64,000 nt of DNA, from assembly GCF_008919445.1 (NCBI RefSeq), contig NZ_VSLG01000002.1, positions 310,001-374,000 of the forward strand. The letters run 5' to 3'. Source of the DNA: Serinicoccus kebangsaanensis. Its GTDB lineage: Bacteria; Actinomycetota; Actinomycetes; Actinomycetales; Dermatophilaceae. The notes beneath the pieces are model-generated. The model made no database searches. It saw only the letters and a program-made list of their open reading frames with translations, and was not told the DNA's origin. A program made the translations under genes and the position numbers. This document shows, piece by piece, positions 1 to 64,000 of the stretch; position 1 is the stretch's first letter; each line of letters begins with the position of its first letter.

Positions 1-582
1 GGTGCCACCCGCTATGACGTCTCTGCGGGGGTCGCCGCGTCCTACTCCCCGGGCGGCTCGGTCCTCTACGTCGCGACCGGGGACAACTTCCCCGACGCGC
101 TCGCGATCGGCGCGCTGGCCGGTGACCAGGGCGCGCCGGTGCTGCTCACGCCGCAGGGAGGGCTGCACCCGGCGGTGGAGAGCGAGATCGCCCGGCTGAA
201 CCCGGGCCGGATCGTCGTGGTGGGTGGCTCGGCCGCCGTGTCGAACACCGTCCTCACCCAGCTGCGACGGCATACCGCCGGGTCGGTCACCCGCATCTCC
301 GGCCCGAACAGGTATGCCACCGCCTCGCGCATCGCCCAGCGCTTCGACCCCGACCCCGCCCGGGTCTACGTCGCCACCGGCGAGAACTTCCCGGACGCGC
401 TCGTCGGTGCGGCGCGCGGCGGAAGCCAGGGGGTGCCGGTGGTCCTGACCCCGCAGGCGCAGCTGTCCCGCGAGGGGCGCTACGCCCTGCGCGCGCTCGA
501 GGCCCGCCGGGGCGTGCTGCTCGGCGGGTGGGCCGCGATCAGCTCGGTGGCCATGGACCAGGTCGGCGCGCACGTCGGGTGA
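1..582 (+). CDS. cell wall-binding repeat 2 (CWB2) protein, 5' end missing
   Basis: The reading frame is open from the first base, so only the C-terminal 193 residues are present. It contains CWB2-type repeats (Pfam PF04122). Seen directly are GATRYDVSA near residue 1, YVATGDNFPDALAIGALAG, VVVGGSAAVS, then a second unit with RISGPNRYATASRIAQ and YVATGENFPDAL. This GxxRYxTA / ATGxNFPDAL alternation is characteristic of the family, which anchors secreted proteins to anionic wall polymers in Gram-positives. It ends 14 bp before the next gene and could share its transcript. Catalytic or other domains upstream of the window cannot be judged. Confidence 0.9.
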   Translation, partial: GATRYDVSAGVAASYSPGGSVLYVATGDNFPDALAIGALAGDQGAPVLLTPQGGLHPAVESEIARLNPGRIVVVGGSAAVSNTVLTQLRRHTAGSVTRISGPNRYATASRIAQRFDPDPARVYVATGENFPDALVGAARGGSQGVPVVLTPQAQLSREGRYALRALEARRGVLLGGWAAISSVAMDQVGAHVG

Positions 583-596
583 CGGAGGAGACCAGC

Positions 597-1319
597 ATGG
601 AGACGACACATCGGCTGCTGTCCGGCGAGACGGTGCGGATCGAGGTGCCGGACGCCGCCGGGCTGCCGAGCGGGACCTCGCTGGGCGTGCTCGCGCTCGA
701 GGGGGCCGGCCAGCTCGAGGTCACCTCCGGGCTGGAGGCGGACCTCGCCTTCTACCTCGAGGTCACCGGGACCAGGCTGGAGCGTGAGGTGAGCCTGCGG
801 GACGGCCGGACCCTGCGCTACGGCCGCTTCGGCGGCGACCCGGAGCAGGGCTTCGGCTGGGCCGTCGCGGTCGACGCCCACCAGCTCTACGGCTTCACCG
901 TGCCCGTCATGGGCATCGAGGAGCTGACCGGCTATCTCGCCGACGTCGACGTCCAGGGGGATCGGCTCGGCCCGGTGCTGACGCCCTCCGGTCGGGTCGG
1001 CTGGTCCGACTACCGCACGCAGACGGTGGCGCAGGTGGTGGAGCTGGCGGGCACCTCGCCCGGAGGCGGGGACGGCACCGGTCAGCTGGGCTATCTGCTC
1101 GACATCCGGCGGGCCCGGACCGGCCAGCTGCAACCGGGGCAGTCCGCGGGGACGCGGGTGCGAGGGGGACTGCTGTCGCGGTCCTCGGACGCCGAGCGGC
1201 ACCCGTATGCCGTGCTGGAGAACGCGGACTTCGTCACCTACGGCATGCCCGGCAACGAGGAGATCGTCGACGCCGTGATCACCTCGATGTCGGAGACCGT
1301 CGTGGAGCTGGGCCGATGA
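597..1319 (+). CDS. unknown protein, first gene of a MauE/MauD-like operon
   Basis: 240 residues, family not recognised. The ATG at 597 follows a GGAGG at 584-588. The protein is soluble in appearance, with no signal peptide, no membrane segment and no cysteine. It is rich in beta-forming stretches (DLAFYLEVTG, FGWAVAVDAHQLYGFTV) and has a Gly-rich loop near residues 160-170. Its stop overlaps the start of the MauE-like gene (ATGA), so it is translationally coupled to a thiol-redox membrane protein. A role in maturing or using the downstream Cys-rich exported protein is only suggested by context. It is too short to be the beta-propeller heavy chain of methylamine dehydrogenase. Confidence 0.75.
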   Translation: METTHRLLSGETVRIEVPDAAGLPSGTSLGVLALEGAGQLEVTSGLEADLAFYLEVTGTRLEREVSLRDGRTLRYGRFGGDPEQGFGWAVAVDAHQLYGFTVPVMGIEELTGYLADVDVQGDRLGPVLTPSGRVGWSDYRTQTVAQVVELAGTSPGGGDGTGQLGYLLDIRRARTGQLQPGQSAGTRVRGGLLSRSSDAERHPYAVLENADFVTYGMPGNEEIVDAVITSMSETVVELGR

Positions 1320-1894
1320 GCCTGCTCGGCAGCGCCGCCGGACTCGCGGTGGGCCTGGTGCTGCTCGCCGCGGGCAGCGCCCACCTGCGGCGACCGCAGG
1401 AGACCGTCCGCGCCCTGCGGGCGCACACCCTGCTGCCGTCCGCCCTGGCCCGACCTGTCGCGCTGGGCCTGGGGCCGGTGGAGGTCGCGCTGGGGGTCGG
1501 TCTGCTGGCGGCGGGGGCCGGGGCGCTGGGGGCCGGTCCGGCCCGCCTGCTCGCCCTCGGAGCCGCCCTGCTGTGCTCCGCCTTCACCGGATACCTGTGG
1601 GCCGTCCAGCGCCGCGTGGCCGGGACCGGGGCCGAGGTGCCCTGCGGCTGCGGCCTGGGCACGACGCCGGTGACCCACTGGGCCGTGCTGCGGGCCGGGG
1701 TGCTGACCCTGCTCGCGCTAGTGGTGCTCGTCGCGGCCCCCGCCGGGTGGCAGGCCGAGCCGGGCGCGCCCGTGTGGGCCCAGGTCTGCGTGGCCGGCTG
1801 CGCCGGACTGGCGCTGGCGGTGGCCACCGCGGCCCTGCCGGCCGCTCGCGCCGTGCCCGCCGGCCTGACCACGGTGGGCCAGGTGGCCCGATGA
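1316..1894 (+). CDS. MauE/DoxX-like redox membrane protein
   Basis: 192 residues with about four hydrophobic segments (roughly 5-20, 48-68, 75-98 and 122-142) and a CGCG cysteine pair in a loop near residue 110 (EVPCGCGLGTTPVTHWAVLR). This is the layout of the MauE/DoxX family of redox-associated membrane proteins. MauE, with MauD, is needed for correct disulfide formation in the methylamine dehydrogenase small subunit. It overlaps both neighbours by 4 bp (ATGA). The MauD-like gene directly downstream repeats the mauE-mauD pairing, so a role in passing oxidising equivalents to exported thiols is likely. The actual substrate is inferred, not shown. Confidence 0.8.
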   Translation: MSLLGSAAGLAVGLVLLAAGSAHLRRPQETVRALRAHTLLPSALARPVALGLGPVEVALGVGLLAAGAGALGAGPARLLALGAALLCSAFTGYLWAVQRRVAGTGAEVPCGCGLGTTPVTHWAVLRAGVLTLLALVVLVAAPAGWQAEPGAPVWAQVCVAGCAGLALAVATAALPAARAVPAGLTTVGQVAR

Positions 1895-2466
1895 GCTTCA
1901 CCGCCTCGGCGCTGGTCCTCGCCTTCGTCGCGATCGCCCTGCTCGCCCTCGGCCTGGCCGGGCTGCTGCGCCAGGTCAGCCTGCTCACCCGCCAGCTGGA
2001 GGGCGGGCAGACCGCCCGTGCCCGGACCTCCGGGACGTCAGGAGCGCGCACGACGCAGGAGCTCGTCGGCTTCCGCGTCCCGGACGACCTCGCCGGGCAG
2101 CTGCTCGACGGCGGGAGCGGGCATACCGTCCTCGCGTTCGTCTCACCCGGGTGCAGCTCGTGCTCCCTGACCCTGCGCGGACTGGCCGCCGACCCCGCGG
2201 TCCGCGACGGGACCCTCGCGCTGACCCTGGTGTCCGCCGGGTCCTGCGAGCCGGGGCTGGCCGACGCGACCGGTGCGGGCCGCCTCACCTGCGTGCCGCA
2301 GGGACGCGCCCTCATGGACCGGCTCGCGGTGCCCGCGACGCCCTACCTCGCGATGCTCGACGCGCGCGCCACGCTGCAGGCCGCGCTGCTCCCCGACGAG
2401 GACACCGACCTGGCCGGGTGGCTCCGCCAGGCACGCACCCCACTGCCGATGCGACAGGAGCGCTGA
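1891..2466 (+). CDS. MauD/TlpA-like membrane-anchored thioredoxin-fold protein
   Basis: 191 residues. An N-terminal membrane anchor (residues 5-28, ALVLAFVAIALLALGLAGLL) precedes a thioredoxin-like domain with the active-site motif SPGCSSCSL near residue 88, a CxxC arrangement. A cis-Pro-type segment (VPATPYLAMLD) lies near residue 150. Topology predicts the domain outside the cell. MauD homologues act with MauE as disulfide oxidants or isomerases for MauA. The gene overlaps the MauE-like gene by 4 bp and lies 3 bp before the Cys-rich Tat substrate, so the three probably work together. Two further cysteines (SCEPG and LTCVPQ) could form a structural disulfide. Confidence 0.82.
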   Translation: MSFTASALVLAFVAIALLALGLAGLLRQVSLLTRQLEGGQTARARTSGTSGARTTQELVGFRVPDDLAGQLLDGGSGHTVLAFVSPGCSSCSLTLRGLAADPAVRDGTLALTLVSAGSCEPGLADATGAGRLTCVPQGRALMDRLAVPATPYLAMLDARATLQAALLPDEDTDLAGWLRQARTPLPMRQER

Positions 2467-2469
2467 TCG

Positions 2470-2982
2470 ATGATGCGGTTCGACGACCTGCCCGAGGCCG
2501 ACACCGGGCGGCTGCGGGACCGGTTGCGGCGCACGCCCAGCCGGCGCGGCTTCCTCGCTCGCGTGCTCGGTGCCGGGACCGCGGTCGGGGTCGGCTCGCT
2601 CGCCCTGGTGAACCGGGGCGGCAGCCGGGTCAAGGCCGAGGCGGCCTACTTCCTGGACTACACCGACACGACCACCGGCCCGTGCGCCACCTACGCCCGG
2701 GACCACACCGAGCGCGGCATCCAGTGCGGTGACTCGCCGATGTGCCGGGACCAGGCGTGCTGCTGGAAGTACCGCTCCGGCGCCGGCAACCTGGTGGCCT
2801 GGCACAAGAACGGCCCGGGGGTCGACCGCTACTACACCCACCGGCCGGACGACTGCTGGGGCGGCGTCTACGACTCGTGGAACTGGAAGTTCAGCGACGG
2901 GCGGACGTGGCGCTGCTCGGACGGCTGGACCTGCTCCGGCTCCGGTTCGTGCATGGCGACGATCTGCCCGTGGGCGATCTAG
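2470..2982 (+). CDS. Tat-exported cysteine- and tryptophan-rich protein of unknown function
   Basis: 170 residues. The N-terminal Tat-type signal has the twin arginine in PSRRGFLARVLGAG (about residues 24-37), then a short hydrophobic stretch and a likely cleavage site around residues 55-60. The mature part of about 110 residues has ten cysteines, including a CC pair (DQACCWKY), and about eight tryptophans (CCW, AWH, DCW, SWNW, TWRC, GWTC, CPW). The gene context (MauE and MauD just upstream) resembles that of MauA, the light chain of methylamine dehydrogenase, whose Trp residues form the TTQ cofactor. The sequence does not visibly match MauA and no heavy chain is present. The ATG at 2470 has AGGAG at 2457-2461. 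A second ATG follows at 2473. Confidence 0.75.
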   Translation: MMRFDDLPEADTGRLRDRLRRTPSRRGFLARVLGAGTAVGVGSLALVNRGGSRVKAEAAYFLDYTDTTTGPCATYARDHTERGIQCGDSPMCRDQACCWKYRSGAGNLVAWHKNGPGVDRYYTHRPDDCWGGVYDSWNWKFSDGRTWRCSDGWTCSGSGSCMATICPWAI

Positions 2983-3191
2983 ACGATCCCGACCTCCCGG
3001 TCGTCGCCGATGCGGCGACCGGCATCCCGGCCGCCCGGCGCTGGGTGGCGGACCCGCTGCCGCTGCTGCTGCTGGTCGCCGCCGCCGGCGCGTTCACTGT
3101 CCTGCTCTCACCCATGGGCGGCCCGGTCTGGCTGGTGCCGGCACTGTTCGGCGTCGTGGTGGCCGGCCTCGCGCTGTCCGGGAGCACCTGA
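2949..3191 (+). CDS. small two-helix membrane protein, or N-terminal part of an interrupted membrane protein
   Basis: About 80 residues from a GTG at 2949 that overlaps the end of the Cys/Trp-rich gene by 34 bp. A second GTG at 2970 is also possible, and neither has a good Shine-Dalgarno. An acidic N-terminus (GDDLPVGDLDDPDLP) is followed by two hydrophobic helices (PLPLLLLVAAAGAFTVLL and VWLVPALFGVVVAGLALSG). The frame ends in TGA at 3189-3191, but the same frame continues open and hydrophobic through 3776. It may therefore be the first third of one 275-residue membrane protein. Confidence 0.5.
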   Translation: MHGDDLPVGDLDDPDLPVVADAATGIPAARRWVADPLPLLLLVAAAGAFTVLLSPMGGPVWLVPALFGVVVAGLALSGST

Positions 3192-3215
3192 GGCGTCAAC
3201 AGCGCCTGGGCGCTG

Positions 3216-3776
3216 GTGGCCTCGGTCCGGGGCCGACATCTCCAACTCGTCCTGTGGGTGGCCTTCGCCGCCGGGACCACGCTGGGCGGCGCCGCCACCG
3301 GCGCGGCGCTCGGCGTGCTGGCCGGGCTGCTCAGCCCGGTGCCCGGGACGGCCCGCCTGGTGGTCCTCGCGGTCGCCGTGCTGGCGCTGACCGTCCTCGA
3401 CCTGGTCTCACCGTCCCTGCCGCTGCCGCAACGCTCGGCGCTGATCCCGCAGGAGGTCTTCGCCCGCGGGATCGGCCGGGGCGGGTTCCGCTTCGGTCTG
3501 GAGTACGGCTGCGGCTGGCGCACCCTGGTGCCCTCGGCCGCGTCCTACCTGGCCGCGCTGTTCGTGCTGCTCGTCGTGCCGCCGTGGTGGGCGGCGGTGG
3601 TCCTGGGCGCCGCCTTCGGCTTCTCCCGCTCGTGGGCGGTGCTCTCCTGGATCCTGCTGGGCCGGCCGGGCTGGCAGGCCTTCCTCGCCCGTCACTCGCG
3701 GCTGCTGGAGCGGACGGGCAGCGTGGCCGCCGCCGGGCTGCTGCTCGCGGCCGCCTGGGCGCGGCTCGGCGGCTAG
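3216..3776 (+). CDS. polytopic membrane protein, possibly the 3' part of an interrupted gene
   Basis: 186 residues from a possible GTG at 3216. There is no Shine-Dalgarno in front of it, and the reading frame is identical to that of the 2949-3191 ORF, separated only by its TGA. About four hydrophobic helices are visible (LVLWVAFAAGTTLGGAATG, LVVLAVAVLALTVLDLV, SYLAALFVLLVVPPWWAAVVLG, GSVAAAGLLLAAAWARL), plus a Cys in LEYGCGWRTLVPSA. The family is not recognised. As the last gene of the MauE/MauD-like operon it is a candidate membrane partner, such as an electron or thiol carrier, for the exported Cys-rich protein. The App1 gene follows 10 bp later. Confidence 0.6.
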   Translation: MASVRGRHLQLVLWVAFAAGTTLGGAATGAALGVLAGLLSPVPGTARLVVLAVAVLALTVLDLVSPSLPLPQRSALIPQEVFARGIGRGGFRFGLEYGCGWRTLVPSAASYLAALFVLLVVPPWWAAVVLGAAFGFSRSWAVLSWILLGRPGWQAFLARHSRLLERTGSVAAAGLLLAAAWARLGG

Positions 3777-3786
3777 GGTGTCTGGC

Positions 3787-4851
3787 ATGGCGCGTCCCCA
3801 CATCGCCGCCCTGATCGAGGACTCGGTCCGGCGCCGGATGGACTCCCGGCTGCGTCGGCGCGGGTGGCACGAGCGCGTCTTCGGGTATACCGGCTACGGC
3901 ACCCCCACCCATGGCCGCGTCTTCGCCCGCGTGCTGCTGTCCCGGCACGAGCCGGAGGAGGCCCGCACCGCGCTCACCCACGCCCAGGACTCCCTGCTGG
4001 ACATCGCCCAGCGCGGGTGGCGCCTGTTCCTCACCGCACCGGCCGTCGACGTGCCGGTGCGGGTGCGCCTGGGCGAGGCGGAGCTCACGACGCGCACCGA
4101 CCGGGGCGGCTACGTCGACGTCGAGGTGAGCGGCCACGGCCTCGCACCGGGCTGGCAGGAGGCATACCTGGAGATCAGCAACGGCGACTCGCTGACCGTC
4201 TCGGTGCTTGTCGTCGACCCGGACGTCGCCGTCGGCCTGGTCAGCGACATCGACGACACGGTCATGGTCACGCACCTGCCCAGGATCCTCATCGCCGGGT
4301 GGAACACCTTCGTGCGCTCCGAGCAGGTCCGCCAGCCGGTGGCCGGGATCAACTCCATGTATCGCGCGCTGCTGGCCGAGACGCCGGGCATGCCCGTGTT
4401 CTACCTCTCGACGGGCGCGTGGAACACGGCTCCCGCGCTGACCCGCTTCCTCCGGCGGCACGACTTCCCGATGGGGCCGATGCTGCTCACCGACTGGGGG
4501 CCGACGAACAGCGGCTGGTTCCGCTCCGGCCAGGAGCACAAGGAGGAGGAGCTGCGGCGGCTGCGGGACGACTTCCCGGGGATGCGGTGGATCCTCGTCG
4601 GCGACGACGGCCAGCACGACCCGGTGATCTACGGCCAGTTCGCCGAGGAGCACCCGGAGGCGGTGGAGGCGATCTGCCTGCGCGAGCTCACCCCGGCGGA
4701 GCAGGTGCTCTCCAGCGGTCTGCCGGTGCCGACCGACGAGCTGCTCGGCAAGCGGGTGCAGGTGCCGATGCTCAAGGCGGCCAACGGTTTCGGCCTGCAC
4801 CACCTGCTGGTGGGCGCCCGGTCGCGTGACGGGGGGAGCGCCGGTGCCTGA
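3787..4851 (+). CDS. App1-family phosphatidate phosphatase (DUF2183)
   Basis: 354 residues. The catalytic HAD-like signature of App1 is visible around residue 155 (GLVSDIDDTVMVTHLP, a DxDxT motif), with a downstream FYLSTGAWN and the conserved LTDWGPTNSGWF and WILVGDDGQHDP stretches. This is the usual domain order of bacterial App1/DUF2183 proteins. Yeast App1 dephosphorylates phosphatidic acid, and in bacteria lipid phosphatase activity is assumed. ATG at 3787 is preferred. An in-frame GTG at 3778 would add three residues. Its end overlaps the next start by 8 bp. Confidence 0.9.
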   Translation: MARPHIAALIEDSVRRRMDSRLRRRGWHERVFGYTGYGTPTHGRVFARVLLSRHEPEEARTALTHAQDSLLDIAQRGWRLFLTAPAVDVPVRVRLGEAELTTRTDRGGYVDVEVSGHGLAPGWQEAYLEISNGDSLTVSVLVVDPDVAVGLVSDIDDTVMVTHLPRILIAGWNTFVRSEQVRQPVAGINSMYRALLAETPGMPVFYLSTGAWNTAPALTRFLRRHDFPMGPMLLTDWGPTNSGWFRSGQEHKEEELRRLRDDFPGMRWILVGDDGQHDPVIYGQFAEEHPEAVEAICLRELTPAEQVLSSGLPVPTDELLGKRVQVPMLKAANGFGLHHLLVGARSRDGGSAGA

Positions 4852-5704
4852 GCTGCCCGAGGTGCAGGCCCTCACCGACTTCCTCGCCGACCGGCTCGCG
4901 GGGCGGGTGGTCACCGATGTCGAGCTGGGGTCGATCGCGGTGCTGAAGACCTTCAACCCGCCGCCGGACGCCCTGGTCGGCGCACCGGTGGACGGCGTGG
5001 GCCGGCACGGCAAGTTCGTCGACATCGACGTGGACGGGACGCACCTGGTCTTCCACCTGGCCCGCGCCGGGTGGCTGCGGTGGTACGACGAGGTGCCGGG
5101 CACGCAGGTCCGGCCGGGCAGGAGCCCGATCGCCCTGCGGGTGCGGGTGGATGACGGTGCCGGCTTCGACCTCACCGAGGCCGGGACCAAGAAGGGCCTG
5201 GCGGCCTATGTCGTGACCGACCCCGAGCAGGTGCCCGGCATCGCCTCGCTCGGCCCGGACCCGTTGGCGGACGACTTCGACGAGGCGGCGTTCGCGGCGC
5301 TGCTCGAGGGCAGACGCACCCAGATCAAGGGGCTGCTGCGGGACCAGTCGGTGATCGCCGGCGTCGGCAACGCCTACTCCGACGAGATCCTGCACGCCGC
5401 CCGGCTCTCCCCCTTCGCCCTCGCCGCCGGGCTGACATCCGAGCAGGTGAGCACGTTGTATGCCGCGCTCCGGACCACGCTGGAGGCGGCGGTCCTGGCC
5501 GCCGAGGGCAAGCCGGCCGCCCAGCTCAAGGACGCCAAGCGGGCCGGGATGAACGTCCATGGCCGCACCGGGCAGGCCTGCCCCGTCTGCGGCGACACCG
5601 TGCTCGAGGTGTCCTTCGCCGACTCCTCGTTGCAGTACTGCCCCACCTGCCAGACCGGGGGCAAGCCGCTGGCGGACCGGCGGATGTCCCGCCTGCTGCG
5701 CTGA
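4844..5704 (+). CDS. Fpg/Nei family DNA glycosylase
   Basis: 286 residues from a GTG at 4844, chosen because the family must expose an N-terminal proline nucleophile: the protein begins (M)PELPEVQ. A GGGGGAG at 4832-4838 serves as ribosome site. A conserved Lys-containing loop (GRHGKFVDIDV) lies near residue 55, and the H2TH-like region contains GVGNAYSDEILHAARLSPF. A C-terminal zinc finger (CPVCGDTV ... CPTCQTGG) is followed by arginines. The enzyme excises oxidised bases and cleaves the abasic site. The stretch AGMNVHGRTGQACPVCG is common in a second actinobacterial Fpg paralogue, so substrate preference may differ from the main MutM. Confidence 0.93.
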   Translation: MPELPEVQALTDFLADRLAGRVVTDVELGSIAVLKTFNPPPDALVGAPVDGVGRHGKFVDIDVDGTHLVFHLARAGWLRWYDEVPGTQVRPGRSPIALRVRVDDGAGFDLTEAGTKKGLAAYVVTDPEQVPGIASLGPDPLADDFDEAAFAALLEGRRTQIKGLLRDQSVIAGVGNAYSDEILHAARLSPFALAAGLTSEQVSTLYAALRTTLEAAVLAAEGKPAAQLKDAKRAGMNVHGRTGQACPVCGDTVLEVSFADSSLQYCPTCQTGGKPLADRRMSRLLR

Positions 5705-5729
5705 GGCCGACCTGACAGGCCCTCGGGGG

Positions 5730-6557
5730 TCAGTCGTCGACCGGGAGGGTGAAGACCTGGCCGTGCCAGCCGAAGTCCCGCGCCGCCTCGACGTTCGCCA
5801 CGCGGTCGTCGGTGAACCGGACCTCCGCGCGACCCACGGTGCGACCGAGGCGACGCTCGATCTCGGCGTGCGCGACGGCATACGCCTCGGGCGCGGGCTT
5901 GGCGAACCCCAGGTCGTGCGCGTTGAGCAGCATCGGGGCCAGGTGCCCCAGGCCGATCTGGGCCAGCTCGTCCGGCACCCGGTCGGTGCCGTTGGTGAAG
6001 ACGTAGGTCGGGATGCCCGCCGCGGTCAGGTCGTCGACGAGCGCGACGGTGCGGTGGATGGGGGCGCCGCGGTCGGCGGACCAGCGCTCCATCACGGTCG
6101 ACACCAGGGTGTCGGTATGCCCGAGCTCCAGCAGGTGGGCGCGCATCGCGTCGATCCACTCGGCATACGTCCCGCGGCCGGTCACCATCGCCGCCGCCTG
6201 CGGTAGGGCGAAGGCGATCTCGGGCAGCCCCATCGGCTCCAGCCCGAGCTCGCGCTCGCTGCGGGAGCGCTGCCCGTCGGTGCCGAAGTCCCGGAGCACC
6301 CCGTCGAGGTCGAGCACCGCCACCCCGGCCCGTCGCAGGAAGGCCGCGAGCCGCCACGGGCGCTCCGGCACGGGCTTGGCGGCCACCACGTCGGCGACCG
6401 GGACCCGCGTCTCGCCGGAGCGGGTGCGCACGACGACCTCGGTCTCCGTGCGCTCGACCAGCTGACCGAGGGTGTCGGTCGCCCGGTCACCCCCCTCGAT
6501 GAGGTGGCGCACCACGACGCGGGCGCCCAGCGGAAGTCTGTCGGTGAGGTCGGGCAC
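5730..6557 (-). CDS. HAD-family hydrolase with N-terminal SH3-like domain
   Basis: 275 residues from a GTG at 6557. The N-terminal 65 residues (VRHLIEGGDRATDTLGQLVERT ... VPVADVVAAKPVPERP) resemble the SH3-like module found at the start of Rv0428c-type acetyltransferases. The rest is a HAD hydrolase: motif I VAVLDLDGVLRDFG, motif II VFTNGTD, motif III Lys in GFAKPAPEAY, motif IV FTDDRVANVEAA. It follows the rhodanese gene by 11 bp and is probably co-transcribed. The phosphorylated substrate is unknown. The fusion of this N-terminal module to a HAD rather than a GNAT domain is unusual. Confidence 0.85.
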   Translation of the reverse strand: MPDLTDRLPLGARVVVRHLIEGGDRATDTLGQLVERTETEVVVRTRSGETRVPVADVVAAKPVPERPWRLAAFLRRAGVAVLDLDGVLRDFGTDGQRSRSERELGLEPMGLPEIAFALPQAAAMVTGRGTYAEWIDAMRAHLLELGHTDTLVSTVMERWSADRGAPIHRTVALVDDLTAAGIPTYVFTNGTDRVPDELAQIGLGHLAPMLLNAHDLGFAKPAPEAYAVAHAEIERRLGRTVGRAEVRFTDDRVANVEAARDFGWHGQVFTLPVDD

Positions 6558-6568
6558 GCTGGTCCGCG

Positions 6569-6901
6569 TCAGGCGACGACGGGGTCCTGCCCGTCCCGCC
6601 CTCCGGCCATGGACTTCCCGCCCCGGCTCCACGCCTGCATGCCGCCGTCGACGTTGACCACGTCGAAGCCCTGCTGCACCAGCCACTGCACGGCTCGGCC
6701 TGAGCGGCCGCCGCTGCGGCAGACGACCGGCAGCGACCGGGTCGTCTCGGGCAGCTCGTCGATGCGGGCGGGCAGGTCGCCGAGCGGGATGTGGACCGCT
6801 CCGGGCGCGTGGCCGGCGGCCCACTCGTCGGGCTCCCTGACGTCCACGACGACCGCGTCGTCCGGGACGTCCGTGGCGGCGATGCTGGGGATGTCGCTCA
6901 T
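6569..6901 (-). CDS. rhodanese-like domain protein
   Basis: 110 residues forming a single rhodanese domain (PF00581). VVDVREPDEWAAGHAPGAVHIPLGDL at the start and the active-site loop VVCRSGGRSGRAVQWL, with Cys near residue 62, are intact. Single-domain rhodaneses carry persulfide sulfur and are cytoplasmic; no signal peptide is seen. The gene lies just upstream of the HAD hydrolase gene on the same strand. It is divergent from the AAA ATPase gene, with a 116-bp promoter-bearing gap. Confidence 0.92.
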   Translation of the reverse strand: MSDIPSIAATDVPDDAVVVDVREPDEWAAGHAPGAVHIPLGDLPARIDELPETTRSLPVVCRSGGRSGRAVQWLVQQGFDVVNVDGGMQAWSRGGKSMAGGRDGQDPVVA

Positions 6902-7017
6902 GGCTTCACTATGACACCGAGCGCCGGGGCGTGGCCCACCGCGGGTACCTCCGCCTCCCGATCGGCGTGTCTGCGTGTCTCTGACAGATCCGCTAGAGAA
7001 GCGCATACGGTGCCATC

Positions 7018-8226
7018 GTGGATCCGATCAAGAACCCGTATGCCCCGGGCGCCGGCCAGCGCCCGCCCGAGCTCGCCGGCCGCGACGAGCAGCTCGACCG
7101 TTTCCGGGTGGTGCTGGAGCGGATCGCGCACGGGCGCCCCGAGCGGTCGATGGTGCTGACCGGGCTGCGGGGAGTCGGCAAGACGGTGCTGCTCAACGCG
7201 CTGCGGGGGACAGCGGTGCGTGCGCGCTGGGGGACGGGGAAGTACGAGGCGCGGCCGGAGCAGGGCATGCGGCGCCCGATGGCGGCCGCGCTGCACGTGG
7301 CGGTGCGCGAGCTGGGGCACCCGCAGGGCGACGAGGTCGACCACGTGCTCGGCGTGATCAAGGCGTTCGCGCAGAAGGACCAGCCGGGGGCGAAGCTGCG
7401 GGACCGGTGGAACCCGGGCATCGACGTCGCCGCGGTCACCGGGCGGGCCGACTCGGGCGACATCGAGATCGACCTGGTCGAGCTGCTCACCGACGTCGGC
7501 GGGCTGGCCGCGGACGTCGGCAAGGGGGTGGCGATCTTCATCGACGAGATGCAGGACCTGCAGCCGGATGACGTCTCGGCGATCTGCGCGGCCTGTCACG
7601 AGCTGAGCCAGTCCGCGCTGCCGGTGATCGTCGTCGGCGCCGGTCTGCCGCACCTGCCGGCCGTGCTGTCGGCCAGCAAGTCCTACTCCGAGCGGCTGTT
7701 CCGCTACACCCGGATCGACCGGCTGTCGCGGGAGCAGGCCGAGCGCGCGCTGCAGCTGCCGGCGGAGGACGAGGACGCCGCCTGGTCGCAGGAGGCGCTG
7801 ACGGCCATGTATGCCGCGACCGGCGGCTACCCGTACTTCCTCCAGGCCTACGGCAAGGAGGTGTGGGACCTGGCGCCGGAGTCGCCGATCGGCGCCGACG
7901 ACGTCCGGGTCGCCGGGCCGGAGGCGGAGGCCGAGCTGGCGGTCGGGTTCTTCGGGTCGCGCTACGAGCGGGCGACGCCGGGGGAGCGGGAGTACCTCCG
8001 GGCGATGGCCGACCTCGCCGCCGAGCGGGCCGACGCGGGGGAGGAGCAGGACGAGATCGAGTCGGTGGCGACGTCCGACATCGCCGCCCACCTGGGCCGC
8101 AAGCCCCAGTCCCTCTCGCCGGCGCGGGACGCGCTGCTCAAGAAGGGCCTCATCTACTCCGGCGAGCGGGGCCGGATCGCCTTCACCGTGCCCCACTTCG
8201 GGAGATACCTGCGCGAGCACACCTGA
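7018..8226 (+). CDS. AAA/STAND-type ATPase with C-terminal winged helix
   Basis: 402 residues from GTG 7018 (MDPIKNPYAPGAGQRPPELAGRDEQL). Walker A is GLRGVGKTVLL (about residue 48) and Walker B is VAIFIDEMQDLQP (about residue 170). An ORC/Cdc6-like arrangement continues with VIVVGAGLPHLP (sensor 1) and a C-terminal winged-helix-like segment (ATSDIAAHLGRKPQSLSPARDALLKKGLIY). It stands alone between divergent and convergent neighbours. Such proteins are widespread in actinobacteria and their role is not established. Nucleotide hydrolysis coupled to DNA or protein binding is inferred. No Shine-Dalgarno is seen, so the start may be leaderless. Confidence 0.8.
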   Translation: MDPIKNPYAPGAGQRPPELAGRDEQLDRFRVVLERIAHGRPERSMVLTGLRGVGKTVLLNALRGTAVRARWGTGKYEARPEQGMRRPMAAALHVAVRELGHPQGDEVDHVLGVIKAFAQKDQPGAKLRDRWNPGIDVAAVTGRADSGDIEIDLVELLTDVGGLAADVGKGVAIFIDEMQDLQPDDVSAICAACHELSQSALPVIVVGAGLPHLPAVLSASKSYSERLFRYTRIDRLSREQAERALQLPAEDEDAAWSQEALTAMYAATGGYPYFLQAYGKEVWDLAPESPIGADDVRVAGPEAEAELAVGFFGSRYERATPGEREYLRAMADLAAERADAGEEQDEIESVATSDIAAHLGRKPQSLSPARDALLKKGLIYSGERGRIAFTVPHFGRYLREHT

Positions 8227-8365
8227 GCCGGTGATGGTGCCGTCGACGCGCCGGTGCCGATCGGCTCATCCGCGCACGTGCGTCGCTGAGCCGGCCCGGA
8301 CGGGAGTGTCGCCGGGACGTCACAGGGTGCACGGTCCGAGGCGCGGGTCGATCCTGCTCCGCGCC

Positions 8366-9475
8366 TCACTCGAGATCGACGCGCAGCTCTCGGCCGAGGG
8401 CGGCACCCATCCGCTGGACCTCGTCCCTGATCGCCGTGACCGGCGCTCGTCCCTCCGCGAGCCAGGTGACGGTGACGTCGTCTCCCGTGCGCGCCCAGGT
8501 TCCCGACACCACGCCACCGGCCACGACCGGGTGGGCCTTGCGGGTCATCCACTCGCGCAGCTGCGGCGGGGTGACCCGCACGTCCTTGGTGCTCACCCCC
8601 ATGACCCACTGGTCGTGCCCGGGCAGCAGCCGCACGCTCCCTGTCGGCCGCGCCGCCCGGAACGCCTCCAGGTCATCCGCGGCGACGTAGGCCTCCACGC
8701 CCTCGATCTCGACGGTGGCCAGCTCGTCGGCGAGGCCGGCGAGCCACCGGTCGAGCCGCCTGCGGCCGGCGCTGAGCCCCTCGCCGAACCAGTAGTCGAC
8801 GTGCGCGCGGGTCACCGGGCCGTAGGTGCGGACATAGGCCAGCACCGCCCGAGGCCCTGCATCCTCCAGGTCGGGCACCCCGGCCCACCGCGGATTGCTC
8901 TCCAGGCTCTGCACCGTGCGCCGCCCGTCCTTCCCCGGGCCGAGGCTGAGGTCGCCCTGCCACGACAGCGGCTTGATCAGCGTGCCCGCACCGTCGTCGA
9001 AGACGGCCCGGAGGTGGCGGTATGCCCGGTGCCGGGCCAGCTCCTCCCCGAGCTCCGGCACGGTGAGCGGGCCGCCGCGCAGGGCCTCCCGCACCGCGGC
9101 TCGGAAGTCCGGCCACTCCTGCGCCTCGAGCCGGTAGTGCTCCACCCAGCTGCGCAGCTCCCACTGCCGCCCCGCGCACCGGACCGACAGGTAGAGTCCT
9201 GCGTCCTCCGGGGTCAGGTAGTGCAACGAGCCGCGGTAGGCGAAGGCCACGACCACCTCACCGGAGGCGTGGGCACGGGCCAGGTCCCCAGCCTGTCCAT
9301 GGGCCTGCCGCGCGGTGATCGCCGAGTCGGCGAGCGACTCGTCCATCGCGAGGACGGCCCCCAGCCTGCGCACCACATCGGTTGCCGAGATGTCGCCCCT
9401 CGGCTCAAGCAGGTGCTGCCTCATCCGCCACGACAGGGCCGACGTCCAGGTCACCGAGGCTGGTCGTCCACCCAT
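8366..9475 (-). CDS. winged-helix DNA-binding / AlkZ-like glycosylase family protein
   Basis: 369 residues of the HTH_42 (PF06224) family. Characteristic stretches are RRLGAVLAMDESLADSAITARQ near the start, AFAYRGSLHYLTPEDAGLYL, a tandem winged-helix region (GGPLTVPELGEELARH) and LLPGHDQWVMGVSTKD toward the end. The family includes AlkZ, which unhooks DNA crosslinks in Streptomyces, and many members of unknown substrate. The whole length is present. It is monocistronic: 139 bp separate it from the convergent ATPase gene and 69 bp from the LGFP gene upstream. Confidence 0.85.
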   Translation of the reverse strand: MGGRPASVTWTSALSWRMRQHLLEPRGDISATDVVRRLGAVLAMDESLADSAITARQAHGQAGDLARAHASGEVVVAFAYRGSLHYLTPEDAGLYLSVRCAGRQWELRSWVEHYRLEAQEWPDFRAAVREALRGGPLTVPELGEELARHRAYRHLRAVFDDGAGTLIKPLSWQGDLSLGPGKDGRRTVQSLESNPRWAGVPDLEDAGPRAVLAYVRTYGPVTRAHVDYWFGEGLSAGRRRLDRWLAGLADELATVEIEGVEAYVAADDLEAFRAARPTGSVRLLPGHDQWVMGVSTKDVRVTPPQLREWMTRKAHPVVAGGVVSGTWARTGDDVTVTWLAEGRAPVTAIRDEVQRMGAALGRELRVDLE

Positions 9476-9544
9476 GAGGTCAGCCTGCCACCGGCCGTCG
9501 AGCCCTACGCCGCGAGGAGGACGCAGGAACGAGCCGTGGGCACG

Positions 9545-10744
9545 TCAGGCCGGCACCACTCCGAAGTACACCTTGTAAGAAGCGCCGAGGCCGGCCAGCA
9601 GAGGACTCTCGATCTTGTAGCCGATCGCGCCGAAGGTGCTGTTCTGTGTCCGTGCCGCCAGCAGCACCATGTCTCGTGCGCTGACCGTGATGTTGGCGGT
9701 GCCGATCCGGTCGTCGCCCCAGTCGAAGGCGTCGTTGATCGCCCCACCGAGGGCAGGCATGAGTGCCCCGAGACTCGGTGCAGCGGCCGCGGCGATGAAG
9801 GGACCCACGATCGGGATGAACCCGAGCGCGACCACGCCCGCGGAGTGCACTGCCATGCAGGTGTCGACGATCTGCTGGCGGTACTTGTTCGGATCCCCAA
9901 AGTCGTGCTCCATGAGCACCACCCCGATGTTGAGGCCGTACGGGCGGCCCCGATAGAGCTCGAGCAGGTCGGGACGCTGCTCCTTCGCATCCACGTCCCC
10001 GTAGACCTGGCTGTTGACTCCCCACGCCTGCCGGGGGGTGCTGAGCGCGAAGATCGCGTAGGGCTCGTCCGCACTGGATGACTGGTCCCAGTCGGTCTCA
10101 CCGAAGCAGTGCATCCCTGTGTAGTGCACGACCACATCGCGCAGATCGATGGCTCCGGTGTCCGGCCACCAGTAGATGCCGCCGTGCTGGAATTCGTTGG
10201 CGCGTCCACCGTCCGCGAAAGCCACCTCGTCGCTGACCGGGTAGCCCAGGTAGGACTTCTCCCAGCCCAGGGCGGACCACCGTGCGCGGATGTCGCCATA
10301 GATCGTGTGCGCCCCGGTCTGCGGGGTCCAGTAGATGGAGGCGGTGCTGTTGTTGAAGTGGTTGAACCTGCCGACCCCGTCTGGGGTCGGCAGTTCGTCG
10401 GTGCAGGGGACGCCGTAGCCCAGGCCGCCCGCCTCCTGCCAGCGCTCGTAGATCGCACCGTGCATCTCGTACGCCGCGTCGGTCCCGGCGTCGTAGACGA
10501 TGGCCGAGGCCGAGAACCGCCACATGCTGCCGATGAGGGTCTCGACCCGCTTGCCGAGGGCGGCCTCGCCGCCCAGCGCGTCGAACTTCGCCTTGATCTT
10601 GGCGTCCTTCGCCAGCAGATCTGTGAGAACGGGAAAGTGGTCGGCGCCGATGCGCTGCTTCACGCTGGGCGTGAACCGGTCGGCTCCGGTGATCCTGTCT
10701 CGCTCGGGGTCGAACGTGTGGTCGGTCTTGATCTTGCCGGGCAT
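9545..10744 (-). CDS. LGFP-repeat protein
   Basis: 399 residues. Start ATG at 10744 is preceded by AGGAGG. At least three LGFP-type repeats (PF08310) lie between residues 85 and 190: AIYERWQEAGGLGYGVPCTDEL, IRARWSALGWEKSYLGYPVSDE, and the aromatic IYWTPQTGAHTIYG and IYWWPDTGAIDL segments. The C-terminal half is different, with a long hydrophobic Ala/Gly/Pro stretch (VALGFIPIVGPFIAAAAAPSLGAL, about residues 275-300). Secreted mycolata proteins use LGFP repeats for wall binding, yet no signal peptide is seen here, so location is uncertain. Base composition looks slightly lower in GC than the neighbours. Confidence 0.8.
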   Translation of the reverse strand: MPGKIKTDHTFDPERDRITGADRFTPSVKQRIGADHFPVLTDLLAKDAKIKAKFDALGGEAALGKRVETLIGSMWRFSASAIVYDAGTDAAYEMHGAIYERWQEAGGLGYGVPCTDELPTPDGVGRFNHFNNSTASIYWTPQTGAHTIYGDIRARWSALGWEKSYLGYPVSDEVAFADGGRANEFQHGGIYWWPDTGAIDLRDVVVHYTGMHCFGETDWDQSSSADEPYAIFALSTPRQAWGVNSQVYGDVDAKEQRPDLLELYRGRPYGLNIGVVLMEHDFGDPNKYRQQIVDTCMAVHSAGVVALGFIPIVGPFIAAAAAPSLGALMPALGGAINDAFDWGDDRIGTANITVSARDMVLLAARTQNSTFGAIGYKIESPLLAGLGASYKVYFGVVPA

Positions 10745-10815
10745 GGCGCCCTCCTGGCTGTGGCGTGGTGCGATGGCTTCGCCGACCGCATCACGCAAGG
10801 TGCGGGTGTGACGTG

Positions 10816-10906
10816 GTAGCCGGGAGGGCTACGGACCGGGCCAGGGGCGGGGAGCGAGTGGTCCGAAGACATCATCAGTATGTGACCGGTGCTCTCACCC
10901 CGTCAA
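10816..10906 (-). promoter_or_regulatory. promoter and 5'-UTR hairpin for the LGFP gene
   Basis: Reading the minus strand, TTGACG (10906-10901) and CATACT (10882-10877) are separated by 18 bp, a good sigma-70-like pair. Transcription would start near 10870, leaving a leader of about 125 nt before the ATG at 10744. The leader contains a GTAGCC/GGCTAC hairpin (10832-10816, 5-nt loop). The rest of the 297-bp gap up to 11041 shows no gene. The S51 peptidase is read from the other side. Confidence 0.55.
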
Positions 10907-11041
10907 CAGACTTCACGCCACTCGGCGACGGGCGCTGATCAGCTGACGGTTGGAGTGGGCGACGAAGCGCTCGCCTCCAGCATGCCGCAGCGCCGGTCGG
11001 CGGAGGCATACCATGGCGTCGACCTGGACCGGAGGACACCG

Positions 11042-11704
11042 ATGAAACTGCTGCTCACCTCGGGCGGAGTGACCAACGCGAGCATCGAGGCCGCGCTCGT
11101 CGGGCTGCTCGGCAAGCCGATCGCGGAGTCGAGCGCCCTGGCGATCCCGACGGCGGAGTATGCCCACCCCATGTGCGGGCCTGAGTCGGCGCGACGCTTC
11201 GTCACCGGGGAGATGCCGCCGCCGATGTGCGGCCTGCCGTGGAGGTCACTCGGTGTGCTGGAGCTGACCGCGCTGCCCACCCTGGACCGGGACCGCTGGG
11301 TCGGCTGGGTGCAGGATGCGGACGTGCTGCTCGCCGCGGGCGGGGACGCGGCCTACCTCGCCCACTGGATGCGCGCCAGCGGGCTCGCCGACCTGCTGCC
11401 GGACCTGCACGACACCGTATGGGTCGGGCTGAGCGCCGGCAGCATGGTGATGACCCCGCGCATCGGTGGCCCGTTCGTCACCTGGCGACCAGAGGGCGGG
11501 ACGGACCGGACCCTCGGCGTCGTCGACTTCTCGATCTATCCGCACGTCGGCATGAACCCGATGGAGGGGGCCGACCGCTGGGCGGCGCCGCTCGGCGTCC
11601 CGGCCTACGCCATCGACGACGAGACCGCCATCCAGGTGGTGGACGGCGAGGTCACCGTGGTCTCCGAGGGCACCTGGCGGCACCTGCCGCTCGCCCCGGC
11701 GTAG
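11042..11704 (+). CDS. peptidase S51 family protein (peptidase E / cyanophycinase-like)
   Basis: 220 residues. The nucleophile elbow WVGLSAGSMVM (Ser near residue 139) and the preceding VLLAAGGDAAYLAHWM match the S51 family (PF03575), which cleaves Asp-X dipeptides in the type enzyme. ATG 11042 has a GGAGG at 11031-11035. The protein is cytoplasmic, with no signal peptide. It converges on the dienelactone hydrolase gene with only 3 bp between them. Confidence 0.88.
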   Translation: MKLLLTSGGVTNASIEAALVGLLGKPIAESSALAIPTAEYAHPMCGPESARRFVTGEMPPPMCGLPWRSLGVLELTALPTLDRDRWVGWVQDADVLLAAGGDAAYLAHWMRASGLADLLPDLHDTVWVGLSAGSMVMTPRIGGPFVTWRPEGGTDRTLGVVDFSIYPHVGMNPMEGADRWAAPLGVPAYAIDDETAIQVVDGEVTVVSEGTWRHLPLAPA

Positions 11705-11707
11705 CCC

Positions 11708-12277
11708 TCAGAGGGCGGTGAGGAACTGCTGCACCCGGTCCAGCACCAGGGCGCAGGCCTCGGCGTCGTAGGCGGGGAGTGAGCTGTCGGTGAACAGGTG
11801 CTGGTCGCCGGGGTAGACGAAGAGCTCGGCGGCCGGCGTGGAGTCGGCCAGCTCCCGGGCGGCCGGGAGGTCCTCGTCGAAGAACTCGTCGCCCTCCATG
11901 CCGTGGATCTGCACGGGCACACCCTCCGGCCACGCCGACCCGAACTCGGAGACGGGGAGGCAGGAGTGCAGCAGCAGGGCGCCGCGCGCGCCCGGCGTCG
12001 TCTGGGCGAGCGCCTGGGCGATGGTGACGCCGAAGGACAGACCGGCATACACCAGTCCTCCTTCCAGCTCGCTCGCGACGGCCGCGCCGCGCTCGCGGAG
12101 CACGTCGAAGCCGGTGTCCCGGGCGAAGCCGAAGCCCTCCTCGATGCTGTCGAAGGTGCGGCCGTCGAAGAGGTCCGGTGTGTGGACCGTGTGGCCGGCG
12201 GTCCGCAGCTCGTCGGCGAGCGCCTGCACGCCGTCGGTCAGTCCCTGGATGTGGTGGTAGAGCAGCACGTCGGCCAT
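11708..12277 (-). CDS. dienelactone hydrolase family protein
   Basis: 189 residues with an alpha/beta-hydrolase fold of the DLH family (PF01738). The nucleophile position is serine in YAGLSFGVTIAQ, whereas classical dienelactone hydrolase has cysteine. Asp (MEGDEFFDED) and His (PGDQHLFTD) complete a plausible triad. Length and order are normal for the small DLH-like proteins, and the substrate is not predictable. It is divergent from an ArsR-type regulator. The palindrome GAACGTTC between them sits within the likely promoter of this gene, suggesting that the regulator controls it. Confidence 0.87.
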   Translation of the reverse strand: MADVLLYHHIQGLTDGVQALADELRTAGHTVHTPDLFDGRTFDSIEEGFGFARDTGFDVLRERGAAVASELEGGLVYAGLSFGVTIAQALAQTTPGARGALLLHSCLPVSEFGSAWPEGVPVQIHGMEGDEFFDEDLPAARELADSTPAAELFVYPGDQHLFTDSSLPAYDAEACALVLDRVQQFLTAL

Positions 12278-12308
12278 GGGTGTCTCCCGTGATTGATCGA
12301 AAAGTATG

Positions 12309-12330
12309 GAACGTTCGACGATGCTAGTCT
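12309..12330. promoter_or_regulatory. candidate ArsR operator between divergent promoters
   Basis: GAACGTTC (12309-12316) is a perfect 8-bp palindrome in the short gap between the hydrolase (start 12277) and the ArsR gene. On the minus strand a CATACT-like -10 follows it, and on the plus strand TAGTCT (12325-12330) could be the -10 of the regulator. A repressor bound here would block both promoters. The match rests on position and symmetry only. Confidence 0.4.
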
Positions 12331-12338
12331 CATCTGCC

Positions 12339-12923
12339 GTGGATGACCAGCCCCCCGACTACGAGCTGGCCGACCGGATGGCCCTGACCACCGCGGCGCA
12401 GGTCCGCGCGATCGGGCACCCGCTGCGCACCACGATCCTCCAGCTGCTGCACGAGCGGGCGGCGTCCGTGACCGAGCTGGCAACCGCGCTCGGGCGACCC
12501 AAGAGCACGGTGGCGCACCACGTCCAGGTGCTGGCCGGCACCGGGTTGCTGCAGGTCGTCCGCACCCGCAAGGTCCGCGCCATCGAGGAGCGGTTCTACG
12601 GCCGCACCGCCCGGCTGTTCCACGTGGCGCCCGAGCCGGCCGCCGGCGGCGAGGCGATGCCTCGTGACTTCAACGACTTCGCCGTCGCGGCGCACGAGTC
12701 CGCCACGGCCTACGAGCAGGGCGAGTTGTGGGGATTCATCCGGCACGCCCGGATCTCACCGGACCAGGCGTCCGCGTTCTGGAGCCGGATGGCCGAGCTG
12801 GTCGACGAGTTCGACCGGCTGCCCAGGTCGGGTGCAGTCTCCTACGGCTTCGCGGTCGGCATCTATCCCACCGACCACCCCACGCTGCCGACGCCCGAGG
12901 ATGAGCGGGAGCCGGAGCGCTGA
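12339..12923 (+). CDS. ArsR-family winged-helix transcription regulator
   Basis: 194 residues from GTG 12339 (MDDQPPDYELADRM). ATGs at 12306 and 12321 are in frame but would place the operator palindrome inside the gene. No start has a Shine-Dalgarno, and TAGTCT at 12325-12330 suits a leaderless GTG. The HTH_20/ArsR domain is at about residues 18-80: VRAIGHPLRTTILQLLHERAASVTELATALGRPKSTVAHHVQVLAGTGLL. The C-terminal half is helical and lacks the metal-binding cysteines of ArsR/SmtB, so it is probably a non-metal sensor. It is divergent from the dienelactone hydrolase gene. Confidence 0.85.
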   Translation: MDDQPPDYELADRMALTTAAQVRAIGHPLRTTILQLLHERAASVTELATALGRPKSTVAHHVQVLAGTGLLQVVRTRKVRAIEERFYGRTARLFHVAPEPAAGGEAMPRDFNDFAVAAHESATAYEQGELWGFIRHARISPDQASAFWSRMAELVDEFDRLPRSGAVSYGFAVGIYPTDHPTLPTPEDEREPER

Positions 12924-13055
12924 TCGACGGCGGTGTGAGCAGACTCACGAGAGGCGGTGCTCCTGCTGGTCAACGGGGGTGCCGAGGCCGTTCCTGACCG
13001 GAGTCTGACCGTCACGTGGGTGTGACGTCCAGACTTCTCGCGCACGGTGGGGAGT

Positions 13056-13077
13056 GGTCGCGGGGGAGCCCGCGACC
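13056..13077 (+). promoter_or_regulatory. perfect 9-bp hairpin in the rpf leader
   Basis: GGTCGCGGG (13056-13064), loop GGAG, CCCGCGACC (13069-13077), 35 nt before the rpf ATG. It may be a leader structure or attenuator. I could not fit the surrounding 190 bp to the c-di-AMP (ydaO) riboswitch that often precedes actinobacterial rpf genes. Confidence 0.4.
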
Positions 13078-13103
13078 ATGATCCCTGGAACTCGACCCCG
13101 TGA

Positions 13104-13919
<816 letters not shown>

Positions 13920-13950
13920 CCCCGGCACCCGGACGCACCCGCGTCACGCA

Positions 13951-14001
13951 CGAGTGGCCCGGCCCGCGCACCCTGAGGGTGCCTGCGGGCCGGGCCACTC
14001 G
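13951..14001. terminator. bidirectional terminator hairpin
   Basis: A 17-bp outer stem (13951-13967 with 13985-14001) continues into an inner GCACCC/GGGTGC stem (13968-13982). It lies between the convergent rpf and lipoprotein genes. There is no U-run, as is common in high-GC actinobacteria. Confidence 0.85.
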
Positions 14002-14015
14002 CATGCGTCAGCGGC

Positions 14016-14513
14016 TCAGGCGGCGCAGGACTCCTCGAGCTCGGCGCGCGCGGTGTCGGCGTCGTCGACCTCGACGTCGGGGATGTCGATGACGTCCTCG
14101 GTCCGCGTGCCGGCCTCCACGACCGCGTCGTTCACCTCCTGGAAGGGTGCGTTGATCCGCTCCAGCAGGTCTGCCTGGTCGCCGTCGGCCTGCTCGGCCA
14201 GCGCCATCAGGCGACCGGAGAGCAGGGTGACCTCGGAGAACGAGACGGGGTCGAGGTCGTCTCCCGCCCCGACCACCTCGAGCTGGGTCACCGTACGCTC
14301 CGCGAGCGGGGTGCCCTGCCCGGCCAGGAACGCCTGGCAGACGGGGTCGTCGGAGACCTCGGCAGCCGCACCGGCGTCGGCGGACTCCTCGCCGGTCGAC
14401 CCGGTGTCCGCAGCTGCGGAGTCAGAGGTGGCGCTCACGTCCTCGTCCTGGGCCGAGCAGGCGGTCAGCACCGCCAGGCTCATCACGGTGGCCGCGGTCA
14501 GGGCACGTCGCAT
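14016..14513 (-). CDS. small secreted lipoprotein, unknown function
   Basis: 165 residues. The type II signal has a lipobox with Cys19 (VLTACSAQ). An acidic Ser/Ala/Thr-rich spacer follows, then a helical domain with two cysteines (DDPVCQAF and the C-terminal ESCAA) that may form a disulfide. AGGAGGAAT precedes the ATG at 14513. No family is recognised. It is monocistronic and convergent with rpf across the terminator. Confidence 0.8.
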   Translation of the reverse strand: MRRALTAATVMSLAVLTACSAQDEDVSATSDSAAADTGSTGEESADAGAAAEVSDDPVCQAFLAGQGTPLAERTVTQLEVVGAGDDLDPVSFSEVTLLSGRLMALAEQADGDQADLLERINAPFQEVNDAVVEAGTRTEDVIDIPDVEVDDADTARAELEESCAA

Positions 14514-14648
14514 GGGAACATTCCTCCTGGTCAGAGTGGGGGGACCGTCCACCGTGGACGGCCAGGGACACGCGCGCCGACGACGACAGGGGGTCGGCGG
14601 GCGAGCATCCATCCTCTCTCACCGGCCAGGGGCGGGACGGGCCGGGTC

Positions 14649-15152
14649 CTACCAGCCCTGCGTCCCCTCGGCGCCCTTGAACGGCCCGCTCACCCGGGAG
14701 GTGATCCAGCCGCCGTAGAAGTCACCCTCCTGCGGCACGACCCGCTCGCCGTCGACGTAGCAGCCGTCGTCGGGGCGGGTCGCACCGTCCACCACGCCGG
14801 GCGTCACGGCGGCGTAGTTGGCGATCTCCTCGAAGCCCGGGAGCGGGTCGGGGTAGGTCCAGGCGGCCCGGCTCAGCCGGGCGTCGTCGACGACCAGGTC
14901 GAAGTAGGTCGCCGACCCCTTGAACTCGCAGGTCGTGCGCCGGTTGTCCCGTGCGGGCTGCAGCACCCCGGTGACGAACGCGCCGAGCGGGAGGTAGTAG
15001 GTCGGCGGGTGCGAGGTCTCCAGCACGCGGATCGCGGCGACGGTCTCCGCGATGGTCTGGCCGCCGACCCGGATCTGGACGTGCTCGCCACCGCTCGTGT
15101 CGAGCGCGGGCGGTCGCGGGTAGTCCCAGACGGACTCGGTCGGTGCAGACAT
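14649..15152 (-). CDS. DUF427 domain protein
   Basis: 167 residues of the DUF427 (PF04248) family: ESVWDYPRPP at the start, YLPLGAF, CEFKGSATYFDL and AAWTYPDPLPGFEEIANYAAV are family hallmarks. The function is unknown, and the fold is a small beta-rich tunnel-like domain. It is cytoplasmic. It is divergent from the DUF3806 gene (80-bp gap). Confidence 0.9.
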   Translation of the reverse strand: MSAPTESVWDYPRPPALDTSGGEHVQIRVGGQTIAETVAAIRVLETSHPPTYYLPLGAFVTGVLQPARDNRRTTCEFKGSATYFDLVVDDARLSRAAWTYPDPLPGFEEIANYAAVTPGVVDGATRPDDGCYVDGERVVPQEGDFYGGWITSRVSGPFKGAEGTQGW

Positions 15153-15232
15153 ACCCCGACCATAGGGCGGCTGCCACCCACGGCCCAACCGACAGGCGGC
15201 GCGGAGCCACGGGCAGACGCTACGCTGCACGG

Positions 15233-15760
15233 ATGGGTGAGCGCGAGCGGGGCGTCGCGGCGCGGCTCGGCAAGGTCCGTGGCCTGCTGGGGCGGGGTCG
15301 GACGCAGCAGGACGGTCCACGGGTGCGCGCGCTGCCGGACCCGGGCGAGACCACGGTCACCGAGCTGCCCCTGACACCGGAGTCGCGCACGATCTCCGGC
15401 GAGGAGCGCGCCAGGATCGACGCCGGACTCGCCGCGGTGCAGGCCGAGGGGGTGGACGTCGACGACCTCGCCTCGATCGGGGCCGGGCTGGACCGGGCGC
15501 TCGCTGGTTGGCTGGGGGGCGGCGGCAGCGACCACGACGACATCGTGGAGCGGTATGCCATGGCCGTCGGCGAGCACCTGCACCGGCGGACCGACCTGGC
15601 CTGGGAGGTGGTCACCGACGTCTTCGGCACCGACCTGGGCGTGTGCGCCGGCGACTTCGTGGTGGTGCCGTCGAACCTCGTCGCGGTGCGGTGGATGCGT
15701 CGGGAGCGCGGGTGGGTGCCCAAGGTCGTCGGCCACATCGTCGAGGTCCGCAGCCGCTGA
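15233..15760 (+). CDS. DUF3806-like protein
   Basis: 175 residues. The basic N-terminus (GERERGVAARLGKVRGLLGRGR) is followed by a domain resembling DUF3806 (DLAWEVVTDVFGTDLGVCAGDFVVVPSNLVAVRWMRR). No signal or membrane segment is seen, and the function is unknown. It converges on the potassium-channel gene with 19 bp between stops. Confidence 0.72.
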   Translation: MGERERGVAARLGKVRGLLGRGRTQQDGPRVRALPDPGETTVTELPLTPESRTISGEERARIDAGLAAVQAEGVDVDDLASIGAGLDRALAGWLGGGGSDHDDIVERYAMAVGEHLHRRTDLAWEVVTDVFGTDLGVCAGDFVVVPSNLVAVRWMRRERGWVPKVVGHIVEVRSR

Positions 15761-15779
15761 GCCGTCGGCGCCGTGCTCC

Positions 15780-17555
15780 TCAGCTCTCCGGCGGGGGCAC
15801 CGTCTCGCGCGGGGCCGGGTCCTTCGGCCGGCCGGTGAGCTTCTGCACCCGCCGCATCACCCAGGACGTGGCGACCTCACGGCCCGTGCTGACGTACTCC
15901 ACCGCCGAGTCGTGGAAGACCGTCGACCGCACCACCGCCAGGTCGAGCTCCCGACCCAGCAGCAGCAGGGTGTCACCCTCCTTGAGCTGCTGGTCCATGC
16001 CCGGGGTGAAGATGCGCCGACCCGCGCGGACCAGCACGGCGGGGTAGACGGCGAGCCGCACGTCCCGCTCGTCCGGGTCACGGAGCAGGTCGCCCAGGGT
16101 GAGCTCGTGCTCGCTCACCCACCGGACGGCAGCCGGTGCGCTGGTGAAGTCGAGGTCAAGCCGGGTCGAGATCGGCGTCTCGTCCCCGACGACGGCCACG
16201 ATCTCGTCCATCACCCTGCTGTCCCACTCGTCGTCCTCGTGCAGCACGTGGTCGATGAAGCTCCAGTAGTTCGGCGAGGTGATCCGGGCGACGGCCTCCC
16301 GGGCGAGCAGCTCGGTGGGGATGAAGACGGAGTCGGCGTCGAAGGCCTGCAGCGGGGCGGAGTTGACGGCGGAGTTCTGCCGGACGGCGATGAAGAGCTG
16401 GTCGTTCTCGATCCGCGCGTGAGCGGCGTTGGCCATGTTGACGATGTCGGACTCGGCACCCGCGATGAAGCCGACGGCGTCGGAGACGTCGGGGCGCCCG
16501 TCCGCCGGGTCGACCAGGATGACGTCCAGCCCGGCGCTCTCGAGGTCCCGGGTGACCTCGAAGCCGAAGGTGCCGTCGGCGCAGACCACCCACTGCCCCT
16601 CGGTCAGGTGCTGCAACCGGTGCGGCAGCACCGAGCCGCGCTTGCTCATCAGCCAGGAGGCCAGCCGGAAGCCGGCGGGCCGCCGGAGCGCCATCACGAG
16701 GTAGGCGCCGTAGCGGTCGAACGGGTTGATGATGACGTCGGCCGCGAAGTCGTGCATCTGCTGGGCGTGCTCCCGGTCGCTGCAGCGGGCGATCACCATC
16801 AGCTCGGGACGCAGCAGGTTGACCGTCATGACGACCGACAGGTTGGTCTCGTCGTTGTCGGTGAGCGCGAGCACCGCCTCGCAGTGGTCGTGCGCCAGCC
16901 CGGCGATGCCCAGCATCCGCGGGTCCCGGCCGCTGGCGGAGAAGCCCGGGTGGTCGCTCGCGTAGCCGTCCAGCGCCAGCTGCTGGATCCGGTCCGGGTT
17001 CTCGTCGAGCACCACGAAGTCGCGGCCCTGGTCCTCCAGCGCGCGGCATACCGCCTCCCCGGCCTGGCCGTAGCCCACGATCAGCACGAACGGGGTCTGG
17101 ATGCTGCGGACCTTGCGGCCGAAGCGCTGCAGCCGCAGGGCCTGCCGGAAGGTCTGCTCCTGCGACAGCGACAGCAGCGCGCCGATGCTGTAGGACCAGG
17201 CGACGACCGCCGCGTAGATCGTCAGGGTCACCCAGAGCCGCTGGGCGTAGCTGAACTCGTGCGGCACCTCGCCGTAGCCGATGGTCAGCCCGGTGTAGCT
17301 GATGACGTAGAAGCTGTCGAAGACGGTCAGCCGGTCGGGGTTCTCCTCGGTCCCCGGCATGGTGCTCAGCCCGAAGGTCATGATCGCGAACACGCTGACG
17401 AGCACCACCAGCGGCGCCCGCATCCGTCGCAGCACCATGAAGACCGCGTCGGTGGTGGGCAGCTCGGCCGGCACGTCCACCCGGTAGCGGCGGAGCGAGT
17501 CGGGGCGCGGGCGCGCGGGTTTGCCGCGACCGAGCAGCTGCAGGAGGTTGGCCAT
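15780..17555 (-). CDS. potassium channel protein with two RCK/TrkA_N domains
   Basis: 591 residues. Two membrane helices flank a pore loop with the selectivity filter TIGYG (SYTGLTIGYGEVP, about residue 95), a two-TM potassium channel core. Two regulatory NAD-binding domains follow: first VLIVGYGQAGEAVCRALEDQ with FVVLDENPDR, then a second starting at EGQWVVCADGTFGFEV. A TrkA_C-like segment (GRRIFTPGMDQQLKEGDTLLLLG) closes the protein. This is the MthK/Kch-type layout with tandem RCK domains in one chain. The DUF6394 membrane gene lies 18 bp upstream on the same strand, implying an operon. Confidence 0.92.
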   Translation of the reverse strand: MANLLQLLGRGKPARPRPDSLRRYRVDVPAELPTTDAVFMVLRRMRAPLVVLVSVFAIMTFGLSTMPGTEENPDRLTVFDSFYVISYTGLTIGYGEVPHEFSYAQRLWVTLTIYAAVVAWSYSIGALLSLSQEQTFRQALRLQRFGRKVRSIQTPFVLIVGYGQAGEAVCRALEDQGRDFVVLDENPDRIQQLALDGYASDHPGFSASGRDPRMLGIAGLAHDHCEAVLALTDNDETNLSVVMTVNLLRPELMVIARCSDREHAQQMHDFAADVIINPFDRYGAYLVMALRRPAGFRLASWLMSKRGSVLPHRLQHLTEGQWVVCADGTFGFEVTRDLESAGLDVILVDPADGRPDVSDAVGFIAGAESDIVNMANAAHARIENDQLFIAVRQNSAVNSAPLQAFDADSVFIPTELLAREAVARITSPNYWSFIDHVLHEDDEWDSRVMDEIVAVVGDETPISTRLDLDFTSAPAAVRWVSEHELTLGDLLRDPDERDVRLAVYPAVLVRAGRRIFTPGMDQQLKEGDTLLLLGRELDLAVVRSTVFHDSAVEYVSTGREVATSWVMRRVQKLTGRPKDPAPRETVPPPES

Positions 17556-17573
17556 GGGCGCCGGGTATGCCGG

Positions 17574-17960
17574 TCAGCGGCGGCGGTAGGAGACGGTCTC
17601 GACGACGAGCAGGATGATCGAGACGATGTTGGCGAGCAGGGCGCCCGCGGCGATGGAGACCACGCTGCTCATGTGCTGGCCGGTGAGGCCGCCCGGGTCG
17701 ACGTGCCGTGCCCAGATCCACACCAGGGCCGCGACGATCAGCTGGATGCTGGCCACCAGGCTGGTCGCGAGATGCACCGCGCCGATCTGGGTCCGGTCGC
17801 CGAACTTGAGGATCGTGGCGATGATGTTGACCACGACCGCGGCATAGAGCTCGTAGACGTTGTGCAGGCGAGGGTTGTCGATGTCCCCGATCACGTAGCC
17901 GAAGTTCAGGGTCGCCGCGAGCAGCACGAAGAAGCCGAAGACGACTTTCTCAAGATTCAC
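17574..17960 (-). CDS. DUF6394-like small membrane protein
   Basis: 128 residues from GTG 17960 (MNLEKVVFGFFVLLAATLNFGYVIGDIDNP). Four hydrophobic helices fill the protein, including VYELYAAVVVNIIATILKFGD and AIAAGALLANIVSIILLVVETV-like segments. This matches DUF6394, small proteins commonly encoded next to TrkA_N-containing potassium channels. An accessory role in K+ transport is inferred from that linkage. Translation precedes the channel gene by 18 bp. Confidence 0.82.
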   Translation of the reverse strand: MNLEKVVFGFFVLLAATLNFGYVIGDIDNPRLHNVYELYAAVVVNIIATILKFGDRTQIGAVHLATSLVASIQLIVAALVWIWARHVDPGGLTGQHMSSVVSIAAGALLANIVSIILLVVETVSYRRR

Positions 17961-18001
17961 ACCACCGACGATAACGCCGCAGGTCTGTCGGCGCTGCTTT
18001 C

Positions 18002-18014
18002 TATGATGCGGGTC
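18002..18014 (+). promoter_or_regulatory. -10 element for a leaderless sprT-like gene
   Basis: TATGAT at 18002-18007 is one mismatch from the consensus -10 and lies 7 nt before ATG 18015. Transcription would begin at the start codon. No Shine-Dalgarno is present. Confidence 0.5.
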
Positions 18015-18530
18015 ATGAATCTGGAGGAGGCGGGCCGGATGGCCCGAGGATTGATGGGGGAGCACGGACTGCGGGGATGGGGGTTCGGGTTCGACCGGGC
18101 CAAGGTCCGCGCCGGGGCGTGCCACTGGGCGGCCCACCGGATCACGCTGAGCGCACCGATCACGCAGGCGCACGACGCGGAGCAGGTGCGCGAGACCGTG
18201 CTGCACGAGGTCGCGCACGCCCTGGTGGGACCGCGGCACGGGCACGACGCCGTGTGGCGGTCGCAGGCCCGGGCGATCGGCTCCACGGGCGACCGGTGCT
18301 ACCAGGCGGAGGTGCCGGTCGTGGCGGGTCGGTGGCAGGGTCGCTGCGCCGCCGGCCACGTCGTGCACCGGCACCGACGTCCCACGAGGGTCCTGGTCTG
18401 CACCCGCTGCCGGGGTGTGCCAGCGCTGGACCGGGTGATCTCGTGGAGCCACGACGGGCGGCCGGTCGACCACGCCGAGCTGGGTCCGGCGGTGCGGGAG
18501 ACCTTGCAACGGTTGCACACCTTGACGTGA
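18015..18530 (+). CDS. SprT-like zinc metalloprotease-fold protein
   Basis: 171 residues. The HExxH zinc motif is HEVAHALVG (about residue 61), followed by RHGHDAVW. A C-terminal treble-clef-like zinc binding pattern is seen in GRCAAGHVVHRHRR ... VCTRCRG. This is the SprT-like (PF10263) order. ATGs at 18003 and 18006 are in frame, but 18015 fits the leaderless promoter. Eukaryotic SPRTN cleaves DNA-protein crosslinks; the bacterial role is not established. It stands alone before the sugar ABC operon. Confidence 0.85.
   Translation: MNLEEAGRMARGLMGEHGLRGWGFGFDRAKVRAGACHWAAHRITLSAPITQAHDAEQVRETVLHEVAHALVGPRHGHDAVWRSQARAIGSTGDRCYQAEVPVVAGRWQGRCAAGHVVHRHRRPTRVLVCTRCRGVPALDRVISWSHDGRPVDHAELGPAVRETLQRLHTLT
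18505..18517. promoter_or_regulatory. possible LacI-family operator
   Basis: TGCAAC-G-GTTGCA is a perfect dyad resembling LacI-family operators (TTGCAA..TTGCAA type). It lies in the end of the sprT-like gene, 187 bp before the sugar-binding protein start. The odd centre and the coding location weaken it, and no LacI regulator gene is in the window. Confidence 0.25.
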
Positions 18531-18703
18531 CGGCACCCGAGTGGTCGTCAGCTCGATCCAGGGTGAACAATCCGTGATCAAAGCGTGACCTTGGAGGGGG
18601 TCCGGAGGGCGGGTGACTGGGCTATGTTGCCCATGAGTTGCCCTGGTGACGACGCCCCAACTCCGTGAGGTGGCCGCACGGGCACGGATGGAGAAGGGAG
18701 CCA

Positions 18704-20083
18704 ATGGTGGCGACTACGAGGTGGCGACGTGCCACGGTGCCCGCGCTGACGGCAGCTGCGGCGCTGACCCTGACCGGATGCCTGCAGAACCCGGATGCCG
18801 GCTCGGGGGGTGGTGTCGGTGCCGTGGGCGCGGAGCCCGAGGAAGGTGACGGATCGGTCACGATCTTCGGCGCCTTCGGTGGCGCCGAGGAGGAGCAGTT
18901 CAACGCCTCTCTCGCGCCCTTCGAGGAGGAGACCGGGATCGACATCCAGTACGTCTCCGACCAGGACTTCACCAACACCATCCAGGTGCGCGTGGACGCC
19001 GGCGACGCGCCGGACATCGGCCTGTTCCCGCAGCCCGGTGGCGTGCTCGACCTGGCCGAGCGCGGAGCGCTCGTGCCCATCGACGCGATGCTCGACTACG
19101 ACGCGATCGACGCGACCCTGGTCAACGGCTTCCTCGACTCGGCGCGCTACGACGGGCGGGTCTACGCCGCCCCGATGCGCATGGCGGTCAAGTCGATCGT
19201 CTGGTACCCGAAGCAGGCCTACGACGAGGGAGGCTGGAACACCGAGCCGGCCGACCTGGCCGAGCTGTCCGACGTCGCCGAGCAGATCCGCTCCCAGGGC
19301 GACACCCCGCCGTGGTGCATCGGCTGGCAGTCCGACCAGGCGACCGGCTGGGTCGGGACCGACTGGGTGGAGGAGTACATGCTCCGTCTGCACGGTCCGG
19401 ACGTCTACGACGACTGGATCTACCACCGCATCCCGTTCAACGACGAGCGGGTGGTCGAGGCCATCGAGACCTACGGCGAGCTCGCCAACACCGACGGCAA
19501 CGTGCTCGGCGGCGCCCGAGGCATCCTCAACACGCCCTTCGCCGAGGCGATGAACCCGGCCTTCGCCGACGACCCCGGGTGCTACCTCATGCGCCAGGGC
19601 AACTTCGCCACCGGGTTCTTCCCCGAGGACATCCAGGCCAACCTGGACGAGGAGATCGGCATCTTCGTCTTCCCGCCGGCGGCGGACGGCTTCGACGGCC
19701 AGCCCATCCTCGGCGGTGGCGACCTCGCGGCGGCCTTCGAGTACGACACGGACGTCGCCGCGGTGATGGAGTTCCTCTCCTCGGACGAGTTCGGTGGTCC
19801 GTGGGCGCAGGCCGGTGGCTGGCTGAGCCCGCACACCACCTTCGACGCCTCCCTCTACCCCGACGAGACGACCCGGCAGATCGCCGAGATGGGCTACACC
19901 GCGGACGTCTTCCGCTACGACGGCTCGGACGTCATGCCGCGCGAGGTCGGCTCCGGCTCGTTCTGGACCGGCATGGTCGAGTTCCAGTCCGGTGACAAGA
20001 CGGCCCAGCAGGTCGCCGACGACATCGAGAACGGCTGGCCGCAGAGTGCCGAGCCGACCGACGAGGAGGGTGAGGACCAGTGA
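18704..20083 (+). CDS. sugar ABC transporter substrate-binding lipoprotein
   Basis: 459 residues from ATG 18704 with a GGGAG just upstream. The lipoprotein signal has Cys26 (LTLTGCLQNP). The mature part is a cluster B extracellular solute-binding protein: VTIFGAFGGAEEEQFNASLAPFEEETGIDIQYV, then VRVDAGDAPDIGLFPQPGGVLDLAERG and AAPMRMAVKSIVWYPKQAYDEGGW, with many tryptophans for sugar stacking. It resembles AglE-type alpha-glucoside binders. It overlaps the first permease gene by 4 bp. The amylosucrase downstream supports sucrose or another alpha-glucoside as ligand (inference). Confidence 0.92.
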   Translation: MVATTRWRRATVPALTAAAALTLTGCLQNPDAGSGGGVGAVGAEPEEGDGSVTIFGAFGGAEEEQFNASLAPFEEETGIDIQYVSDQDFTNTIQVRVDAGDAPDIGLFPQPGGVLDLAERGALVPIDAMLDYDAIDATLVNGFLDSARYDGRVYAAPMRMAVKSIVWYPKQAYDEGGWNTEPADLAELSDVAEQIRSQGDTPPWCIGWQSDQATGWVGTDWVEEYMLRLHGPDVYDDWIYHRIPFNDERVVEAIETYGELANTDGNVLGGARGILNTPFAEAMNPAFADDPGCYLMRQGNFATGFFPEDIQANLDEEIGIFVFPPAADGFDGQPILGGGDLAAAFEYDTDVAAVMEFLSSDEFGGPWAQAGGWLSPHTTFDASLYPDETTRQIAEMGYTADVFRYDGSDVMPREVGSGSFWTGMVEFQSGDKTAQQVADDIENGWPQSAEPTDEEGEDQ

Positions 20084-21279
20084 GCACCACGTCCTCGACC
20101 CCACCCGTGGGGGAGGAGGTGCCCCAGGTCCCCGACGACGCAGGATCCTCGCCGGAGGCCACCGTCCCCTCCGACGCCGGTCTGCAACCGGTGAAGCTGC
20201 TCCTCGGAGTGCTCGGCATCGCCGTGTCCGTCTACCTGATGGGCAACCTCTTCCTCGCCTTCGCGTGGTACCCGCAGTGGTTCTTCGACAGCAAGATCCT
20301 CATGGGCATCCTCGGCCTGGTCGTCGGTGTCGGCGGCGCGGCCGTCCTGTTCTGGTTCCTCAACATGGCGATCGAGGCGCTCCCGCGCAGGTTGGAGCAC
20401 GGCGTCATGCCGTATGCCTTCCTGCTCCCCGGCTTCTCGCTCATCGGCCTGATGCTGCTGTTCCCCACGGTGCAGACGATCCACTACAGCTTCGCGAACG
20501 CCCGCTCCACGGCATACGTCGACCCGATCTGGGCCAACTTCGCGAGCCTGTTCGGCAGCGCTGACTTCTGGTCGGCGATGCTCAACAACCTGCTGTGGAT
20601 CGCGATCGTCCCGGCGATCACCGTCGCCCTCGGCGTCGTGGTCGCGGTGCTGGCGGACAAGCTGTCCGCCGGCAGCGAGAAGTGGTCGAAGAGCTTCATC
20701 TTCATGCCGATGGCGATCAGCTTCGTCGCGGCGTCGGCGATCTGGCTGACCACGGTCTACGGCTACCGCCCGCCAGGTGAGCCGCAGACGGCCTCGCTCA
20801 ACGCGATCTGGGTCAACTGGTTCGGCCAGGACCCGGCCAGCTGGCTGGACATCGACACCGCGCGGCTGAACAGCCTGCTGCTCATGGTCATCCTCATCTG
20901 GCTGCAGACCGGCTTCGCGATGGTGCTGCTGAGCTCGGCGATCAAGGGAGTGCCGGAGGACACCCTCGAGGCCGCGCGCATCGACGGCGCCTCCGAGTGG
21001 CAGATCTTCTGGCAGGTGATCATCCCGCAGATCTGGGGGACCATCATCACCGTCTTCATCACGGTGCTCATCCTGGTGATGAAGGTCTTCGACATCGTCT
21101 ACGTCCTCACCAACGGGCGCAACAACACCGACGTCATCGCGAACATGTTCTTCCGCGAGATGTTCACCAACCGTGACGGCGGTCGGGCGACGGCCCTCAT
21201 CGTGGTCCTGCTCGTCGCGATCATCCCCATCCTGATCTACCAGGTCAGGGACTTCCGGAAGCAGGAGGCCATGCGATGA
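20080..21279 (+). CDS. sugar ABC transporter permease (AglF/MalF-like)
   Basis: 399 residues from GTG 20080 overlapping the previous stop (GTGA). The N-terminal extension of about 35 polar residues is followed by eight or so hydrophobic helices. The EAA loop that contacts the ATPase is EAARIDGASEWQIFWQVIIPQI (about residues 303-325), intact. It is larger than MalG-type partners, as usual for the MalF side. No ATPase gene lies nearby, so a shared MsiK-type ATPase elsewhere is likely. Confidence 0.93.
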   Translation: MSTTSSTPPVGEEVPQVPDDAGSSPEATVPSDAGLQPVKLLLGVLGIAVSVYLMGNLFLAFAWYPQWFFDSKILMGILGLVVGVGGAAVLFWFLNMAIEALPRRLEHGVMPYAFLLPGFSLIGLMLLFPTVQTIHYSFANARSTAYVDPIWANFASLFGSADFWSAMLNNLLWIAIVPAITVALGVVVAVLADKLSAGSEKWSKSFIFMPMAISFVAASAIWLTTVYGYRPPGEPQTASLNAIWVNWFGQDPASWLDIDTARLNSLLLMVILIWLQTGFAMVLLSSAIKGVPEDTLEAARIDGASEWQIFWQVIIPQIWGTIITVFITVLILVMKVFDIVYVLTNGRNNTDVIANMFFREMFTNRDGGRATALIVVLLVAIIPILIYQVRDFRKQEAMR

Positions 21280-22172
21280 GCACCACCACGACGACAGCGC
21301 CCCGCGCTGGCGGGCGCGGACGCCTCAAGGACGGGCGTCCACGCAGCCCCGTCTCCATGGTGACGATGCTGGTCCTCGCGGTGCTGTGGACGCTGCCGAC
21401 GCTGGGCCTGCTGGTCACCAGCTTCCGCAGCCGGGACGATGCACTCAACAGCGGGTGGTGGTCCGCGATCGTCAACCCGTTCGGCACCTCGTGGACCTTC
21501 GACAACTATCGACGTGTCTTCGAGATGTCCGACATGGGCAACGCGTTCCTCAACGGTGTGGTCGTGGCCGTCCCGGCGACGATCATCCCGATCATGTTCG
21601 CAGCCTTCGCCGCCTATGCCTTCACCTTCCTGGACTTCCGCTTCAAGGAGACGCTGTTCATCACCATCGTCGCGGTGATGGTGGTCCCGATCCACGTGGC
21701 CTTCCAGCCGCTGCTCAACCTGTTCGGACCGAACGGGCTCGGGATCGCGGGGCAGTACCTCGCGGTGTGGCTGCTGCACACCGGCTTCGGCATGCCGTTG
21801 TGCATCTACGTGCTGCGCAACTACATGTCCTCGCTGCCCTTCAGTGTGGTCGAGTCGGCGCGGATCGACGGGTGCACCAACTTCCAGATCTTCTGGAAGC
21901 TGGTGGCGCCGATGGCGATGCCCGCGATGGCGGCCTTCGCCACCCTGCAGTTCCTGTGGGTGTGGAACGACCTGCTCATCGCCAAGCTGTTCCTCGCCAA
22001 CGACAACACCACGGTGATCGTCAAGCTGCAGCAGCTGCTGGGCACGCAGGGCCAGGGCGCCGAGCTGCTGACCGCGGGTGCCTTCATCTCGATGGTGCTG
22101 CCGATGATCGTCTTCTTCGTGCTCCAGAACTTCCTGGTGCGCGGCATGACGAGCGGTGCCGTCAAGGGCTGA
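21276..22172 (+). CDS. sugar ABC transporter permease (AglG/MalG-like)
   Basis: 298 residues starting at ATG 21276 (ATGA overlap). Six hydrophobic helices and the EAA motif ESARIDGCTNFQIFWKLVAPMAMP (about residue 195) are visible. It pairs with the preceding permease to form the import channel. The protein ends GMTSGAVKG, a common MalG-type C-terminus. A 15-bp perfect hairpin 11 bp after its stop separates it from the amylosucrase gene. Confidence 0.94.
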   Translation: MSTTTTTAPRAGGRGRLKDGRPRSPVSMVTMLVLAVLWTLPTLGLLVTSFRSRDDALNSGWWSAIVNPFGTSWTFDNYRRVFEMSDMGNAFLNGVVVAVPATIIPIMFAAFAAYAFTFLDFRFKETLFITIVAVMVVPIHVAFQPLLNLFGPNGLGIAGQYLAVWLLHTGFGMPLCIYVLRNYMSSLPFSVVESARIDGCTNFQIFWKLVAPMAMPAMAAFATLQFLWVWNDLLIAKLFLANDNTTVIVKLQQLLGTQGQGAELLTAGAFISMVLPMIVFFVLQNFLVRGMTSGAVKG

Positions 22173-22183
22173 GCACGCACCGA

Positions 22184-22219
22184 GGTGGCGGGGGTGCCGG
22201 GCAGGGCACCCCCGCCACC
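22184..22219 (+). terminator. 15-bp perfect hairpin after the ABC operon
   Basis: GGTGGCGGGGGTGCC (22184-22198), 6-nt loop, exact complement at 22205-22219. It begins 11 bp after the permease stop and has no U-run. Confidence 0.75.
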
Positions 22220-22230
22220 GCACGTCCGAC

Positions 22231-22350
22231 CCGACCGGGCGTCGCGTGTGGTTGCCCCTGAGCCCACCGGACGTCGCGTGTGGTTGCCCCTGACCCGACC
22301 GGGCGTCGCGTGTGGTTGCCCCTGACCCCACCGGGCGCCGCGTGTGGTGG
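22231..22350. repeat. tandem 32-bp repeat array, about 4 units
   Basis: The core GTCGCGTGTGGTTGC starts at 22241, 22273 and 22305, and a degenerate fourth copy at 22337, so the period is exactly 32 bp. The units differ by one or two bases, and the last ends GCGTGTGGTGG. The array fills the gap between the terminator and the amylosucrase start. The same core, with a different tail, forms the array at 49306-49393. Confidence 0.9.
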
Positions 22351-22359
22351 GATGAGCCT

Positions 22360-24351
22360 GTGACACGTGAACTCCCCTGGCCCGTGGCACTCCCGGAGGA
22401 CGCGCGCTCCCGGGTCGAGACGATCCTCGCCCCACTGGCCGAGCACCGCCGGACCACGTTCGCCCTGCGCGTGGCCCGGTGGTGGGACGACCTCGTCGCC
22501 GGCCTGGCGCCCTATCCCGATCCCCTCGCCGTGGCCGCGCGCTCGCTCGAGCTGGCCGCGAGGGCATACCTCGACCGGGACGAGGAGCTGCACCTGCTGG
22601 ACGAGCGCCGCTCGCTGGAGCCGGACTGGTTCCAGCGCCCGGGCATGGTCGGCTACGCCGGGTATGCCGAGCGGCTCACCCCCGAAGGCACGCTCGCCGC
22701 ACTCCCCGGGCTGGCCGACCACCTCGAGGGCCTCGGCGTGGGCTACCTGCACCTCATGCCGCTGCTGCAGCCACGCCCGTCGCCCAACGACGGGGGGTAT
22801 GCCGTGGCCGACTACCGGTCCGTGCGCACCGACCTCGGCACCATGGACGACCTGCGCGACCTCACCGCCAGCCTGCGGACCCGCGGCATCAGCCTGTGCC
22901 TGGACCTGGTGCTCAACCACGTGGCCCGCGAGCACGAGTGGGCCCGCGCCGCGCGGGCGGGCGACGAGCGCTACCGCCGCTACTTCCACATCTACCCCGA
23001 CCGGGAGATCCCCGACGCCTACGAGCGCACCCTCCTGGAGGTCTTCCCGGACTTCGCGCCGGGCAACTTCACCTGGGACGAGGAGCTCCGGGGCTGGGTG
23101 TGGACGACCTTCAACAGCTACCAGTGGGACCTCGCGTGGGACAACCCCGACGTCTTCTGCGAGCTCGCCGACGTCATCCTCTACCTGGCCAACCAGGGCG
23201 TGGAGATCCTGCGGCTGGACGCCATCGCCTTCATCTGGAAGCGGATGGGCACGCAGTGCCAGAACCAGCCGGAGGTGCACCAGCTCACCCAGGCGCTGCG
23301 CTCCCTGGCCCGGATCACGGCGCCCGCGCTGATCTTCAAGGCCGAGGCCATCGTCGGGCCGAACCAGGTGGTCCACTACCTCGGGCGGGGCAGACACCAC
23401 GGGAAGGTGTCCGACCTCGCCTACCACAACAGCCTCATGGTGCAGATCTGGTCGATGCTCGCCAGCGGCGACGCACGGCTGTCGACGCACGCGCTCGGCC
23501 GGTTCCCGGTCGTGCCGGCGAGCACGGCCTGGATCACCTACCTGCGCTGCCACGACGACATCGGCTGGGCCATCGACGACGACGACGCGCGGTCGGTGAT
23601 GGTCGACGGCCACGGCCACCGGACCTTCCTCTCGGACTACTACGCCGGGGACTTCGACGGCTCCTGGTCCCGCGGGCTGGTCTTCCAGCACAACCCCGCC
23701 ACCGGCGACAAGCGCATCTCCGGGTCGGCCGCCAGCCTGGCCGGTCTCGAGCGGGCGGTGACGTCCCTGGACGAGGCGGTCGGGCAGGACGCCCTCGAGG
23801 AGGCGCAGGCCGACGTGGACCAGGCGGTGGCCCGGGTGCTGCTCGGCTACGCGATCGTCTACGGCTTCGGCGGGATCCCGGTCATCTGGTCCGGCGACGA
23901 GATCGCCACGTTGAACGACCAGGACTGGGATGCCGTGCCCGAGCACGCCGACGACAACCGGTGGGTGCACCGGCCACGGCTGGACCGGGACAGGCTGGCG
24001 CACGCGGGCGCGGACCCCGACTCCCCCGAGGGCCGGGTGCTGGCGGGTATGCGCCATCTCGCCGCGGCGCGGAGCTCGCTCCCGCACCTGCACGCGAGCG
24101 TCGGTGCCGCCGTGGTGGCGGCTCCCGACCCGGCCGTCTTCGTGGTGGTGCGGCGCCACCCCGTGGGGCCGATGATCGGGCTCTACAACCTCACCGGGAC
24201 CGGGCGCAGCGTCCCGGGCTGGTGGGTGCGCGAGCTCGGGCTGCCGCTGGAGCAGGCCGTGGACGCCCTCAACGGCTACCCGCCCAGCCTCCAGCCGGAC
24301 GGCTCGATCTACCTCTCGACCTACCAACCGGTCTGGCTGGTCCGCGGCTGA
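22360..24351 (+). CDS. amylosucrase (GH13 subfamily 4-like)
   Basis: 663 residues from GTG 22360. An upstream in-frame GTG lies inside the repeat array and is less likely. The (beta/alpha)8 domain has the GH13 catalytic residues: nucleophile Asp in EILRLDAIAFIW, acid/base Glu in LIFKAEAIVGPN, and the transition-state Asp in LRCHDDIGWAIDDDD. SPNDGGYAVADYRSVR and LVLNHVAREHEWA are typical of the subfamily. Amylosucrases move glucose from sucrose to glucan chains; some homologues hydrolyse or isomerise sucrose. Length is normal. It follows the sugar ABC genes, fitting intracellular use of the imported disaccharide. Confidence 0.92.
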   Translation: MTRELPWPVALPEDARSRVETILAPLAEHRRTTFALRVARWWDDLVAGLAPYPDPLAVAARSLELAARAYLDRDEELHLLDERRSLEPDWFQRPGMVGYAGYAERLTPEGTLAALPGLADHLEGLGVGYLHLMPLLQPRPSPNDGGYAVADYRSVRTDLGTMDDLRDLTASLRTRGISLCLDLVLNHVAREHEWARAARAGDERYRRYFHIYPDREIPDAYERTLLEVFPDFAPGNFTWDEELRGWVWTTFNSYQWDLAWDNPDVFCELADVILYLANQGVEILRLDAIAFIWKRMGTQCQNQPEVHQLTQALRSLARITAPALIFKAEAIVGPNQVVHYLGRGRHHGKVSDLAYHNSLMVQIWSMLASGDARLSTHALGRFPVVPASTAWITYLRCHDDIGWAIDDDDARSVMVDGHGHRTFLSDYYAGDFDGSWSRGLVFQHNPATGDKRISGSAASLAGLERAVTSLDEAVGQDALEEAQADVDQAVARVLLGYAIVYGFGGIPVIWSGDEIATLNDQDWDAVPEHADDNRWVHRPRLDRDRLAHAGADPDSPEGRVLAGMRHLAAARSSLPHLHASVGAAVVAAPDPAVFVVVRRHPVGPMIGLYNLTGTGRSVPGWWVRELGLPLEQAVDALNGYPPSLQPDGSIYLSTYQPVWLVRG

Positions 24352-24404
24352 CGAGCCGCGGGTGGACACCGGCGGTGCGTGCACCTCCCCGGCCGTCCCG
24401 GGCG

Positions 24405-24418
24405 CATACTGTGTCGCC
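24405..24418 (+). promoter_or_regulatory. -10 element for a probably leaderless murE-like gene
   Basis: CATACT at 24405-24410 lies 8 nt before ATG 24419. No ribosome site is present in the intervening bases. Confidence 0.4.
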
Positions 24419-25924
24419 ATGCTGCTGAGCGACCTGGTCACCGCCCTCGGAGCCCGACCCACGCCGGGCGTCGACGGTCCCGCCGACGTCGAGGTCACCG
24501 GCGTCAGCCACCAGGCCGACTGGGTCCGCCCGGGCGACGCCTTCGTGGCGGTGCGCGGCGCCCGGTTCGACGGGCATACCTTCATCGGCGACGCCGTCGC
24601 CCGGGGCGCGGTCGCCGTGATCGGCGAGGGGTTGCCCGAGGGTGCCGCCTGCCCGGTGCCCTACCTGCAGGTCGACGCGGTGCGACCCGCCCTGGCGGAC
24701 GCCGCCACCGCGATCGCCGGTCGCCCGAGCGACGGGCTGAGCGTCATCGGCGTGACCGGCACCGACGGCAAGACCACCACCTCCTGCCTCGCCCTGCACC
24801 TGCTGCGGGAGAGCGGCCGGGCGACCGGGCTGCTGTCCACGATCGGCTACCAGCTGCCCGACGGCGTGCTGCGCCAGCCGCCCTCGCACTTCACCACCCC
24901 CGAGGCGCCGCAGGTGCAGCAGATCCTCCGGGACATGGTTGAGGCGGGCGCGACCGATGCGGTCGTCGAGTCCTCCAGCCACGCGCTCGCGCTGGACCGG
25001 GTGCGCGGCGTCGACTACGACGTCGCCGTGTGGACCAACCTCACCGGTGAGCACCTGGACTTCCACGGCACGATGGAGCAGTACTTCGCGGACAAGGCGA
25101 AGCTGGTGCAGCGGGCCCGGCACAGCATCCTCAACGTGGACGACGGCCCGTGGTTCGAGCAGCTGCGCCCGCTGGCGACGGCGGACGTGGGCACGGTCAC
25201 GACCTACTCCGCCGAGGGCGGCGCGGCAGACTGGCGCGCCACCGACGTGGAGGAGGGGCCGGAGGCGATCACCTTCACCGTGCACACGCCGACGGGCCGG
25301 GCGCACGCGCGGCTGCCGATGATCGGCCGGTTCAACGTGGCGAACGCGCTGGCGGCGATGGCGGGCGTGGCCGCGACCGGGGTCGAGCTGGACGCCCTGG
25401 TGGCCGCGCTGGCGACCTTCGGCGGCGTCGCCGGGCGGATGGAGATGGTGGAGCGCCGCGACGGCGAGCCGCGGGTCATCGTGGACTTCGCGCATACCCC
25501 ACCGAGCCTGGAGAAGGCGCTGGAGACGGTCCGCGTCACCACCGACGGGGCGCTGTGGGTCGTGCTCGGCTCGGCCGGCGGACCGCGCGACCCCTCGAAG
25601 CGGGCGCCGCTCGGCCGGGTCGCGACGGGCTTCGCGGACCGGGTCGTCTTCACCGAGGAGGACCACCGCACCACGCCGCTGCAGGACATCCTGGACGAGA
25701 TGGAGCGCGGGGCGCGTGAGGCCGGCCGGGCCAACTTCGTCTCGATCGGCGACCGCACCGAGGCGATCAGGTATGCCGTCCGCGAGGCTGACGGTCGCGA
25801 CACCGTCGTGCTGGCCGGCAAGGGCCCGGAGGAGACGATGGAGCGGGGCACCGAGCTGGTGCCGTGGGAGGAGATCGAGCAGGCCCGGGCGGCGCTCGCG
25901 GCCCGGCGCGGCGACCCGGCCTGA
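24419..25924 (+). CDS. murE: MurE-like UDP-N-acetylmuramyl-tripeptide synthetase
   Basis: 501 residues with the three Mur ligase domains. P-loop: VIGVTGTDGKTTTSC (about residue 113). Substrate motifs: HFTTPEAPQVQQIL, VVESSSHALALDRV and TNLTGEHLDFHGTMEQYFADKAKL, whose Lys is the usual carbamylation site. The segment that recognises the third amino acid reads VVFTEEDHRTTPLQDIL, where DAP-specific MurE has DNPR, so addition of meso-DAP is unlikely and another diamino acid is possible. The KGPEETMERG stretch near the end is typical of non-DAP members. The gene is isolated from a cell-division cluster. It converges on lgt across a double hairpin repeat. Confidence 0.85.
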   Translation: MLLSDLVTALGARPTPGVDGPADVEVTGVSHQADWVRPGDAFVAVRGARFDGHTFIGDAVARGAVAVIGEGLPEGAACPVPYLQVDAVRPALADAATAIAGRPSDGLSVIGVTGTDGKTTTSCLALHLLRESGRATGLLSTIGYQLPDGVLRQPPSHFTTPEAPQVQQILRDMVEAGATDAVVESSSHALALDRVRGVDYDVAVWTNLTGEHLDFHGTMEQYFADKAKLVQRARHSILNVDDGPWFEQLRPLATADVGTVTTYSAEGGAADWRATDVEEGPEAITFTVHTPTGRAHARLPMIGRFNVANALAAMAGVAATGVELDALVAALATFGGVAGRMEMVERRDGEPRVIVDFAHTPPSLEKALETVRVTTDGALWVVLGSAGGPRDPSKRAPLGRVATGFADRVVFTEEDHRTTPLQDILDEMERGAREAGRANFVSIGDRTEAIRYAVREADGRDTVVLAGKGPEETMERGTELVPWEEIEQARAALAARRGDPA

Positions 25925-26010
25925 CCCCCTCGTCGACGTCGCCCGGCCCGCTCCCCTCCGGCGACCTCGCCTGTCCCTCTCTCGTCCGGCGACCTTGCGC
26001 GGTCCCTCCC

Positions 26011-26062
26011 GTTTTCGACTGTGCTTTTCGTCGCCATGGCACGAGAACCAGAGGTCGAAAAC
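26011..26062. repeat. nested palindromic element, copy 1
   Basis: The outer arms GTTTTCGAC (26011-26019) and GTCGAAAAC (26054-26062) pair perfectly. The interior carries CTTTTCGTCGCCATGGC. It sits between the convergent murE and lgt genes and probably acts as a terminator. It is AT-richer than the surroundings. Confidence 0.8.
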
Positions 26063-26094
26063 GAGCCGTCGCGCCCTTCCTGCACGACCTGCCG

Positions 26095-26143
26095 CTTTTC
26101 GACTGTGCTTTTCGTCGCCATGGCGACGAAGAGCGAGGTCGAA
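26095..26143. repeat. nested palindromic element, copy 2
   Basis: The arms TTCGAC (26098-26103) and GTCGAA (26138-26143) enclose a perfect 20-bp palindrome, TTCGTCGCCATGGCGACGAA (26111-26130). It shares TTTTCGACTGTGCTTTTCG with copy 1, 84 bp upstream. It lies 8 bp from the lgt stop. Confidence 0.8.
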
Positions 26144-26150
26144 TTCGGGC

Positions 26151-27071
26151 TCAGGCGGCGGGGTCGCCCCGCTCCTCGGAGGTATGCCCGGCCTCGGCGG
26201 GCTCCGGCTCCGGCTCGGGCGTCTCCACCTCGGGGCGCCGGAGCGCCCGGACGACGAGGACGAGGCCGGCCACGACGAGCGGGATGGTCAACCACTGCCC
26301 CATGTTCAGCCCCGTCGCCTCGGCGAAGTCGGACAGCTGCGCGTCGGGCTCCCGGAAGAACTCGACGACGAACCGTCCCAGCCCGATCCCGATCGCGAAG
26401 ACCCCGGCGAGCAGACCGGGCCGCCAGCGCGCCCGCGTGCGCCAGAACAGCCAGAAGAGCACCAGGATGAGCAGGGCGCCCTCGAGCGCCGCCTCGTAGA
26501 GCTGGCTGGGGTGGCGCGGCTCCTCCCCGGCGCCGGGGAAGACCATCGCCCAGGGCACGTCGCTGGGCCGCCCCCACAGCTCGCCGTTGATGAAGTTGGC
26601 GATCCGGCCGAGCATCATGCCGATCGGCACGTTGACCGCGATGTAGTCGGTGACGCGCAGCGCCGGGAGCTTCTGCCGCCAGCAGAACCACGCCATCGCC
26701 ACGAGCACGCCGATCAGCCCGCCGTGGAAGCTCATGCCGCCGTTCCACGGCATGAGGATCTCCCACGAGGTCCACAACGAGGGGTTGTAGAAGGTGGCGT
26801 AGCCGAGCCGGCCGCCGATGATGATGCCGAAGGTCAGGCCGATGATGAGGTCGTCCACCTGCCGCGGCGTGATGGGGCTGCCCGGCGCCTTGGACATGCG
26901 GTTGAAGTGCCAGTAGCCGAGCAGGATGCCGAGGACGTAGGCCAGCGCGTAGTAGCGCAGCGTGAAGATGCCCAGGTCGATGCCCTGGGACAGCCCCAGG
27001 TCCTCCCAGCGCAGCGGCGCGTCGCCGCCGGAGCTCGCGGCCAGCAGGGCGAGGTCGGTCAGGATCGGCAC
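26151..27071 (-). CDS. lgt: prolipoprotein diacylglyceryl transferase
   Basis: 306 residues from GTG 27071. No ribosome site stands close, and an AGGAG lies about 25 nt upstream. Seven hydrophobic helices and the Lgt signature GRIANFINGELWGRPSDVPW (about residue 145) are intact, as are the catalytic-region stretches MSFHGGLIG and PRHPSQLYEA. The C-terminal tail is acidic and Pro-rich (PEVETPEPEPEPAEAG), common in actinobacteria. Lgt transfers diacylglycerol to the lipobox Cys of prolipoproteins such as the ones encoded at 14016 and 18704. It is convergent with murE. Confidence 0.95.
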   Translation of the reverse strand: MPILTDLALLAASSGGDAPLRWEDLGLSQGIDLGIFTLRYYALAYVLGILLGYWHFNRMSKAPGSPITPRQVDDLIIGLTFGIIIGGRLGYATFYNPSLWTSWEILMPWNGGMSFHGGLIGVLVAMAWFCWRQKLPALRVTDYIAVNVPIGMMLGRIANFINGELWGRPSDVPWAMVFPGAGEEPRHPSQLYEAALEGALLILVLFWLFWRTRARWRPGLLAGVFAIGIGLGRFVVEFFREPDAQLSDFAEATGLNMGQWLTIPLVVAGLVLVVRALRRPEVETPEPEPEPAEAGHTSEERGDPAA

Positions 27072-27120
27072 GGTCGTGACGATATCTGGTGCTCCTGGGT
27101 ATGCCCTCGCGCGCCTCCGC

Positions 27121-27272
27121 CGACCGGCCGCACGGTCTGCGTGCACTGGCCGCACGGTTTGCGCGGACTGGCCGCACGGTTTGTGCGGACTGGCCGCACG
27201 GTTTGGACGCAGAGTGTGCGGTCGGTCGACGCAGAGTGCGCGGTCGGTCGGCGCAGAGTGTGCGGTCGGTCA
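27121..27272. repeat. 22-bp repeat array with inverted halves (site 1)
   Basis: Four left-hand units read (A)CYGGCCGCACGGTYTGCG with a 22-bp spacing. Then three right-hand units in the opposite orientation read ACGCAGAGTGTGCGGTCGGTCG. The last unit runs into the stop codon (TCA at 27270-27272) of the crotonase-family gene. Related arrays are at 32924-33104 and 63712-63860. Confidence 0.85.
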
Positions 27273-28352
27273 GGTGCCGAAGGCGGCGAGGACCTCGTCC
27301 CGCGTGACCTCGGCGACCGAGCCCCGCTGCCAGCGCGGCTGCCGGTCCTTGTCCACCAGCTGGGCGCGGACCCCCTCGGCGAAGTCGGGGTGCCCGGCGA
27401 AGTGCTGGGCGAGGCGCAGGTCCTGGGCCAGCACCTCCTCGACGCTCATGCTGGCGGCCCGACGCAGCGCCTCCAGGGCGACCGCGACCGAGTGCGGCGA
27501 GCGGGCCGCGACGAGCCCGGCCGCCTCCTGGGCCTCGGGCTCGGGGCGGCCCCGCAGCCGCTCCAGGATCACCGCCGCGTCGTCCCCGGCGTAGCAGGCG
27601 TCGATCCAGCCGCGCTGAGCCAGCAGCCAGGAGTCGGTGTCGTCCCCGAAGGCCTGTCCGGTCGCGGAGGTGGTGAGCGTGGAGGCGAGTGCCGTGGCCT
27701 CCAGCGTCGGGTCCTCGCGCAGCGCGCCCAGCACGTCGCCCTGGGCCGAGGACGGGACGAGGGCGTCCGCCATGCCCAGGTCCACGGCGTCGGCTCCCCC
27801 GACCGGTGCCCCGGTGAGGGCCACGTGCGTGCCGGTCTCGCCGGGAGCACGGGCCAGCAGGTGCAGGCCGGCCACGTCGGGGAAGAAGCCGATGATCGTC
27901 TCCGGCATCGCGAGCCGGGTGCGCTCGGTGACCAGGCGCACCGAGCCGTGCGCCGAGACGCCGACGCCGCCCCCCATGACGATGCCGTCCATCCAGGCGA
28001 CGTAGGGCTTGGGATAGCTCGCGACGAGCGCGTCGACGGCATACTCCGTCTCCCAGTAGCCGGCCGCCTCCTGCGTGCGACCGGCGAGGACCGCATCCCG
28101 CAGGGCGCGCACGTCACCGCCCGCGCACAGACCGCGCTCGCCGGCACCGTCCAGCACGACGGCGGCGATCCGGTCCTCGGTGGCCCACTCCTGCAGCTGG
28201 TGCAGCAGCGAGTCGACGCTGGCGCGGTCCAGGGCGTTGATCGCGCGCGGGCGGTTCAGCCGTGCCCGCCCCAGGGGCCCGTCGACGGCATACAGCACCT
28301 CGTCGCCGTGACCCGCGGCCGGCCACCAGGACAGGGAGGCGTCGTCGCTCAT
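27270..28352 (-). CDS. enoyl-CoA hydratase/isomerase family, 3-hydroxyisobutyryl-CoA hydrolase-like
   Basis: 360 residues, longer than simple enoyl-CoA hydratases and the right size for 3-hydroxyisobutyryl-CoA hydrolases. The oxyanion hole segments are LCAGGDVRALRD and MDGIVMGGGVGVSAHG. The catalytic Glu is in AMPETIIGFFPDVAG (PET-x5-PD pattern, as in that subgroup). A C-terminal HFAGHPDFAEGVRAQLVDKDRQPRW is also typical. The likely role is valine catabolism. It is divergent from the DUF5926 gene across 37 bp. Confidence 0.88.
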   Translation of the reverse strand: MSDDASLSWWPAAGHGDEVLYAVDGPLGRARLNRPRAINALDRASVDSLLHQLQEWATEDRIAAVVLDGAGERGLCAGGDVRALRDAVLAGRTQEAAGYWETEYAVDALVASYPKPYVAWMDGIVMGGGVGVSAHGSVRLVTERTRLAMPETIIGFFPDVAGLHLLARAPGETGTHVALTGAPVGGADAVDLGMADALVPSSAQGDVLGALREDPTLEATALASTLTTSATGQAFGDDTDSWLLAQRGWIDACYAGDDAAVILERLRGRPEPEAQEAAGLVAARSPHSVAVALEALRRAASMSVEEVLAQDLRLAQHFAGHPDFAEGVRAQLVDKDRQPRWQRGSVAEVTRDEVLAAFGT

Positions 28353-28389
28353 GCGTCGAGGCTCTCATGGCGCACGTAGACTCCCCGCC

Positions 28390-29295
28390 ATGGGTAAGGC
28401 ATCACGCAAGAAGCGGCAGGGCGCCGGTCAGGCCGCGCCGAAGGCACGCCCCGCACCGTTCGTCGCGCGCCCGTTCGAGGGACTGTCCGGCGAGACCGAG
28501 TGGGTGGCGATGCGGGAGATCCTGCCGGCCGCGTCGGCCGACGTCACGGTGACCGTGCCCGACGGCACGCAGGTGTCCGGTCACGACGTCCCGGCCGGTC
28601 AGCAGCAGGTGACCCTGGTGACGGTGCTGCCGGGCGCGATGCCCGCGATCCACCGCGACTCCGGCGAGGTCCTCGTCGCGCTGCAGTCCCGCACCTCCAG
28701 CGGCGACGCCTCGAGGGACGTCGTCGCGGCGGCGTTCACGGCGCTGGCCAGCGACCCCGGGACCTCGGTCAACTCGGTCCGACCCGCGACGACGGACACC
28801 CCGCGGCTGCAGGACGTGCTGGAGACCGGGCAGGAGCTCGACGTCGCGGTCCACGAGGACTTCGGCTTCTGGCTCGGTGAGGACGCGACCGAGGAGATGC
28901 GGGCCGCGCTGGAGCAGATGAACGAGTCGGCCGTGCCGATGGCCCGGGTCGAGGGAGCCCCCACCGCCTACTGGTGCCACATGTCCGGCCGGTCCTACAT
29001 CCGCTGGATCCTCGGGCAGGACGAGGACACCGCGCTGGAGGCGCTGGCCCGGCTGCAGGCCGCGCACGAGCACACGCTGGGCGAGGGCACCGACCTCATC
29101 GGGGCGTTCCGGGCGTGCGGCGTGCTGGTGCCGGTGCTGGAGGTGCCGGCCGACAGCTCGGCGGAGGATCACGCCGAGGCGCTCGCCGCGCTGCAGCAGC
29201 GGTATGACGCCGCGCTGGGTCAGGACGCCCCGCTCACCCAGGAGGAGCGCCGGGCCAAGAACGCCCTGGTCTCCCGCCAGGTCACGCTGCGCTGA
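28390..29295 (+). CDS. DUF5926 family protein
   Basis: 301 residues. The basic start GKASRKKRQGAGQAAPK and the body PFEGLSGETEWVAMREILPAASADV, DFGFWLGEDATEEMRAALEQMN, AYWCHMSGRSYIRWILGQDED match the actinobacterial DUF5926 family. The function is unknown. Some members are annotated as SecA-related, but no ATPase motif is seen here. It has no membrane segments. The GT2 gene follows after 29 bp on the same strand. Confidence 0.88.
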   Translation: MGKASRKKRQGAGQAAPKARPAPFVARPFEGLSGETEWVAMREILPAASADVTVTVPDGTQVSGHDVPAGQQQVTLVTVLPGAMPAIHRDSGEVLVALQSRTSSGDASRDVVAAAFTALASDPGTSVNSVRPATTDTPRLQDVLETGQELDVAVHEDFGFWLGEDATEEMRAALEQMNESAVPMARVEGAPTAYWCHMSGRSYIRWILGQDEDTALEALARLQAAHEHTLGEGTDLIGAFRACGVLVPVLEVPADSSAEDHAEALAALQQRYDAALGQDAPLTQEERRAKNALVSRQVTLR

Positions 29296-29324
29296 ACGGC
29301 CCACGGAGCCGGAGGAGGACAGGG

Positions 29325-30251
29325 ATGAGCACAGCGGAGGGCCCGGTCGAGGGCGTGCTGCAGCGGCAGGTCGTGGCCGTCGTCCCGGCCAAGGACGAGG
29401 AGGCGCGGATCGGCGCCACCATCGCCGCCCTGCGACGGCTGCCGGCGGTGGCAGCGATCGTCGTCGTCGACGACGGGTCGACCGACCAGACCGCGCACGT
29501 CGCGGAGTGGGCCGGGGGCGTCGAGGTCGTCCGGCACGAGCGCAACCGCGGGAAGGCGGCCGCGCTGACCACGGGTGCGGCCCGGGCGCACGACCTCGTC
29601 CCGGGCGCGCCGCTGCTCTTCGTGGACGCCGACCTCGAGGCGTCGGCGGCCGAGCTCGGCCCGATCATCACACCGGTCCTGGTGGGCCAGGCGGAGATGA
29701 CGATCGCGGCGCTGCCGCCCCAGCCGGGGGCGGCCGGCCTGGGCCTGGTGGTCCGGAGCGCGCGGGCCGGCATCGGCCAGCTCACCGGCTGGGAGCCGGG
29801 CGCACCGCTGTCCGGCCAGCGGTGCATCACCCGGGAGGCCCTGATCGACGCCATGCCCCTGGCGCGGGGCTGGGGTGTCGAGGTCGGCCTCACGGTCGAC
29901 GTGATCCGCGCCGGCGGCCGCGTGCTGGAGATCCCGTGCGAGCTCCGGCACCGAGCCACCGGCCGGGACGTCGCCTCCCAGGTGCACCGGGCCCGCCAGC
30001 TCGCCGACGTCTCGCTCGCCCTGGCCGAGCGGTCCGGTGTCCCCGACAAGGTGCGCGAGGGCGGCATCGAGGGCGGCCGGATCGTCCGCGAGCAGGGCAC
30101 CCGCCTGGCCCAGGTCGCGCGGGAGCGGGGCGTCCCCGCGGCGCGCCGCGCGGCGGAGCAGGCCGGCGAGCAGCTGCAGCGGCACGGCCGGCCCCTGCTG
30201 GACCGGGCGCGCGCCGCCTACGAGGGCCGGCGCGGACCCACCGAGCGCTGA
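29325..30251 (+). CDS. family 2 glycosyltransferase
   Basis: 308 residues. The GT-A core has VVAVVPAKDEEARIGATIAAL at the start, IVVVDDGSTDQTA, HERNRGKAAALTTG and the metal-binding DxD in LLFVDADLEAS (about residue 102). SGQRCITREAL is typical of glucosyl-3-phosphoglycerate synthase-like members. The C-terminal 60 residues are charged and helical. GGAGGA precedes the ATG. Its last 34 bp overlap the convergent membrane-protein gene. Confidence 0.88.
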   Translation: MSTAEGPVEGVLQRQVVAVVPAKDEEARIGATIAALRRLPAVAAIVVVDDGSTDQTAHVAEWAGGVEVVRHERNRGKAAALTTGAARAHDLVPGAPLLFVDADLEASAAELGPIITPVLVGQAEMTIAALPPQPGAAGLGLVVRSARAGIGQLTGWEPGAPLSGQRCITREALIDAMPLARGWGVEVGLTVDVIRAGGRVLEIPCELRHRATGRDVASQVHRARQLADVSLALAERSGVPDKVREGGIEGGRIVREQGTRLAQVARERGVPAARRAAEQAGEQLQRHGRPLLDRARAAYEGRRGPTER

Positions 30252-32236
30252 GCCCCGCCGCCGGCGAGGAGCACGATCCCGGCGGCCAGCAGCACGGTCA
30301 GGCACAGGGCGACCGCCGCGATGCCGGAGTCGTTGAGCACCCAGGCCACGGTCATACCCACCACGGCGGCCGCCGCCACCGGGGCGACCCCACGGTGCTC
30401 CCAGAGCGGTCGCGACCACGTGGGCCGACGGACCACGACCACAGCCATGGCGACCAGCGCCAGCACCGCCAGCCAGGACAACGGGTAGTCGACCAGGATG
30501 CCCAGGCTCTGCTGCAGCTTGCGGGTCACGATGCCCAGGGCCTCCCCGTCGATGACGGACTGCACGAACGCCCCGAGGTGGGTGCGTTCCTGCGGGCCGC
30601 GCGCCCAGTCGAGCACCATCGCCAGCGCGGCCAGGAGCGCGGCACCGACACCGACGAGCAGCAGCGAGCGGGGGCTCCACCGCACCCCGAGTGCGGCGAG
30701 CAGCACCAGCCCGGCACTCACGGCGGTGGCCGGCACGCTGCCGAAGTCCGCCCCGGCCTGCGGCGCGGCACCGAGGACGATCACCGAGGCGCCGAGCAGG
30801 GCGACCGCGGCGCCGGCCTCGCGCCGCCGGTGCCCGATCCACGTGAGCAGCGCCGACATGAGCACCAGCATCGCCCCCAGGACGATGCCGAAGCCGACGT
30901 TCCCCTGGCCGTAGAACCGGCCCGCGGTCACCGGTTGCAGGCCGAGCACGCCGACCAGGCCCAGCCGGGAAGACCAGATCGTGTCCACGCCGAGCAGCAC
31001 GAGGGTGACGGCGGCGACGACCGCGGGCGGTCCGAGCGCGCTGCGCTGCGCCGACGGCAGCCACCAGGCGAGCGCGACGACGAGCGCGGCGGCTCCCAGC
31101 ACGAGCGCGGACAGGGCCGCCCACGGCTGGCTGGCCAGCCACCAGGGCGCGAGGCCGGCCGCGAAGGTGGCGGCGGGCAGGCTCATCACCAGCAGGCCCG
31201 AGCCGGTCAGCAGGGTGCCGGAGCGAGCCCGCCCCCAGCGGCGGACGGCGGCTCCGGCGAGGAGGAGGGGCACGCAGATCGCGGCCAGCAGGCCCAGCGT
31301 CCACGGGGCCAGCCACTTCGCCGAGCTCACCGCGAGCGCGAGGTCGGCGGCCCGCTGTGCGGTGCCGTCGGCCCCGACCGTCCCGGTCACCTGGGCCACC
31401 GGCGCGCCGGGCAGGTCAGCGGGAGGGGTCACCCCGGCGAGCTGTAGCAGCGTCGCCGTGAGGTCGACGAGCTGCGCCAGGCCGGCCTGCCGGGTCGAGC
31501 CGGAGGTCAGCAGTGACGGACCGGAGCCAGCCACGACCAGCACCTGCGCGTCCGGCCGGGTGCCGACCTGTCCCATACCTGAGATGACGAGCGTCGACGC
31601 CGGGGGTAGCGCGGCGGCCAGCTCGCCGAGCGCGGCGTCGGTGTCCTCCAGCAGGTCGGTGCGGTCGCCTTCCTGGATCGCGGGCGAGGCGACCAGGTGG
31701 ATGCCGCACGTGGGGTCCAGCGACGGCCGGGACAGCAACCCGGCGCTCTCGGTGTCGAGCTGGGGGCGGCCGTCGCTGCCGGGGGAGGTCGTCAGCCCGT
31801 AGGTCGCCACGCACGTGCCGGCCGCCGCCGCGGAGTCCCGGAGCCTCCCGAGAGGCGGCTCGGTCGCACCCTGCCCGTCCCAGAGCGGTCGCGCGTCGAA
31901 CCCGCAACCGAGCGCCTCGCGGTCGACCCGGGTCCCCGCGCCGACGGTCAGCCAGGCGTCGGCGGCGCAGGTCACCTCGTCCGGCCCGCGCAGCACCAGG
32001 GCGGCGCTGCCACCGTCCTGCGCCATGGAGCGCAGCACCGGTGTCGCCTCACCGACGTGGTCCCAGGTCAGGCCGGGTATGCCGACCAGCACCACCGCGC
32101 CGTCCGCCCCGGTGTCGAGGGGCTCGGTGCGGGGTGCCTGGGCGGGGGCGATGCCGGCGACGACCGCCAGGGCGGCGAGGCACCACGAGCCGACCACGGC
32201 GAGCACGAGCGTCCACGCCAGCCCGCGGTGTCCCAT
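30218..32236 (-). CDS. large membrane protein with alkaline-phosphatase-superfamily-like extracellular part
   Basis: 672 residues. An N-terminal helix (about 5-27) precedes an extracytoplasmic domain of about 260 residues (GAVVLVGIPGLTWDHV, LTVGAGTRVDREALGCG, TLVISGMGQVG, LVDLTATLLQLAGV), reminiscent of phosphodiesterase/alkaline-phosphatase superfamily proteins. Ten or more hydrophobic helices fill residues 310-665. Several expected metal ligands are not obvious, so activity is uncertain. GGAGGTGA precedes the ATG at 32236. It is convergent with, and slightly overlaps, the GT2 gene, which may act on the same envelope polymer (inference). Confidence 0.75.
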   Translation of the reverse strand: MGHRGLAWTLVLAVVGSWCLAALAVVAGIAPAQAPRTEPLDTGADGAVVLVGIPGLTWDHVGEATPVLRSMAQDGGSAALVLRGPDEVTCAADAWLTVGAGTRVDREALGCGFDARPLWDGQGATEPPLGRLRDSAAAAGTCVATYGLTTSPGSDGRPQLDTESAGLLSRPSLDPTCGIHLVASPAIQEGDRTDLLEDTDAALGELAAALPPASTLVISGMGQVGTRPDAQVLVVAGSGPSLLTSGSTRQAGLAQLVDLTATLLQLAGVTPPADLPGAPVAQVTGTVGADGTAQRAADLALAVSSAKWLAPWTLGLLAAICVPLLLAGAAVRRWGRARSGTLLTGSGLLVMSLPAATFAAGLAPWWLASQPWAALSALVLGAAALVVALAWWLPSAQRSALGPPAVVAAVTLVLLGVDTIWSSRLGLVGVLGLQPVTAGRFYGQGNVGFGIVLGAMLVLMSALLTWIGHRRREAGAAVALLGASVIVLGAAPQAGADFGSVPATAVSAGLVLLAALGVRWSPRSLLLVGVGAALLAALAMVLDWARGPQERTHLGAFVQSVIDGEALGIVTRKLQQSLGILVDYPLSWLAVLALVAMAVVVVRRPTWSRPLWEHRGVAPVAAAAVVGMTVAWVLNDSGIAAVALCLTVLLAAGIVLLAGGGAQRSVGPRRPS

Positions 32237-32336
32237 TGCCTCACCTCCTGCGGGTGCATCGTCCCACGGCACCCCGGCGCGAGCGGTGACCTGACCTGCG
32301 GCACTCCTGTGCATCGGGTCGTGCAGCAGCTCGTGT

Positions 32337-32364
32337 CACAGGCGTGCTCCGAGGCACGCCTGTG
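32337..32364. repeat. perfect 11-bp inverted repeat
   Basis: CACAGGCGTGC (32337-32347), loop TCCGAG, GCACGCCTGTG (32354-32364). A further copy of CACAGGCGTGC follows at about 32378. It lies in the 248-bp gap between the divergent membrane-protein and DUF4446 genes, which otherwise shows no coding. Confidence 0.7.
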
Positions 32365-32484
32365 TCCCAGGCTTGTGCACAGGCGTGCGTCCGGGCGTGG
32401 CTGGCCGATCCTCCCCGGGCGGACCGGCGTGTGGCGGGGGTATGCCGGGCGCTGCGGAGGTGGGCGAGCGCATACCCTGAGCGG

Positions 32485-32925
32485 GTGGACCCCGAGCTGC
32501 TCTCCTGGATCGCGTGCGGCGTCGCGCTGCTCGCTCTCCTGGTGGTGGCGATCGCGTGGCGGCGGTTGCGGGTGGTCGACCGCAGGCTGACCCAGCTGGT
32601 CGACGCCGGCGCGCCCACCACCCCGGAGCGGGACCGGATCGAGGCGCTGGAGGCCGAGCTGGCGACGGTGCGCGGCGATCTGGCGCAGGCACTGCGGCAC
32701 GTGGCGGTCGTGCGCTACGACGCCTTCGGCGACATGGGCGGCCGGATGAGCTTCTCCGCGGCGGTCGTGGACGACACCGGCGACGGCATGGTCATCAGCT
32801 CGATCCACGCCCGGGGCGAGAGCCGGACGTATGCCAAGGGCATCGTCGGCGGTGACTCCGAGATCGTGCTCACACCGGAGGAGCGCCAGGCCCTGGACGC
32901 CGCCCGGACCGGCCAGGGCGACTGA
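32485..32925 (+). CDS. DUF4446 family protein
   Basis: 146 residues from GTG 32485. One N-terminal membrane helix (LLSWIACGVALLALLVVAIAW) precedes a coiled-coil stretch (ERDRIEALEAELATVRGDLAQAL). The conserved DUF4446 core follows: HVAVVRYDAFGDMGGRMSFSAAVVDDTGDGMVISSIHAR and TYAKGIVGG. The function is unknown. The stop TGA at 32923-32925 is part of the first unit of the adjacent repeat array. Confidence 0.9.
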   Translation: MDPELLSWIACGVALLALLVVAIAWRRLRVVDRRLTQLVDAGAPTTPERDRIEALEAELATVRGDLAQALRHVAVVRYDAFGDMGGRMSFSAAVVDDTGDGMVISSIHARGESRTYAKGIVGGDSEIVLTPEERQALDAARTGQGD

Positions 32926-33104
32926 CCGGCCGCACACTTTGCGTCGACCGGCCGCACACTCTGCGTCGACCGGCCGCGCACTTTGCGTCGACCGGCCGCA
33001 CACCATGCGGTCCGTGCGCGCAAACCATGCGGTCGGTGCGCGCAAACCGTGCGGTCGGTGGGCACAAACCGTGCGGTCGGTGGGCGCAAACCGTGCGGTC
33101 GGTC
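32924..33104. repeat. 22-bp repeat array with inverted halves between two stop codons (site 2)
   Basis: Four direct units of GACCGGCCGCACACTTTGCG plus TC are followed by about five inverted units (CCGTGCGGTCGGTGGGCGCA plus AA type). The first unit begins inside the DUF4446 stop and the last ends in the stop of the convergent diacylglycerol kinase gene. The two halves are largely complementary, so the transcript from either side can fold into long hairpins, consistent with a bidirectional terminator. Confidence 0.9.
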
Positions 33105-34143
33105 AGGGGTGGTGGAGGATGCCGCGGGAGCCCTGCGGCAGCCGCACCAGCAGGCTCCCGGGATCGATCGCGACGCGGATCGCCAGGGCAGACCCCAGGG
33201 TGTCCCCGTCGATCTCCAGCTCGACCGGCTTGTCCGACACGATGCGGACCTCGCGCGCCTGGAGGTGGTCGACCCGCTTGTGCCCGATCATCCGGCGGGT
33301 GCTGAGCTGGGCGATGGTCGCGGCCCAGCCGACGATGCCCTCCGGGGACAGCAGCACCGCGTCCATGGTGCCGTCGTCGGCGAGCGCGTCGGGCAGCAGC
33401 TCCATCCCGCCCTGCAGCTTGCCGACGTTGCCGACCACGACCGAGCGCACCCGCCGGTGCAGCGGGCCCGAGCCGTCCAGGCGCACGTCCACCGTGAACT
33501 GCGGTCCCTTGAGGTGCTGCACCCCGGTGACGAGATAGGCCAGCCACCCCACCCTGGCCTTGAGCTTCTCCGGTGCGGCCGCCATCACCTCGGCGTCGAA
33601 GCCGAGGCCGGCCATGACCAGGAAGCGGTGCTCCTCCCGCACGTCCGGGTCGCCGCGGTCGTCGACGGCGTCGTCGAAGTCGACGCTGCGCGCGGGCTGA
33701 CCCTCCTCGTCCTCGAGCCGCGCCGCCAGCTGGGCCGACGTCGGGCGGATCAGCTCGAGCCGGCAGGTGTCGATCGGGGTCGACTCCCCGGTGAGGGCCA
33801 CCTCGAGGGCCCGGTCGAGGGACTCGACCGGCAGGTCCAGGTTGCGCGCCAGCAGGTTGCCGGTCCCTCCCGGCAGCAGACCCACCGGCACCCCCGAGTG
33901 CGCCAGCGCGGCACCCACCGTCCGGACCGTGCCGTCACCGCCGAGCGGGCAGACGACGTCGACGCCGGCATCCACCGCCTCCTGCGTCTGACCGGTCCCG
34001 GGGTCCTCCGCCGTGGTCTCCAGCCACAGCGGGTCCGCCCACCCGTGCCGGCCGCATACCTGCTCCACCCGACGACGGACACGGGCCACGTCCCCGAACT
34101 TCGTGGGGTTGACGATGACCCCGGCGCGGGGCGAAGAATCCAT
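33103..34143 (-). CDS. diacylglycerol kinase family lipid kinase
   Basis: 346 residues. The catalytic domain (PF00781) has GVIVNPTKFGD at the start, the nucleotide loop CPLGGDGTVRTVGAAL and GLLPGGTGNLLARNLDLP. The C-terminal beta-sandwich includes VVGNVGKLQGGMELLPDALADDGTMDAVLL and VELEIDGDTLG. This is the DgkB/YegS order at full length. The substrate may be diacylglycerol or a related lipid. It is divergent from serS across 37 bp and convergent with DUF4446 across the repeat array. Confidence 0.92.
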   Translation of the reverse strand: MDSSPRAGVIVNPTKFGDVARVRRRVEQVCGRHGWADPLWLETTAEDPGTGQTQEAVDAGVDVVCPLGGDGTVRTVGAALAHSGVPVGLLPGGTGNLLARNLDLPVESLDRALEVALTGESTPIDTCRLELIRPTSAQLAARLEDEEGQPARSVDFDDAVDDRGDPDVREEHRFLVMAGLGFDAEVMAAAPEKLKARVGWLAYLVTGVQHLKGPQFTVDVRLDGSGPLHRRVRSVVVGNVGKLQGGMELLPDALADDGTMDAVLLSPEGIVGWAATIAQLSTRRMIGHKRVDHLQAREVRIVSDKPVELEIDGDTLGSALAIRVAIDPGSLLVRLPQGSRGILHHP

Positions 34144-34180
34144 GGCGAGAGGGTAACCCTGCGCCAGTACGCTTGCGCGC

Positions 34181-35461
34181 ATGATCGACATCCGCGACCT
34201 GCGCACCGAGCCCGACCGCGTCCGCACCAGCCAGCAGGCCCGGGGCGAGGACCCGTCCGTGGTGGACCAGGTGCTGTCCGCGGACGCGACGCACCGGAGC
34301 TCGCTCGCGGAGTTCGAGGCCGCCCGGGCCGAGCAGAAGGCCTTCGGCAAGCGGGTGGCCCAGGCCCAGGGCGAGGAGAAGCGGGCCCTGCTGGCCGAGG
34401 TGAAGGACCTGGCCGCCCGGGTCAAGGCGCTGGAGGCCCAGGCGAACGACGCCGCCGCCGCGCGGGACCAGGCGATGCGCCACATCGGCAACCTCGTCCT
34501 CGACGGCGTGCCGGTGGGGGGCGAGGACGACTTCGTCACCCTGGAGGAGGTCGGCACGCCGCGGGACTTCGCCGCCGAGGGTTTCGAGCCGCGGGACCAC
34601 CTGGCGATCGGCGAGGGGCTGGGGGCGATCGACACGGTCCGCGGTGCCAAGGTCTCGGGTGCCCGGTTCTACTACCTCCTCGGCGACGGCGCCCGGCTGG
34701 AGCACGCGCTCATGGGTCTGGCCCGGCAGCTCGCCCAGGAGGAGGGCTTCGTGCCCGCGATCGTGCCCAACCTGGTCCGCCCGGAGACGATGGCCGGCGC
34801 CGGCTACCTCGACGCGCACGCGGACGAGGTCTACCGCCTGGAGGCCGACGACCTCTACCTCATCGGCACCTCGGAGGTGGCGCTGGCGGGGCTGCACGCG
34901 GACGAGATCCTCGACCTGAGCGACGGCCCGCTGCGGTATACCGCGACCTCCACCTGCTACCGGCGCGAGGCCGGGTCCTACGGCAAGGACACCAAGGGCA
35001 TCTTCCGGGTGCACCAGTTCCAGAAGACCGAGATGTTCGTCTACTGCCGGGTGGAGGACGCCGTCGCCGAGCACGACAACCTGCTGCGCATCGAGCGCCG
35101 GCTCCTCGACGCGCTGGAGCTGCCCTACCGGGTCATCGACGTCGCGGCCGGCGACCTCGGGGGCCCGGCGGCCCGGAAGTACGACTGCGAGGCCTGGGTG
35201 CCGACGCAGGGCAGGTACCGCGAGCTGACGTCGACGTCGAACTGCACCACCTTCCAGGCCCGCCGCCTCGCCACCCGCGAGCGCGACCCGCACGGCTCGG
35301 GGACGCGCGCGGTGGCCACCCTCAACGGCACGGTGGCGACCAGCACCCGCCCGATCGTGGCGCTGCTGGAGAACCACCAGCAGGCCGACGGCTCGGTCCG
35401 GGTGCCCCAGGCGCTGCGCCCCTTCCTCGGCGGCCAGGAGCTGCTCGCCCCCGCGGGGTGA
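34181..35461 (+). CDS. serS: seryl-tRNA synthetase
   Basis: 426 residues, normal for the enzyme. The N-terminal coiled-coil arm (residues about 30-105) precedes the class II core. Visible are [15 protein letters not shown], motif 2 around [28 protein letters not shown], and motif 3 near [35 protein letters not shown]. It charges tRNA-Ser. TACGCT at 34168-34173, 7 nt before the ATG, suggests a leaderless transcript. No T-box leader fits in the 37-bp upstream gap. Confidence 0.97.
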
Positions 35462-35545
35462 ATCTCCCCCGCTCGACGGAGGCGCGGCGGCCCGGCGCGG
35501 CCTAGGCTGAGCGGGGTCCGGGAGACGTCGACGAGGGAGAGTCCT

Positions 35546-36964
35546 GTGGTCGAGGCGATCGAGCGCTGGTTCGGGGTCGACGAGCACTGGGAGCGACCCG
35601 TGCCCGGCCCCCGGGAGCGGCGCGCCGACCTGTGGTGGGCGGTGCTGGCGCTGGCCGTCATCGCCCTGGGCCAGGAGCTCATCCGGTCGATGGGGATGCT
35701 CGAGGACGAGCGTTTCGGCGCCTGGGGGCAGTATGCCGGCGTCCTCACCCTGGTGGCGATGGTCGCCGTGCGGCGCCGCTACCCGGTGGGTGTGGCCCTG
35801 CTCGGCGGGGTGCACATGCTCGCGATGTCGCTGTGGATGCCGATGACGATGTCCCAGCTCCCCACCCAGATGACCTACTTCCTGCTGATCTTCTCCGGGA
35901 TGGCCTGGGCCCGGAACAGGCGCGCCCTCACCCTGGCCATCGGCGTGGTGCTGGTGCTGCTGGTGCTGCTCTTCGCCTGGTCCTACGCCCTCGGCTCGGG
36001 CATCGAGGAGATCCGCACCAACCTGGGTGAGTCCGAGGTGCAGCAGGTCGGCCCGATCCCGCCGGTCGTCTCGGTGGTGCTCTTCTCGGTGCTCGGCAAC
36101 CTCATCTTCTTCGGCTTCGCGATCGGGCTCGGCCAGGTGGCCTGGAGGGGCGCGCTGCGGCACAGCCAGGTGCGGCAGCAGGCCGAGACCATCCGCTCCC
36201 AGACCTCGCGCCTCACCGACCAGGCGGTCGTCGCCGAGCGGCTCCGGATCGCCCGGGAGCTGCACGACGTGGTGGCCCACCACGTGTCGGTGATGGGGGT
36301 GCAGGCGTCGGCCGCGCGGAAGGTCATGGACCGCGACCCGGAGGCCGCCCGCCGGTCGCTCGGGGCGATCGAGCAGGCGTCCCGCGACGGCGTGGCGCAG
36401 ATGCGGGACCTGCTGGGCACGCTCCGCACCGGCGAGGGCGCCGGGTCGAACGGCGGCGCGGGCGGCGATCGGGCCCCGCAGCCCACGCTGGCCGCCCTCC
36501 CCGCCCTGGTCGAGCAGTCCACCACGCCGACCTGCGAGGTCGTCCTGGACCTGGTCGAGTCGACGCCCGGAGCGGCGGGCCGCGTGCCGCCACCGGTGCA
36601 GCTCAGCGCCTACCGGATCGTCCAGGAGGCGCTCGCCAACGTGCGTCGCCACTCGACCGCCCGGCACGCCCGGGTGAGCGTGCGGGTCGACGAGGCCCGG
36701 GACCAGGTCGAGGTGGAGGTCGTCGACGACGGCGCCGCGCGGGTCGGCACGTCCGGCACCGGTCTGGGTCTGCGCGGTATGCGCGAGCGCGCCCACCACC
36801 TCGGCGGCGAGGTCGAGGCAGGGCCCCGGCGGGCGGGCACCGGGTGGAGGGTGCGGGTGCGGCTGCCCCGGGAGGGGCACGCGACGGCATACCCCACCGG
36901 CTCCGGGTCCGCTGACCCGCTGGCGGTCGTCGACGACCCCGCCGGTGAGAGGGTGGGCCGGTGA
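35546..36964 (+). CDS. sensor histidine kinase of the NarL/LiaS (HisKA_3) type
   Basis: 472 residues from GTG 35546, with GGGAGAG upstream. The N-terminal half has five or six membrane helices (residues about 28-200). The phosphoacceptor is His240 in ERLRIARELHDVVAHHVSVMG. The ATP-binding domain has YRIVQEALANVRRHS (N box) and TGLGLRGMRERAHHLGG (G box). It overlaps the response-regulator gene by 4 bp. An ABC exporter follows, as in antibiotic- or envelope-stress modules. Confidence 0.93.
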   Translation: MVEAIERWFGVDEHWERPVPGPRERRADLWWAVLALAVIALGQELIRSMGMLEDERFGAWGQYAGVLTLVAMVAVRRRYPVGVALLGGVHMLAMSLWMPMTMSQLPTQMTYFLLIFSGMAWARNRRALTLAIGVVLVLLVLLFAWSYALGSGIEEIRTNLGESEVQQVGPIPPVVSVVLFSVLGNLIFFGFAIGLGQVAWRGALRHSQVRQQAETIRSQTSRLTDQAVVAERLRIARELHDVVAHHVSVMGVQASAARKVMDRDPEAARRSLGAIEQASRDGVAQMRDLLGTLRTGEGAGSNGGAGGDRAPQPTLAALPALVEQSTTPTCEVVLDLVESTPGAAGRVPPPVQLSAYRIVQEALANVRRHSTARHARVSVRVDEARDQVEVEVVDDGAARVGTSGTGLGLRGMRERAHHLGGEVEAGPRRAGTGWRVRVRLPREGHATAYPTGSGSADPLAVVDDPAGERVGR

Positions 36965-37644
36965 CCGCCCAGCCGTTGCGCCTCCTCCTCGTCGACGACC
37001 AGCCGCTGCTGCTGCAGGGCTTCTCGATGATCCTGTCCACCGAGCCCGACGTGCGGGTCGTGGGTCAGGCCGAGAACGGCCAGCAGGCCGTCGACGCCAT
37101 CCCCGAGCTGCGCCCGGACGTCGTGCTGATGGACGTGCAGATGCCCGTCCTGGACGGCATCGAGGCCACCCGCCGGATCGTGACCGAGCACCCGGAGGTG
37201 AAGGTGGTCATCCTCACCACCTTCGACCGGGACGACTACCTCTTCGACGCGCTGCAGGCGGGGGCCAGCGGCTTCCTGCTCAAGAATGCCGACGCGGACG
37301 ACCTCGTGGACGCGGTCCGGGCGGCGGCCGAGGGGCACGCCCTGCTCGCGCCGGAGGTGACGATGCGCGTCATCTCCCGGATGGCGTCCGCCGGTGCCTC
37401 GCCGTCCCCGACCGAGACACCCACCACCGACGCGCTGCCGCAGCTCACCGAGCGGGAGCGGGAGGTGCTGCGGATGATGGCCCGTGGCCTGTCCAACGCC
37501 GAGATCGCCGCCGAGGCCTTCGTCAGCGAGGCGACCGTCAAGACCCACGTCTCCAACGTGCTCGCCAAGCTGGGCGTGCGCGACCGGGTGCAGGCCGTCG
37601 TCGCGGCCTACGAGTCCGGCCTGGTCCGGCCGGAGAGCGCCTGA
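36961..37644 (+). CDS. LuxR/NarL-family response regulator
   Basis: 227 residues from GTG 36961. The receiver domain has the acidic pocket LLVDDQPLLLQ, phosphoacceptor Asp58 in DVVLMDVQMPVLDG, the Thr in VVILTTFDRDDY and the Lys in SGFLLKNA. The C-terminal LuxR HTH (LTEREREVLRMMARGLSNAEIAAEAFVSEATVKTHVSNVLAKL) is complete. Partner of the kinase at 35546. The ABC genes 155 bp downstream are its most likely target (inference). Confidence 0.95.
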   Translation: MTAQPLRLLLVDDQPLLLQGFSMILSTEPDVRVVGQAENGQQAVDAIPELRPDVVLMDVQMPVLDGIEATRRIVTEHPEVKVVILTTFDRDDYLFDALQAGASGFLLKNADADDLVDAVRAAAEGHALLAPEVTMRVISRMASAGASPSPTETPTTDALPQLTEREREVLRMMARGLSNAEIAAEAFVSEATVKTHVSNVLAKLGVRDRVQAVVAAYESGLVRPESA

Positions 37645-37798
37645 GGGTCCTGGCGGGCGACGCCGGACCCCCGGCTCCGTCCCGAGGGGGAGGCGAGGAT
37701 CGGCGTCGTGGCCGATGTGCCGGCATACCCCCCGTCTATAGCGTGAGCAGCACGCCACCCGGCACCGAGCCGGGCGGGACGAGCGAGAGGGGCCAGAC

Positions 37799-38683
37799 GT
37801 GCTCGAGGTGACAGGGCTGAGCCGAGCCTACGGCGACCGCCTCGCCGTGGACGATGTCGGTTTCACCGTGCCGGACGGCCGCATGGTGGGCTTCGTCGGC
37901 GGCAACGGCGCCGGCAAGACGACGACCATGCGGATGATCATGGGGGTGCTCGCCCCCTCGGCCGGCGAGGTCCTCTGGGACGGCGCACCCGTCGCCCGGG
38001 AGGACCGGGTGCGCTTCGGCTACATGCCCGAGGAGCGCGGCCTCTACCCCAAGCAGCCGGTCCTCGGCCAGCTCACCTACCTCGGTCAGCTGCACGGGAT
38101 GACCCAGGCCGCCGCCCGCGACCGCTCCACCGACCTGCTCACCAGGTTCGGCCTGGGCGAGCGGCTCACCAGCAAGGTCGAGACGTTGTCGCTCGGCAAC
38201 CAGCAGCGCGCCCAGATCATCGCCTCCGTCCTCGGTGACCCCAAGATGCTCGTGCTGGACGAGCCCTTCAGCGGGCTCGACCCGGCGGCGGTGGACCAGA
38301 TGAGCGAGCTGCTGCGCGAGCACACCTCCGCGGGTGCCCCCGTGCTCTTCAGCTCCCACCAGCTCGACCTGGTGGACCGGCTGTGCGACTCGATCGTGGT
38401 GCTGCATGGGGGTCGCGTCGTGGCCCAGGGCACCTCGGAGCAGCTGCGCGACTCCGCTCCGCTGCGCTACCGGCTGACCACCGGCGAGGACACCGGCTGG
38501 GTCCGAGGCGCACCGGGCATCGAGGTGATCGACCTCGACGGACCCAGTGTCCTGGTCCAGCCGCAGGACGAGGCGGCGGCGGAGCGGCTGCTCGCCGACG
38601 CGGTGGCCCGTGGCCGGGTCCGCGAGTTCAGCCTCGTCCGACCTTCCCTGTCCGAGATCTACCGAGAGGTGGCCGCAGCATGA
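37799..38683 (+). CDS. ABC transporter ATP-binding protein (NatA-like)
   Basis: 294 residues from GTG 37799. Walker A is GGNGAGKTTTM and the Q-loop region is FGYMPEERGLYPKQPV. The signature is LSLGNQQRAQI, Walker B MLVLDEPFSGLD and the H-loop SSHQLDLV. The extra C-terminal domain of about 85 residues is typical of NatA/DUF4162 proteins. It overlaps the permease gene by 4 bp. The preceding 154-bp gap contains TATAGC (37736-37741), a possible -10. Confidence 0.95.
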   Translation: MLEVTGLSRAYGDRLAVDDVGFTVPDGRMVGFVGGNGAGKTTTMRMIMGVLAPSAGEVLWDGAPVAREDRVRFGYMPEERGLYPKQPVLGQLTYLGQLHGMTQAAARDRSTDLLTRFGLGERLTSKVETLSLGNQQRAQIIASVLGDPKMLVLDEPFSGLDPAAVDQMSELLREHTSAGAPVLFSSHQLDLVDRLCDSIVVLHGGRVVAQGTSEQLRDSAPLRYRLTTGEDTGWVRGAPGIEVIDLDGPSVLVQPQDEAAAERLLADAVARGRVREFSLVRPSLSEIYREVAAA

Positions 38684-39861
38684 GGGCCCAGGCACCGTGG
38701 CGGCTGGTGGCCGGCCGCGAGATCATGGTCAAGCTGACCGACAAGACCTTCATCGTGAGCACCGTGCTGACCGTGCTCCTCGTCTTCGGGTCGCTCTTCG
38801 CGCCCACCTTCTTCACCCCGGACGCCCCGAGCTACGCGGTCGCCGTCACCTCGGACGAGGGGGAGGCGGTGGTGGACGGGGCGGCCACGGTCGTCAGTGC
38901 CGGCAACGCGGAGTCCGCCACGACGGCGGAGCGGGTCGCCGACCGCGACGCTGCCGAGGCCGCCGTCGTCGACGGCGACGCGGATGCCGCTCTCGTCGGC
39001 GGCCCCGGTCAGTGGGAGCTGCTCTCCGAGGGCGGCGCGCCCGGCCCGCTGGAGGCGGCGGTCACCGAGACGGTCCGCACCTCGGCCCTCGCCGAGAACG
39101 CGCAGGCCGCGGGCACCTCGGTCGACGCGCTCACCCAGGGCTCGACCGTGGGCATGGTCGACCTCGCCGAGGACGGCACGGTGATGCCGGAGGCGGTGAC
39201 GTATGCCATCGGCTTCGCCTTCGCGATGATGTTCTACTTCGCGGCCATCGTGTTCGGGATGCAGATCGCCAACAGCGTGGTGGAGGAGAAGCAGTCGCGG
39301 ATCGTGGAGATCCTCGCCGCCAAGATCCCGACCCGTCAGCTGCTCCTCGGCAAGGTCCTCGGCAACACGGTGCTGGCCTTCGGCCAGATCGCGCTGATCT
39401 CCACGGCCGCGCTCATCGGGCTGACCTTCATCGACCTGGACGTCGCGCTGCCAGGGCTGGCCGGGGCGATCGGGTGGTACGTCCCGTTCTTCGTGCTCGG
39501 CTTCCTCGCGCTGGCCTGCGTCTGGGCCGCGGCGGGTGCGCTGGCGTCCCGCACCGAGGACCTGCAGCAGACGACCATGCCGCTCATCATGGTCCTCGTC
39601 ATCGCGCTCGTCCTGGGTCTCTACCTCGAAGGCTTCTGGCAGCAGGTGGTGTCCTTCGTGCCCGTCCTGTCGACGATCCTCATGCCGGTGCGGCTGATCG
39701 AGGGCGACGTGGCGCTCTGGGAGCCGATCCTCGCGCTCGGGCTCGTCCTGGGCTTCTGCGCGGTGACCATCACCCTGGGTGCGCGTCTCTACGAGCGGGC
39801 GCTGCTGCATACCTCGGGCAGCCTGGGCTGGCGCAAGGCCATGAGCCTCAGCAAGGACTGA
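38680..39861 (+). CDS. ABC-2 type permease (NatB-like)
   Basis: 393 residues. The first helix (VSTVLTVLLVFGSLF) precedes an extracytoplasmic domain of about 150 residues (APSYAVAVTSDEGEAVV ... VMPEAVTYA). Six helices follow, with the conserved VVEEKQSRIVEILAAKIPTRQLLLGKVLGNT loop of the ABC-2/NatB family. It forms an exporter with the ATPase at 37799. The exported compound is unknown; Na+ export (NatAB) and drug or peptide export are both known in the family. Confidence 0.93.
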   Translation: MRAQAPWRLVAGREIMVKLTDKTFIVSTVLTVLLVFGSLFAPTFFTPDAPSYAVAVTSDEGEAVVDGAATVVSAGNAESATTAERVADRDAAEAAVVDGDADAALVGGPGQWELLSEGGAPGPLEAAVTETVRTSALAENAQAAGTSVDALTQGSTVGMVDLAEDGTVMPEAVTYAIGFAFAMMFYFAAIVFGMQIANSVVEEKQSRIVEILAAKIPTRQLLLGKVLGNTVLAFGQIALISTAALIGLTFIDLDVALPGLAGAIGWYVPFFVLGFLALACVWAAAGALASRTEDLQQTTMPLIMVLVIALVLGLYLEGFWQQVVSFVPVLSTILMPVRLIEGDVALWEPILALGLVLGFCAVTITLGARLYERALLHTSGSLGWRKAMSLSKD

Positions 39862-39881
39862 GGGATCGCTAGGCTGGAGGG

Positions 39882-40718
39882 GTGACTGCCTCCGCCGAAC
39901 CGGCCGCCGCCCCGCTGCTCGTCGCGCTGGACGTCGACGGGACGATCGTCAACCACGACGGACACCTGTCGCCGCGCGTGCGGGAGGCGGTGGCGGCGCT
40001 GGACGACCTGCCGCACGTGACCGTGGTGATCGCCACCGGACGCTCGGTGATCGCGACGCTGCCGGTGCTGGAGCAGCTGGGGCTGGCGACCCACCGCCGC
40101 CCGGTGGTCTGCTCCAACGGCGCCGTGACGGTCGCCGCGACGCCCGGCGGTGCGTCGTCGTTCGAGCTCCTCGACGTGGTGACCTTCGACCCGGCCCCGG
40201 CGATCGCGCTGGTCCGCACCCACCTCCCCACCGCGTTGGTGGCGGTGGAGGAGATCGGGGTGGGCTTCAAGGTGAGCACGCCCTTCCCCGAGGGTGAGCT
40301 GTGGGGCGAGGAGATCGTCGTGCCGGTGGAGGAGCTGACGGCACGCCCCGCGACGCGGGTCACCTTCCGCGAGCCGGACCTGAGCTCGGAGGACTTCACC
40401 GCGCTGGTCGAGCGGATCGGGCTGCACGGCGTGGCGTATGCCGTCGGCTGGAGCGCGTGGCTCGACCTCGCCCCCGAAGGGGTGAGCAAGGCCTCGGCGC
40501 TGGAGCTGGTGCGTCGCCAGCTGGACATCGAGCCGCACCGCACCATCGCGGTGGGGGACCAGCGCAACGACATCGAGATGCTGCACTGGGCCGCCGTGGG
40601 GTATGCCATGGGTCAGGCGCCCGAGGAGGTGCTGCGGGCCGCGGACCGGACCACCGGCTCGGTGGACGAGGACGGTCTCGCCGACGCGCTCGACGAGGTG
40701 CTCGACGAGCTGGCCTGA
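39882..40718 (+). CDS. Cof-type HAD hydrolase
   Basis: 278 residues from GTG 39882, with GGAGG directly upstream. Motif I is LLVALDVDGTIVNHDGHLS, motif II VVIATGRSV, motif III the Lys in GVSKASALELV and motif IV IAVGDQRNDIEML. The C2-type cap lies between. Such enzymes dephosphorylate sugar phosphates and cofactors, and the specific substrate is unknown. It is followed 35 bp later by the rRNA methyltransferase gene. Confidence 0.93.
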   Translation: MTASAEPAAAPLLVALDVDGTIVNHDGHLSPRVREAVAALDDLPHVTVVIATGRSVIATLPVLEQLGLATHRRPVVCSNGAVTVAATPGGASSFELLDVVTFDPAPAIALVRTHLPTALVAVEEIGVGFKVSTPFPEGELWGEEIVVPVEELTARPATRVTFREPDLSSEDFTALVERIGLHGVAYAVGWSAWLDLAPEGVSKASALELVRRQLDIEPHRTIAVGDQRNDIEMLHWAAVGYAMGQAPEEVLRAADRTTGSVDEDGLADALDEVLDELA

Positions 40719-40753
40719 GACCAGACGCTGATGCCGTGGGGAAGACTGTGCCC

Positions 40754-41575
40754 GTGACCGACCCGCTGCTCCTCACCTCGCCGGCGAACCCGCGCATCAA
40801 GGCCGTCGTCGGTCTGCGTCGGCGCCGCGTCCGCGAGCAGGAGGGCCGCACCGTGGTCGAGGGCTACGAGGAGCTGATGCTGGCCCTCGGTGCGGGGGTC
40901 GTGCCCGAGCTGCTGCTGCTGTGCCCGGAGCTCATGCCGGCGGGGGCGCGGCGTGAGCTGGAGGAGGAGGTCGCCGGACTGCCGACGGAGGTGGCGCACG
41001 CCTCCCGCGCGGCCTTCGAGAAGGCGGCCTACCGGGAGGGACCCGACGGCGTGCTGGCGGTGGTCCCGCGGGTCGGCCGCCACCCGGGGGAGCTGACCCT
41101 CCCGCAGGACCCTCTGCTCCTGGTGTGCGAGGGGGTCGAGAAGCCGGGCAACCTCGGGGCGATGCTCCGCACCGCCGACGCGGCGGGGGTGGATGCCGTG
41201 GTCGCCGCGGACCCGGTGACCGACTGGGGCAACCCGAACACCGTGCGCGCCTCCAAGGGCACGGTCTTCTCCCTCCCGGTCGCCGCCGCCGAGGCGGAGG
41301 CGACCCTCGACTGGCTGGACGAGCACGGCATACCTCTCGTGGCGGCGACGCCGGACACCCCCCTCGAGCACACCGAGGTCGACTACCGCGGGCCGGTGGC
41401 GATCGCGGTGGGGACGGAGAAGACGGGCCTGACGGACGCGGTGCTGGAGCGCGCCGCGCACCGGGTGCGCATCCCGATGGCGGGCCGGGTCAACTCGCTC
41501 AACGTCGCGACCTCGGCCGCGATCGTGGTCTACGAGGCGGTCCGGCAGCGGCGTCGAGGTCCCTCACACCGCTGA
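40754..41575 (+). CDS. TrmH/SpoU-family RNA 2'-O-methyltransferase
   Basis: 273 residues from GTG 40754. GTG 40748, two codons earlier, is equally close to the GGGGAAG at 40737. The N-terminal substrate-binding domain begins LLLTSPANPRIKAVVGLRRRRVREQEGRTVVEGYEELMLAL. The SPOUT domain has the knot motifs VCEGVEKPGNLGAMLRTADAAGVDAVV, IAVGTEKTGLTD and RIPMAGRVNSLNVATSAAIVVYEAV. It probably methylates a ribose in rRNA. GIPLVAA near residue 193 uses the rare ATA codon inside a GGCATACC octamer. Confidence 0.94.
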   Translation: MTDPLLLTSPANPRIKAVVGLRRRRVREQEGRTVVEGYEELMLALGAGVVPELLLLCPELMPAGARRELEEEVAGLPTEVAHASRAAFEKAAYREGPDGVLAVVPRVGRHPGELTLPQDPLLLVCEGVEKPGNLGAMLRTADAAGVDAVVAADPVTDWGNPNTVRASKGTVFSLPVAAAEAEATLDWLDEHGIPLVAATPDTPLEHTEVDYRGPVAIAVGTEKTGLTDAVLERAAHRVRIPMAGRVNSLNVATSAAIVVYEAVRQRRRGPSHR

Positions 41576-41601
41576 AACATCCGTGTGCCACGATGTCCGG
41601 C

Positions 41602-42249
41602 ATGCGGATCGACCACGTGAGTTATGCGGCAGGGCCGGACGGCCTCCAGGCCACGGCGGAGCGCCTCGCGGGGCAGCTCGGGGTCAGCCCGCACGACGGC
41701 GGGGTGCACCCGAGGTTCGGCACCCGCAACGTGGTGATCCCGCTCGCCGACGAGCGGTACGTCGAGGTGGTCGAGGTCCTGGACCACCCGGCCTCGGACA
41801 AGGCGCCCTTCGGGCAGGCAGTCCGGGCCCGGTCCAGCCACGGCGGCGGCTGGATGGCCTGGGTGGTGGCCGTGGAGGACCTGGCGCCCGTCGAGCAGCG
41901 GCTGGGCCGGCCCTCGGTGGAGGGCCACCGGCACACCCCGGAGGGCATCGAGCTGATGTGGCGCCAGATCGGCGTCCTCAACGTCATCGACCACGGCAAC
42001 CGCCCGTTCTTCGTGCACTGGGAGTCGGCTCCGGAGCACCACCCCTCGCACCTGGAGCGCAGCGCCACCCGGCTGACCGGCCTGACGATCGGCGGCGACT
42101 TCCCCGAGGTCCGCGAGTGGCTCGGCATCAGCGACGCGCCCCAGGGTGCCTTCGAGAGCGACATCGAGTTCGGCTTCGTCGAGGACGACGACTGCCCCTG
42201 CCTCACCGAGGTCACCTTCGAGACCCCCCGGGGCAGCATCACCATCTGA
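41602..42249 (+). CDS. VOC/glyoxalase-like domain protein
   Basis: 215 residues from ATG 41602. ATG 41593 would add three residues. It begins MRIDHVSYAAGPDGLQATAERLAGQLG and continues HPRFGTRNVVIPLADERYVEVVEVLDHP, as in glyoxalase-like (PF13468) proteins. A metal site could use His5 and Glu residues in the second half, but this is not certain. The C-terminal third carries DDDCPCLTEVTFETPRG. Function unknown. It is convergent with an alpha/beta hydrolase gene across a palindromic element. Confidence 0.87.
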   Translation: MRIDHVSYAAGPDGLQATAERLAGQLGVSPHDGGVHPRFGTRNVVIPLADERYVEVVEVLDHPASDKAPFGQAVRARSSHGGGWMAWVVAVEDLAPVEQRLGRPSVEGHRHTPEGIELMWRQIGVLNVIDHGNRPFFVHWESAPEHHPSHLERSATRLTGLTIGGDFPEVREWLGISDAPQGAFESDIEFGFVEDDDCPCLTEVTFETPRGSITI

Positions 42250-42269
42250 TGCCCGTGCAGGAACTCTGC

Positions 42270-42301
42270 GTCACATCCGTCGCCCTGACGACCGATGTGA
42301 C
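42270..42301. repeat. palindromic element, copy 1 (GTCACATC/GATGTGAC)
   Basis: GTCACATC (42270-42277) and GATGTGAC (42294-42301) flank GTCG/CGAC and a 6-nt loop. It lies between convergent genes, so termination is likely. An extended copy occurs at 58072-58113 within cydDC, and both are followed by ACACCGTTCC. Confidence 0.85.
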
Positions 42302-42340
42302 ACACCGTTCCCGCACCAGGGTCGCCGCCGTCGGCGGGAG

Positions 42341-43126
42341 CTACGTGCCGGGCTGACCGGCAGCGCGGCGGACCACGCCGCGCACCACGCCCAGGACCTC
42401 GTCCGCGTGGTCGAGGTGCACCCCGTGCGTGGCGCCGGGCCAGGAGATCAACTCGGCCCCGAAGGCCGTGGCCAGGCGCTGGTGGGCCCGCCGGATCCGG
42501 GAGCGCTCCGGGCGGTCGGCGGTGACGACGGCAGCGGGCAGCCGGGGCAGGTCCTCCTCCCGGAGCTCCCGCGCCAGGGCACCGAGGCCCACCGTGGCGC
42601 GACCCAGCTTCACCAGCCCACCGTCGACCGCCTGCTCCATCGCGGCGGCCAGTGCCGGGTCGGCGGCGGTGGACGCCTGCCTGCGGGCGAGGGCGACGAA
42701 GCCTGCTTCGAGCCGCCCACCCAGGCCGGGGACCCGCGTCAGAGCGCCGAGCACCCGCGACTGCAGCTCGATGTAGGCGGCCAGCGCGGGGTCGTTGACC
42801 GGCGTGGCGTCGAGCAGCACCAGACCGCTCAGGTCCTCGGGGTGGTCCCGGGCCCACAGGGTGGCGACGGCGCCGCCGAGGCTCTGGCCCACCGCGACCA
42901 CCGGACCCAGGTCGAGATCGGCGACCAGCCGGTGCAGGTGGGCGCTCGCCCCGGCGAGGCCACCGGGGTCCGTCGACGCGCCGGTGCCCGGACGGTCGTG
43001 GAGCACCACCCGGCACCCCGGGTCCTCGACCAGGGCCTCGGGCATACCGGGAAAGAAGCCGTCGGCACCTGCCGCGCCACCCGGCAGCAGCACCACGGCG
43101 GGACCGCGCTCTCCGATGACCGTCAT
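42341..43126 (-). CDS. alpha/beta fold hydrolase
   Basis: 261 residues. The nucleophile elbow VAVGQSLGGAVATL (Ser near residue 82), the oxyanion stretch VVLLPGGAAGADGFF and the late His in GATHGVHLDHADEVL fit the alpha/beta hydrolase fold. Asp could be supplied by VVTADRPERS. No signal peptide. The substrate is unknown. It is divergent from the EXLDI gene, with a 73-bp gap carrying the EXLDI promoter. Confidence 0.9.
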   Translation of the reverse strand: MTVIGERGPAVVLLPGGAAGADGFFPGMPEALVEDPGCRVVLHDRPGTGASTDPGGLAGASAHLHRLVADLDLGPVVAVGQSLGGAVATLWARDHPEDLSGLVLLDATPVNDPALAAYIELQSRVLGALTRVPGLGGRLEAGFVALARRQASTAADPALAAAMEQAVDGGLVKLGRATVGLGALARELREEDLPRLPAAVVTADRPERSRIRRAHQRLATAFGAELISWPGATHGVHLDHADEVLGVVRGVVRRAAGQPGT

Positions 43127-43146
43127 GGCCGCAGCCTACGGACCTC

Positions 43147-43176
43147 TTGCCATGTATGCACACATATACGTATACT
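43147..43176 (+). promoter_or_regulatory. EXLDI promoter with TATACGTATA operator
   Basis: TTGCCA (43147-43152) and TATACT (43171-43176) are 18 bp apart. The perfect palindrome TATACGTATA (43165-43174) overlaps the -10, an ideal repressor position. The EXLDI protein downstream has a ribbon-helix-helix-like N-terminus, suggesting autoregulation of the exporter operon. Confidence 0.6.
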
Positions 43177-43199
43177 CCGGGCATGAGTAGGCTGGGACC

Positions 43200-43718
43200 A
43201 TGCCGAACAAGACGATCTACGTCTCCGACGCCGACCTCGCGGTCTTCGCCCGGGCGCAGGAGCTCACCGGCGGCAACCTGTCGGCGGCCATCTCCACCGC
43301 CCTGCACCGCCTGGTCGACGCCGAGGAGGGCCGGCTCGCCGGATACCAGGAGATCTCGGTCCCCGTGGGCACCGGCGGCGCCCGGTGGCGGCGGTTCCAC
43401 GGCGTGCTCCTCGTCGACTGGCACTCCGCGACGGGGGAGGGAGAGGAGCACTACCGCGTCTTCCGCACGCGGGGCGGACGGTATGCCGTGCACGTCGCCC
43501 GATCCGCCAGCTACGTCCACCGCGCGGGCAAGGACGGCCAGCTGACCGGCTGGCGCAAGCACTTCGCCACCGACCAGCAGTGGGGCGAGATCCCCGCCTC
43601 GGCCGCGCTCGACGTCTACGACACCCTCGACGACCTCCGCGCGGGGGTCCCGGCCGACCTGGCCGCACTCGTCGAGGAGATCCCCACCGAACCCGAGGTC
43701 GAGGACCTCGACATCTGA
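43200..43718 (+). CDS. EXLDI protein, probable ribbon-helix-helix regulator
   Basis: 172 residues. The N-terminal 45 residues (NKTIYVSDADLAVFARAQELTGGNLSAAISTALHRLV) have the beta-strand plus two-helix pattern of CopG/Arc DNA-binding proteins. The C-terminus ends in VEDLDI, the motif after which the family is named (TIGR04342). EXLDI genes typically precede a Drr-type ABC exporter, as here (49 bp). A role as repressor of the exporter is inferred from the fold and from the palindrome in the promoter. Confidence 0.88.
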   Translation: MPNKTIYVSDADLAVFARAQELTGGNLSAAISTALHRLVDAEEGRLAGYQEISVPVGTGGARWRRFHGVLLVDWHSATGEGEEHYRVFRTRGGRYAVHVARSASYVHRAGKDGQLTGWRKHFATDQQWGEIPASAALDVYDTLDDLRAGVPADLAALVEEIPTEPEVEDLDI

Positions 43719-43767
43719 GCGCTCCACGGCGTCGCCGGGAGCGCCGGCGACGACCCACAGGAGCACC

Positions 43768-44541
43768 ATGTCCACCACCTCACCCGCGGCGATCGAGATC
43801 ACCGGTCTCCGCAAGGCCTACGCCCGTCAGCTCGTGCTCGACGGGCTGGACCTCACCGTCCCGCTCGGCACGGTCACCGCGCTGCTCGGCGCCAACGGAG
43901 CCGGCAAGACGACCACCGTCTCGATCCTCTCGACCCTGGTCCCGGCGGACGCCGGGAGCGCCACCGTCCTCGGTCACGACGTGCGGTCCCAGCCCGACGC
44001 CGTGCGCCGGCTCATCGGCCTGACCGGACAGCTGTCGGCGGTGGACCCGCTGCTGACCGCCCAGGAGAATCTGCGCCTGATGGCGGACCTGCGGCTGCTG
44101 CCGCGGTCACGACGACGCCACCGCGTCGACGAGCTGCTCGAGACCTTCGGTCTCGCAGCGGCACGGCGCACCCCGACGCAGGCCCTCTCCGGAGGGATGC
44201 GCCGCAAGCTGGACCTGGCCATGACCCTCGTCGGCGACCCCAGGGTCGTCTTCCTCGACGAACCCACCACCGGCCTGGACCCGCGGGCCAGGCGCGACCT
44301 GTGGCAGCAGGTCCGCGAGCTCGTCAGCGACGGGACCACCGTGCTGCTCACCACGCAGTACCTCGAGGAGGCCGACCAGCTCGCCGACACCGTCGCCGTC
44401 CTGCACGGAGGACGGCTCGTCGCGCACGACACCCCGGCAGGTCTCAAGACCGCGCACGACGCCGGGAGCCTCGACGACGTCTTCCTCGCCCTCACCGACC
44501 CAGAGGCCCCGTCCACCGACCAGCACGAGGAGATCGCCTGA
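43768..44541 (+). CDS. daunorubicin-resistance-type (DrrA) ABC ATPase
   Basis: 257 residues. Walker A is GANGAGKTTTV, followed by GLTGQLSAVDPLLTAQENL. The signature is LSGGMRRKLDLAM, Walker B VVFLDEPTTGLD and the H-loop-region LLTTQYLEEADQ. It is shorter than DrrA of anthracycline clusters but has the same order. It overlaps the permease gene (TGATG). Together with EXLDI it forms a drug-export operon of unknown substrate. Confidence 0.95.
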   Translation: MSTTSPAAIEITGLRKAYARQLVLDGLDLTVPLGTVTALLGANGAGKTTTVSILSTLVPADAGSATVLGHDVRSQPDAVRRLIGLTGQLSAVDPLLTAQENLRLMADLRLLPRSRRRHRVDELLETFGLAAARRTPTQALSGGMRRKLDLAMTLVGDPRVVFLDEPTTGLDPRARRDLWQQVRELVSDGTTVLLTTQYLEEADQLADTVAVLHGGRLVAHDTPAGLKTAHDAGSLDDVFLALTDPEAPSTDQHEEIA

Positions 44542-45377
44542 TGACCGCCGCCGCCCTCACCCACACGGCCGGCCCCACCGGGCCGACCGTCGCTCTGCGC
44601 CACCTGCTCACGATGGCCCGGCGCAGCCTGCTGCGGATGGTGCGCTACCCCTCGCTCACCGTGCTGCTGGTCGTGACCCCGATCATCCTGCTGCTGCTCT
44701 TCGTGTATGTCTTCGGCGGCGCCATCGGGGCCGGCGTGGCACCCGGCGTGGTCCCGGGGGCGGCCGGGCGCGCCGCCTACCTCGACTACATCACCCCCGC
44801 CGTGCTGGTCATGACGGCCGCCAGCATCGCCCAGTCCACGGCCATCAGCGTGGCGATGGACATGACGGGCGGGGTCGTCACCCGGCTGCGGGCCATGCCG
44901 GTCGCCTCGGTCGCCGTGCTGGGCGGCCACGTGGTCGGTGCCCTGGTGCAGACCCTGCTCGCCTCGGGCGCGGTGCTCGGGGTGGCCGCGCTGCTGGGCT
45001 TCCGGCCGGCCGCCGACCTGGTCGGGTGGGTGGCCCTGCTCGGGTTCTTCACCCTCCTGGCCGTGATGCTCACCTGGATCTCGGTGGCGATGGGTGCCGC
45101 CGCCGGGTCGGTGGAGACGGCGTCCAACACCCCGATGGTGCTGCTGCTCCTGCCCTTCCTCAGCAGCGGCTTCGTGCCGGTGGAGACGATGCCGGCCGCC
45201 GTCCGGGTCTTCGCCGAGCACCAGCCCTTCACCCCGGTCATCGAGACCATCAGGGGGCTGCTGGTGGGCCAGCCGGCGCCGACCTCGACCACCATCGCGG
45301 CTGTGGCCTGGTGCGTGGGCCTGTCGGTGCTGGGCTGGTGGTGGGCGCGGAGGTCCTACCGGCGCCAGCGCGCCTGA
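44541..45377 (+). CDS. DrrB-type ABC-2 permease
   Basis: 278 residues, six hydrophobic helices. LRHLLTMARRSLLRMVRYPSLTVLLVVTPIILLLLFVYVFGGAI at the start and MDMTGGVVTRLRAMPVASVAVLGGHVVGAL, then NTPMVLLLLPFLSSGFVPVETMPA and FAEHQPFTPVIETIRGLL, are classical for the ABC2_membrane/DrrB family. Partner of the ATPase at 43768. Confidence 0.94.
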   Translation: MTAAALTHTAGPTGPTVALRHLLTMARRSLLRMVRYPSLTVLLVVTPIILLLLFVYVFGGAIGAGVAPGVVPGAAGRAAYLDYITPAVLVMTAASIAQSTAISVAMDMTGGVVTRLRAMPVASVAVLGGHVVGALVQTLLASGAVLGVAALLGFRPAADLVGWVALLGFFTLLAVMLTWISVAMGAAAGSVETASNTPMVLLLLPFLSSGFVPVETMPAAVRVFAEHQPFTPVIETIRGLLVGQPAPTSTTIAAVAWCVGLSVLGWWWARRSYRRQRA

Positions 45378-45389
45378 GGGCGGTCTGGG

Positions 45390-45905
45390 TCAGTCGCCGA
45401 AGACGCCCCAGCAGAGGTGGTCGCGCCGTGCCTGGTCCTCGAGGACGAGCCGGCGGAGCTCGTCGGGCACCTGCTCGCGCTGCCAGTCCCGCTCCCGGAG
45501 GCGGGCCTCCTCCCGGTCCTCGTCCCCGGCGGAGGCCATGACGGCCCGGATCGCGTAGGCGGCAGCGCCCAGGTCGTGCTCGGCGACGTGCGGGACCGCG
45601 GCCGCCTGGCCGGCGGCATACGCGGCGAGGCGGGCGGCGCCGGACAGCGGACGGGCTGCTCCCATCGCGTGCCCGGCCGAGGCGCGGGAGGCCATCATCC
45701 GCATCCGGCCGTCGGCCCAGGCCCGCGCGCCGGCGATCGCCTCGCGGGGTCTGGCGTCGTCGGGGGCCTCGGTCTCGAAGGCCGGCAGCACGTGCTCGGC
45801 GCACGACGCGGCCCACCGGGCCAGCAGCTGGTGGTGGTCGTCGCTCAGCGTGCCGCCGCGGCGGGTCGTGACGAGCCGTGGGTCGCGGACCGGGTGCAGG
45901 ATCAC
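45390..45905 (-). CDS. putative immunity protein-like helical protein
   Basis: 171 residues from GTG 45905, overlapping the DUF6194 stop (GTGA). It is all-helical and Ala-rich: HHQLLARWAASCAEHVLPAFETEAPDDARPREAIAGARAWA, then AAGQAAAVPHVAEHDLGAAAYAIRAV. This pattern matches proteins annotated as putative immunity proteins, whose toxin partners are not known. No toxin is visible beside it. Function is therefore open. Confidence 0.75.
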   Translation of the reverse strand: MILHPVRDPRLVTTRRGGTLSDDHHQLLARWAASCAEHVLPAFETEAPDDARPREAIAGARAWADGRMRMMASRASAGHAMGAARPLSGAARLAAYAAGQAAAVPHVAEHDLGAAAYAIRAVMASAGDEDREEARLRERDWQREQVPDELRRLVLEDQARRDHLCWGVFGD

Positions 45906-46339
45906 GCGTCGTCCGTGCCGTCGTGCCGTCGGTGCCATCGGCGGGCGGCGGCACGATGCGCGTCGCGCAGCAGCGTGCGCAGCTCGTCGGCCGTGGCCGG
46001 GCCGGGTGCGACGACGCTGACCCAGCCGTGGGCGGCATACACCGGGTGGGCGATGAGGACATCACGGCGGGTCGGGTCCGCGGGCGGGTCCTGACCTCGT
46101 CGACCGGCGTCGACGTTCACCCTGACGACGCCGCGGCCCAGCCCGGACGGCGGTTCGCCGGGGTAGTCCTTGGTGACGATCGTCGCGAACGGCTGCCCGG
46201 GCGGCAGGATCCCGTCCGGGGCGTAGTAGAAGAACTCGTCACCCCAGGCGAGCTCCGGGCTCCCGTCTCCGGGCTGCGGCCGCAGGGTCAGGACGCCGTC
46301 GAGACCCTGGACGAACTGGCTGATCTCCTCATGGCTCAT
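45902..46339 (-). CDS. DUF6194 family protein
   Basis: 145 residues. The pattern LTLRPQPGDGSPELAWGDEFFYYAPDGILPPGQPFATIVTKDYPGEPPSGLGRGVVRVNVD, with HPVYAAHGWVSVVAPGPATADELRTLL, is that of DUF6194, a small fold related to MmcQ/YjbR-like proteins. It is the first gene of a two-gene operon with the immunity-like protein. It is divergent from a MerR-type regulator (40-bp gap), which may control the pair. Confidence 0.85.
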   Translation of the reverse strand: MSHEEISQFVQGLDGVLTLRPQPGDGSPELAWGDEFFYYAPDGILPPGQPFATIVTKDYPGEPPSGLGRGVVRVNVDAGRRGQDPPADPTRRDVLIAHPVYAAHGWVSVVAPGPATADELRTLLRDAHRAAARRWHRRHDGTDDA

Positions 46340-46379
46340 GACTAAAGTGGATCATTGAAGTGGGTGTGGAGGGTTGAGG

Positions 46380-47054
46380 ATGAGGACGATCGAGGTGGCC
46401 CGAGCCGCGGGGTGCTCCGTGCAGCAGGTGCGCAAGCTCGAGGCGCTTGGCGTCCTGCCCCCGGTCCCCCGCACGTCTTCGGGCTACCGGAGGTATGCCC
46501 CGGCGCACCTCTCGTGCGTCCTCGCCTATGCGGCGCTCGCCGCGGCGGTCGGACCGTCGGGTGCGCGCGACCTGATGCAGACCCTGCACACGGACGTCGG
46601 TCGGTTCCTGACGCGACTGGACCTAGCGCACGCCCGGTTGGCCTCCGACCGGGCCGACCTGGACGAGGTCTCGCAGGCGATGCGCGCGATCGGCGCCGAC
46701 CCGGTCGGGGACGCGGTCGCGGCCGACGACCTGTCCGTGGGGGAGCTGGCGCTCGCGATCGGGGTGCGTGGCTCGACGCTGCGGCACTGGGAGGCGGAGG
46801 GGCTGCTGCACCCGGGTCGCGCCGAGGCGATGCGGGGCGCCCGTCGTTACGGGCCGGCGGCGGTGCGCGACGCCCGCCTGGTGCAGCAGCTGCGCCTGGC
46901 GGGCTACGGCATACCGGCCGTGCGGTCGTTGCTGCCGCGACTCCAGCACGAGGTGGACGCCGCGGACGCACTGACCCGGCGCCGCGAGGCGCTGGCTGCG
47001 CGCAGCCGGGCGCTCGTGCGCGCCGCGGCCCACCTGCACCCGGTGCTGGGGTGA
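46380..47054 (+). CDS. regulator with two MerR-type DNA-binding domains
   Basis: 224 residues from ATG 46380, with GGAGGG at 46367-46372. The first MerR-like winged helix is at residues 3-60 (TIEVARAAGCSVQQVRKLEALGVLPPVPRTSSGYRRYAPAHL). A second, separate one is at about 122-185 (LSVGELALAIGVRGSTLRHWEAEGLLHPGR ... RRYGPAAVRDARLVQQLRLAGYGIPAVRSLL). Normal MerR proteins have one such domain and dimerise, whereas one chain here could cover both half-sites. The short C-terminus has no metal-binding cysteines. It is divergent from DUF6194. Confidence 0.85.
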   Translation: MRTIEVARAAGCSVQQVRKLEALGVLPPVPRTSSGYRRYAPAHLSCVLAYAALAAAVGPSGARDLMQTLHTDVGRFLTRLDLAHARLASDRADLDEVSQAMRAIGADPVGDAVAADDLSVGELALAIGVRGSTLRHWEAEGLLHPGRAEAMRGARRYGPAAVRDARLVQQLRLAGYGIPAVRSLLPRLQHEVDAADALTRRREALAARSRALVRAAAHLHPVLG

Positions 47055-47067
47055 TGGTGCGCCCGGA

Positions 47068-49284
47068 TCAGGCCCGTCCGAAGCCCCTGAGCCGCAGGCT
47101 GTTGAGCACCACCAGCACCGAGGACAGCGCCATCGCGCCACCCGCGATCAGCGGGGTCAGCAGGCCGAAGGCGGCGAGCGGGATGGCCAGCGTGTTGTAG
47201 CCGAAGGCCCACACCAGGTTCTGCTTGATGATCGACAGGGTGCGACGGGACAGTCCGATGGCGTCTGCGACGGCCTCGACGTCCGAGCGCATCAGCACGA
47301 TGTCGGCGGACTCGGCGGCGACATCGGTGCCTGAGCCCATCGCCATCCCGAGGTCGGCCTGCGCCAGCGCTGCGGCGTCGTTCACGCCGTCGCCGACCAT
47401 CGCCACGACGCGTCCCTCGCGCTGCAGCCGCTCGACGGCCGCGAACTTGTCCTGGGGCAGCACGTCGGCGGTGACGTCGGCCGCCTCGATGCCGACCTGC
47501 TGGGCGATGGCCGCGGCGGTCCGGGGGTTGTCGCCGGTGAGCAGGTAGGGCCGCAGGCCCAGGTCACGCAGCCGCTGCACCGCCCGCGGCGACGACTCGC
47601 GGGCGGTGTCGGCGACGGTGACCGCGGCGCGCGCGGTGCCGTCCCAGCCGACGAGGACGGTGGTGCCGTCGGCGCGCTCCGTCGCCTCCACCAGGACCTC
47701 GGGCACGACGTCGAAGAGGCTGGCCCGCCCCACGGTGACGACCGTGTCCTTGAGCGTCCCGCGGACCCCGAGGCCCGGCAGGCTCACGACGTCGTCGGCC
47801 CGGACCAGCGTCACCCCGCGCTCGCGGGCACCGGCGACGATGGCGCCGGCCACCGGGTGCTCGCTCCCGGTCTCGACGCTGGCGGCGGCCTTGAGCGCGG
47901 CGTCCTGGGGCAGCGACCCGGCGGTCACGACGTCGGCGAGCACCGGGTGACCGGTGGTCAGCGTGCCCGTCTTGTCCAGCACGACGGTGTCGACCCTGCG
48001 CGTGGACTCCAGGATCTGCGGGCCCTTGATGAGGATGCCCAGCTGGGCGCCGCGCCCGGTGCCGGTGAGCAGGGCGGTCGGCGTGGCCAGCCCGAGCGCG
48101 CAGGGGCAGGCGATGATGAGCACCGCCACCGCGGGTGCCAGGGCCTCGGTGAAGGTATGCCCGGTGACCAGCCACAGGACGAAGGTCAGGGCCGCGATCA
48201 CCAGGACGGCGGGCACGAAGACGGCGGAGATCCGGTCGGCCAGGCGCTGCACCGGTGCCTTGCCGGTCTGGGCCTGCTCGACGAGCCGGGTGATCCGGGC
48301 CAGCGTGGTCTCGGCGCCGACCCGGCTGGCCTGGACGATGAGGCGGCCGTGGCCGTTGACCGTGGCACCGGTGACCGTGTCCTGCGGGCCGACCTCGACC
48401 GGCATCGACTCGCCGGTGACCATGGAGGCGTCGATGGTTGAGCGCCCGGAGAGGATCGTCCCGTCGGTGGCGACCTTCTCGCCCGGGCGCACGACGAACC
48501 GGTCGCCGACCACGAGCTCCCCGATCGGCACCCGGTGCTCGCTGGTGGCCATCGCGCCGCTCCCGGCCTCCTGGCGCAGCACCGCCACGTCCTTGGCGCC
48601 GAGCTGCAGCAGGGAGCTGAGGGCGGAGCGCCCCTGGGCCTTGGCCCGGGCCTCGATGAACCGCCCGATGAGCAGGAAGGCGGTGACCACCGCGGCGGTC
48701 TCGAAGTAGAGGTCCTCGGTGAAGCCGGTGAGCAGCGCGAGCACGGACCAGCCGAAGGCGGCGGTGATGCCGACCGACACCAGGGTGTCCATGGTGGAGG
48801 CACCGTGCCGGGCGTTGACCGCGGCGGCCCGATGGAAGGGCCAGGCGGCCCAGAAGTAGATCGGCGCGGTGAGCAGCAGCTGCAGCCAGTGGCCGGTCAT
48901 CCCCAGCGCGTCCCGCACCGGCGGCACCATGTGCACGAGCACGACGAGCAGGGCCAGCGCGCTGGCCACGACCATCCGCAGCCGCAGCGACCCGCTTCCC
49001 ACGAGGTCGTGGGTCATTTCCGGCGCCTCACCCGGGCTCTCGTCCTCGAGGGGGGTGGCGCCGTACCCGGTCTGCTCCACGACGCCCACGATGTCGGTCA
49101 CCGAGAGCGCGGAGGGGAAGCTGACGCTGGCCTTCTCCGTGGCGAGGTTCACGCTGGCCTGCACCCCGTCGACCTTGTTGAGCTTGCGCTCGATGCGCGC
49201 CGAGCAGGAGGCGCAGGTCATCCCGCTGATCGCGAGGTCGACGTGCTGGTCCTCGCCGGGTGCGCTCGTGGTGGTGCTGCTCAT
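47068..49284 (-). CDS. copA: copper-translocating P1B-type ATPase
   Basis: 738 residues. One N-terminal metal-binding domain (DLAISGMTCASCSARIERKL), eight helices, and the Cu(I) site CPC in VLIIACPCALGLATPTALL. The actuator loop is MVTGESMPVEV. The P-domain is VVLDKTGTLTTG, with the N-domain HP in GSEHPVAGAIV and the hinge MVGDGVNDAAALAQADLGMAMG. It exports Cu(I). Near the C-terminus YNTLAIPLAAFG and MALSSVLVVLNSLRL supply the usual transmembrane copper ligands (Tyr-Asn, Met-Ser-Ser). It is encoded after csoR and copZ on the same strand, with a 32-bp repeat array in front of the start. Confidence 0.97.
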   Translation of the reverse strand: MSSTTTSAPGEDQHVDLAISGMTCASCSARIERKLNKVDGVQASVNLATEKASVSFPSALSVTDIVGVVEQTGYGATPLEDESPGEAPEMTHDLVGSGSLRLRMVVASALALLVVLVHMVPPVRDALGMTGHWLQLLLTAPIYFWAAWPFHRAAAVNARHGASTMDTLVSVGITAAFGWSVLALLTGFTEDLYFETAAVVTAFLLIGRFIEARAKAQGRSALSSLLQLGAKDVAVLRQEAGSGAMATSEHRVPIGELVVGDRFVVRPGEKVATDGTILSGRSTIDASMVTGESMPVEVGPQDTVTGATVNGHGRLIVQASRVGAETTLARITRLVEQAQTGKAPVQRLADRISAVFVPAVLVIAALTFVLWLVTGHTFTEALAPAVAVLIIACPCALGLATPTALLTGTGRGAQLGILIKGPQILESTRRVDTVVLDKTGTLTTGHPVLADVVTAGSLPQDAALKAAASVETGSEHPVAGAIVAGARERGVTLVRADDVVSLPGLGVRGTLKDTVVTVGRASLFDVVPEVLVEATERADGTTVLVGWDGTARAAVTVADTARESSPRAVQRLRDLGLRPYLLTGDNPRTAAAIAQQVGIEAADVTADVLPQDKFAAVERLQREGRVVAMVGDGVNDAAALAQADLGMAMGSGTDVAAESADIVLMRSDVEAVADAIGLSRRTLSIIKQNLVWAFGYNTLAIPLAAFGLLTPLIAGGAMALSSVLVVLNSLRLRGFGRA

Positions 49285-49305
49285 CTCAGGTCCTCCTGCC
49301 TGTCG

Positions 49306-49393
49306 CCGGCCGGGCGTCGCGTGTGGTTGCGGTGGGCCCGACCGGGCGTCGCGTGTGGTTGCGGTGGGCCCGACCGGGCGTCGCGTGTGGTGG
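49306..49393. repeat. tandem 32-bp repeat array, 3 units
   Basis: The core GTCGCGTGTGGTTGC recurs at 49316, 49348 and 49380 (period 32 bp). The last unit ends GTGTGGTGG, exactly as in the array at 22231-22350, while the tail differs (GGTGGGCCCGACC here). It occupies the gap between copZ and copA. Confidence 0.9.
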
Positions 49394-49395
49394 CC

Positions 49396-49635
49396 TCAGG
49401 CCTGGGCGGTGTAGCCAGCTTCCTCGACGGCCGCACGCGCGGCGTCGAGCGACAGGGGGCCGTCGGAGACGACGAAGACCTCGGTGTCGCCACCCTTGAC
49501 CAGGTCGTCGACGCGCACCTCGAGCACGCCCTCGACCTCCTTCAGCTCCTCGGTCACCGAGGCGACGCAGTGGCCGCAGGTCATCCCCGAGACGACGAGC
49601 TTGGTGGTCTGGTTCTGCAGCGGGGTGTCGGTCAT
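49396..49635 (-). CDS. copZ: copper chaperone with heavy-metal-associated domain
   Basis: 79 residues forming one HMA domain: LVVSGMTCGHCVASVTEELKEVEGV, with the CxxC copper site at about residues 20-23, and AARAAVEEAGYTAQA at the end. It delivers Cu(I) to CopA. It lies between csoR and copA in the copper operon. The acidic loop VDDLVKGGDTEVFVVSDG is a little longer than in typical CopZ. Confidence 0.94.
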   Translation of the reverse strand: MTDTPLQNQTTKLVVSGMTCGHCVASVTEELKEVEGVLEVRVDDLVKGGDTEVFVVSDGPLSLDAARAAVEEAGYTAQA

Positions 49636-49709
49636 GGTGTGCTCCTTCGCGGGTCGGTATGCGGTGGGTCGGCGGCACCCTTGGCCGCCAGATGAGGACG
49701 TGGACCGGC

Positions 49710-49997
49710 TCAGCTCCGGACGAGCCGGGCGATCGCGGCGGAGGCCTCCCGGACCTTCTCGTCCTTGGCCTGCTCCGACTCCGCGGCGGCGTCGACGACG
49801 CAGTGGCCGATGTGGTCCTCGAGGAGGCCCAGGCTCACCGCCTGCAGCGCCTTGGTGGCGGCGCTCACCTGGGTGAGCACGTCGATGCAGTAGGTGTCGT
49901 CCTCGACCATCCGGGCGATCCCCCGGACCTGGCCCTCGATGCGGCGCAGGCGCTTGAGATAGTCGTCCTTGGAGCCGGTGTATCCGTTCACAGCCAT
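49710..49997 (-). CDS. csoR: copper-sensing repressor of the CsoR family
   Basis: 95 residues. DDYLKRLRRIEGQVRGIARMVEDDTYCIDVLTQVSAATKALQAVSLGLLEDHIGHCVVDAA contains the Cys-His-Cys copper ligands: Cys in DDTYCIDV, His in EDHIGHC and the Cys of GHCV. CsoR is an all-helical repressor released from DNA by Cu(I). A matching operator lies 9 bp upstream of the start. It heads the csoR-copZ-copA operon. Confidence 0.95.
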   Translation of the reverse strand: MAVNGYTGSKDDYLKRLRRIEGQVRGIARMVEDDTYCIDVLTQVSAATKALQAVSLGLLEDHIGHCVVDAAAESEQAKDEKVREASAAIARLVRS

Positions 49998-50005
49998 GGC
50001 AACAG

Positions 50006-50024
50006 CATACCCCCTCTGGGTATG
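50006..50024. promoter_or_regulatory. CsoR operator
   Basis: CATACCC (50006-50012), 5-nt spacer, GGGTATG (50018-50024) is a perfect inverted repeat of the CsoR type (ATACCC...GGGTAT). It sits directly upstream of csoR, so the copper operon is autoregulated. Confidence 0.85.
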
Positions 50025-50155
50025 TTGTCGAGTCCTCTTCGCCCGCCGTCCTGGATACAGGGACCGGAGACCGCGCCCATCGCGGCCCGCCGGTGCGCGC
50101 AGGGGGTGCGGTCGACCGCTTGACCAGGTCTGATCAGGAGCGGGAGGCTGAGCCG

Positions 50156-52669
50156 GTGGCAGCCACGAAAGACTGGTCCGCGCTGCGCCGGGCACTCGCG
50201 TCGATGCTCATCGGTCTGATGATCGGCGCGCTCGGATCTGCGCCGACGTCCTCGGCCGCCACCACGACGGACCTCTGCGCCCGGGCCCTCTCCCTGGCGC
50301 AGGAGGGCGCCCTCGAGGACGCCGAGACGGTGGCGTCGGCGTTGGCCGGTGACTGCCCTACGCGGGTCGCCGAGCAGACCGCGAGGGCGCGAGCAGCATC
50401 GGATGCGCTCGCGCAGCGTGCCGCACGGGCGTCCGACCAGGAGGAGCAGCTCCGGCTCGCCCGGCTCGCGCTCGACCTGGACTCCGCCAACGGCGAGGCC
50501 CAGAGGTTGGTGGAGGAGGCGACGCCCGTGCAGCGGCCCGGCCTGTGCGCCGAGGCCGACGCGGCGGTACAGAGCGGACAGTTTGCCCGGGCCGAGTCCC
50601 TCTATGCCGCGCTCGAGGGGGTCGAGGCGGCGACGAGCTGTCGGCAGACCGGGATGGTCGACCTCGCGGACGCCCGGACGGCCGCCTGGCCGCAGCGCGT
50701 CGTCGACGCGGTGACCAAGGACGGTCTGCTCCTGCTGCTGCTCGCGGTGGTGGCCTTCGGTGCCGGTGTGCTCGCCACGGCCTGGTGGCGTCCCGCCTGG
50801 CTCTCGGCGCGCGGGCGTGCGGCGATGGCCCTCGTCCTGGCCCCACTGACCCTCGTGGCGCTCGTCGCGTGGCGCTGGTGGTCACCGGACGACCTGCGCG
50901 GGCTGATCGGGCTGGCCGGCGTCCTCACGCTCGCCCTGCTGGCCGGCGGTGCGGCGTCGCTGCTCTCCCGGAGCCGCGCGCCGTTGCGCATCGAGCTGGC
51001 ACCGGGTGGGGGAGACGACGGGGCGGAGGTAGCGCGGCAGACGGTGCTGCAGCTGCACGAGCTGGCCCAGGGCCGGTCCGAGGGCATCTTCGCCGTCGAC
51101 GGCACCGACCTGCACGAGCAGCAGATCGGCGGCGTGCTCGACGCCGTCACCCATCCATGGGTGAGCAGCCTGCTCAAGCTCTGGGACGCGGTGGCGCTGC
51201 GCGCGGGGGACCGCGTGGTCCTGGCGGTGGCAGCAGGACGGACGAGCGTGTCGATGTACGAGGGCCGGCGCCTGGCTCATCTGCGACTCGTCGATGCCGC
51301 CGACTTCCGGGTCGCGAGGGCGGAGGCGACCGAGGCCGAGGAGGCGAGCGCCGCCCGGGACGCCGCCACCGAGGTGGCGGCGCACCTCCTCTGGTGGCGC
51401 CTGCCGAAGCCCTCGAGGATGCCCGGCCTCCACGGCGCGAGCACGGCCAGCAGCCTCGCGCTGTCCACGGTGGCTGCCCACCGCCTCGCTGCCGGGGACC
51501 TGGACGGTGCCGGGGCGCTCGCCGCCCGCGCCTGGCACCGTGACTCCGGCAACCGTGCCGCGCGCCTGGCGATGGCCAGCGCCGATGTGCTGCGGGGTGC
51601 ATCCGTGCCGGCCCAGGAGCTGAGCCTGCGTCAGCTGGGGACCCTGCTCCGCGAGGAGGAGCAGCAGGCACCTGGCGGTGACTCCCCGCTCGCCTGGCGT
51701 ATCCGGTACACGTACGCCACCGGTCTGGTGAACCTGGCCGTCGAGCGGGACCCCGACCTCGAGAGCCGGCAGTGGAGCGTGGACTTCCGTCGTGCCCTCG
51801 ACCTGTGGGGGACCTTCCTCGACGAGGAGGCGCGTCGGGGCCTGCCGCTGAGCGACGGCGCGCAGGAGCCGGGGGCCCGTCCCCGACGAACCCCGCACCC
51901 GGAGGAGCAGGTGCTGTGGGACTACCTGGTCAGGGCGTCCCGCAGCGCGGCGGAGGCGGTGGCCGTGGCGCTGCGGCCCTGGCCCGGCCCCATCCCCTCC
52001 ACCGGCGGGCTGAAGGACATCACGGCAGGGTCGCGCACGGATCACCGCAACCTGGCCTGCGGGTGGGCGACGGCCTACCACCTCACGCCGGAGCAGTTCC
52101 CCATCGAGCGGACGGGTCAGGCGCGGCGGTGCGTCGAGCAGATCCGGCTGGCTGCCCCCGAGGCCGCCCAGCGGAAGGGTGTCCTGGCTGACCCCTTCCT
52201 GGCCTGGGTCGAGGACTCCGCGCCCTACCGGGGGCTCATGCAGGAGTGGGACCTGGCGCCGGGACCCTATTCCGGCATCCAGTCCTTCGGAGCGCTCGCC
52301 CCCGCGCTGGCCCGCAGCCACGGCACCCCCGAGGAGCTGGTGCGTGCGCTGGAGCGCATCGACGGCCGCGAGACGCTGCGCGCCGCTCACGGGATCGACG
52401 AGGAGACGTTGCGCGCCTGGCGGGGGGCCGCCCAGTGGTTGGCTGCCGGGGTGGAGCCCGGTCTCGTGAACCGCTACCAGGGTGCGGGCCTGCTCGACCG
52501 CGAGCAGGTCCGGCGCATCCAGGACGCGGCGGTGGCGAGGCGCCTCGCCGCGCACTGCGCCGTGAGCGGGGACGCCGAGCCCTCCAGGGACGACCGCGCA
52601 CTGATGCGCCGCGCCGCGCCGGTCCTCGCTCGTCAGCCTGCCGGGGCGAACTCGCAGAAGCTCTGGTAG
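50156..52669 (+). CDS. large membrane protein of unknown function
   Basis: 837 residues from GTG 50156, with GGGAGG at 50142-50147. A signal-like hydrophobic segment (about residues 13-32) is followed by a helical, Cys-containing region resembling short tandem helical repeats (LCARALSLAQEGALEDAETVASALAGDC, then LCAEADAAVQSGQFARAESLYAALEG). Three membrane helices follow at about 190-210, 221-240 and 250-270. The remaining 560 residues are cytoplasmic, mostly helical, with a GIFAVDGTDLHEQQIGGVLDAV stretch and further TPR-like helices. No family is recognised. The last 37 bp overlap the convergent RNase gene. Confidence 0.75.
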   Translation: MAATKDWSALRRALASMLIGLMIGALGSAPTSSAATTTDLCARALSLAQEGALEDAETVASALAGDCPTRVAEQTARARAASDALAQRAARASDQEEQLRLARLALDLDSANGEAQRLVEEATPVQRPGLCAEADAAVQSGQFARAESLYAALEGVEAATSCRQTGMVDLADARTAAWPQRVVDAVTKDGLLLLLLAVVAFGAGVLATAWWRPAWLSARGRAAMALVLAPLTLVALVAWRWWSPDDLRGLIGLAGVLTLALLAGGAASLLSRSRAPLRIELAPGGGDDGAEVARQTVLQLHELAQGRSEGIFAVDGTDLHEQQIGGVLDAVTHPWVSSLLKLWDAVALRAGDRVVLAVAAGRTSVSMYEGRRLAHLRLVDAADFRVARAEATEAEEASAARDAATEVAAHLLWWRLPKPSRMPGLHGASTASSLALSTVAAHRLAAGDLDGAGALAARAWHRDSGNRAARLAMASADVLRGASVPAQELSLRQLGTLLREEEQQAPGGDSPLAWRIRYTYATGLVNLAVERDPDLESRQWSVDFRRALDLWGTFLDEEARRGLPLSDGAQEPGARPRRTPHPEEQVLWDYLVRASRSAAEAVAVALRPWPGPIPSTGGLKDITAGSRTDHRNLACGWATAYHLTPEQFPIERTGQARRCVEQIRLAAPEAAQRKGVLADPFLAWVEDSAPYRGLMQEWDLAPGPYSGIQSFGALAPALARSHGTPEELVRALERIDGRETLRAAHGIDEETLRAWRGAAQWLAAGVEPGLVNRYQGAGLLDREQVRRIQDAAVARRLAAHCAVSGDAEPSRDDRALMRRAAPVLARQPAGANSQKLW

Positions 52670-53223
52670 TGGTCCTCGGTGTAGTACCAGACCTCGGGGT
52701 CGACCTCGCCGCCGCCGGTGACGACCCGCTTGGCGCCCCGGTGGTCCAGCCCGGGGGTCTCGACGGTGAACTCCTGGTAGTAGCCGAACGACTCGTCCGG
52801 GAGAAAGCCCTCGCGGTTCTCGAAGGTGATGCCATCCCTGCCGTAGTCGTAGGGACCGCCGACCTCGATGTCGTCGACGACCGGGTCCAGCTCGTCCGGG
52901 AGCATGCCCTCGGCGCAGGCGTCGACGTCGTCCCAGTCGCGGGTGTCGACGCCGACCGGATCACCTTGGTCGGCGTCGGCGGCCGGGTCGCTCTCCTGGG
53001 TGGGCTCGGGAGCGTCCACGCCGGACCCTGACTGCTCCTCGCCGGAGTCCTCGGTCATCGAGCCGAAGGTCGTGTCCTCGGAGGTGGACCCGCCCGGTGT
53101 GCCCTGCCCGGTCGGTGCCGCCGCGTCGTCGGTGCCCTGACCGCCCTGGCCGACCATCAGCCAGAGCACGATCGCGGCGCACAGCACGAGCAGCCCGGTG
53201 GCGACCGGGCGGGACAGCCTCAC
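52633..53223 (-). CDS. secreted guanyl-preferring ribonuclease (barnase / RNase Sa family)
   Basis: 196 residues from GTG 53223 (GTGA overlap with the barstar gene). An N-terminal signal or anchor helix (TGLLVLCAAIVLWLMVG) precedes a long acidic Ser/Gly/Asp linker, then an N1/T1-type ribonuclease domain (PF00545): ITFENREGFLPDES, GYYQEFTVETPGLDHRGAKRVVTGG and YYTEDHYQSFCEF. The catalytic Glu (QEFTVETP), Arg (GAKRVV) and His (EDHYQSF) of RNase Sa are all present. Two Cys (DACAEGM and SFCEF) would form the Sa-type disulfide. The barstar inhibitor is encoded just upstream. Confidence 0.9.
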   Translation of the reverse strand: MRLSRPVATGLLVLCAAIVLWLMVGQGGQGTDDAAAPTGQGTPGGSTSEDTTFGSMTEDSGEEQSGSGVDAPEPTQESDPAADADQGDPVGVDTRDWDDVDACAEGMLPDELDPVVDDIEVGGPYDYGRDGITFENREGFLPDESFGYYQEFTVETPGLDHRGAKRVVTGGGEVDPEVWYYTEDHYQSFCEFAPAG

Positions 53224-53585
53224 GACTGATCACCGCCAGCCGCCCGCCGGGGCCCCAGCGCCACCACGGCCAGCGAATCGGCGTCGTCGAGGATCTCGGA
53301 GAGGATCCACCAGGCCCGGCCCTCGGTCTCGGCGAACAGACCGGCGTCCTCCCACAGCAGCGCCACCTCCTGCCCGCCCCAGCTCTGGGCGAGGTCGCGG
53401 AGCGAGTCGACGAGGGCGTCCAGGTTCAGCGCCGCGGTCCGCGGCAGCCGGAGCGCCTGGGCGACCTGCGCCTGCATCTCGCGCAGACCCCCGCCGACCG
53501 GCGTGCTGACCTCGGCGACGGCATACCCCGCCTGGGCGAAGTGGGCCCGCGCGTCGTCCGCGCGCTCCGCGGCGAGGATGATCAC
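53220..53585 (-). CDS. barstar-family RNase inhibitor
   Basis: 121 residues from GTG 53585, overlapping the purB stop. LNLDALVDSLRDLAQSWGGQEVALLWEDAGLFAE is the barstar (PF01337) core, the helix-loop that plugs the barnase active site in the type protein. It is cytoplasmic, without a signal. It is coupled by overlap to the ribonuclease gene downstream, so inhibitor is made before enzyme, as expected for self-protection. Confidence 0.88.
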   Translation of the reverse strand: MIILAAERADDARAHFAQAGYAVAEVSTPVGGGLREMQAQVAQALRLPRTAALNLDALVDSLRDLAQSWGGQEVALLWEDAGLFAETEGRAWWILSEILDDADSLAVVALGPRRAAGGDQS

Positions 53586-55048
53586 CGCTGCTCCAGGTGC
53601 CGGACGAGCTCCGGCGCCAGGCCGACATACGTGGCCGGGGTCAGCGCGGCGAGCCGCTCCTCCTCCTGCGGCGGCAGGCCCAGCCCGCGGACGAACTCGA
53701 CCAGCTCCGCCTGCCCGATCCGGCGCCCCCGGGTGAGCTCCTTGAGCCGCTCGTAGGGGTTGCTCATCCCCTCGGCGCCGCGCGCCGCCAGGGCGCGCAT
53801 GACGGACTGGATCGGCTCGGCGAGCACCTCCCAGTTGGCGTCGAGGTCGGCGGCCATCGCCTCCGGCACCGCGTCCAGACCGGCCAGGCCGCGACCGACG
53901 TTGTCCAGGGCGAGCACGCTGTGGCCGAGCGCGGTGCCGATGTTGCGCTGCATCGAGGAGTCGGTGAGGTCGCGCTGCAGCCGGCTGGTCACCAGCGTCG
54001 AGGCGAGGACGTCCAGCAGCGCGTTGCTCACCTCGAGGTTGGCCTCGGCGTTCTCGAACCGGATCGGGTTGACCTTGTGCGGCATGGTGCTGGAGCCGAC
54101 GGTGCCCTGCCCCCGCACCTGGGCGAAGTACCCCATCGAGATGTAGGTCCACATGTCGGTCGCCAGGTTGTGCAGGATGCGGTTGAACCGCGCCACGTCG
54201 GCATAGAGCTCCGCCTGCCAGTCGTGGCTCTCGATCTGCGTGGTGAGCGGGTTCCACTGCAGGCCGAGGTGCTCGACGAAGGTGCGGCTGACCTGCTGCC
54301 AGTCCGCCCCCGGGACCGCCTCGACGTGCGCTCCGTAGGTGCCGGTGGCGCCGTTGAGCTTGCCGAGGTATGCGCATCGCTCGACCCGGCGGAGCTGCCG
54401 GGTGAGGCGGTGGGCGAGCACGGCGAGCTCCTTGCCCATGGTGGTGGGTGTCGCGGGCTGCCCGTGGGTGTGGGCGAGCAGCGGCACGTCGGCCAGCTCT
54501 CCCGCCATCGCGGCGAGCTGGTCCACCAGACCGTGGGCCTTCGGGAGCCAGACCTCGATGATCGCCCCCTGGACGAGGAGGGCGTAGGAGGTGTTGTTGA
54601 TGTCCTCGCTGGTGCAGGCGAAGTGGATGAGCTCGGCAAGCGCTGCGGTGCGGGTCGCGACGTCGCCGGGCTGCCCGGACTGCGCGGAGCGCTGCAGGAT
54701 GTCCGCGAGCCGGCGCCGCAGGAAGTACTCGATCGCCTTGACGTCGTGCACCGTCTCGGCCTCGATCTGGGCCAGCTCGGTGACCGTCGCGGCGTCGAAG
54801 TCGACGACCAGGGCGCGCAGCGCGGCCTGCTCCGCCTCGGTGAGCGCGGGGGCGCCGGGCACCGCCTCCTGGGTCACGAGGTGGATGAGCCACTCGACCT
54901 CGACGTGCAGCCGGGCCCGGTTGAGCGCAGCCTCGGAGAGATGGTCGACCAGCGGGGCCACGGCGCCGCGATAGCGACCGTCCAACGCCCCCAGGGAGGG
55001 GGCGGGGTCGAGCTCGGCGAGCGGCGTGCGGGAGGCGGGCAGCGGCAT
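53582..55048 (-). CDS. purB: adenylosuccinate lyase
   Basis: 488 residues. The fumarase/aspartase superfamily signature is GSSTMPHKVNPIRFENAEANL (about residue 328). Other conserved regions are HFACTSEDINNTSYALL and LLAHTHGQPATPTTMGKEL, with the catalytic His in THGQPATP. It acts twice in purine synthesis, cleaving SAICAR and adenylosuccinate. It is the long type common in proteobacteria and some actinobacteria. TTGACG (55097-55092, minus strand) and TATCCC (55075-55070) form a possible promoter overlapping the GTCAAC repeats. Downstream it overlaps the barstar gene. Confidence 0.96.
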   Translation of the reverse strand: MPLPASRTPLAELDPAPSLGALDGRYRGAVAPLVDHLSEAALNRARLHVEVEWLIHLVTQEAVPGAPALTEAEQAALRALVVDFDAATVTELAQIEAETVHDVKAIEYFLRRRLADILQRSAQSGQPGDVATRTAALAELIHFACTSEDINNTSYALLVQGAIIEVWLPKAHGLVDQLAAMAGELADVPLLAHTHGQPATPTTMGKELAVLAHRLTRQLRRVERCAYLGKLNGATGTYGAHVEAVPGADWQQVSRTFVEHLGLQWNPLTTQIESHDWQAELYADVARFNRILHNLATDMWTYISMGYFAQVRGQGTVGSSTMPHKVNPIRFENAEANLEVSNALLDVLASTLVTSRLQRDLTDSSMQRNIGTALGHSVLALDNVGRGLAGLDAVPEAMAADLDANWEVLAEPIQSVMRALAARGAEGMSNPYERLKELTRGRRIGQAELVEFVRGLGLPPQEEERLAALTPATYVGLAPELVRHLEQR

Positions 55049-55092
55049 ACCGGCATTGTGGCAGGCAGCGGGATAGACCCCTGCATCCCGGC

Positions 55093-55137
55093 GTCAACGT
55101 GGAGTTGACAACCAGGTCTGTCAACCGTATGTTGACA
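55093..55137. promoter_or_regulatory. promoter with tandem GTCAAC-N5-GTTGAC dyads
   Basis: Two inverted repeats lie in a row: GTCAAC-N5-GTTGAC (55093-55109) and TGTCAAC-N5-GTTGACA (55119-55137). TTGACA (55105-55110) and TATGTT (55128-55133) have exactly 17 bp between them, so the first dyad covers the -35 and the second the -10 of the + strand gene at 55141. The first dyad also overlaps the -35 of purB on the other strand. Confidence 0.75.
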
Positions 55138-55140
55138 CGT

Positions 55141-55404
55141 ATGACGACGCGCAGAGACACCGCCATGAGCACCTTCCGGACCTCGGCCGGGCTGGCCGCC
55201 ATCATGGTCGGCTTCGTGACCCTGCTGCTCTCCCGGCAGATCGACGGCGGCTTCTGGCACGGCTTCTTCCAGGGGGCGACGGTCGCCCTCATGGTCCTGG
55301 GCGCCTTCTTCGTCGGCAGCGGCATCTGGCCGCGTCGCCGCGCCGACGGCGACGAGCAGGAGCACTGGCTGCCCAGCCGTGACGGCTCGGGGGACGGGCG
55401 ATGA
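55141..55404 (+). CDS. small two-helix membrane protein, unknown
   Basis: 87 residues from ATG 55141, which lies 7 bp after the -10 TATGTT and is probably leaderless. ATG 55165 is the alternative. A basic N-terminus (TTRRDTAMSTFR) precedes two membrane helices (TSAGLAAIMVGFVTLLLS and FFQGATVALMVLGAFFVGSGIW) and an acidic tail. The strong dyads over its promoter suggest tight regulation by an unknown repressor. It overlaps the next gene by 4 bp. Confidence 0.75.
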   Translation: MTTRRDTAMSTFRTSAGLAAIMVGFVTLLLSRQIDGGFWHGFFQGATVALMVLGAFFVGSGIWPRRRADGDEQEHWLPSRDGSGDGR

Positions 55405-55970
55405 GCCACGCCGCCCCGACCGAGCCCGAGCGCGGGCAGGACCTGCTCGCCCAGCTGGGCCGGGTGATCGTCGGCGGTGAGCAGGAGCTGTCGTCGGCCG
55501 AGACGCTCACCCCCGAGGCACACCTGTGGCTGGTCCGCCGCAGCGCCGAGGCGCACGGGGCGACGGCAGACCTGCTGCAGCAGGCCGTCGGCTCGGCCCG
55601 GGCGGCCGGCGTGAGCTGGGCGCGGCTGGGCGAGGAGCTGGGGCTGAGCCGCCAGGGGGCCCAGCAGCGCTTCGGGCCGGCCACCGAGGTGGCCGACGAC
55701 GCCGACGAGGACGTGCGGTGGCTCGGGCCGGTCACCGCGGTGGACGAGATGGGGGAGCTGCAGCTCGCGGGCGAGCTCGGGTGGCACACCGTGGAGGCCG
55801 GGATGTTCCGGCACCGGATGGTGCGGACCGCCACGCAGTGGGAGCACCGGCGGGTGGTGTGGACGCGGCCGGCCCGGCACTACCTGACCGACGGGTGGGA
55901 GGTCGGCGCCCGGGCCTTCCCGTGGCTCTACCTGGTGCGGGACACCGGTCGGAGCGCGGCCACCGGGTGA
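55401..55970 (+). CDS. unknown protein with a helix-turn-helix-like segment
   Basis: 189 residues. The middle segment AAGVSWARLGEELGLSRQGAQQRFG (about residues 67-91) resembles a sigma-70 region 4 type HTH, common in actinobacterial proteins of unknown function. The C-terminal half is rich in Trp, Arg and Val (GWHTVEAGMFRHRMVRTATQWEHRRVVWTR). No membrane segment. Co-transcribed with the small membrane protein gene (ATGA overlap); it could be the regulator of the upstream dyads, but this is only a suggestion. Confidence 0.75.
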   Translation: MSHAAPTEPERGQDLLAQLGRVIVGGEQELSSAETLTPEAHLWLVRRSAEAHGATADLLQQAVGSARAAGVSWARLGEELGLSRQGAQQRFGPATEVADDADEDVRWLGPVTAVDEMGELQLAGELGWHTVEAGMFRHRMVRTATQWEHRRVVWTRPARHYLTDGWEVGARAFPWLYLVRDTGRSAATG

Positions 55971-55991
55971 GGACCCGGGGCCGGTGGCGGC

Positions 55992-56330
55992 TCAGTGGCG
56001 CTTGGTGTCGGGGTCGACCTCGTCGGCGCTGACGTAGTCGCCGGTGACGCGGTCGCGGTGCTCACGGGCGATGCGGGTGGCCTCCTCGGCCTCGCTGTGC
56101 AGCTTGTCCGCGCGCACCTGCGCCTCCCGGGCCTTGCCCTGCAGCTCGCGGGCGCGTTCCTCCGCGCTCTGGGCGTAGGACTCGCCGGACTGGGCCTGCT
56201 CGCGCAGCCCGGCCGCCTCCTGACGCGCTGCGACGATCCGCCGGTTGCGCGCGACCAGCGCCCAGACGACCAGCGCCGCGAGGACGAGCACCGCGGCGAG
56301 CACGATCCAGAAGGTGACCATGTTGTCCAT
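55992..56330 (-). CDS. membrane-anchored coiled-coil protein
   Basis: 112 residues. One N-terminal helix (VTFWIVLAAVLVLAALVVWALVA) precedes a charged coiled coil (about residues 30-95, with Arg/Glu/Ala heptads such as QEAAGLREQAQSGESYAQSAEERARELQGKAREAQVRADKLHSEAEEA split over the segment). No family is recognised. It lies 9 bp after the cydDC stop and might be in the same transcript. Confidence 0.75.
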   Translation of the reverse strand: MDNMVTFWIVLAAVLVLAALVVWALVARNRRIVAARQEAAGLREQAQSGESYAQSAEERARELQGKAREAQVRADKLHSEAEEATRIAREHRDRVTGDYVSADEVDPDTKRH

Positions 56331-56339
56331 CCCCGCAAC

Positions 56340-59300
56340 CTAGCCGATGAGCGGCGCCGCCGCTCGGCCGTCCGCCGGGTATGCGGCGCACCCCACCGGC
56401 TGGGTGCGCCAGGTCCCGACTGGTGGCTGCCCGTGGCCGACCAGCACCACGGCGCGCTCCGCTCCCCACCGCTCCAGCAGGCCCCCGAGCGCCCGCTGGG
56501 CGGTGGCGTCGTCGAGGTGCGCGGTCGGCTCGTCGAGCAGCAGCAGCGGCCGGCCGGAGACGAGCGCCCGCGCGAGCGCCAGCCGGGCTCGCTCACCGCC
56601 GGAGAGCCCGGCCACGAGGGTGTCCAGGCCCTCGGGGAGGGTGGCGAGCCACGCACCCAGGTCCACCGCCTCCAGCGCCTCGACGAGCTCGGCGTCGCGG
56701 GGGCGCTCCCGCCGGGCCAGGGCGAGGTTGGCCCGCACCGACCCGGCGAAGGCGTGCGGCTCGTCGTCCACCAGCGCGACCAGCGACCGGACCTGCTCGA
56801 GCTGCACCTGCTGCACCGGTCGGGTCCGCCCGTCGCTGCCGGCTAGGCGGTAGGCCCCGCCCGTCGGGTCGAGGTGGCGTGCGAGGACCGCCAGCGCGGT
56901 GGACTTGCCCGCGCCGTTCGGCCCGGTCAGGTGGACGCGGTCTCCGGGCTCGACGGTGAGGTCCAGGGGGTGCAGGTCCGGAGGGGTGGGGGCGCCGGAC
57001 GAGGGATCCCACCGGGCGGACACGTGATGCAGCGCCGCGGACAGCGGGCCGGGCGGCAGCGGGGCCTCACCCGCAGCGTCCACCGCCGGGTCCTGCTGCA
57101 GCACCGCGGCGACCCGTCGGCCGGCCGCCCGCGCCCTGGCGCGTGCCCCGGCGATCTCGGGCAGGCCCACCCAGGTCTCGGCGAGCGCGACCGGCACGAG
57201 CGCGACGAGCGCGGCATAGGGGCTGCTCAGCCCACCCGTCGCCTGCGCCGACCACGCGGCGCCGGTGACCACGGCGATCGTGCTGGCGACGACCGCCCAG
57301 GCCACCGTCACACCCGCCGCGCGGGCCCGCGTCAGCCGGGCCTCGCAGCGCCGCTGGTGCGCCTCGAGAGCCGCGAGCCGTCCCAGCAGCCGCTCGTGAC
57401 CACCGTCGCGCCCCGTCACCGCCTGCACCGCGAGCAGGTCGGCGCACCAGGACGTCACCTGCTCCTGCACCCGTCCGAGGGCCACCACGGCCGCGTCCTG
57501 CGCGAGCCGCTCGACGGCATACCCGAGCACGGCGACCGCTGCCGCCAGCGTCCCACCGGCCGCGACGGCCAGGCCGGCGACCGGCAGGTGCCACGCCGCG
57601 ACGACCGAGCCCACCGCGGTGGCGACGACCGCCGACCACGCCGGCACGGTGAACCGCACCTGGTCGTCCACCACGTCGTCCAGGTCGCGGGCCATGGCCC
57701 CCAGGAGCGCGCCCTTGCTGCCCCGCCCCAGCCGCGCCGGGGTCAGCGGCACGAGCGCGGCGAAGACACCCGCGCGCCGCCGGGCCAGGTCCGCGAGCGC
57801 GACGTCGTGGCTGACGACGCGCTCGGCATACCGCAGCACCGGTCGGAAGATGCCGAAGGCCCGCACCCCGACGACCGCCACCAGCAGGGTCAGCACCACC
57901 GGCATCGTGGAGGCCTGCACGATGAGCCACCCCGAGGTGGCGGTGAGGGCGACGCCGCAGCTCACCGAGGCGCCGCCGAGCAGGCACGCCAGGGCCAGCC
58001 CGCCGCGGCGGCCACCCGGTCCGGCGGGCCGGGGGACCTGGTGCTGGTCGTCGCGGTCGGGGTGCGAGGACGGTGTGTCACATCCGTCGTCCTGGCGACC
58101 GATGTGACACACCGTTCCTGCACCACCGTCGAGGTCCCACCGCTGGTCGGCGAGCGCCATGAGGAGCGGGTCGTGGGTGACCACGACCACGCGGCGCTCG
58201 CGGGCCAGACCGAGCAGGACCTCGTGCACGAGCGGTATGCCGTCGGCGGCGACGGCGGCCGTCGGCTCGTCCAGCAGCAGCAGCGGCGCCGGCGACAGGA
58301 GGGCGCGGGCCAGGGCGAGCCGGGCACGTTGCCCGGCGGACAGACCCAGCCCGTCGTCCCCGAGCCGGGTGTCCAGGCCGTGCCGGTCGGCGAGGTGGGT
58401 CCACAGGCCGACCTGCTCCAGGGCCTGCTCCAGCTGGGCGTCGGTCGCGTCCGGGGCCGCCAGGGCAATGGTGTCGCGCACCGTGCCGGGCAGCAGCAGC
58501 GGACGTTGCGTGGCCAGGTGCGCCGGGGGTGCGTCGACCTGGCCGGACGCGGGCGTGCGCAGCCCGGCCAGCAGCTCGAGCACGGTCGTCTTGCCCGCGC
58601 CGCTGGGGCCGGTGAGGACGGTGAGACCGGGGCCCGCCGGGGTGCTCAGCGTCACCTCGGGCAGCGTCTGCGCCCGGCCGAGGTGGGCATACCGGACGCC
58701 GGTCAGGCCGATCGCCCCGTCCCCCCGTGCCGACGGACGTGCACCACGCGCCTCCCTCTCGCCCGTCGGGCCTGGATCGGACCGTCGTGCACGTCGGTCC
58801 GCACGCCCGGCGGGCCCCTGACCCCCTGTCCGGTCGGGTGAGGCGGCGGCTGGGGAGGTGAGGATGCCGTTGGCGGACAGCTCCTCGAGCACCTGCGCGC
58901 CGTCGGCGGCGTTGTGGAACTCGGCGCCGACCCGCCGGATCGGCCAGTACGCCTCGGGAGCCAGCAGGATCGCGGTGAGCCCGACGACGAGGTCCATGCC
59001 GCCGTGCGCCAGCCGCAGCCCCACCGCCACCGCGACCATCGCCACCGAGATGGTCGCCAGCAGCTCCAGGGCGGCCGTGGACAGGAAGGCGGTGCGCAGG
59101 GTGGCGACGCTCGCCCGACGGTGCCGCTCCCCGACCTCGCGCACCACGTCGACCTGGGCCCGCGCCCGGCCGTAGGCGACCAGCGTCGGCAGCCCGCGCA
59201 TCACGTCGAGGAAGTGCCCCGACAGCAGCTCCATCGCCCGCCACCGACGCCGGGTCTCGTCCCGCGTGTGCAGGCCGATGAGCGCCGCGAAGACGGGGAG

Positions 59301-59792
59301 CAGCGGCAGCGTCAGCACCACGACGAGCGCGCTCCACGGGTCCACGACCAGCAGCGCGACGAGCGCCAGCCCGGGCACCACGGCGGCAGTGACGAGCGCG
59401 GGCAGGTAGCGGGAGACATACGGCTCCAGCGCCACCACCCCGTCGCCCGCGCGGGTGATCGCCACCTCCGTCGTGGGCCGCTGCTCGACCGGGCGGGACA
59501 GCCACCGACGCAGCACCGCCTCCCGCACCACGGCCACCACCCGCAGGCCCGCCCACCGCGCCACGGCCTCACCCACGCCGGCGAGCACCCCGCGCAGCAC
59601 CAGCAGCCCCACCAGCGCCGTGAGGTATGCCGTGAGCTCGGTCCCGCGGGCGACCGCACCGACGACCAGCGCGAGCACCACGGCCTGGGCGATCGCGATC
59701 GCACCAGAGGCCACACCGACGAGGGACAGCGCGGCCACCGGACCGCGGGTGGCGGGCAGGGCCCGCAGCAGCGCAGGGTCGAAGGGTCGCAC
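56340..59792 (-). CDS. cydDC: fused CydDC-type thiol reductant ABC exporter
   Basis: 1150 residues from GTG 59792, 8 bp after the cydB stop. The CydD half has a six-helix domain, Walker A GPSGAGKTTVL and signature LSAGQRARLAL. The CydC half has a second helix domain (GVALTATSGWLIVQAS), Walker A GPNGAGKSTAL and signature LSGGERARLAL. CydDC exports cysteine and glutathione and is needed to assemble cytochrome bd. The halves are fused in many actinobacteria. Residues about 560-573 in the linker are encoded by a palindromic repeat (58072-58113) that elsewhere is intergenic. Confidence 0.94.
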   Translation of the reverse strand: MRPFDPALLRALPATRGPVAALSLVGVASGAIAIAQAVVLALVVGAVARGTELTAYLTALVGLLVLRGVLAGVGEAVARWAGLRVVAVVREAVLRRWLSRPVEQRPTTEVAITRAGDGVVALEPYVSRYLPALVTAAVVPGLALVALLVVDPWSALVVVLTLPLLPVFAALIGLHTRDETRRRWRAMELLSGHFLDVMRGLPTLVAYGRARAQVDVVREVGERHRRASVATLRTAFLSTAALELLATISVAMVAVAVGLRLAHGGMDLVVGLTAILLAPEAYWPIRRVGAEFHNAADGAQVLEELSANGILTSPAAASPDRTGGQGPAGRADRRARRSDPGPTGEREARGARPSARGDGAIGLTGVRYAHLGRAQTLPEVTLSTPAGPGLTVLTGPSGAGKTTVLELLAGLRTPASGQVDAPPAHLATQRPLLLPGTVRDTIALAAPDATDAQLEQALEQVGLWTHLADRHGLDTRLGDDGLGLSAGQRARLALARALLSPAPLLLLDEPTAAVAADGIPLVHEVLLGLARERRVVVVTHDPLLMALADQRWDLDGGAGTVCHIGRQDDGCDTPSSHPDRDDQHQVPRPAGPGGRRGGLALACLLGGASVSCGVALTATSGWLIVQASTMPVVLTLLVAVVGVRAFGIFRPVLRYAERVVSHDVALADLARRRAGVFAALVPLTPARLGRGSKGALLGAMARDLDDVVDDQVRFTVPAWSAVVATAVGSVVAAWHLPVAGLAVAAGGTLAAAVAVLGYAVERLAQDAAVVALGRVQEQVTSWCADLLAVQAVTGRDGGHERLLGRLAALEAHQRRCEARLTRARAAGVTVAWAVVASTIAVVTGAAWSAQATGGLSSPYAALVALVPVALAETWVGLPEIAGARARARAAGRRVAAVLQQDPAVDAAGEAPLPPGPLSAALHHVSARWDPSSGAPTPPDLHPLDLTVEPGDRVHLTGPNGAGKSTALAVLARHLDPTGGAYRLAGSDGRTRPVQQVQLEQVRSLVALVDDEPHAFAGSVRANLALARRERPRDAELVEALEAVDLGAWLATLPEGLDTLVAGLSGGERARLALARALVSGRPLLLLDEPTAHLDDATAQRALGGLLERWGAERAVVLVGHGQPPVGTWRTQPVGCAAYPADGRAAAPLIG
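58072..58113. repeat. palindromic element, copy 2, inside cydDC
   Basis: GGTGTGTCACATC (58072-58084) and GATGTGACACACC (58101-58113) are perfect complements, with an inner GTCG/CGAC stem and a 6-nt loop. It is 13 bp per arm, longer than copy 1 at 42270-42301. It is translated in frame as part of the CydD-CydC linker. Confidence 0.88.
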
Positions 59793-59800
59793 GGGGCGGC

Positions 59801-60838
59801 TCAGCGCCCCGGGCGCTGCGGCTCCACCGCGGCGTGGTGCACCTCGGTCGGGATGTGGTGCCCGGAGATCCGTCTGCGGAAGGTCCAGTAGCTCCACGCC
59901 GTGTAGAGGAGCATGACCGGCGTGAAGACGAGGGCCACCACGGTCATGATCCCCAGCGTCTTGGCGGTCGAGCTGGCGTTGGTGGCGGTCAACGACCAGT
60001 CCGGGTCGAGGCTTGAGGGCATGACGTCGGGGAAGAGCGCGAGGAACAGCGACGTGGTGGCCAGCGCGATGGCGACGAAGGTCCCGGAGAAGGCCCAGCC
60101 CTCACGGCCGCGGGCGGCGAGCGCGAGCCCGCCGAGGAGCGCCGCGGCCGCCAGCCCCGCCGCCCACCAGGACAGCGGCGTGCCCGTCCGTCCGTGCAGG
60201 AGCGTCAGCCAGGCCACCGCGAGGACCGCCGCCACGACCCCCAGGCGGAGCGCCAGGGCCCGGGCGTCGTGCCGCAGCGCCCCGTCCGTCTTGAGCGCGA
60301 CGAAGAGCGCGCCGTGGGTGAGGAAGAGGGCGAGCGTGGTCAGCCCGCCGAGCAGCGCGACGGGGCCGAGGAGGTTCCAGAAGCCACCGGCATACTCCAT
60401 CTGCGCGTCGATCGGGACGCCGCTCACGATGTTGCTGAAGGCGATGCCCCACAGCACGGCCGGGAGCAGGGAACCGGCGACGACCATCGCGTCCATCCGC
60501 GCGCGCCAGGCGGGCGAGTCGACCTTGCCGCGGTACTCCAGCCCCACGCCGCGCAGGATCAGCCCGACGAGGATGAGCAGCAGCGGCAGGTAGAAGCCGG
60601 AGAAGAGGGTGGCGTACCAGTGCGGGAAGGCGGCGAAGATCGCCCCGCCGGCGGTGAGCAGCCAGACCTCGTTGCCGTCCCAGAACGGTCCGATCGCCGA
60701 GAGCATCTGCCGCTTGCGCGTCTCGTCCTTCCCCAGCACCGGCAGCAGCATCCCGACGCCGTAGTCGAAGCCCTCCAGGCAGAAGTACCCGACCCAGAGG
60801 ACGGCGATGAGGACGAACCAGATCGTGGTGAGCTCCAT
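59801..60838 (-). CDS. cydB: cytochrome bd oxidase subunit II
   Basis: 345 residues with eight or nine hydrophobic helices. TTIWFVLIAVLWVGYFCLEGFDYGVGMLLPVLGKDE at the start, GPFWDGNEVWLLTAGGAIFAAFPHWYATLFSGFYLPLLLIL, and FRRRI near the end are family hallmarks. AGGAG precedes ATG 60838. It lies 16 bp after cydA in the same operon. It completes the quinol oxidase with CydA, and CydDC follows. Confidence 0.97.
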   Translation of the reverse strand: MELTTIWFVLIAVLWVGYFCLEGFDYGVGMLLPVLGKDETRKRQMLSAIGPFWDGNEVWLLTAGGAIFAAFPHWYATLFSGFYLPLLLILVGLILRGVGLEYRGKVDSPAWRARMDAMVVAGSLLPAVLWGIAFSNIVSGVPIDAQMEYAGGFWNLLGPVALLGGLTTLALFLTHGALFVALKTDGALRHDARALALRLGVVAAVLAVAWLTLLHGRTGTPLSWWAAGLAAAALLGGLALAARGREGWAFSGTFVAIALATTSLFLALFPDVMPSSLDPDWSLTATNASSTAKTLGIMTVVALVFTPVMLLYTAWSYWTFRRRISGHHIPTEVHHAAVEPQRPGR

Positions 60839-60854
60839 GGTCACTCCTGTGGCG

Positions 60855-62333
60855 TCAGTAGGTGAAGACGAAGGCGTCGTCGTCGTCCCGGTCGGCGGGG
60901 TCGTAGGACGCGTCCTCGGGGACCTGCTCGGCACCGGCCCGGCCGTAGCGCAGCAGCAGCTTGACCTCGACCACGGCGAGCGCGCCGTAGAGCAGGGTGA
61001 AGACCACCATCGAGGTCAGCACCTCACCGGTCGTCGTCCCGGGGGAGACCCCCGTCCGGGTGGTCATCAGCCCCATCACCAGCCACGGCTGGCGGCCCAT
61101 CTCGGTGAAGATCCAGCCGAAGGAGTTGGCGAGCAGCGGCATGAAGAGCACGCTCCCCGCGGCCCAGCCCCAGAGCCGGTGCCGCAGCACCGGCCGGTCC
61201 TCCTCGCGGTCGTCGCGCGCCGTCGCCGAGCCGCGCAGCCGCCAGAGCACCGCGAGCGCGACCCCCATCGCGGCCAGACCGAGGCCGATCATCAGCCGGA
61301 AGCTCCAGTAGGTCACCGGGATCACCGGGCGGTAGTCCTCGGCCGCGGTGAGCTCGGCACCGGCATACGTCAGTTCGTAGCGCTCCTGGATGTGGTCGAT
61401 GCCCTCGACGGCGCCGTCGAGCGAGCCGGTCGCGAGGTAGGACAGCAGCTTGGGGACGGTGAGCGCCCACACCTCCTCGCGACCGTCGAGGGTGCCCACG
61501 GTGATGATCGAGAAGGGTGCGCCCTCGCCCTCGGGGACGTCCTCGTAGAGCCCCTCGGCCGCCGCCATCTTCATCGGCTGCACCTCGGTCATGATCTTGC
61601 CCTGGAGGTCCCCGGAGATCGCCGAGCCGGCGCCCGCCAGGAGCACGACGACCGCGCCGAGCCGGGCGGCCCGGCGATACATCGGTGCGTCGGTGCGCGG
61701 CGTGCCCGGTCGCCACAGGTGCCACAGCGCGAAGGCGAGCACGAAGGCGCCGCCGGTCATGTATGCCGCGGTGATGACGTGCGGGAAGGTCACCAGCTGC
61801 ACCGGGTTGGTGAGGACGGCGAGGAAGTCGGTGAGCTCGGCACGCCCGGTCTCGGGGTTGACGCGGTAGCCGACCGGGTTCTGCATGAAGGAGTTGGCGG
61901 CCAGGATGAAGTAGGAGGACAGCAGGGTGCCGATGTGCACCAGCCAGATCGCGGCCGCGTGCAGCTTCTCCGGGATGCGTCCCCACCCGAAGATCCACAG
62001 GCCCAGGAAGGTCGACTCGAGGAAGAACGCGAGCAGCGCCTCGATCGCCAGCGGCGCACCGAAGATGTCGCCGACGAAGCGGGAGTAGTCCGACCAGTTC
62101 ATCCCGAACTGGAACTCCTGCACGATGCCGGTGACCAGCCCGAGCGCGAAGTTGATCGTGAAGAGCTTGCCGAAGAACTTCGTCAGCCGTAGCCACCGGG
62201 TGTCGCGGGTGCGCATCCACTGCGTCTGCATGAGCGCGACGAGGAGGCTGAGCCCGATCGTGACGGGGACGAAGAAGTAGTGGTAGACGGTGGTGATGCC
62301 GAACTGCCAGCGGGCGAGATCCAGGGCCTCCAC
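60855..62333 (-). CDS. cydA: cytochrome bd oxidase subunit I
   Basis: 492 residues, nine helices. The haem b595 ligand His is in TTVYHYFFVPVTIGLS and the b558 His in VTFPHVITAAYMTGGAF. The Met ligand lies in the middle. The quinol loop is of the short type, with conserved Lys and Glu in EVQPMKMAAAEGLYED. The GRQPW motif is seen in TEMGRQPWLVMGLM. It oxidises quinol and reduces oxygen to water, important at low oxygen. First gene of cydA-cydB-cydDC. Its AT-rich promoter lies at 62361-62400. Confidence 0.97.
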   Translation of the reverse strand: MEALDLARWQFGITTVYHYFFVPVTIGLSLLVALMQTQWMRTRDTRWLRLTKFFGKLFTINFALGLVTGIVQEFQFGMNWSDYSRFVGDIFGAPLAIEALLAFFLESTFLGLWIFGWGRIPEKLHAAAIWLVHIGTLLSSYFILAANSFMQNPVGYRVNPETGRAELTDFLAVLTNPVQLVTFPHVITAAYMTGGAFVLAFALWHLWRPGTPRTDAPMYRRAARLGAVVVLLAGAGSAISGDLQGKIMTEVQPMKMAAAEGLYEDVPEGEGAPFSIITVGTLDGREEVWALTVPKLLSYLATGSLDGAVEGIDHIQERYELTYAGAELTAAEDYRPVIPVTYWSFRLMIGLGLAAMGVALAVLWRLRGSATARDDREEDRPVLRHRLWGWAAGSVLFMPLLANSFGWIFTEMGRQPWLVMGLMTTRTGVSPGTTTGEVLTSMVVFTLLYGALAVVEVKLLLRYGRAGAEQVPEDASYDPADRDDDDAFVFTY

Positions 62334-62360
62334 GGTGTGCCTCTCGTCGACGGAGAGCGT

Positions 62361-62400
62361 TAAAACTACGTTCCGTCGTAAATACTACTACACGTAGGGG
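62361..62400 (-). promoter_or_regulatory. cydA promoter with candidate BlaI box
   Basis: An AT-rich island in the otherwise GC-rich region. On the plus strand TACTACACGTAG (62386-62397) contains CTAC-AC-GTAG, resembling the TACA/TGTA dyad bound by BlaI-type repressors. TACG-N6-CGTA lies at 62367-62380. On the minus strand TAGTTT and TTTAAC could be -10 elements. Because blaI is the second gene upstream, control of cydA by it is plausible. Confidence 0.4.
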
Positions 62401-62419
62401 ATGGCGGTGGGTGGGTCGC

Positions 62420-63271
62420 TCAGCTCAGCGCGAGGACGGCGACGGCGCAGGGCACGGCGAGGACGGCCAGGGCGAGCACGGTCACCGCGATCCGGGTATG
62501 CACGGGCGCCGGCGGTCGGGCGAGCAGCCGGATCCGGGCGGTGACCTCGGCGGTCGCGGACGGGGCCATGCCCACCAGGGCCCGCGCGAGGTCGGTGTGG
62601 TCGGTGCGCTGCTCGGCGATCCGGTCGGCGAGCGCCTCGGCGAGCAGGTGCACCTCGGCGAGGGCCGAGGGGACCCGCAGCGGGCGGGGGACCGCCTCGT
62701 GCAGCACGGTGAAGAGCTCGAGCAGCAGGTCGTGCCGGGCGTCCAGATGCCCCTGCTCGTGGGCGAGCACCGCCCGCAGCTCGGCGTCGCCGAGCCGGTC
62801 CAGGGTGGCCTGGGTGAGCACGATGCGCCGGTCCCGTCCGGGCAGGCAGTAGGCGGTGGGGTTGCCCTGGGCGATCACCGCGACACCCGGGAGGGCGACG
62901 TCGCCCGCCGCTGCGGACGTGTCGTCCAGGCGTCGCCCGACCAGGTCGACCAGCTCCCGGTGCTCCTGCCGCCGGCGGCGCAGGTCGGTGCCGACCTGGT
63001 GGCCGGAGAGGAGCAGCCGGGCCACCATGAGGGCGGACAGGGCCAGGGCGAGGCCGAGCAGCAGCGGCTGGTCCAGCCCGGTGGTGCTCACCGCGACGGG
63101 TGCGGCGAGCAGCGCGCAGGCGACGCCAGCGACGCTGACCGCCTGCCAGAGCAGCAGGCCGGGCCCCGGCATCCGGCGCAGGGCGCGCCAGCGGGGCAGC
63201 AGGCGCGGTGCCCCCAGGGTGAGGGCCAGGGCCGCCAGGACCACCGACGCGGTCAGCACCGGCCCGGCCAT
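62420..63271 (-). CDS. M56-family membrane metallopeptidase (BlaR1/MecR1-like)
   Basis: 283 residues. Helices at the N-terminus (VLTASVVLAALALTLG and QAVSVAGVACALLAAPVAV) and the C-terminus flank a zinc protease domain with HExxH in LRAVLAHEQGHLDARHDLLLELF (about residue 170). It lacks the penicillin-binding sensor domain of BlaR1. Such short M56 proteins pair with BlaI repressors, which they inactivate by cleavage. It is 16 bp after the blaI-like gene. Sensed signal unknown. Confidence 0.92.
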   Translation of the reverse strand: MAGPVLTASVVLAALALTLGAPRLLPRWRALRRMPGPGLLLWQAVSVAGVACALLAAPVAVSTTGLDQPLLLGLALALSALMVARLLLSGHQVGTDLRRRRQEHRELVDLVGRRLDDTSAAAGDVALPGVAVIAQGNPTAYCLPGRDRRIVLTQATLDRLGDAELRAVLAHEQGHLDARHDLLLELFTVLHEAVPRPLRVPSALAEVHLLAEALADRIAEQRTDHTDLARALVGMAPSATAEVTARIRLLARPPAPVHTRIAVTVLALAVLAVPCAVAVLALS

Positions 63272-63287
63272 GGGGAGGGCTCCGGCG

Positions 63288-63674
63288 TCAGGCGCGGCGG
63301 CGCTCGACCTCGGCCAGGGCGGCGCGCAGGTCGTCGAGCTCGCCCGGGCTGGCGTCGTCGAGGAAGTGCAGCATGGCCGCCGTGCGGTCGGCCTTCACCG
63401 TGTCCAGCGCGGAGCGCAGGGCCGTGGCCGCGAGCTCCTCACGGCTGGCCGCCGCGGAGTAGCGCCAGGCCCGCCCGTCCCGGGTGCGGTCGGCGATCCC
63501 CTTCTTGGCCAACCGGTCCAGCACCGTCATCACCGTGGTGTAGGCGAGCTCCTTGTGCTGCCGCTGCTCCAGCTGGTCGATGACGTCCCGGACCGACAGG
63601 TCGGGGCCCTCGGACCAGAGGATCTCCATGACGACGCGCTCCAGGTCGCCCAGGGAGGTGCTGCGTAGCGGCAT
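63288..63674 (-). CDS. BlaI/MecI/CopY-family repressor
   Basis: 128 residues. The winged helix is STSLGDLERVVMEILWSEGPDLSVRDVIDQLEQRQHKELAYTTVMTVLDRLAKKGIADRTRDGRAWRYS, with the usual YTTVMT recognition helix. The C-terminal dimerisation helices are SREELAATALRSALDTVK and LDDLRAALAEVE. It pairs with the M56 protease in a two-gene operon. In mycobacteria the BlaI regulon extends beyond beta-lactamase to respiration genes, which fits the adjacent cyd operon (inference). TAGCCT on the minus strand just before the ATG suggests a leaderless start. Confidence 0.93.
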   Translation of the reverse strand: MPLRSTSLGDLERVVMEILWSEGPDLSVRDVIDQLEQRQHKELAYTTVMTVLDRLAKKGIADRTRDGRAWRYSAAASREELAATALRSALDTVKADRTAAMLHFLDDASPGELDDLRAALAEVERRRA

Positions 63675-63711
63675 ACCCGCAAGGCTACGCCCTGCCCCCG
63701 TCGGCCCACCC

Positions 63712-63860
63712 GACCGGCCGCACGGTCTGCGTCGACCGCCCGCACGCTTTGCGTCGACCGACCGCGCGGTTTGCGTCGACCGACCGCGCGGTTTGCGTCG
63801 ACCGGCCGCACGCTTTGCGTCGACCGGCCGCACGCTTTGCGTCGACCGGCCGCGCGGTAT
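63712..63860. repeat. 22-bp repeat array, direct units only (site 3)
   Basis: About seven direct units of the type CGACCGGCCGCACGCTTTGC plus GT, period 22 bp, between the blaI-like gene start and the galE stop. The last unit merges with GGTATGCC next to the stop codon (TCA 63865-63867). Same family as the arrays at 27121 and 32924, but without an inverted half. Confidence 0.88.
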
Positions 63861-63864
63861 GCCG

Positions 63865-64000
63865 TCAGTCCGGGTAGCCCTGCGGGTTCGCCTGCTGCCA
63901 CCGCCAGGTGTCCGCGCACATGTCCTCCACCGACCTCGTCGCGCGCCAGCCGAGCTCGGACTCGGCGAGCGCGGGGTCGGCATATGAGCTGGCGATGTCG
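63865..64000 (-). CDS. galE: UDP-glucose 4-epimerase, C-terminal fragment
   Basis: Only the last 44 or so residues lie in the window (the gene continues beyond position 64000). SYADPALAESELGWRATRSVEDMCADTWRWQQANPQGYPD is the typical GalE C-terminus (ADPxxAxxELGWxAxRxLexMcxDxWxWQxxNPxGY). GalE interconverts UDP-glucose and UDP-galactose with NAD. It ends in the flank of a 22-bp repeat array. Confidence 0.88.
   Translation of the reverse strand, partial: DIASSYADPALAESELGWRATRSVEDMCADTWRWQQANPQGYPD

Follow-up and report, generated by a model that had tools for sequence, protein, structure and literature searches.

The window, the whole 64-kb stretch of DNA analysed here (GC 73.0%), carries one short word many times over on both strands. 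Exact counting gives 18 copies of GGCATACC and 19 of GGTATGCC, 37 octamers in all, and 59 copies of the core heptamer (28 GGCATAC and 31 GTATGCC). Relative to base composition, the octamers are in excess by factors of 17.9 (GGCATACC) and 18.5 (GGTATGCC), and the heptamers by factors of 10.0 (GGCATAC) and 11.1 (GTATGCC). The original prediction had put the octamers at about 19 GGTATGCC and 18 GGCATACC and the heptamers at about 59; these figures proved exact, and all seven positions it cited are octamer sites. By GC-frame gene calls, 50 of the 59 sites are coding. Besides the sites with rarer codons treated below, these comprise GGCATACC on the forward strand at 269..276, 4161..4168, 11005..11012, 17045..17052, 22563..22570, 36886..36893, 43041..43048, 57516..57523, 57825..57832 and 58686..58693, and GGTATGCC on the reverse strand at 311..318, 15552..15559, 22661..22668, 22796..22803, 25770..25777, 27098..27105, 32439..32446, 40600..40607, 43480..43487 and 46492..46499. 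Heptamers outside the octamers occur as GGCATAC on the forward strand at 5877..5883, 6162..6168, 12044..12050, 20511..20517, 28038..28044, 28287..28293, 45615..45621, 46034..46040, 60389..60395 and 61362..61368, and as GTATGCC on the reverse strand at 1205..1211, 5458..5464, 7038..7044, 7809..7815, 11158..11164, 13346..13352, 20412..20418, 32829..32835, 35731..35737, 40436..40442 and 61761..61767. The remaining sites lie outside script-called genes, a class that includes any gene the script missed: GGCATACC at 2120..2127, 37722..37729, 41327..41334, 53520..53527, 55044..55051 and 63670..63677 (forward), GGTATGCC at 17564..17571 and 63856..63863 (reverse), and a GTATGCC heptamer at 39201..39207 (reverse).

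The coding sites are distributed over the reading frames, with 29 read as NNG-TAT-GCC, 10 as NNG-GCA-TAC, five with CAT in frame, three with ATA in frame and three in the two remaining phases. In-frame CAT is found in GGTATGCC at 6114..6121, 26181..26188 and 48154..48161 (reverse) and in GGCATACC at 24573..24580 (forward). Apart from the three in-motif ATA codons, the 53 called genes of the window contain no ATA; the three lie in GGTATGCC at 32076..32083 (reverse, gene 30218-32314) and 58234..58241 (reverse, gene 56340-59897) and in GGCATACC at 46908..46915 (forward, gene 46374-47054). Rare ATA codons had been proposed at 41327 and 46908; the latter is indeed in frame, whereas the former is outside any called gene. 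The GCA codons proposed for the genes at 8366 and 56340 are both present, as GCA-TAC in GGTATGCC at 9019..9026 (reverse, gene 8366-9475) and 59624..59631 (reverse, gene 56340-59897). In a 484-kb sample, 81% of which is called coding by the GC-frame script, 279 coding copies were counted, where 60 synonymous shuffles gave 34, with a maximum of 46. The count is far above codon-aware expectation, and enrichment is seen in all six gene phases rather than confined to one. Moreover, 29 of 56 sampled ATA codons and 142 of 296 sampled TAT codons fall within the motif. Between genomes, tyrosine TAT is retained in 380 of 540 non-independent comparisons within the motif, whereas the proportions elsewhere are 23/65, 66/194 and 22/122; for the motif-poor G023 the corresponding figures are 0/14 within the motif and 0/12 outside it. 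The shuffles, TAT retention and the share of ATA and TAT codons within the motif support the proposal of frame-independent selection on the DNA itself, though biased transfer (drive) would look alike.

The genome that contains the window (G000, 3.5 Mb) holds 1,764 octamers (894 plus 870 of GGTATGCC) and only 10 copies of the reversed word (4 + 6). The predicted over-representation in both orientations is thus real, and the genome-wide excess is stronger than the prediction could demonstrate. Among words with at least 25 copies in 464 kb of G000, GGCATAC ranks first of the 7-mers, and words that include it rank first for k = 8 to 10, under Markov models of orders 2 and 3 (337 observed against 20.7 expected for GGCATAC at order 2); with an order-4 model the leading words still contain or overlap GGCATAC. 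A motif-rich pair of genomes carries 739 sites in 904 kb; motif-poor relatives with the same GC have 5 in 338 kb, a density about 1/55 as high. This motif-poor pool consists of 18 stretches and leaves out L154 (0 sites) and L155 (2 sites), whose inclusion would give 7 sites in about 378 kb, as well as the 20-kb stretch L213 of G023, which has 6 sites. An artefact of composition or codon usage was rejected on the basis of the Markov ranking, synonymous shuffling and this equal-GC comparison. The octamer itself is not the natural unit. What recurs is (C)GGCATAC(C), an asymmetric and degenerate word in which CATAC is fixed, GG is preferred before it and the C on each side varies with lineage. Its 5' end is tolerant, in that CG, GA, GT and TG preceding CATAC are enriched as well; clear tolerance for substitutions was not seen within CATAC.

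Around a closed genome, the two strands of the motif are used 201 and 187 times over 21 stretches, in agreement with the equal strand use reported for the window, and strand skew along the replichores, of the KOPS/FtsK type or otherwise, is absent. Close pairs are thinned: sites 7-100 bp apart number 0.53 of what a Poisson distribution gives, and 3 of 338 control heptamers are equally low. Overall spacing has a coefficient of variation of 1.04, with 151 of the 338 controls as low or lower. The word is scarce in inserted viruses and islands: five mobile inserts totalling 154.7 kb contain 5 octamers where 36.6 are expected.

A survey of 117 genomes found the motif in many relatives, patchily distributed within a single family and at background in 46 genomes from other families of the order. 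It is conserved between congeners. On a tree of 53 of the 71 family genomes plus two outgroups there are jumps between sister genera (G031 at 6/Mb vs G047 at 233/Mb; G058 at 6 vs G069 at 233). The flanks differ by genus around the fixed CATAC. In samples of 12-100 kb per genome (G000 and G007 excepted), the base 5' of GGCATAC is C at 31/31, 26/26, 27/27 and 30/30 sites in four other genera and at 242/366 in G000, and the base 3' is mixed in those four genera and C at 232/366 in G000. A replacement word of like strength was not seen in 49-60 kb each of the motif-poor G023, G031 and G067. The six heptamers of G023 lie in the single 20-kb stretch L213, with none in the remaining 58 kb.

Several other processes could place such a word on a chromosome. 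A nucleoid or chromosome-organising protein, or another DNA-processing factor, might bind it chromosome-wide, with selection keeping about one site per kilobase. The occurrence of the word throughout the genome, on both strands, inside and between called genes, and its conservation, fit such a factor; spaced binding would equally fit the thinning of very close sites, and independence from comEA/comEC would fit the absence of correlation with these genes described below. However, the jumps between G031 and G047 and between G058 and G069 are unexpected for a housekeeping factor, and neither lineage-specific flanks nor insert depletion is specifically predicted, such that we regard this explanation as unlikely. 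We also think it improbable that the word is a methyltransferase target maintained at high copy number. Cyanobacterial HIP1 may be such a case, and PMC4390886 ties its frequency to orphan methyltransferases. G000 does have two N6_Mtase matches and a single C5 gene, matched in two pieces, but none of four methyltransferase families searched in the 117 genomes (PF01555, PF02384, PF07669, PF00145) tracks the motif, which weakens the methylation alternative raised at the outset: G001 (817 octamers) and G025 (395) match none of the four, and G007 (2,180) has a single PF02384 match only. Moreover, the word is non-palindromic, GGCATAC being asymmetric, and neither GGTATACC nor GGCATGCC exceeds its count in motif-poor relatives (8 vs 11 and 34 vs 37). 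HIP1 is likewise a highly iterated octamer that varies between relatives, but it is palindromic and linked to orphan methyltransferases (PMC4390886).

A Chi-like recombination hotspot read by RecBCD or a similar nuclease would also be short, asymmetric and frequent, and RecC is present in 30 of 31 genomes of the genus. Chi is usually skewed along replichores, and the present word is not. RecC was not seen in the motif-rich G034 (1,284 octamers), G037 (938), G047 (841), G052 (812) and G033 (637), yet occurs in the motif-poor G036, G039, G043, G067 and G068. This distribution already excludes an account by RecC only, RecC being what the test covered; we consider a Chi-like role very improbable. 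Context-dependent mutation, such as deamination of GGCGTAC to GGCATAC, is hardly credible as the source of the word. GGCGTAC is indeed found at 0.34 of expectation (88 vs 262), but the motif excess (about 725 sites) is some four times this deficit, and selection or drive equally predicts the deficit because GGCGTAC is the synonymous TAC-GCC alternative. The enrichment extends to variants with different 5' bases, and mutation would not thin close pairs.

We lean, with modest confidence, towards the reading that (C)GGCATAC(C) serves self-recognition during natural transformation, much as the DUS do in Neisseriaceae and the USS in Pasteurellaceae. The competence machinery, a Flp/Tad pilus with ComEA/ComEC as in Micrococcus luteus, would have a DNA-binding component at the cell surface that binds the word; fragments with at least one copy would be preferentially taken up, and their repeated recombination would lead to accumulation on both strands and in all reading frames. 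Three things are inferred here: bearers can be transformed, they take up DNA with the word preferentially, and they possess a receptor for it. The likeness to Neisseria and Haemophilus that was originally proposed draws support from how dense the word is, from its strand symmetry and its depletion in acquired DNA, from flanks that differ by lineage and from the thinning of close pairs. Points against the uptake reading are the presence of comEA and comEC in motif-poor relatives too, the lack of a candidate receptor from the ComEA/ComEC columns, the scarcity of hairpin pairs, the near-equal density in and outside called coding DNA, and the confinement of the G023 heptamers to one stretch.

G000 carries competence genes of the Micrococcus luteus type, with comEA-comEC adjoining leuS and two Tad/Flp loci. 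The suggested search for comEA and comEC thus found both in G000, but they are not confined to motif bearers: comEC occurs in 109 of the 117 genomes, motif-poor ones among them, and both genes were detected, at the level of matches, in 20 of 20 motif-poor genomes sampled. A DUF4244 Flp pilin gene was rejected as discriminator, as 109 of the 117 genomes, including motif-poor ones, carry it. The CpaB-bearing Tad locus was rejected as driver, being missing from three of the richest genomes (G007, G011, G022). No ComEA/ComEC column tracks the motif clearly above the permutation level; the best, ComEA column 634 (W vs other residues), reaches the 95% level, and sister pairs show that it follows genus. 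A short comEC match in the motif-poor G023 is located where a contig of 8,504 bases ends and is therefore no evidence of breakage. The Tad-2 neighbourhoods were compared in 21 genomes with rough GC-frame gene calls. The known receptors of uptake words are type IVa minor pilins. Type IVa PilT was rejected as a pilus marker since G000 has no match over the cut-off, nor does any family member except G055, which leaves this receptor class without an evident place.

Sequence-biased DNA uptake is described in two families, Neisseriaceae and Pasteurellaceae, in PMC3630211 and PMC7811141. If the present word is an uptake signal, uptake bias would have evolved independently, on a different pilus, in a Gram-positive family, unlike the bearers of USS. 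Such a system would help to decide between drive and selection as the origin of uptake words, and the word, added to DNA, might render hard-to-manipulate actinobacteria transformable. If it is not, a conserved word with 1,764 octamers still needs a reader. Searches of the literature turned up neither this word nor any uptake word in Actinomycetota, and no record of transformation for 'Intrasporangiaceae'; among the matches listed for the bare motif string, none concerned a genomic signature. A wider joint reading, plausible although we stop short of calling it probable, is that self-DNA uptake signals extend beyond Neisseriaceae and Pasteurellaceae, with this word as the first case. Flp-pilus transformation in an Actinomycetota family would then be biased to (C)GGCATAC(C), its receptor would differ from the known type IVa minor pilins, dialects would restrict gene exchange among genera, and prophages and islands integrating into comEC and the Flp pilin gene might switch transformation off.

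In Neisseria, many inverted DUS pairs form terminator hairpins, whereas inverted pairs of the present word, whose uptake role is putative, are few at 60 bp or less (15 among 682 gaps), and two form near-perfect hairpins. The DUS of Neisseriaceae, as presented in PMC3630211, resemble it in being present thousands of times, in varying by lineage about a constant core and in being missing from some members of the family. The present word differs in being shorter and GC-rich, in belonging to Actinomycetota and in occurring in a genome without type IVa PilT over the cut-off. For transformation by Flp pili, PMC4322843 reports that both tad loci are needed in M. luteus, which G000 resembles in its comEA-comEC and two Tad/Flp loci; that paper mentions no uptake word, the phrase 'uptake sequence' having 0 occurrences in it. 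The USS of H. influenzae, according to PMC7811141, is spaced relatively evenly at about 1 kb and is rare in newly acquired DNA, and the present word is similar in its density of about one per kilobase, its scarcity in such DNA and its tolerant outer positions. The two words are unrelated, and while USS is described there as scarcer in coding DNA (PMC7811141), the present word is nearly equal in density within called coding DNA (0.71/kb) and outside it (0.80/kb).

The original prediction held that an octamer, GGTATGCC in one orientation and GGCATACC in the other, is strongly over-represented in the window, and its counts proved exact: 19 GGTATGCC, 18 GGCATACC and 59 copies of the heptamer GGCATAC/GTATGCC in 64 kb at 73.0% GC. 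Genome-wide in G000, the genome holding the window (3.50 Mb, 37 contigs), the octamer occurs 1,764 times, against 10 for the same word read backwards. When heptamers were ranked over 464 kb of G000, GGCATAC stood out most at every Markov order from 2 to 4; for k = 8 to 10, the top words contain it under orders 2 and 3, and contain or overlap it under order 4.

The abundance of this word, (C)GGCATAC(C), exceeds what coding content predicts, in keeping with selection or drive acting at the DNA level. Against 60 shuffles that held each gene's amino acids and codon usage fixed, 279 coding copies were seen where 34 were expected (shuffle maximum 46), with an excess in all six strand-phase classes. 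Within 350 sampled genes, the word accommodates 29 of 56 ATA codons and 142 of 296 TAT codons. Among orthologues of congeners, TAT inside the word was retained as TAT in 380/540 comparisons, versus 23/65, 66/194 and 22/122 in three other contexts, and in the motif-poor congener G023 in 0/14 inside the word and 0/12 outside; these comparisons share ancestry and sites, and thus illustrate rather than test.

The shape of the word was resolved by comparing two motif-rich genomes (904 kb) with motif-poor relatives (338 kb) of the same GC (0.724 to 0.726), which carry 739 and 5 heptamer sites, respectively. With the motif-poor relatives as reference, GG precedes CATAC 739 times against 13 expected, and other dinucleotides are also raised (CG 74 vs 13, GA 67 vs 8, GT 40 vs 8, TG 30 vs 0). 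No change within CATAC was clearly raised in this comparison, the biggest being GGCCTACC (84 vs 62). Directly outside the word the preferred base is C, which in G000 precedes GGCATAC at 242 of 366 sites and follows it at 232 of 366. C precedes every site in four other genomes (G033, 31/31; G034, 26/26; G047, 27/27; G069, 30/30), all with a mixed following base, and G follows all nine sites in G051. From their sequences, we read these flank variants as dialects of one core.

Placement of the word is neutral with respect to strand. In the closed genome G007, 201 forward and 187 reverse sites were counted over 21 stretches, with no dependence of orientation on replichore. Density is 0.71 per kb in called genes and 0.80 per kb outside. 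Pairs less than 100 bp apart occur at about half the Poisson frequency, a level reached by only 3 of 338 control heptamers, and for pairs within 300 bp 10 of the 338 are equally low; overall spacing evenness (CV) is ordinary beside the same controls.

Five inserts that interrupt comEC or the Flp pilin gene in congeners are poor in the word: their 154.7 kb hold 10 heptamers, against 35 in the 100.3 kb flanking them, and they contain 5 octamers where the host genomes predict 36.6. Two inserts of ~40 kb lie in comEC at the SGSNV-coding stretch (G002 C1:1161213-1201312, L143-L145; G018 C46:68542-108975, L146-L148), and in both a large serine recombinase of 485 aa is encoded where one end meets the host gene; the G002 insert also has portal, terminase, tape-measure and tail genes. 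Judged by gene content, both are prophage-like elements interrupting a competence gene. The DUF4244 Flp pilin gene is broken near residues 21-26 in four genomes, with inserts of ~13-38 kb in the three that are measurable (G006 C1:3800693-3838150; G008 C1:39670-52318; G014 C1:401018-425073; stretches L223-L229) and pieces on C745 and C412 in G064. Among the genes brought in by the G014 insert are those of a type I restriction-modification system and one for a Schlafen AlbA_2 protein.

Within the genus, 30 of 31 genomes hold 285 to 2,180 octamers and G023 holds 38; in other genera of the family, 23 of 40 hold 137 to 1,365 and 17 hold 6 to 85, counts that underestimate genera favouring G after the core. 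Other families of the order show 3 to 123 octamers versus 2 to 132 reversed words (46 genomes). The LeuRS encoded next to comEA-comEC in G000 has its best match in Serinicoccus chungangensis (87%), followed by Ornithinimicrobium. NCBI assigns Serinicoccus to Ornithinimicrobiaceae; in GTDB the family is Dermatophilaceae. In Nostocoides jenkinsii Ben 74, 22.8 kb of sequence contain 21 heptamers, and 22.9 kb from an uncultured Phycicoccus (L051) contain none. A tree built from LeuRS and ComEC for 55 genomes, of which 53 belong to the family and 48 contributed LeuRS, places rich G047 beside poor G031 and rich G069 beside poor G058, and its deep branch G041 is rich; an old signal repeatedly lost, or else transferred, is therefore the likeliest origin of this patchiness. 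G070/G034 and G043/G065 are further sister pairs of unequal motif density. All 6 heptamers in 78 kb sampled from G023 fall in one 20-kb stretch (L213, C79:1-20000), possibly foreign or mis-binned. Contig QEUR01000011.1 (L048), labelled Acidobacteria MAG ATN4, is probably mislabelled, given its Ornithinimicrobium-like LeuRS (78%) and 9 heptamers in 20.7 kb.

Taken together, the word's high copy number and asymmetric form, its equal use of both strands, its variation between lineages, its depletion in recently acquired DNA and the shortage of closely spaced copies make a DNA uptake signal the most likely reading by analogy, one we hold at slightly better than even confidence. These traits resemble those described for DUS and USS (PMC3630211, PMC7811141). 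The uptake reading remains unproven because no receptor or competence gene correlating with the word was found among the genomes compared, hairpin pairs are rare and no transformation record was found. On several runnable tests the word behaves like DUS, but it lacks two usual DUS features; with its uptake role putative, we keep it apart from DUS. Full-text searches, covering few subscription papers or preprints, returned no report of the word, nor of uptake words in Actinobacteria/Actinomycetota.

Other candidate readers are methyltransferases and RecC. Four methyltransferase families (PF01555, PF02384, PF07669, PF00145) were searched in 117 genomes; word-bearing G001 and G025 match none, and G007, richest in the word, has a single match (PF02384). 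RecC is missing from several motif-rich genomes, yet found in several motif-poor ones. As for the uptake signal, comEC and DUF4244 are each present in 109 of 117 genomes and so do not explain presence or absence of the word, for which a further specificity factor would have to account. In G000, comEC and comEA adjoin leuS, and of two Tad loci one has CpaB, while the other has DUF4244 and lies close to a gene for endonuclease III. Transformation of M. luteus reportedly requires both of its tad loci, with comEA/EC mutants assayed alongside (PMC4322843). The comEC of G015, matching only profile residues 1-110 (L149, C1:1045001-1065000), seems truncated, and this genome nonetheless keeps about 100 octamers per Mb.

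Within the window, a single 1,185-aa gene (56340-59897) matching CydD and then CydC is predicted to encode a fused thiol-reductant ABC exporter, and 47068-49284 a putative heavy-metal P-type ATPase of the copper type, which has a metal-binding domain at its N terminus.
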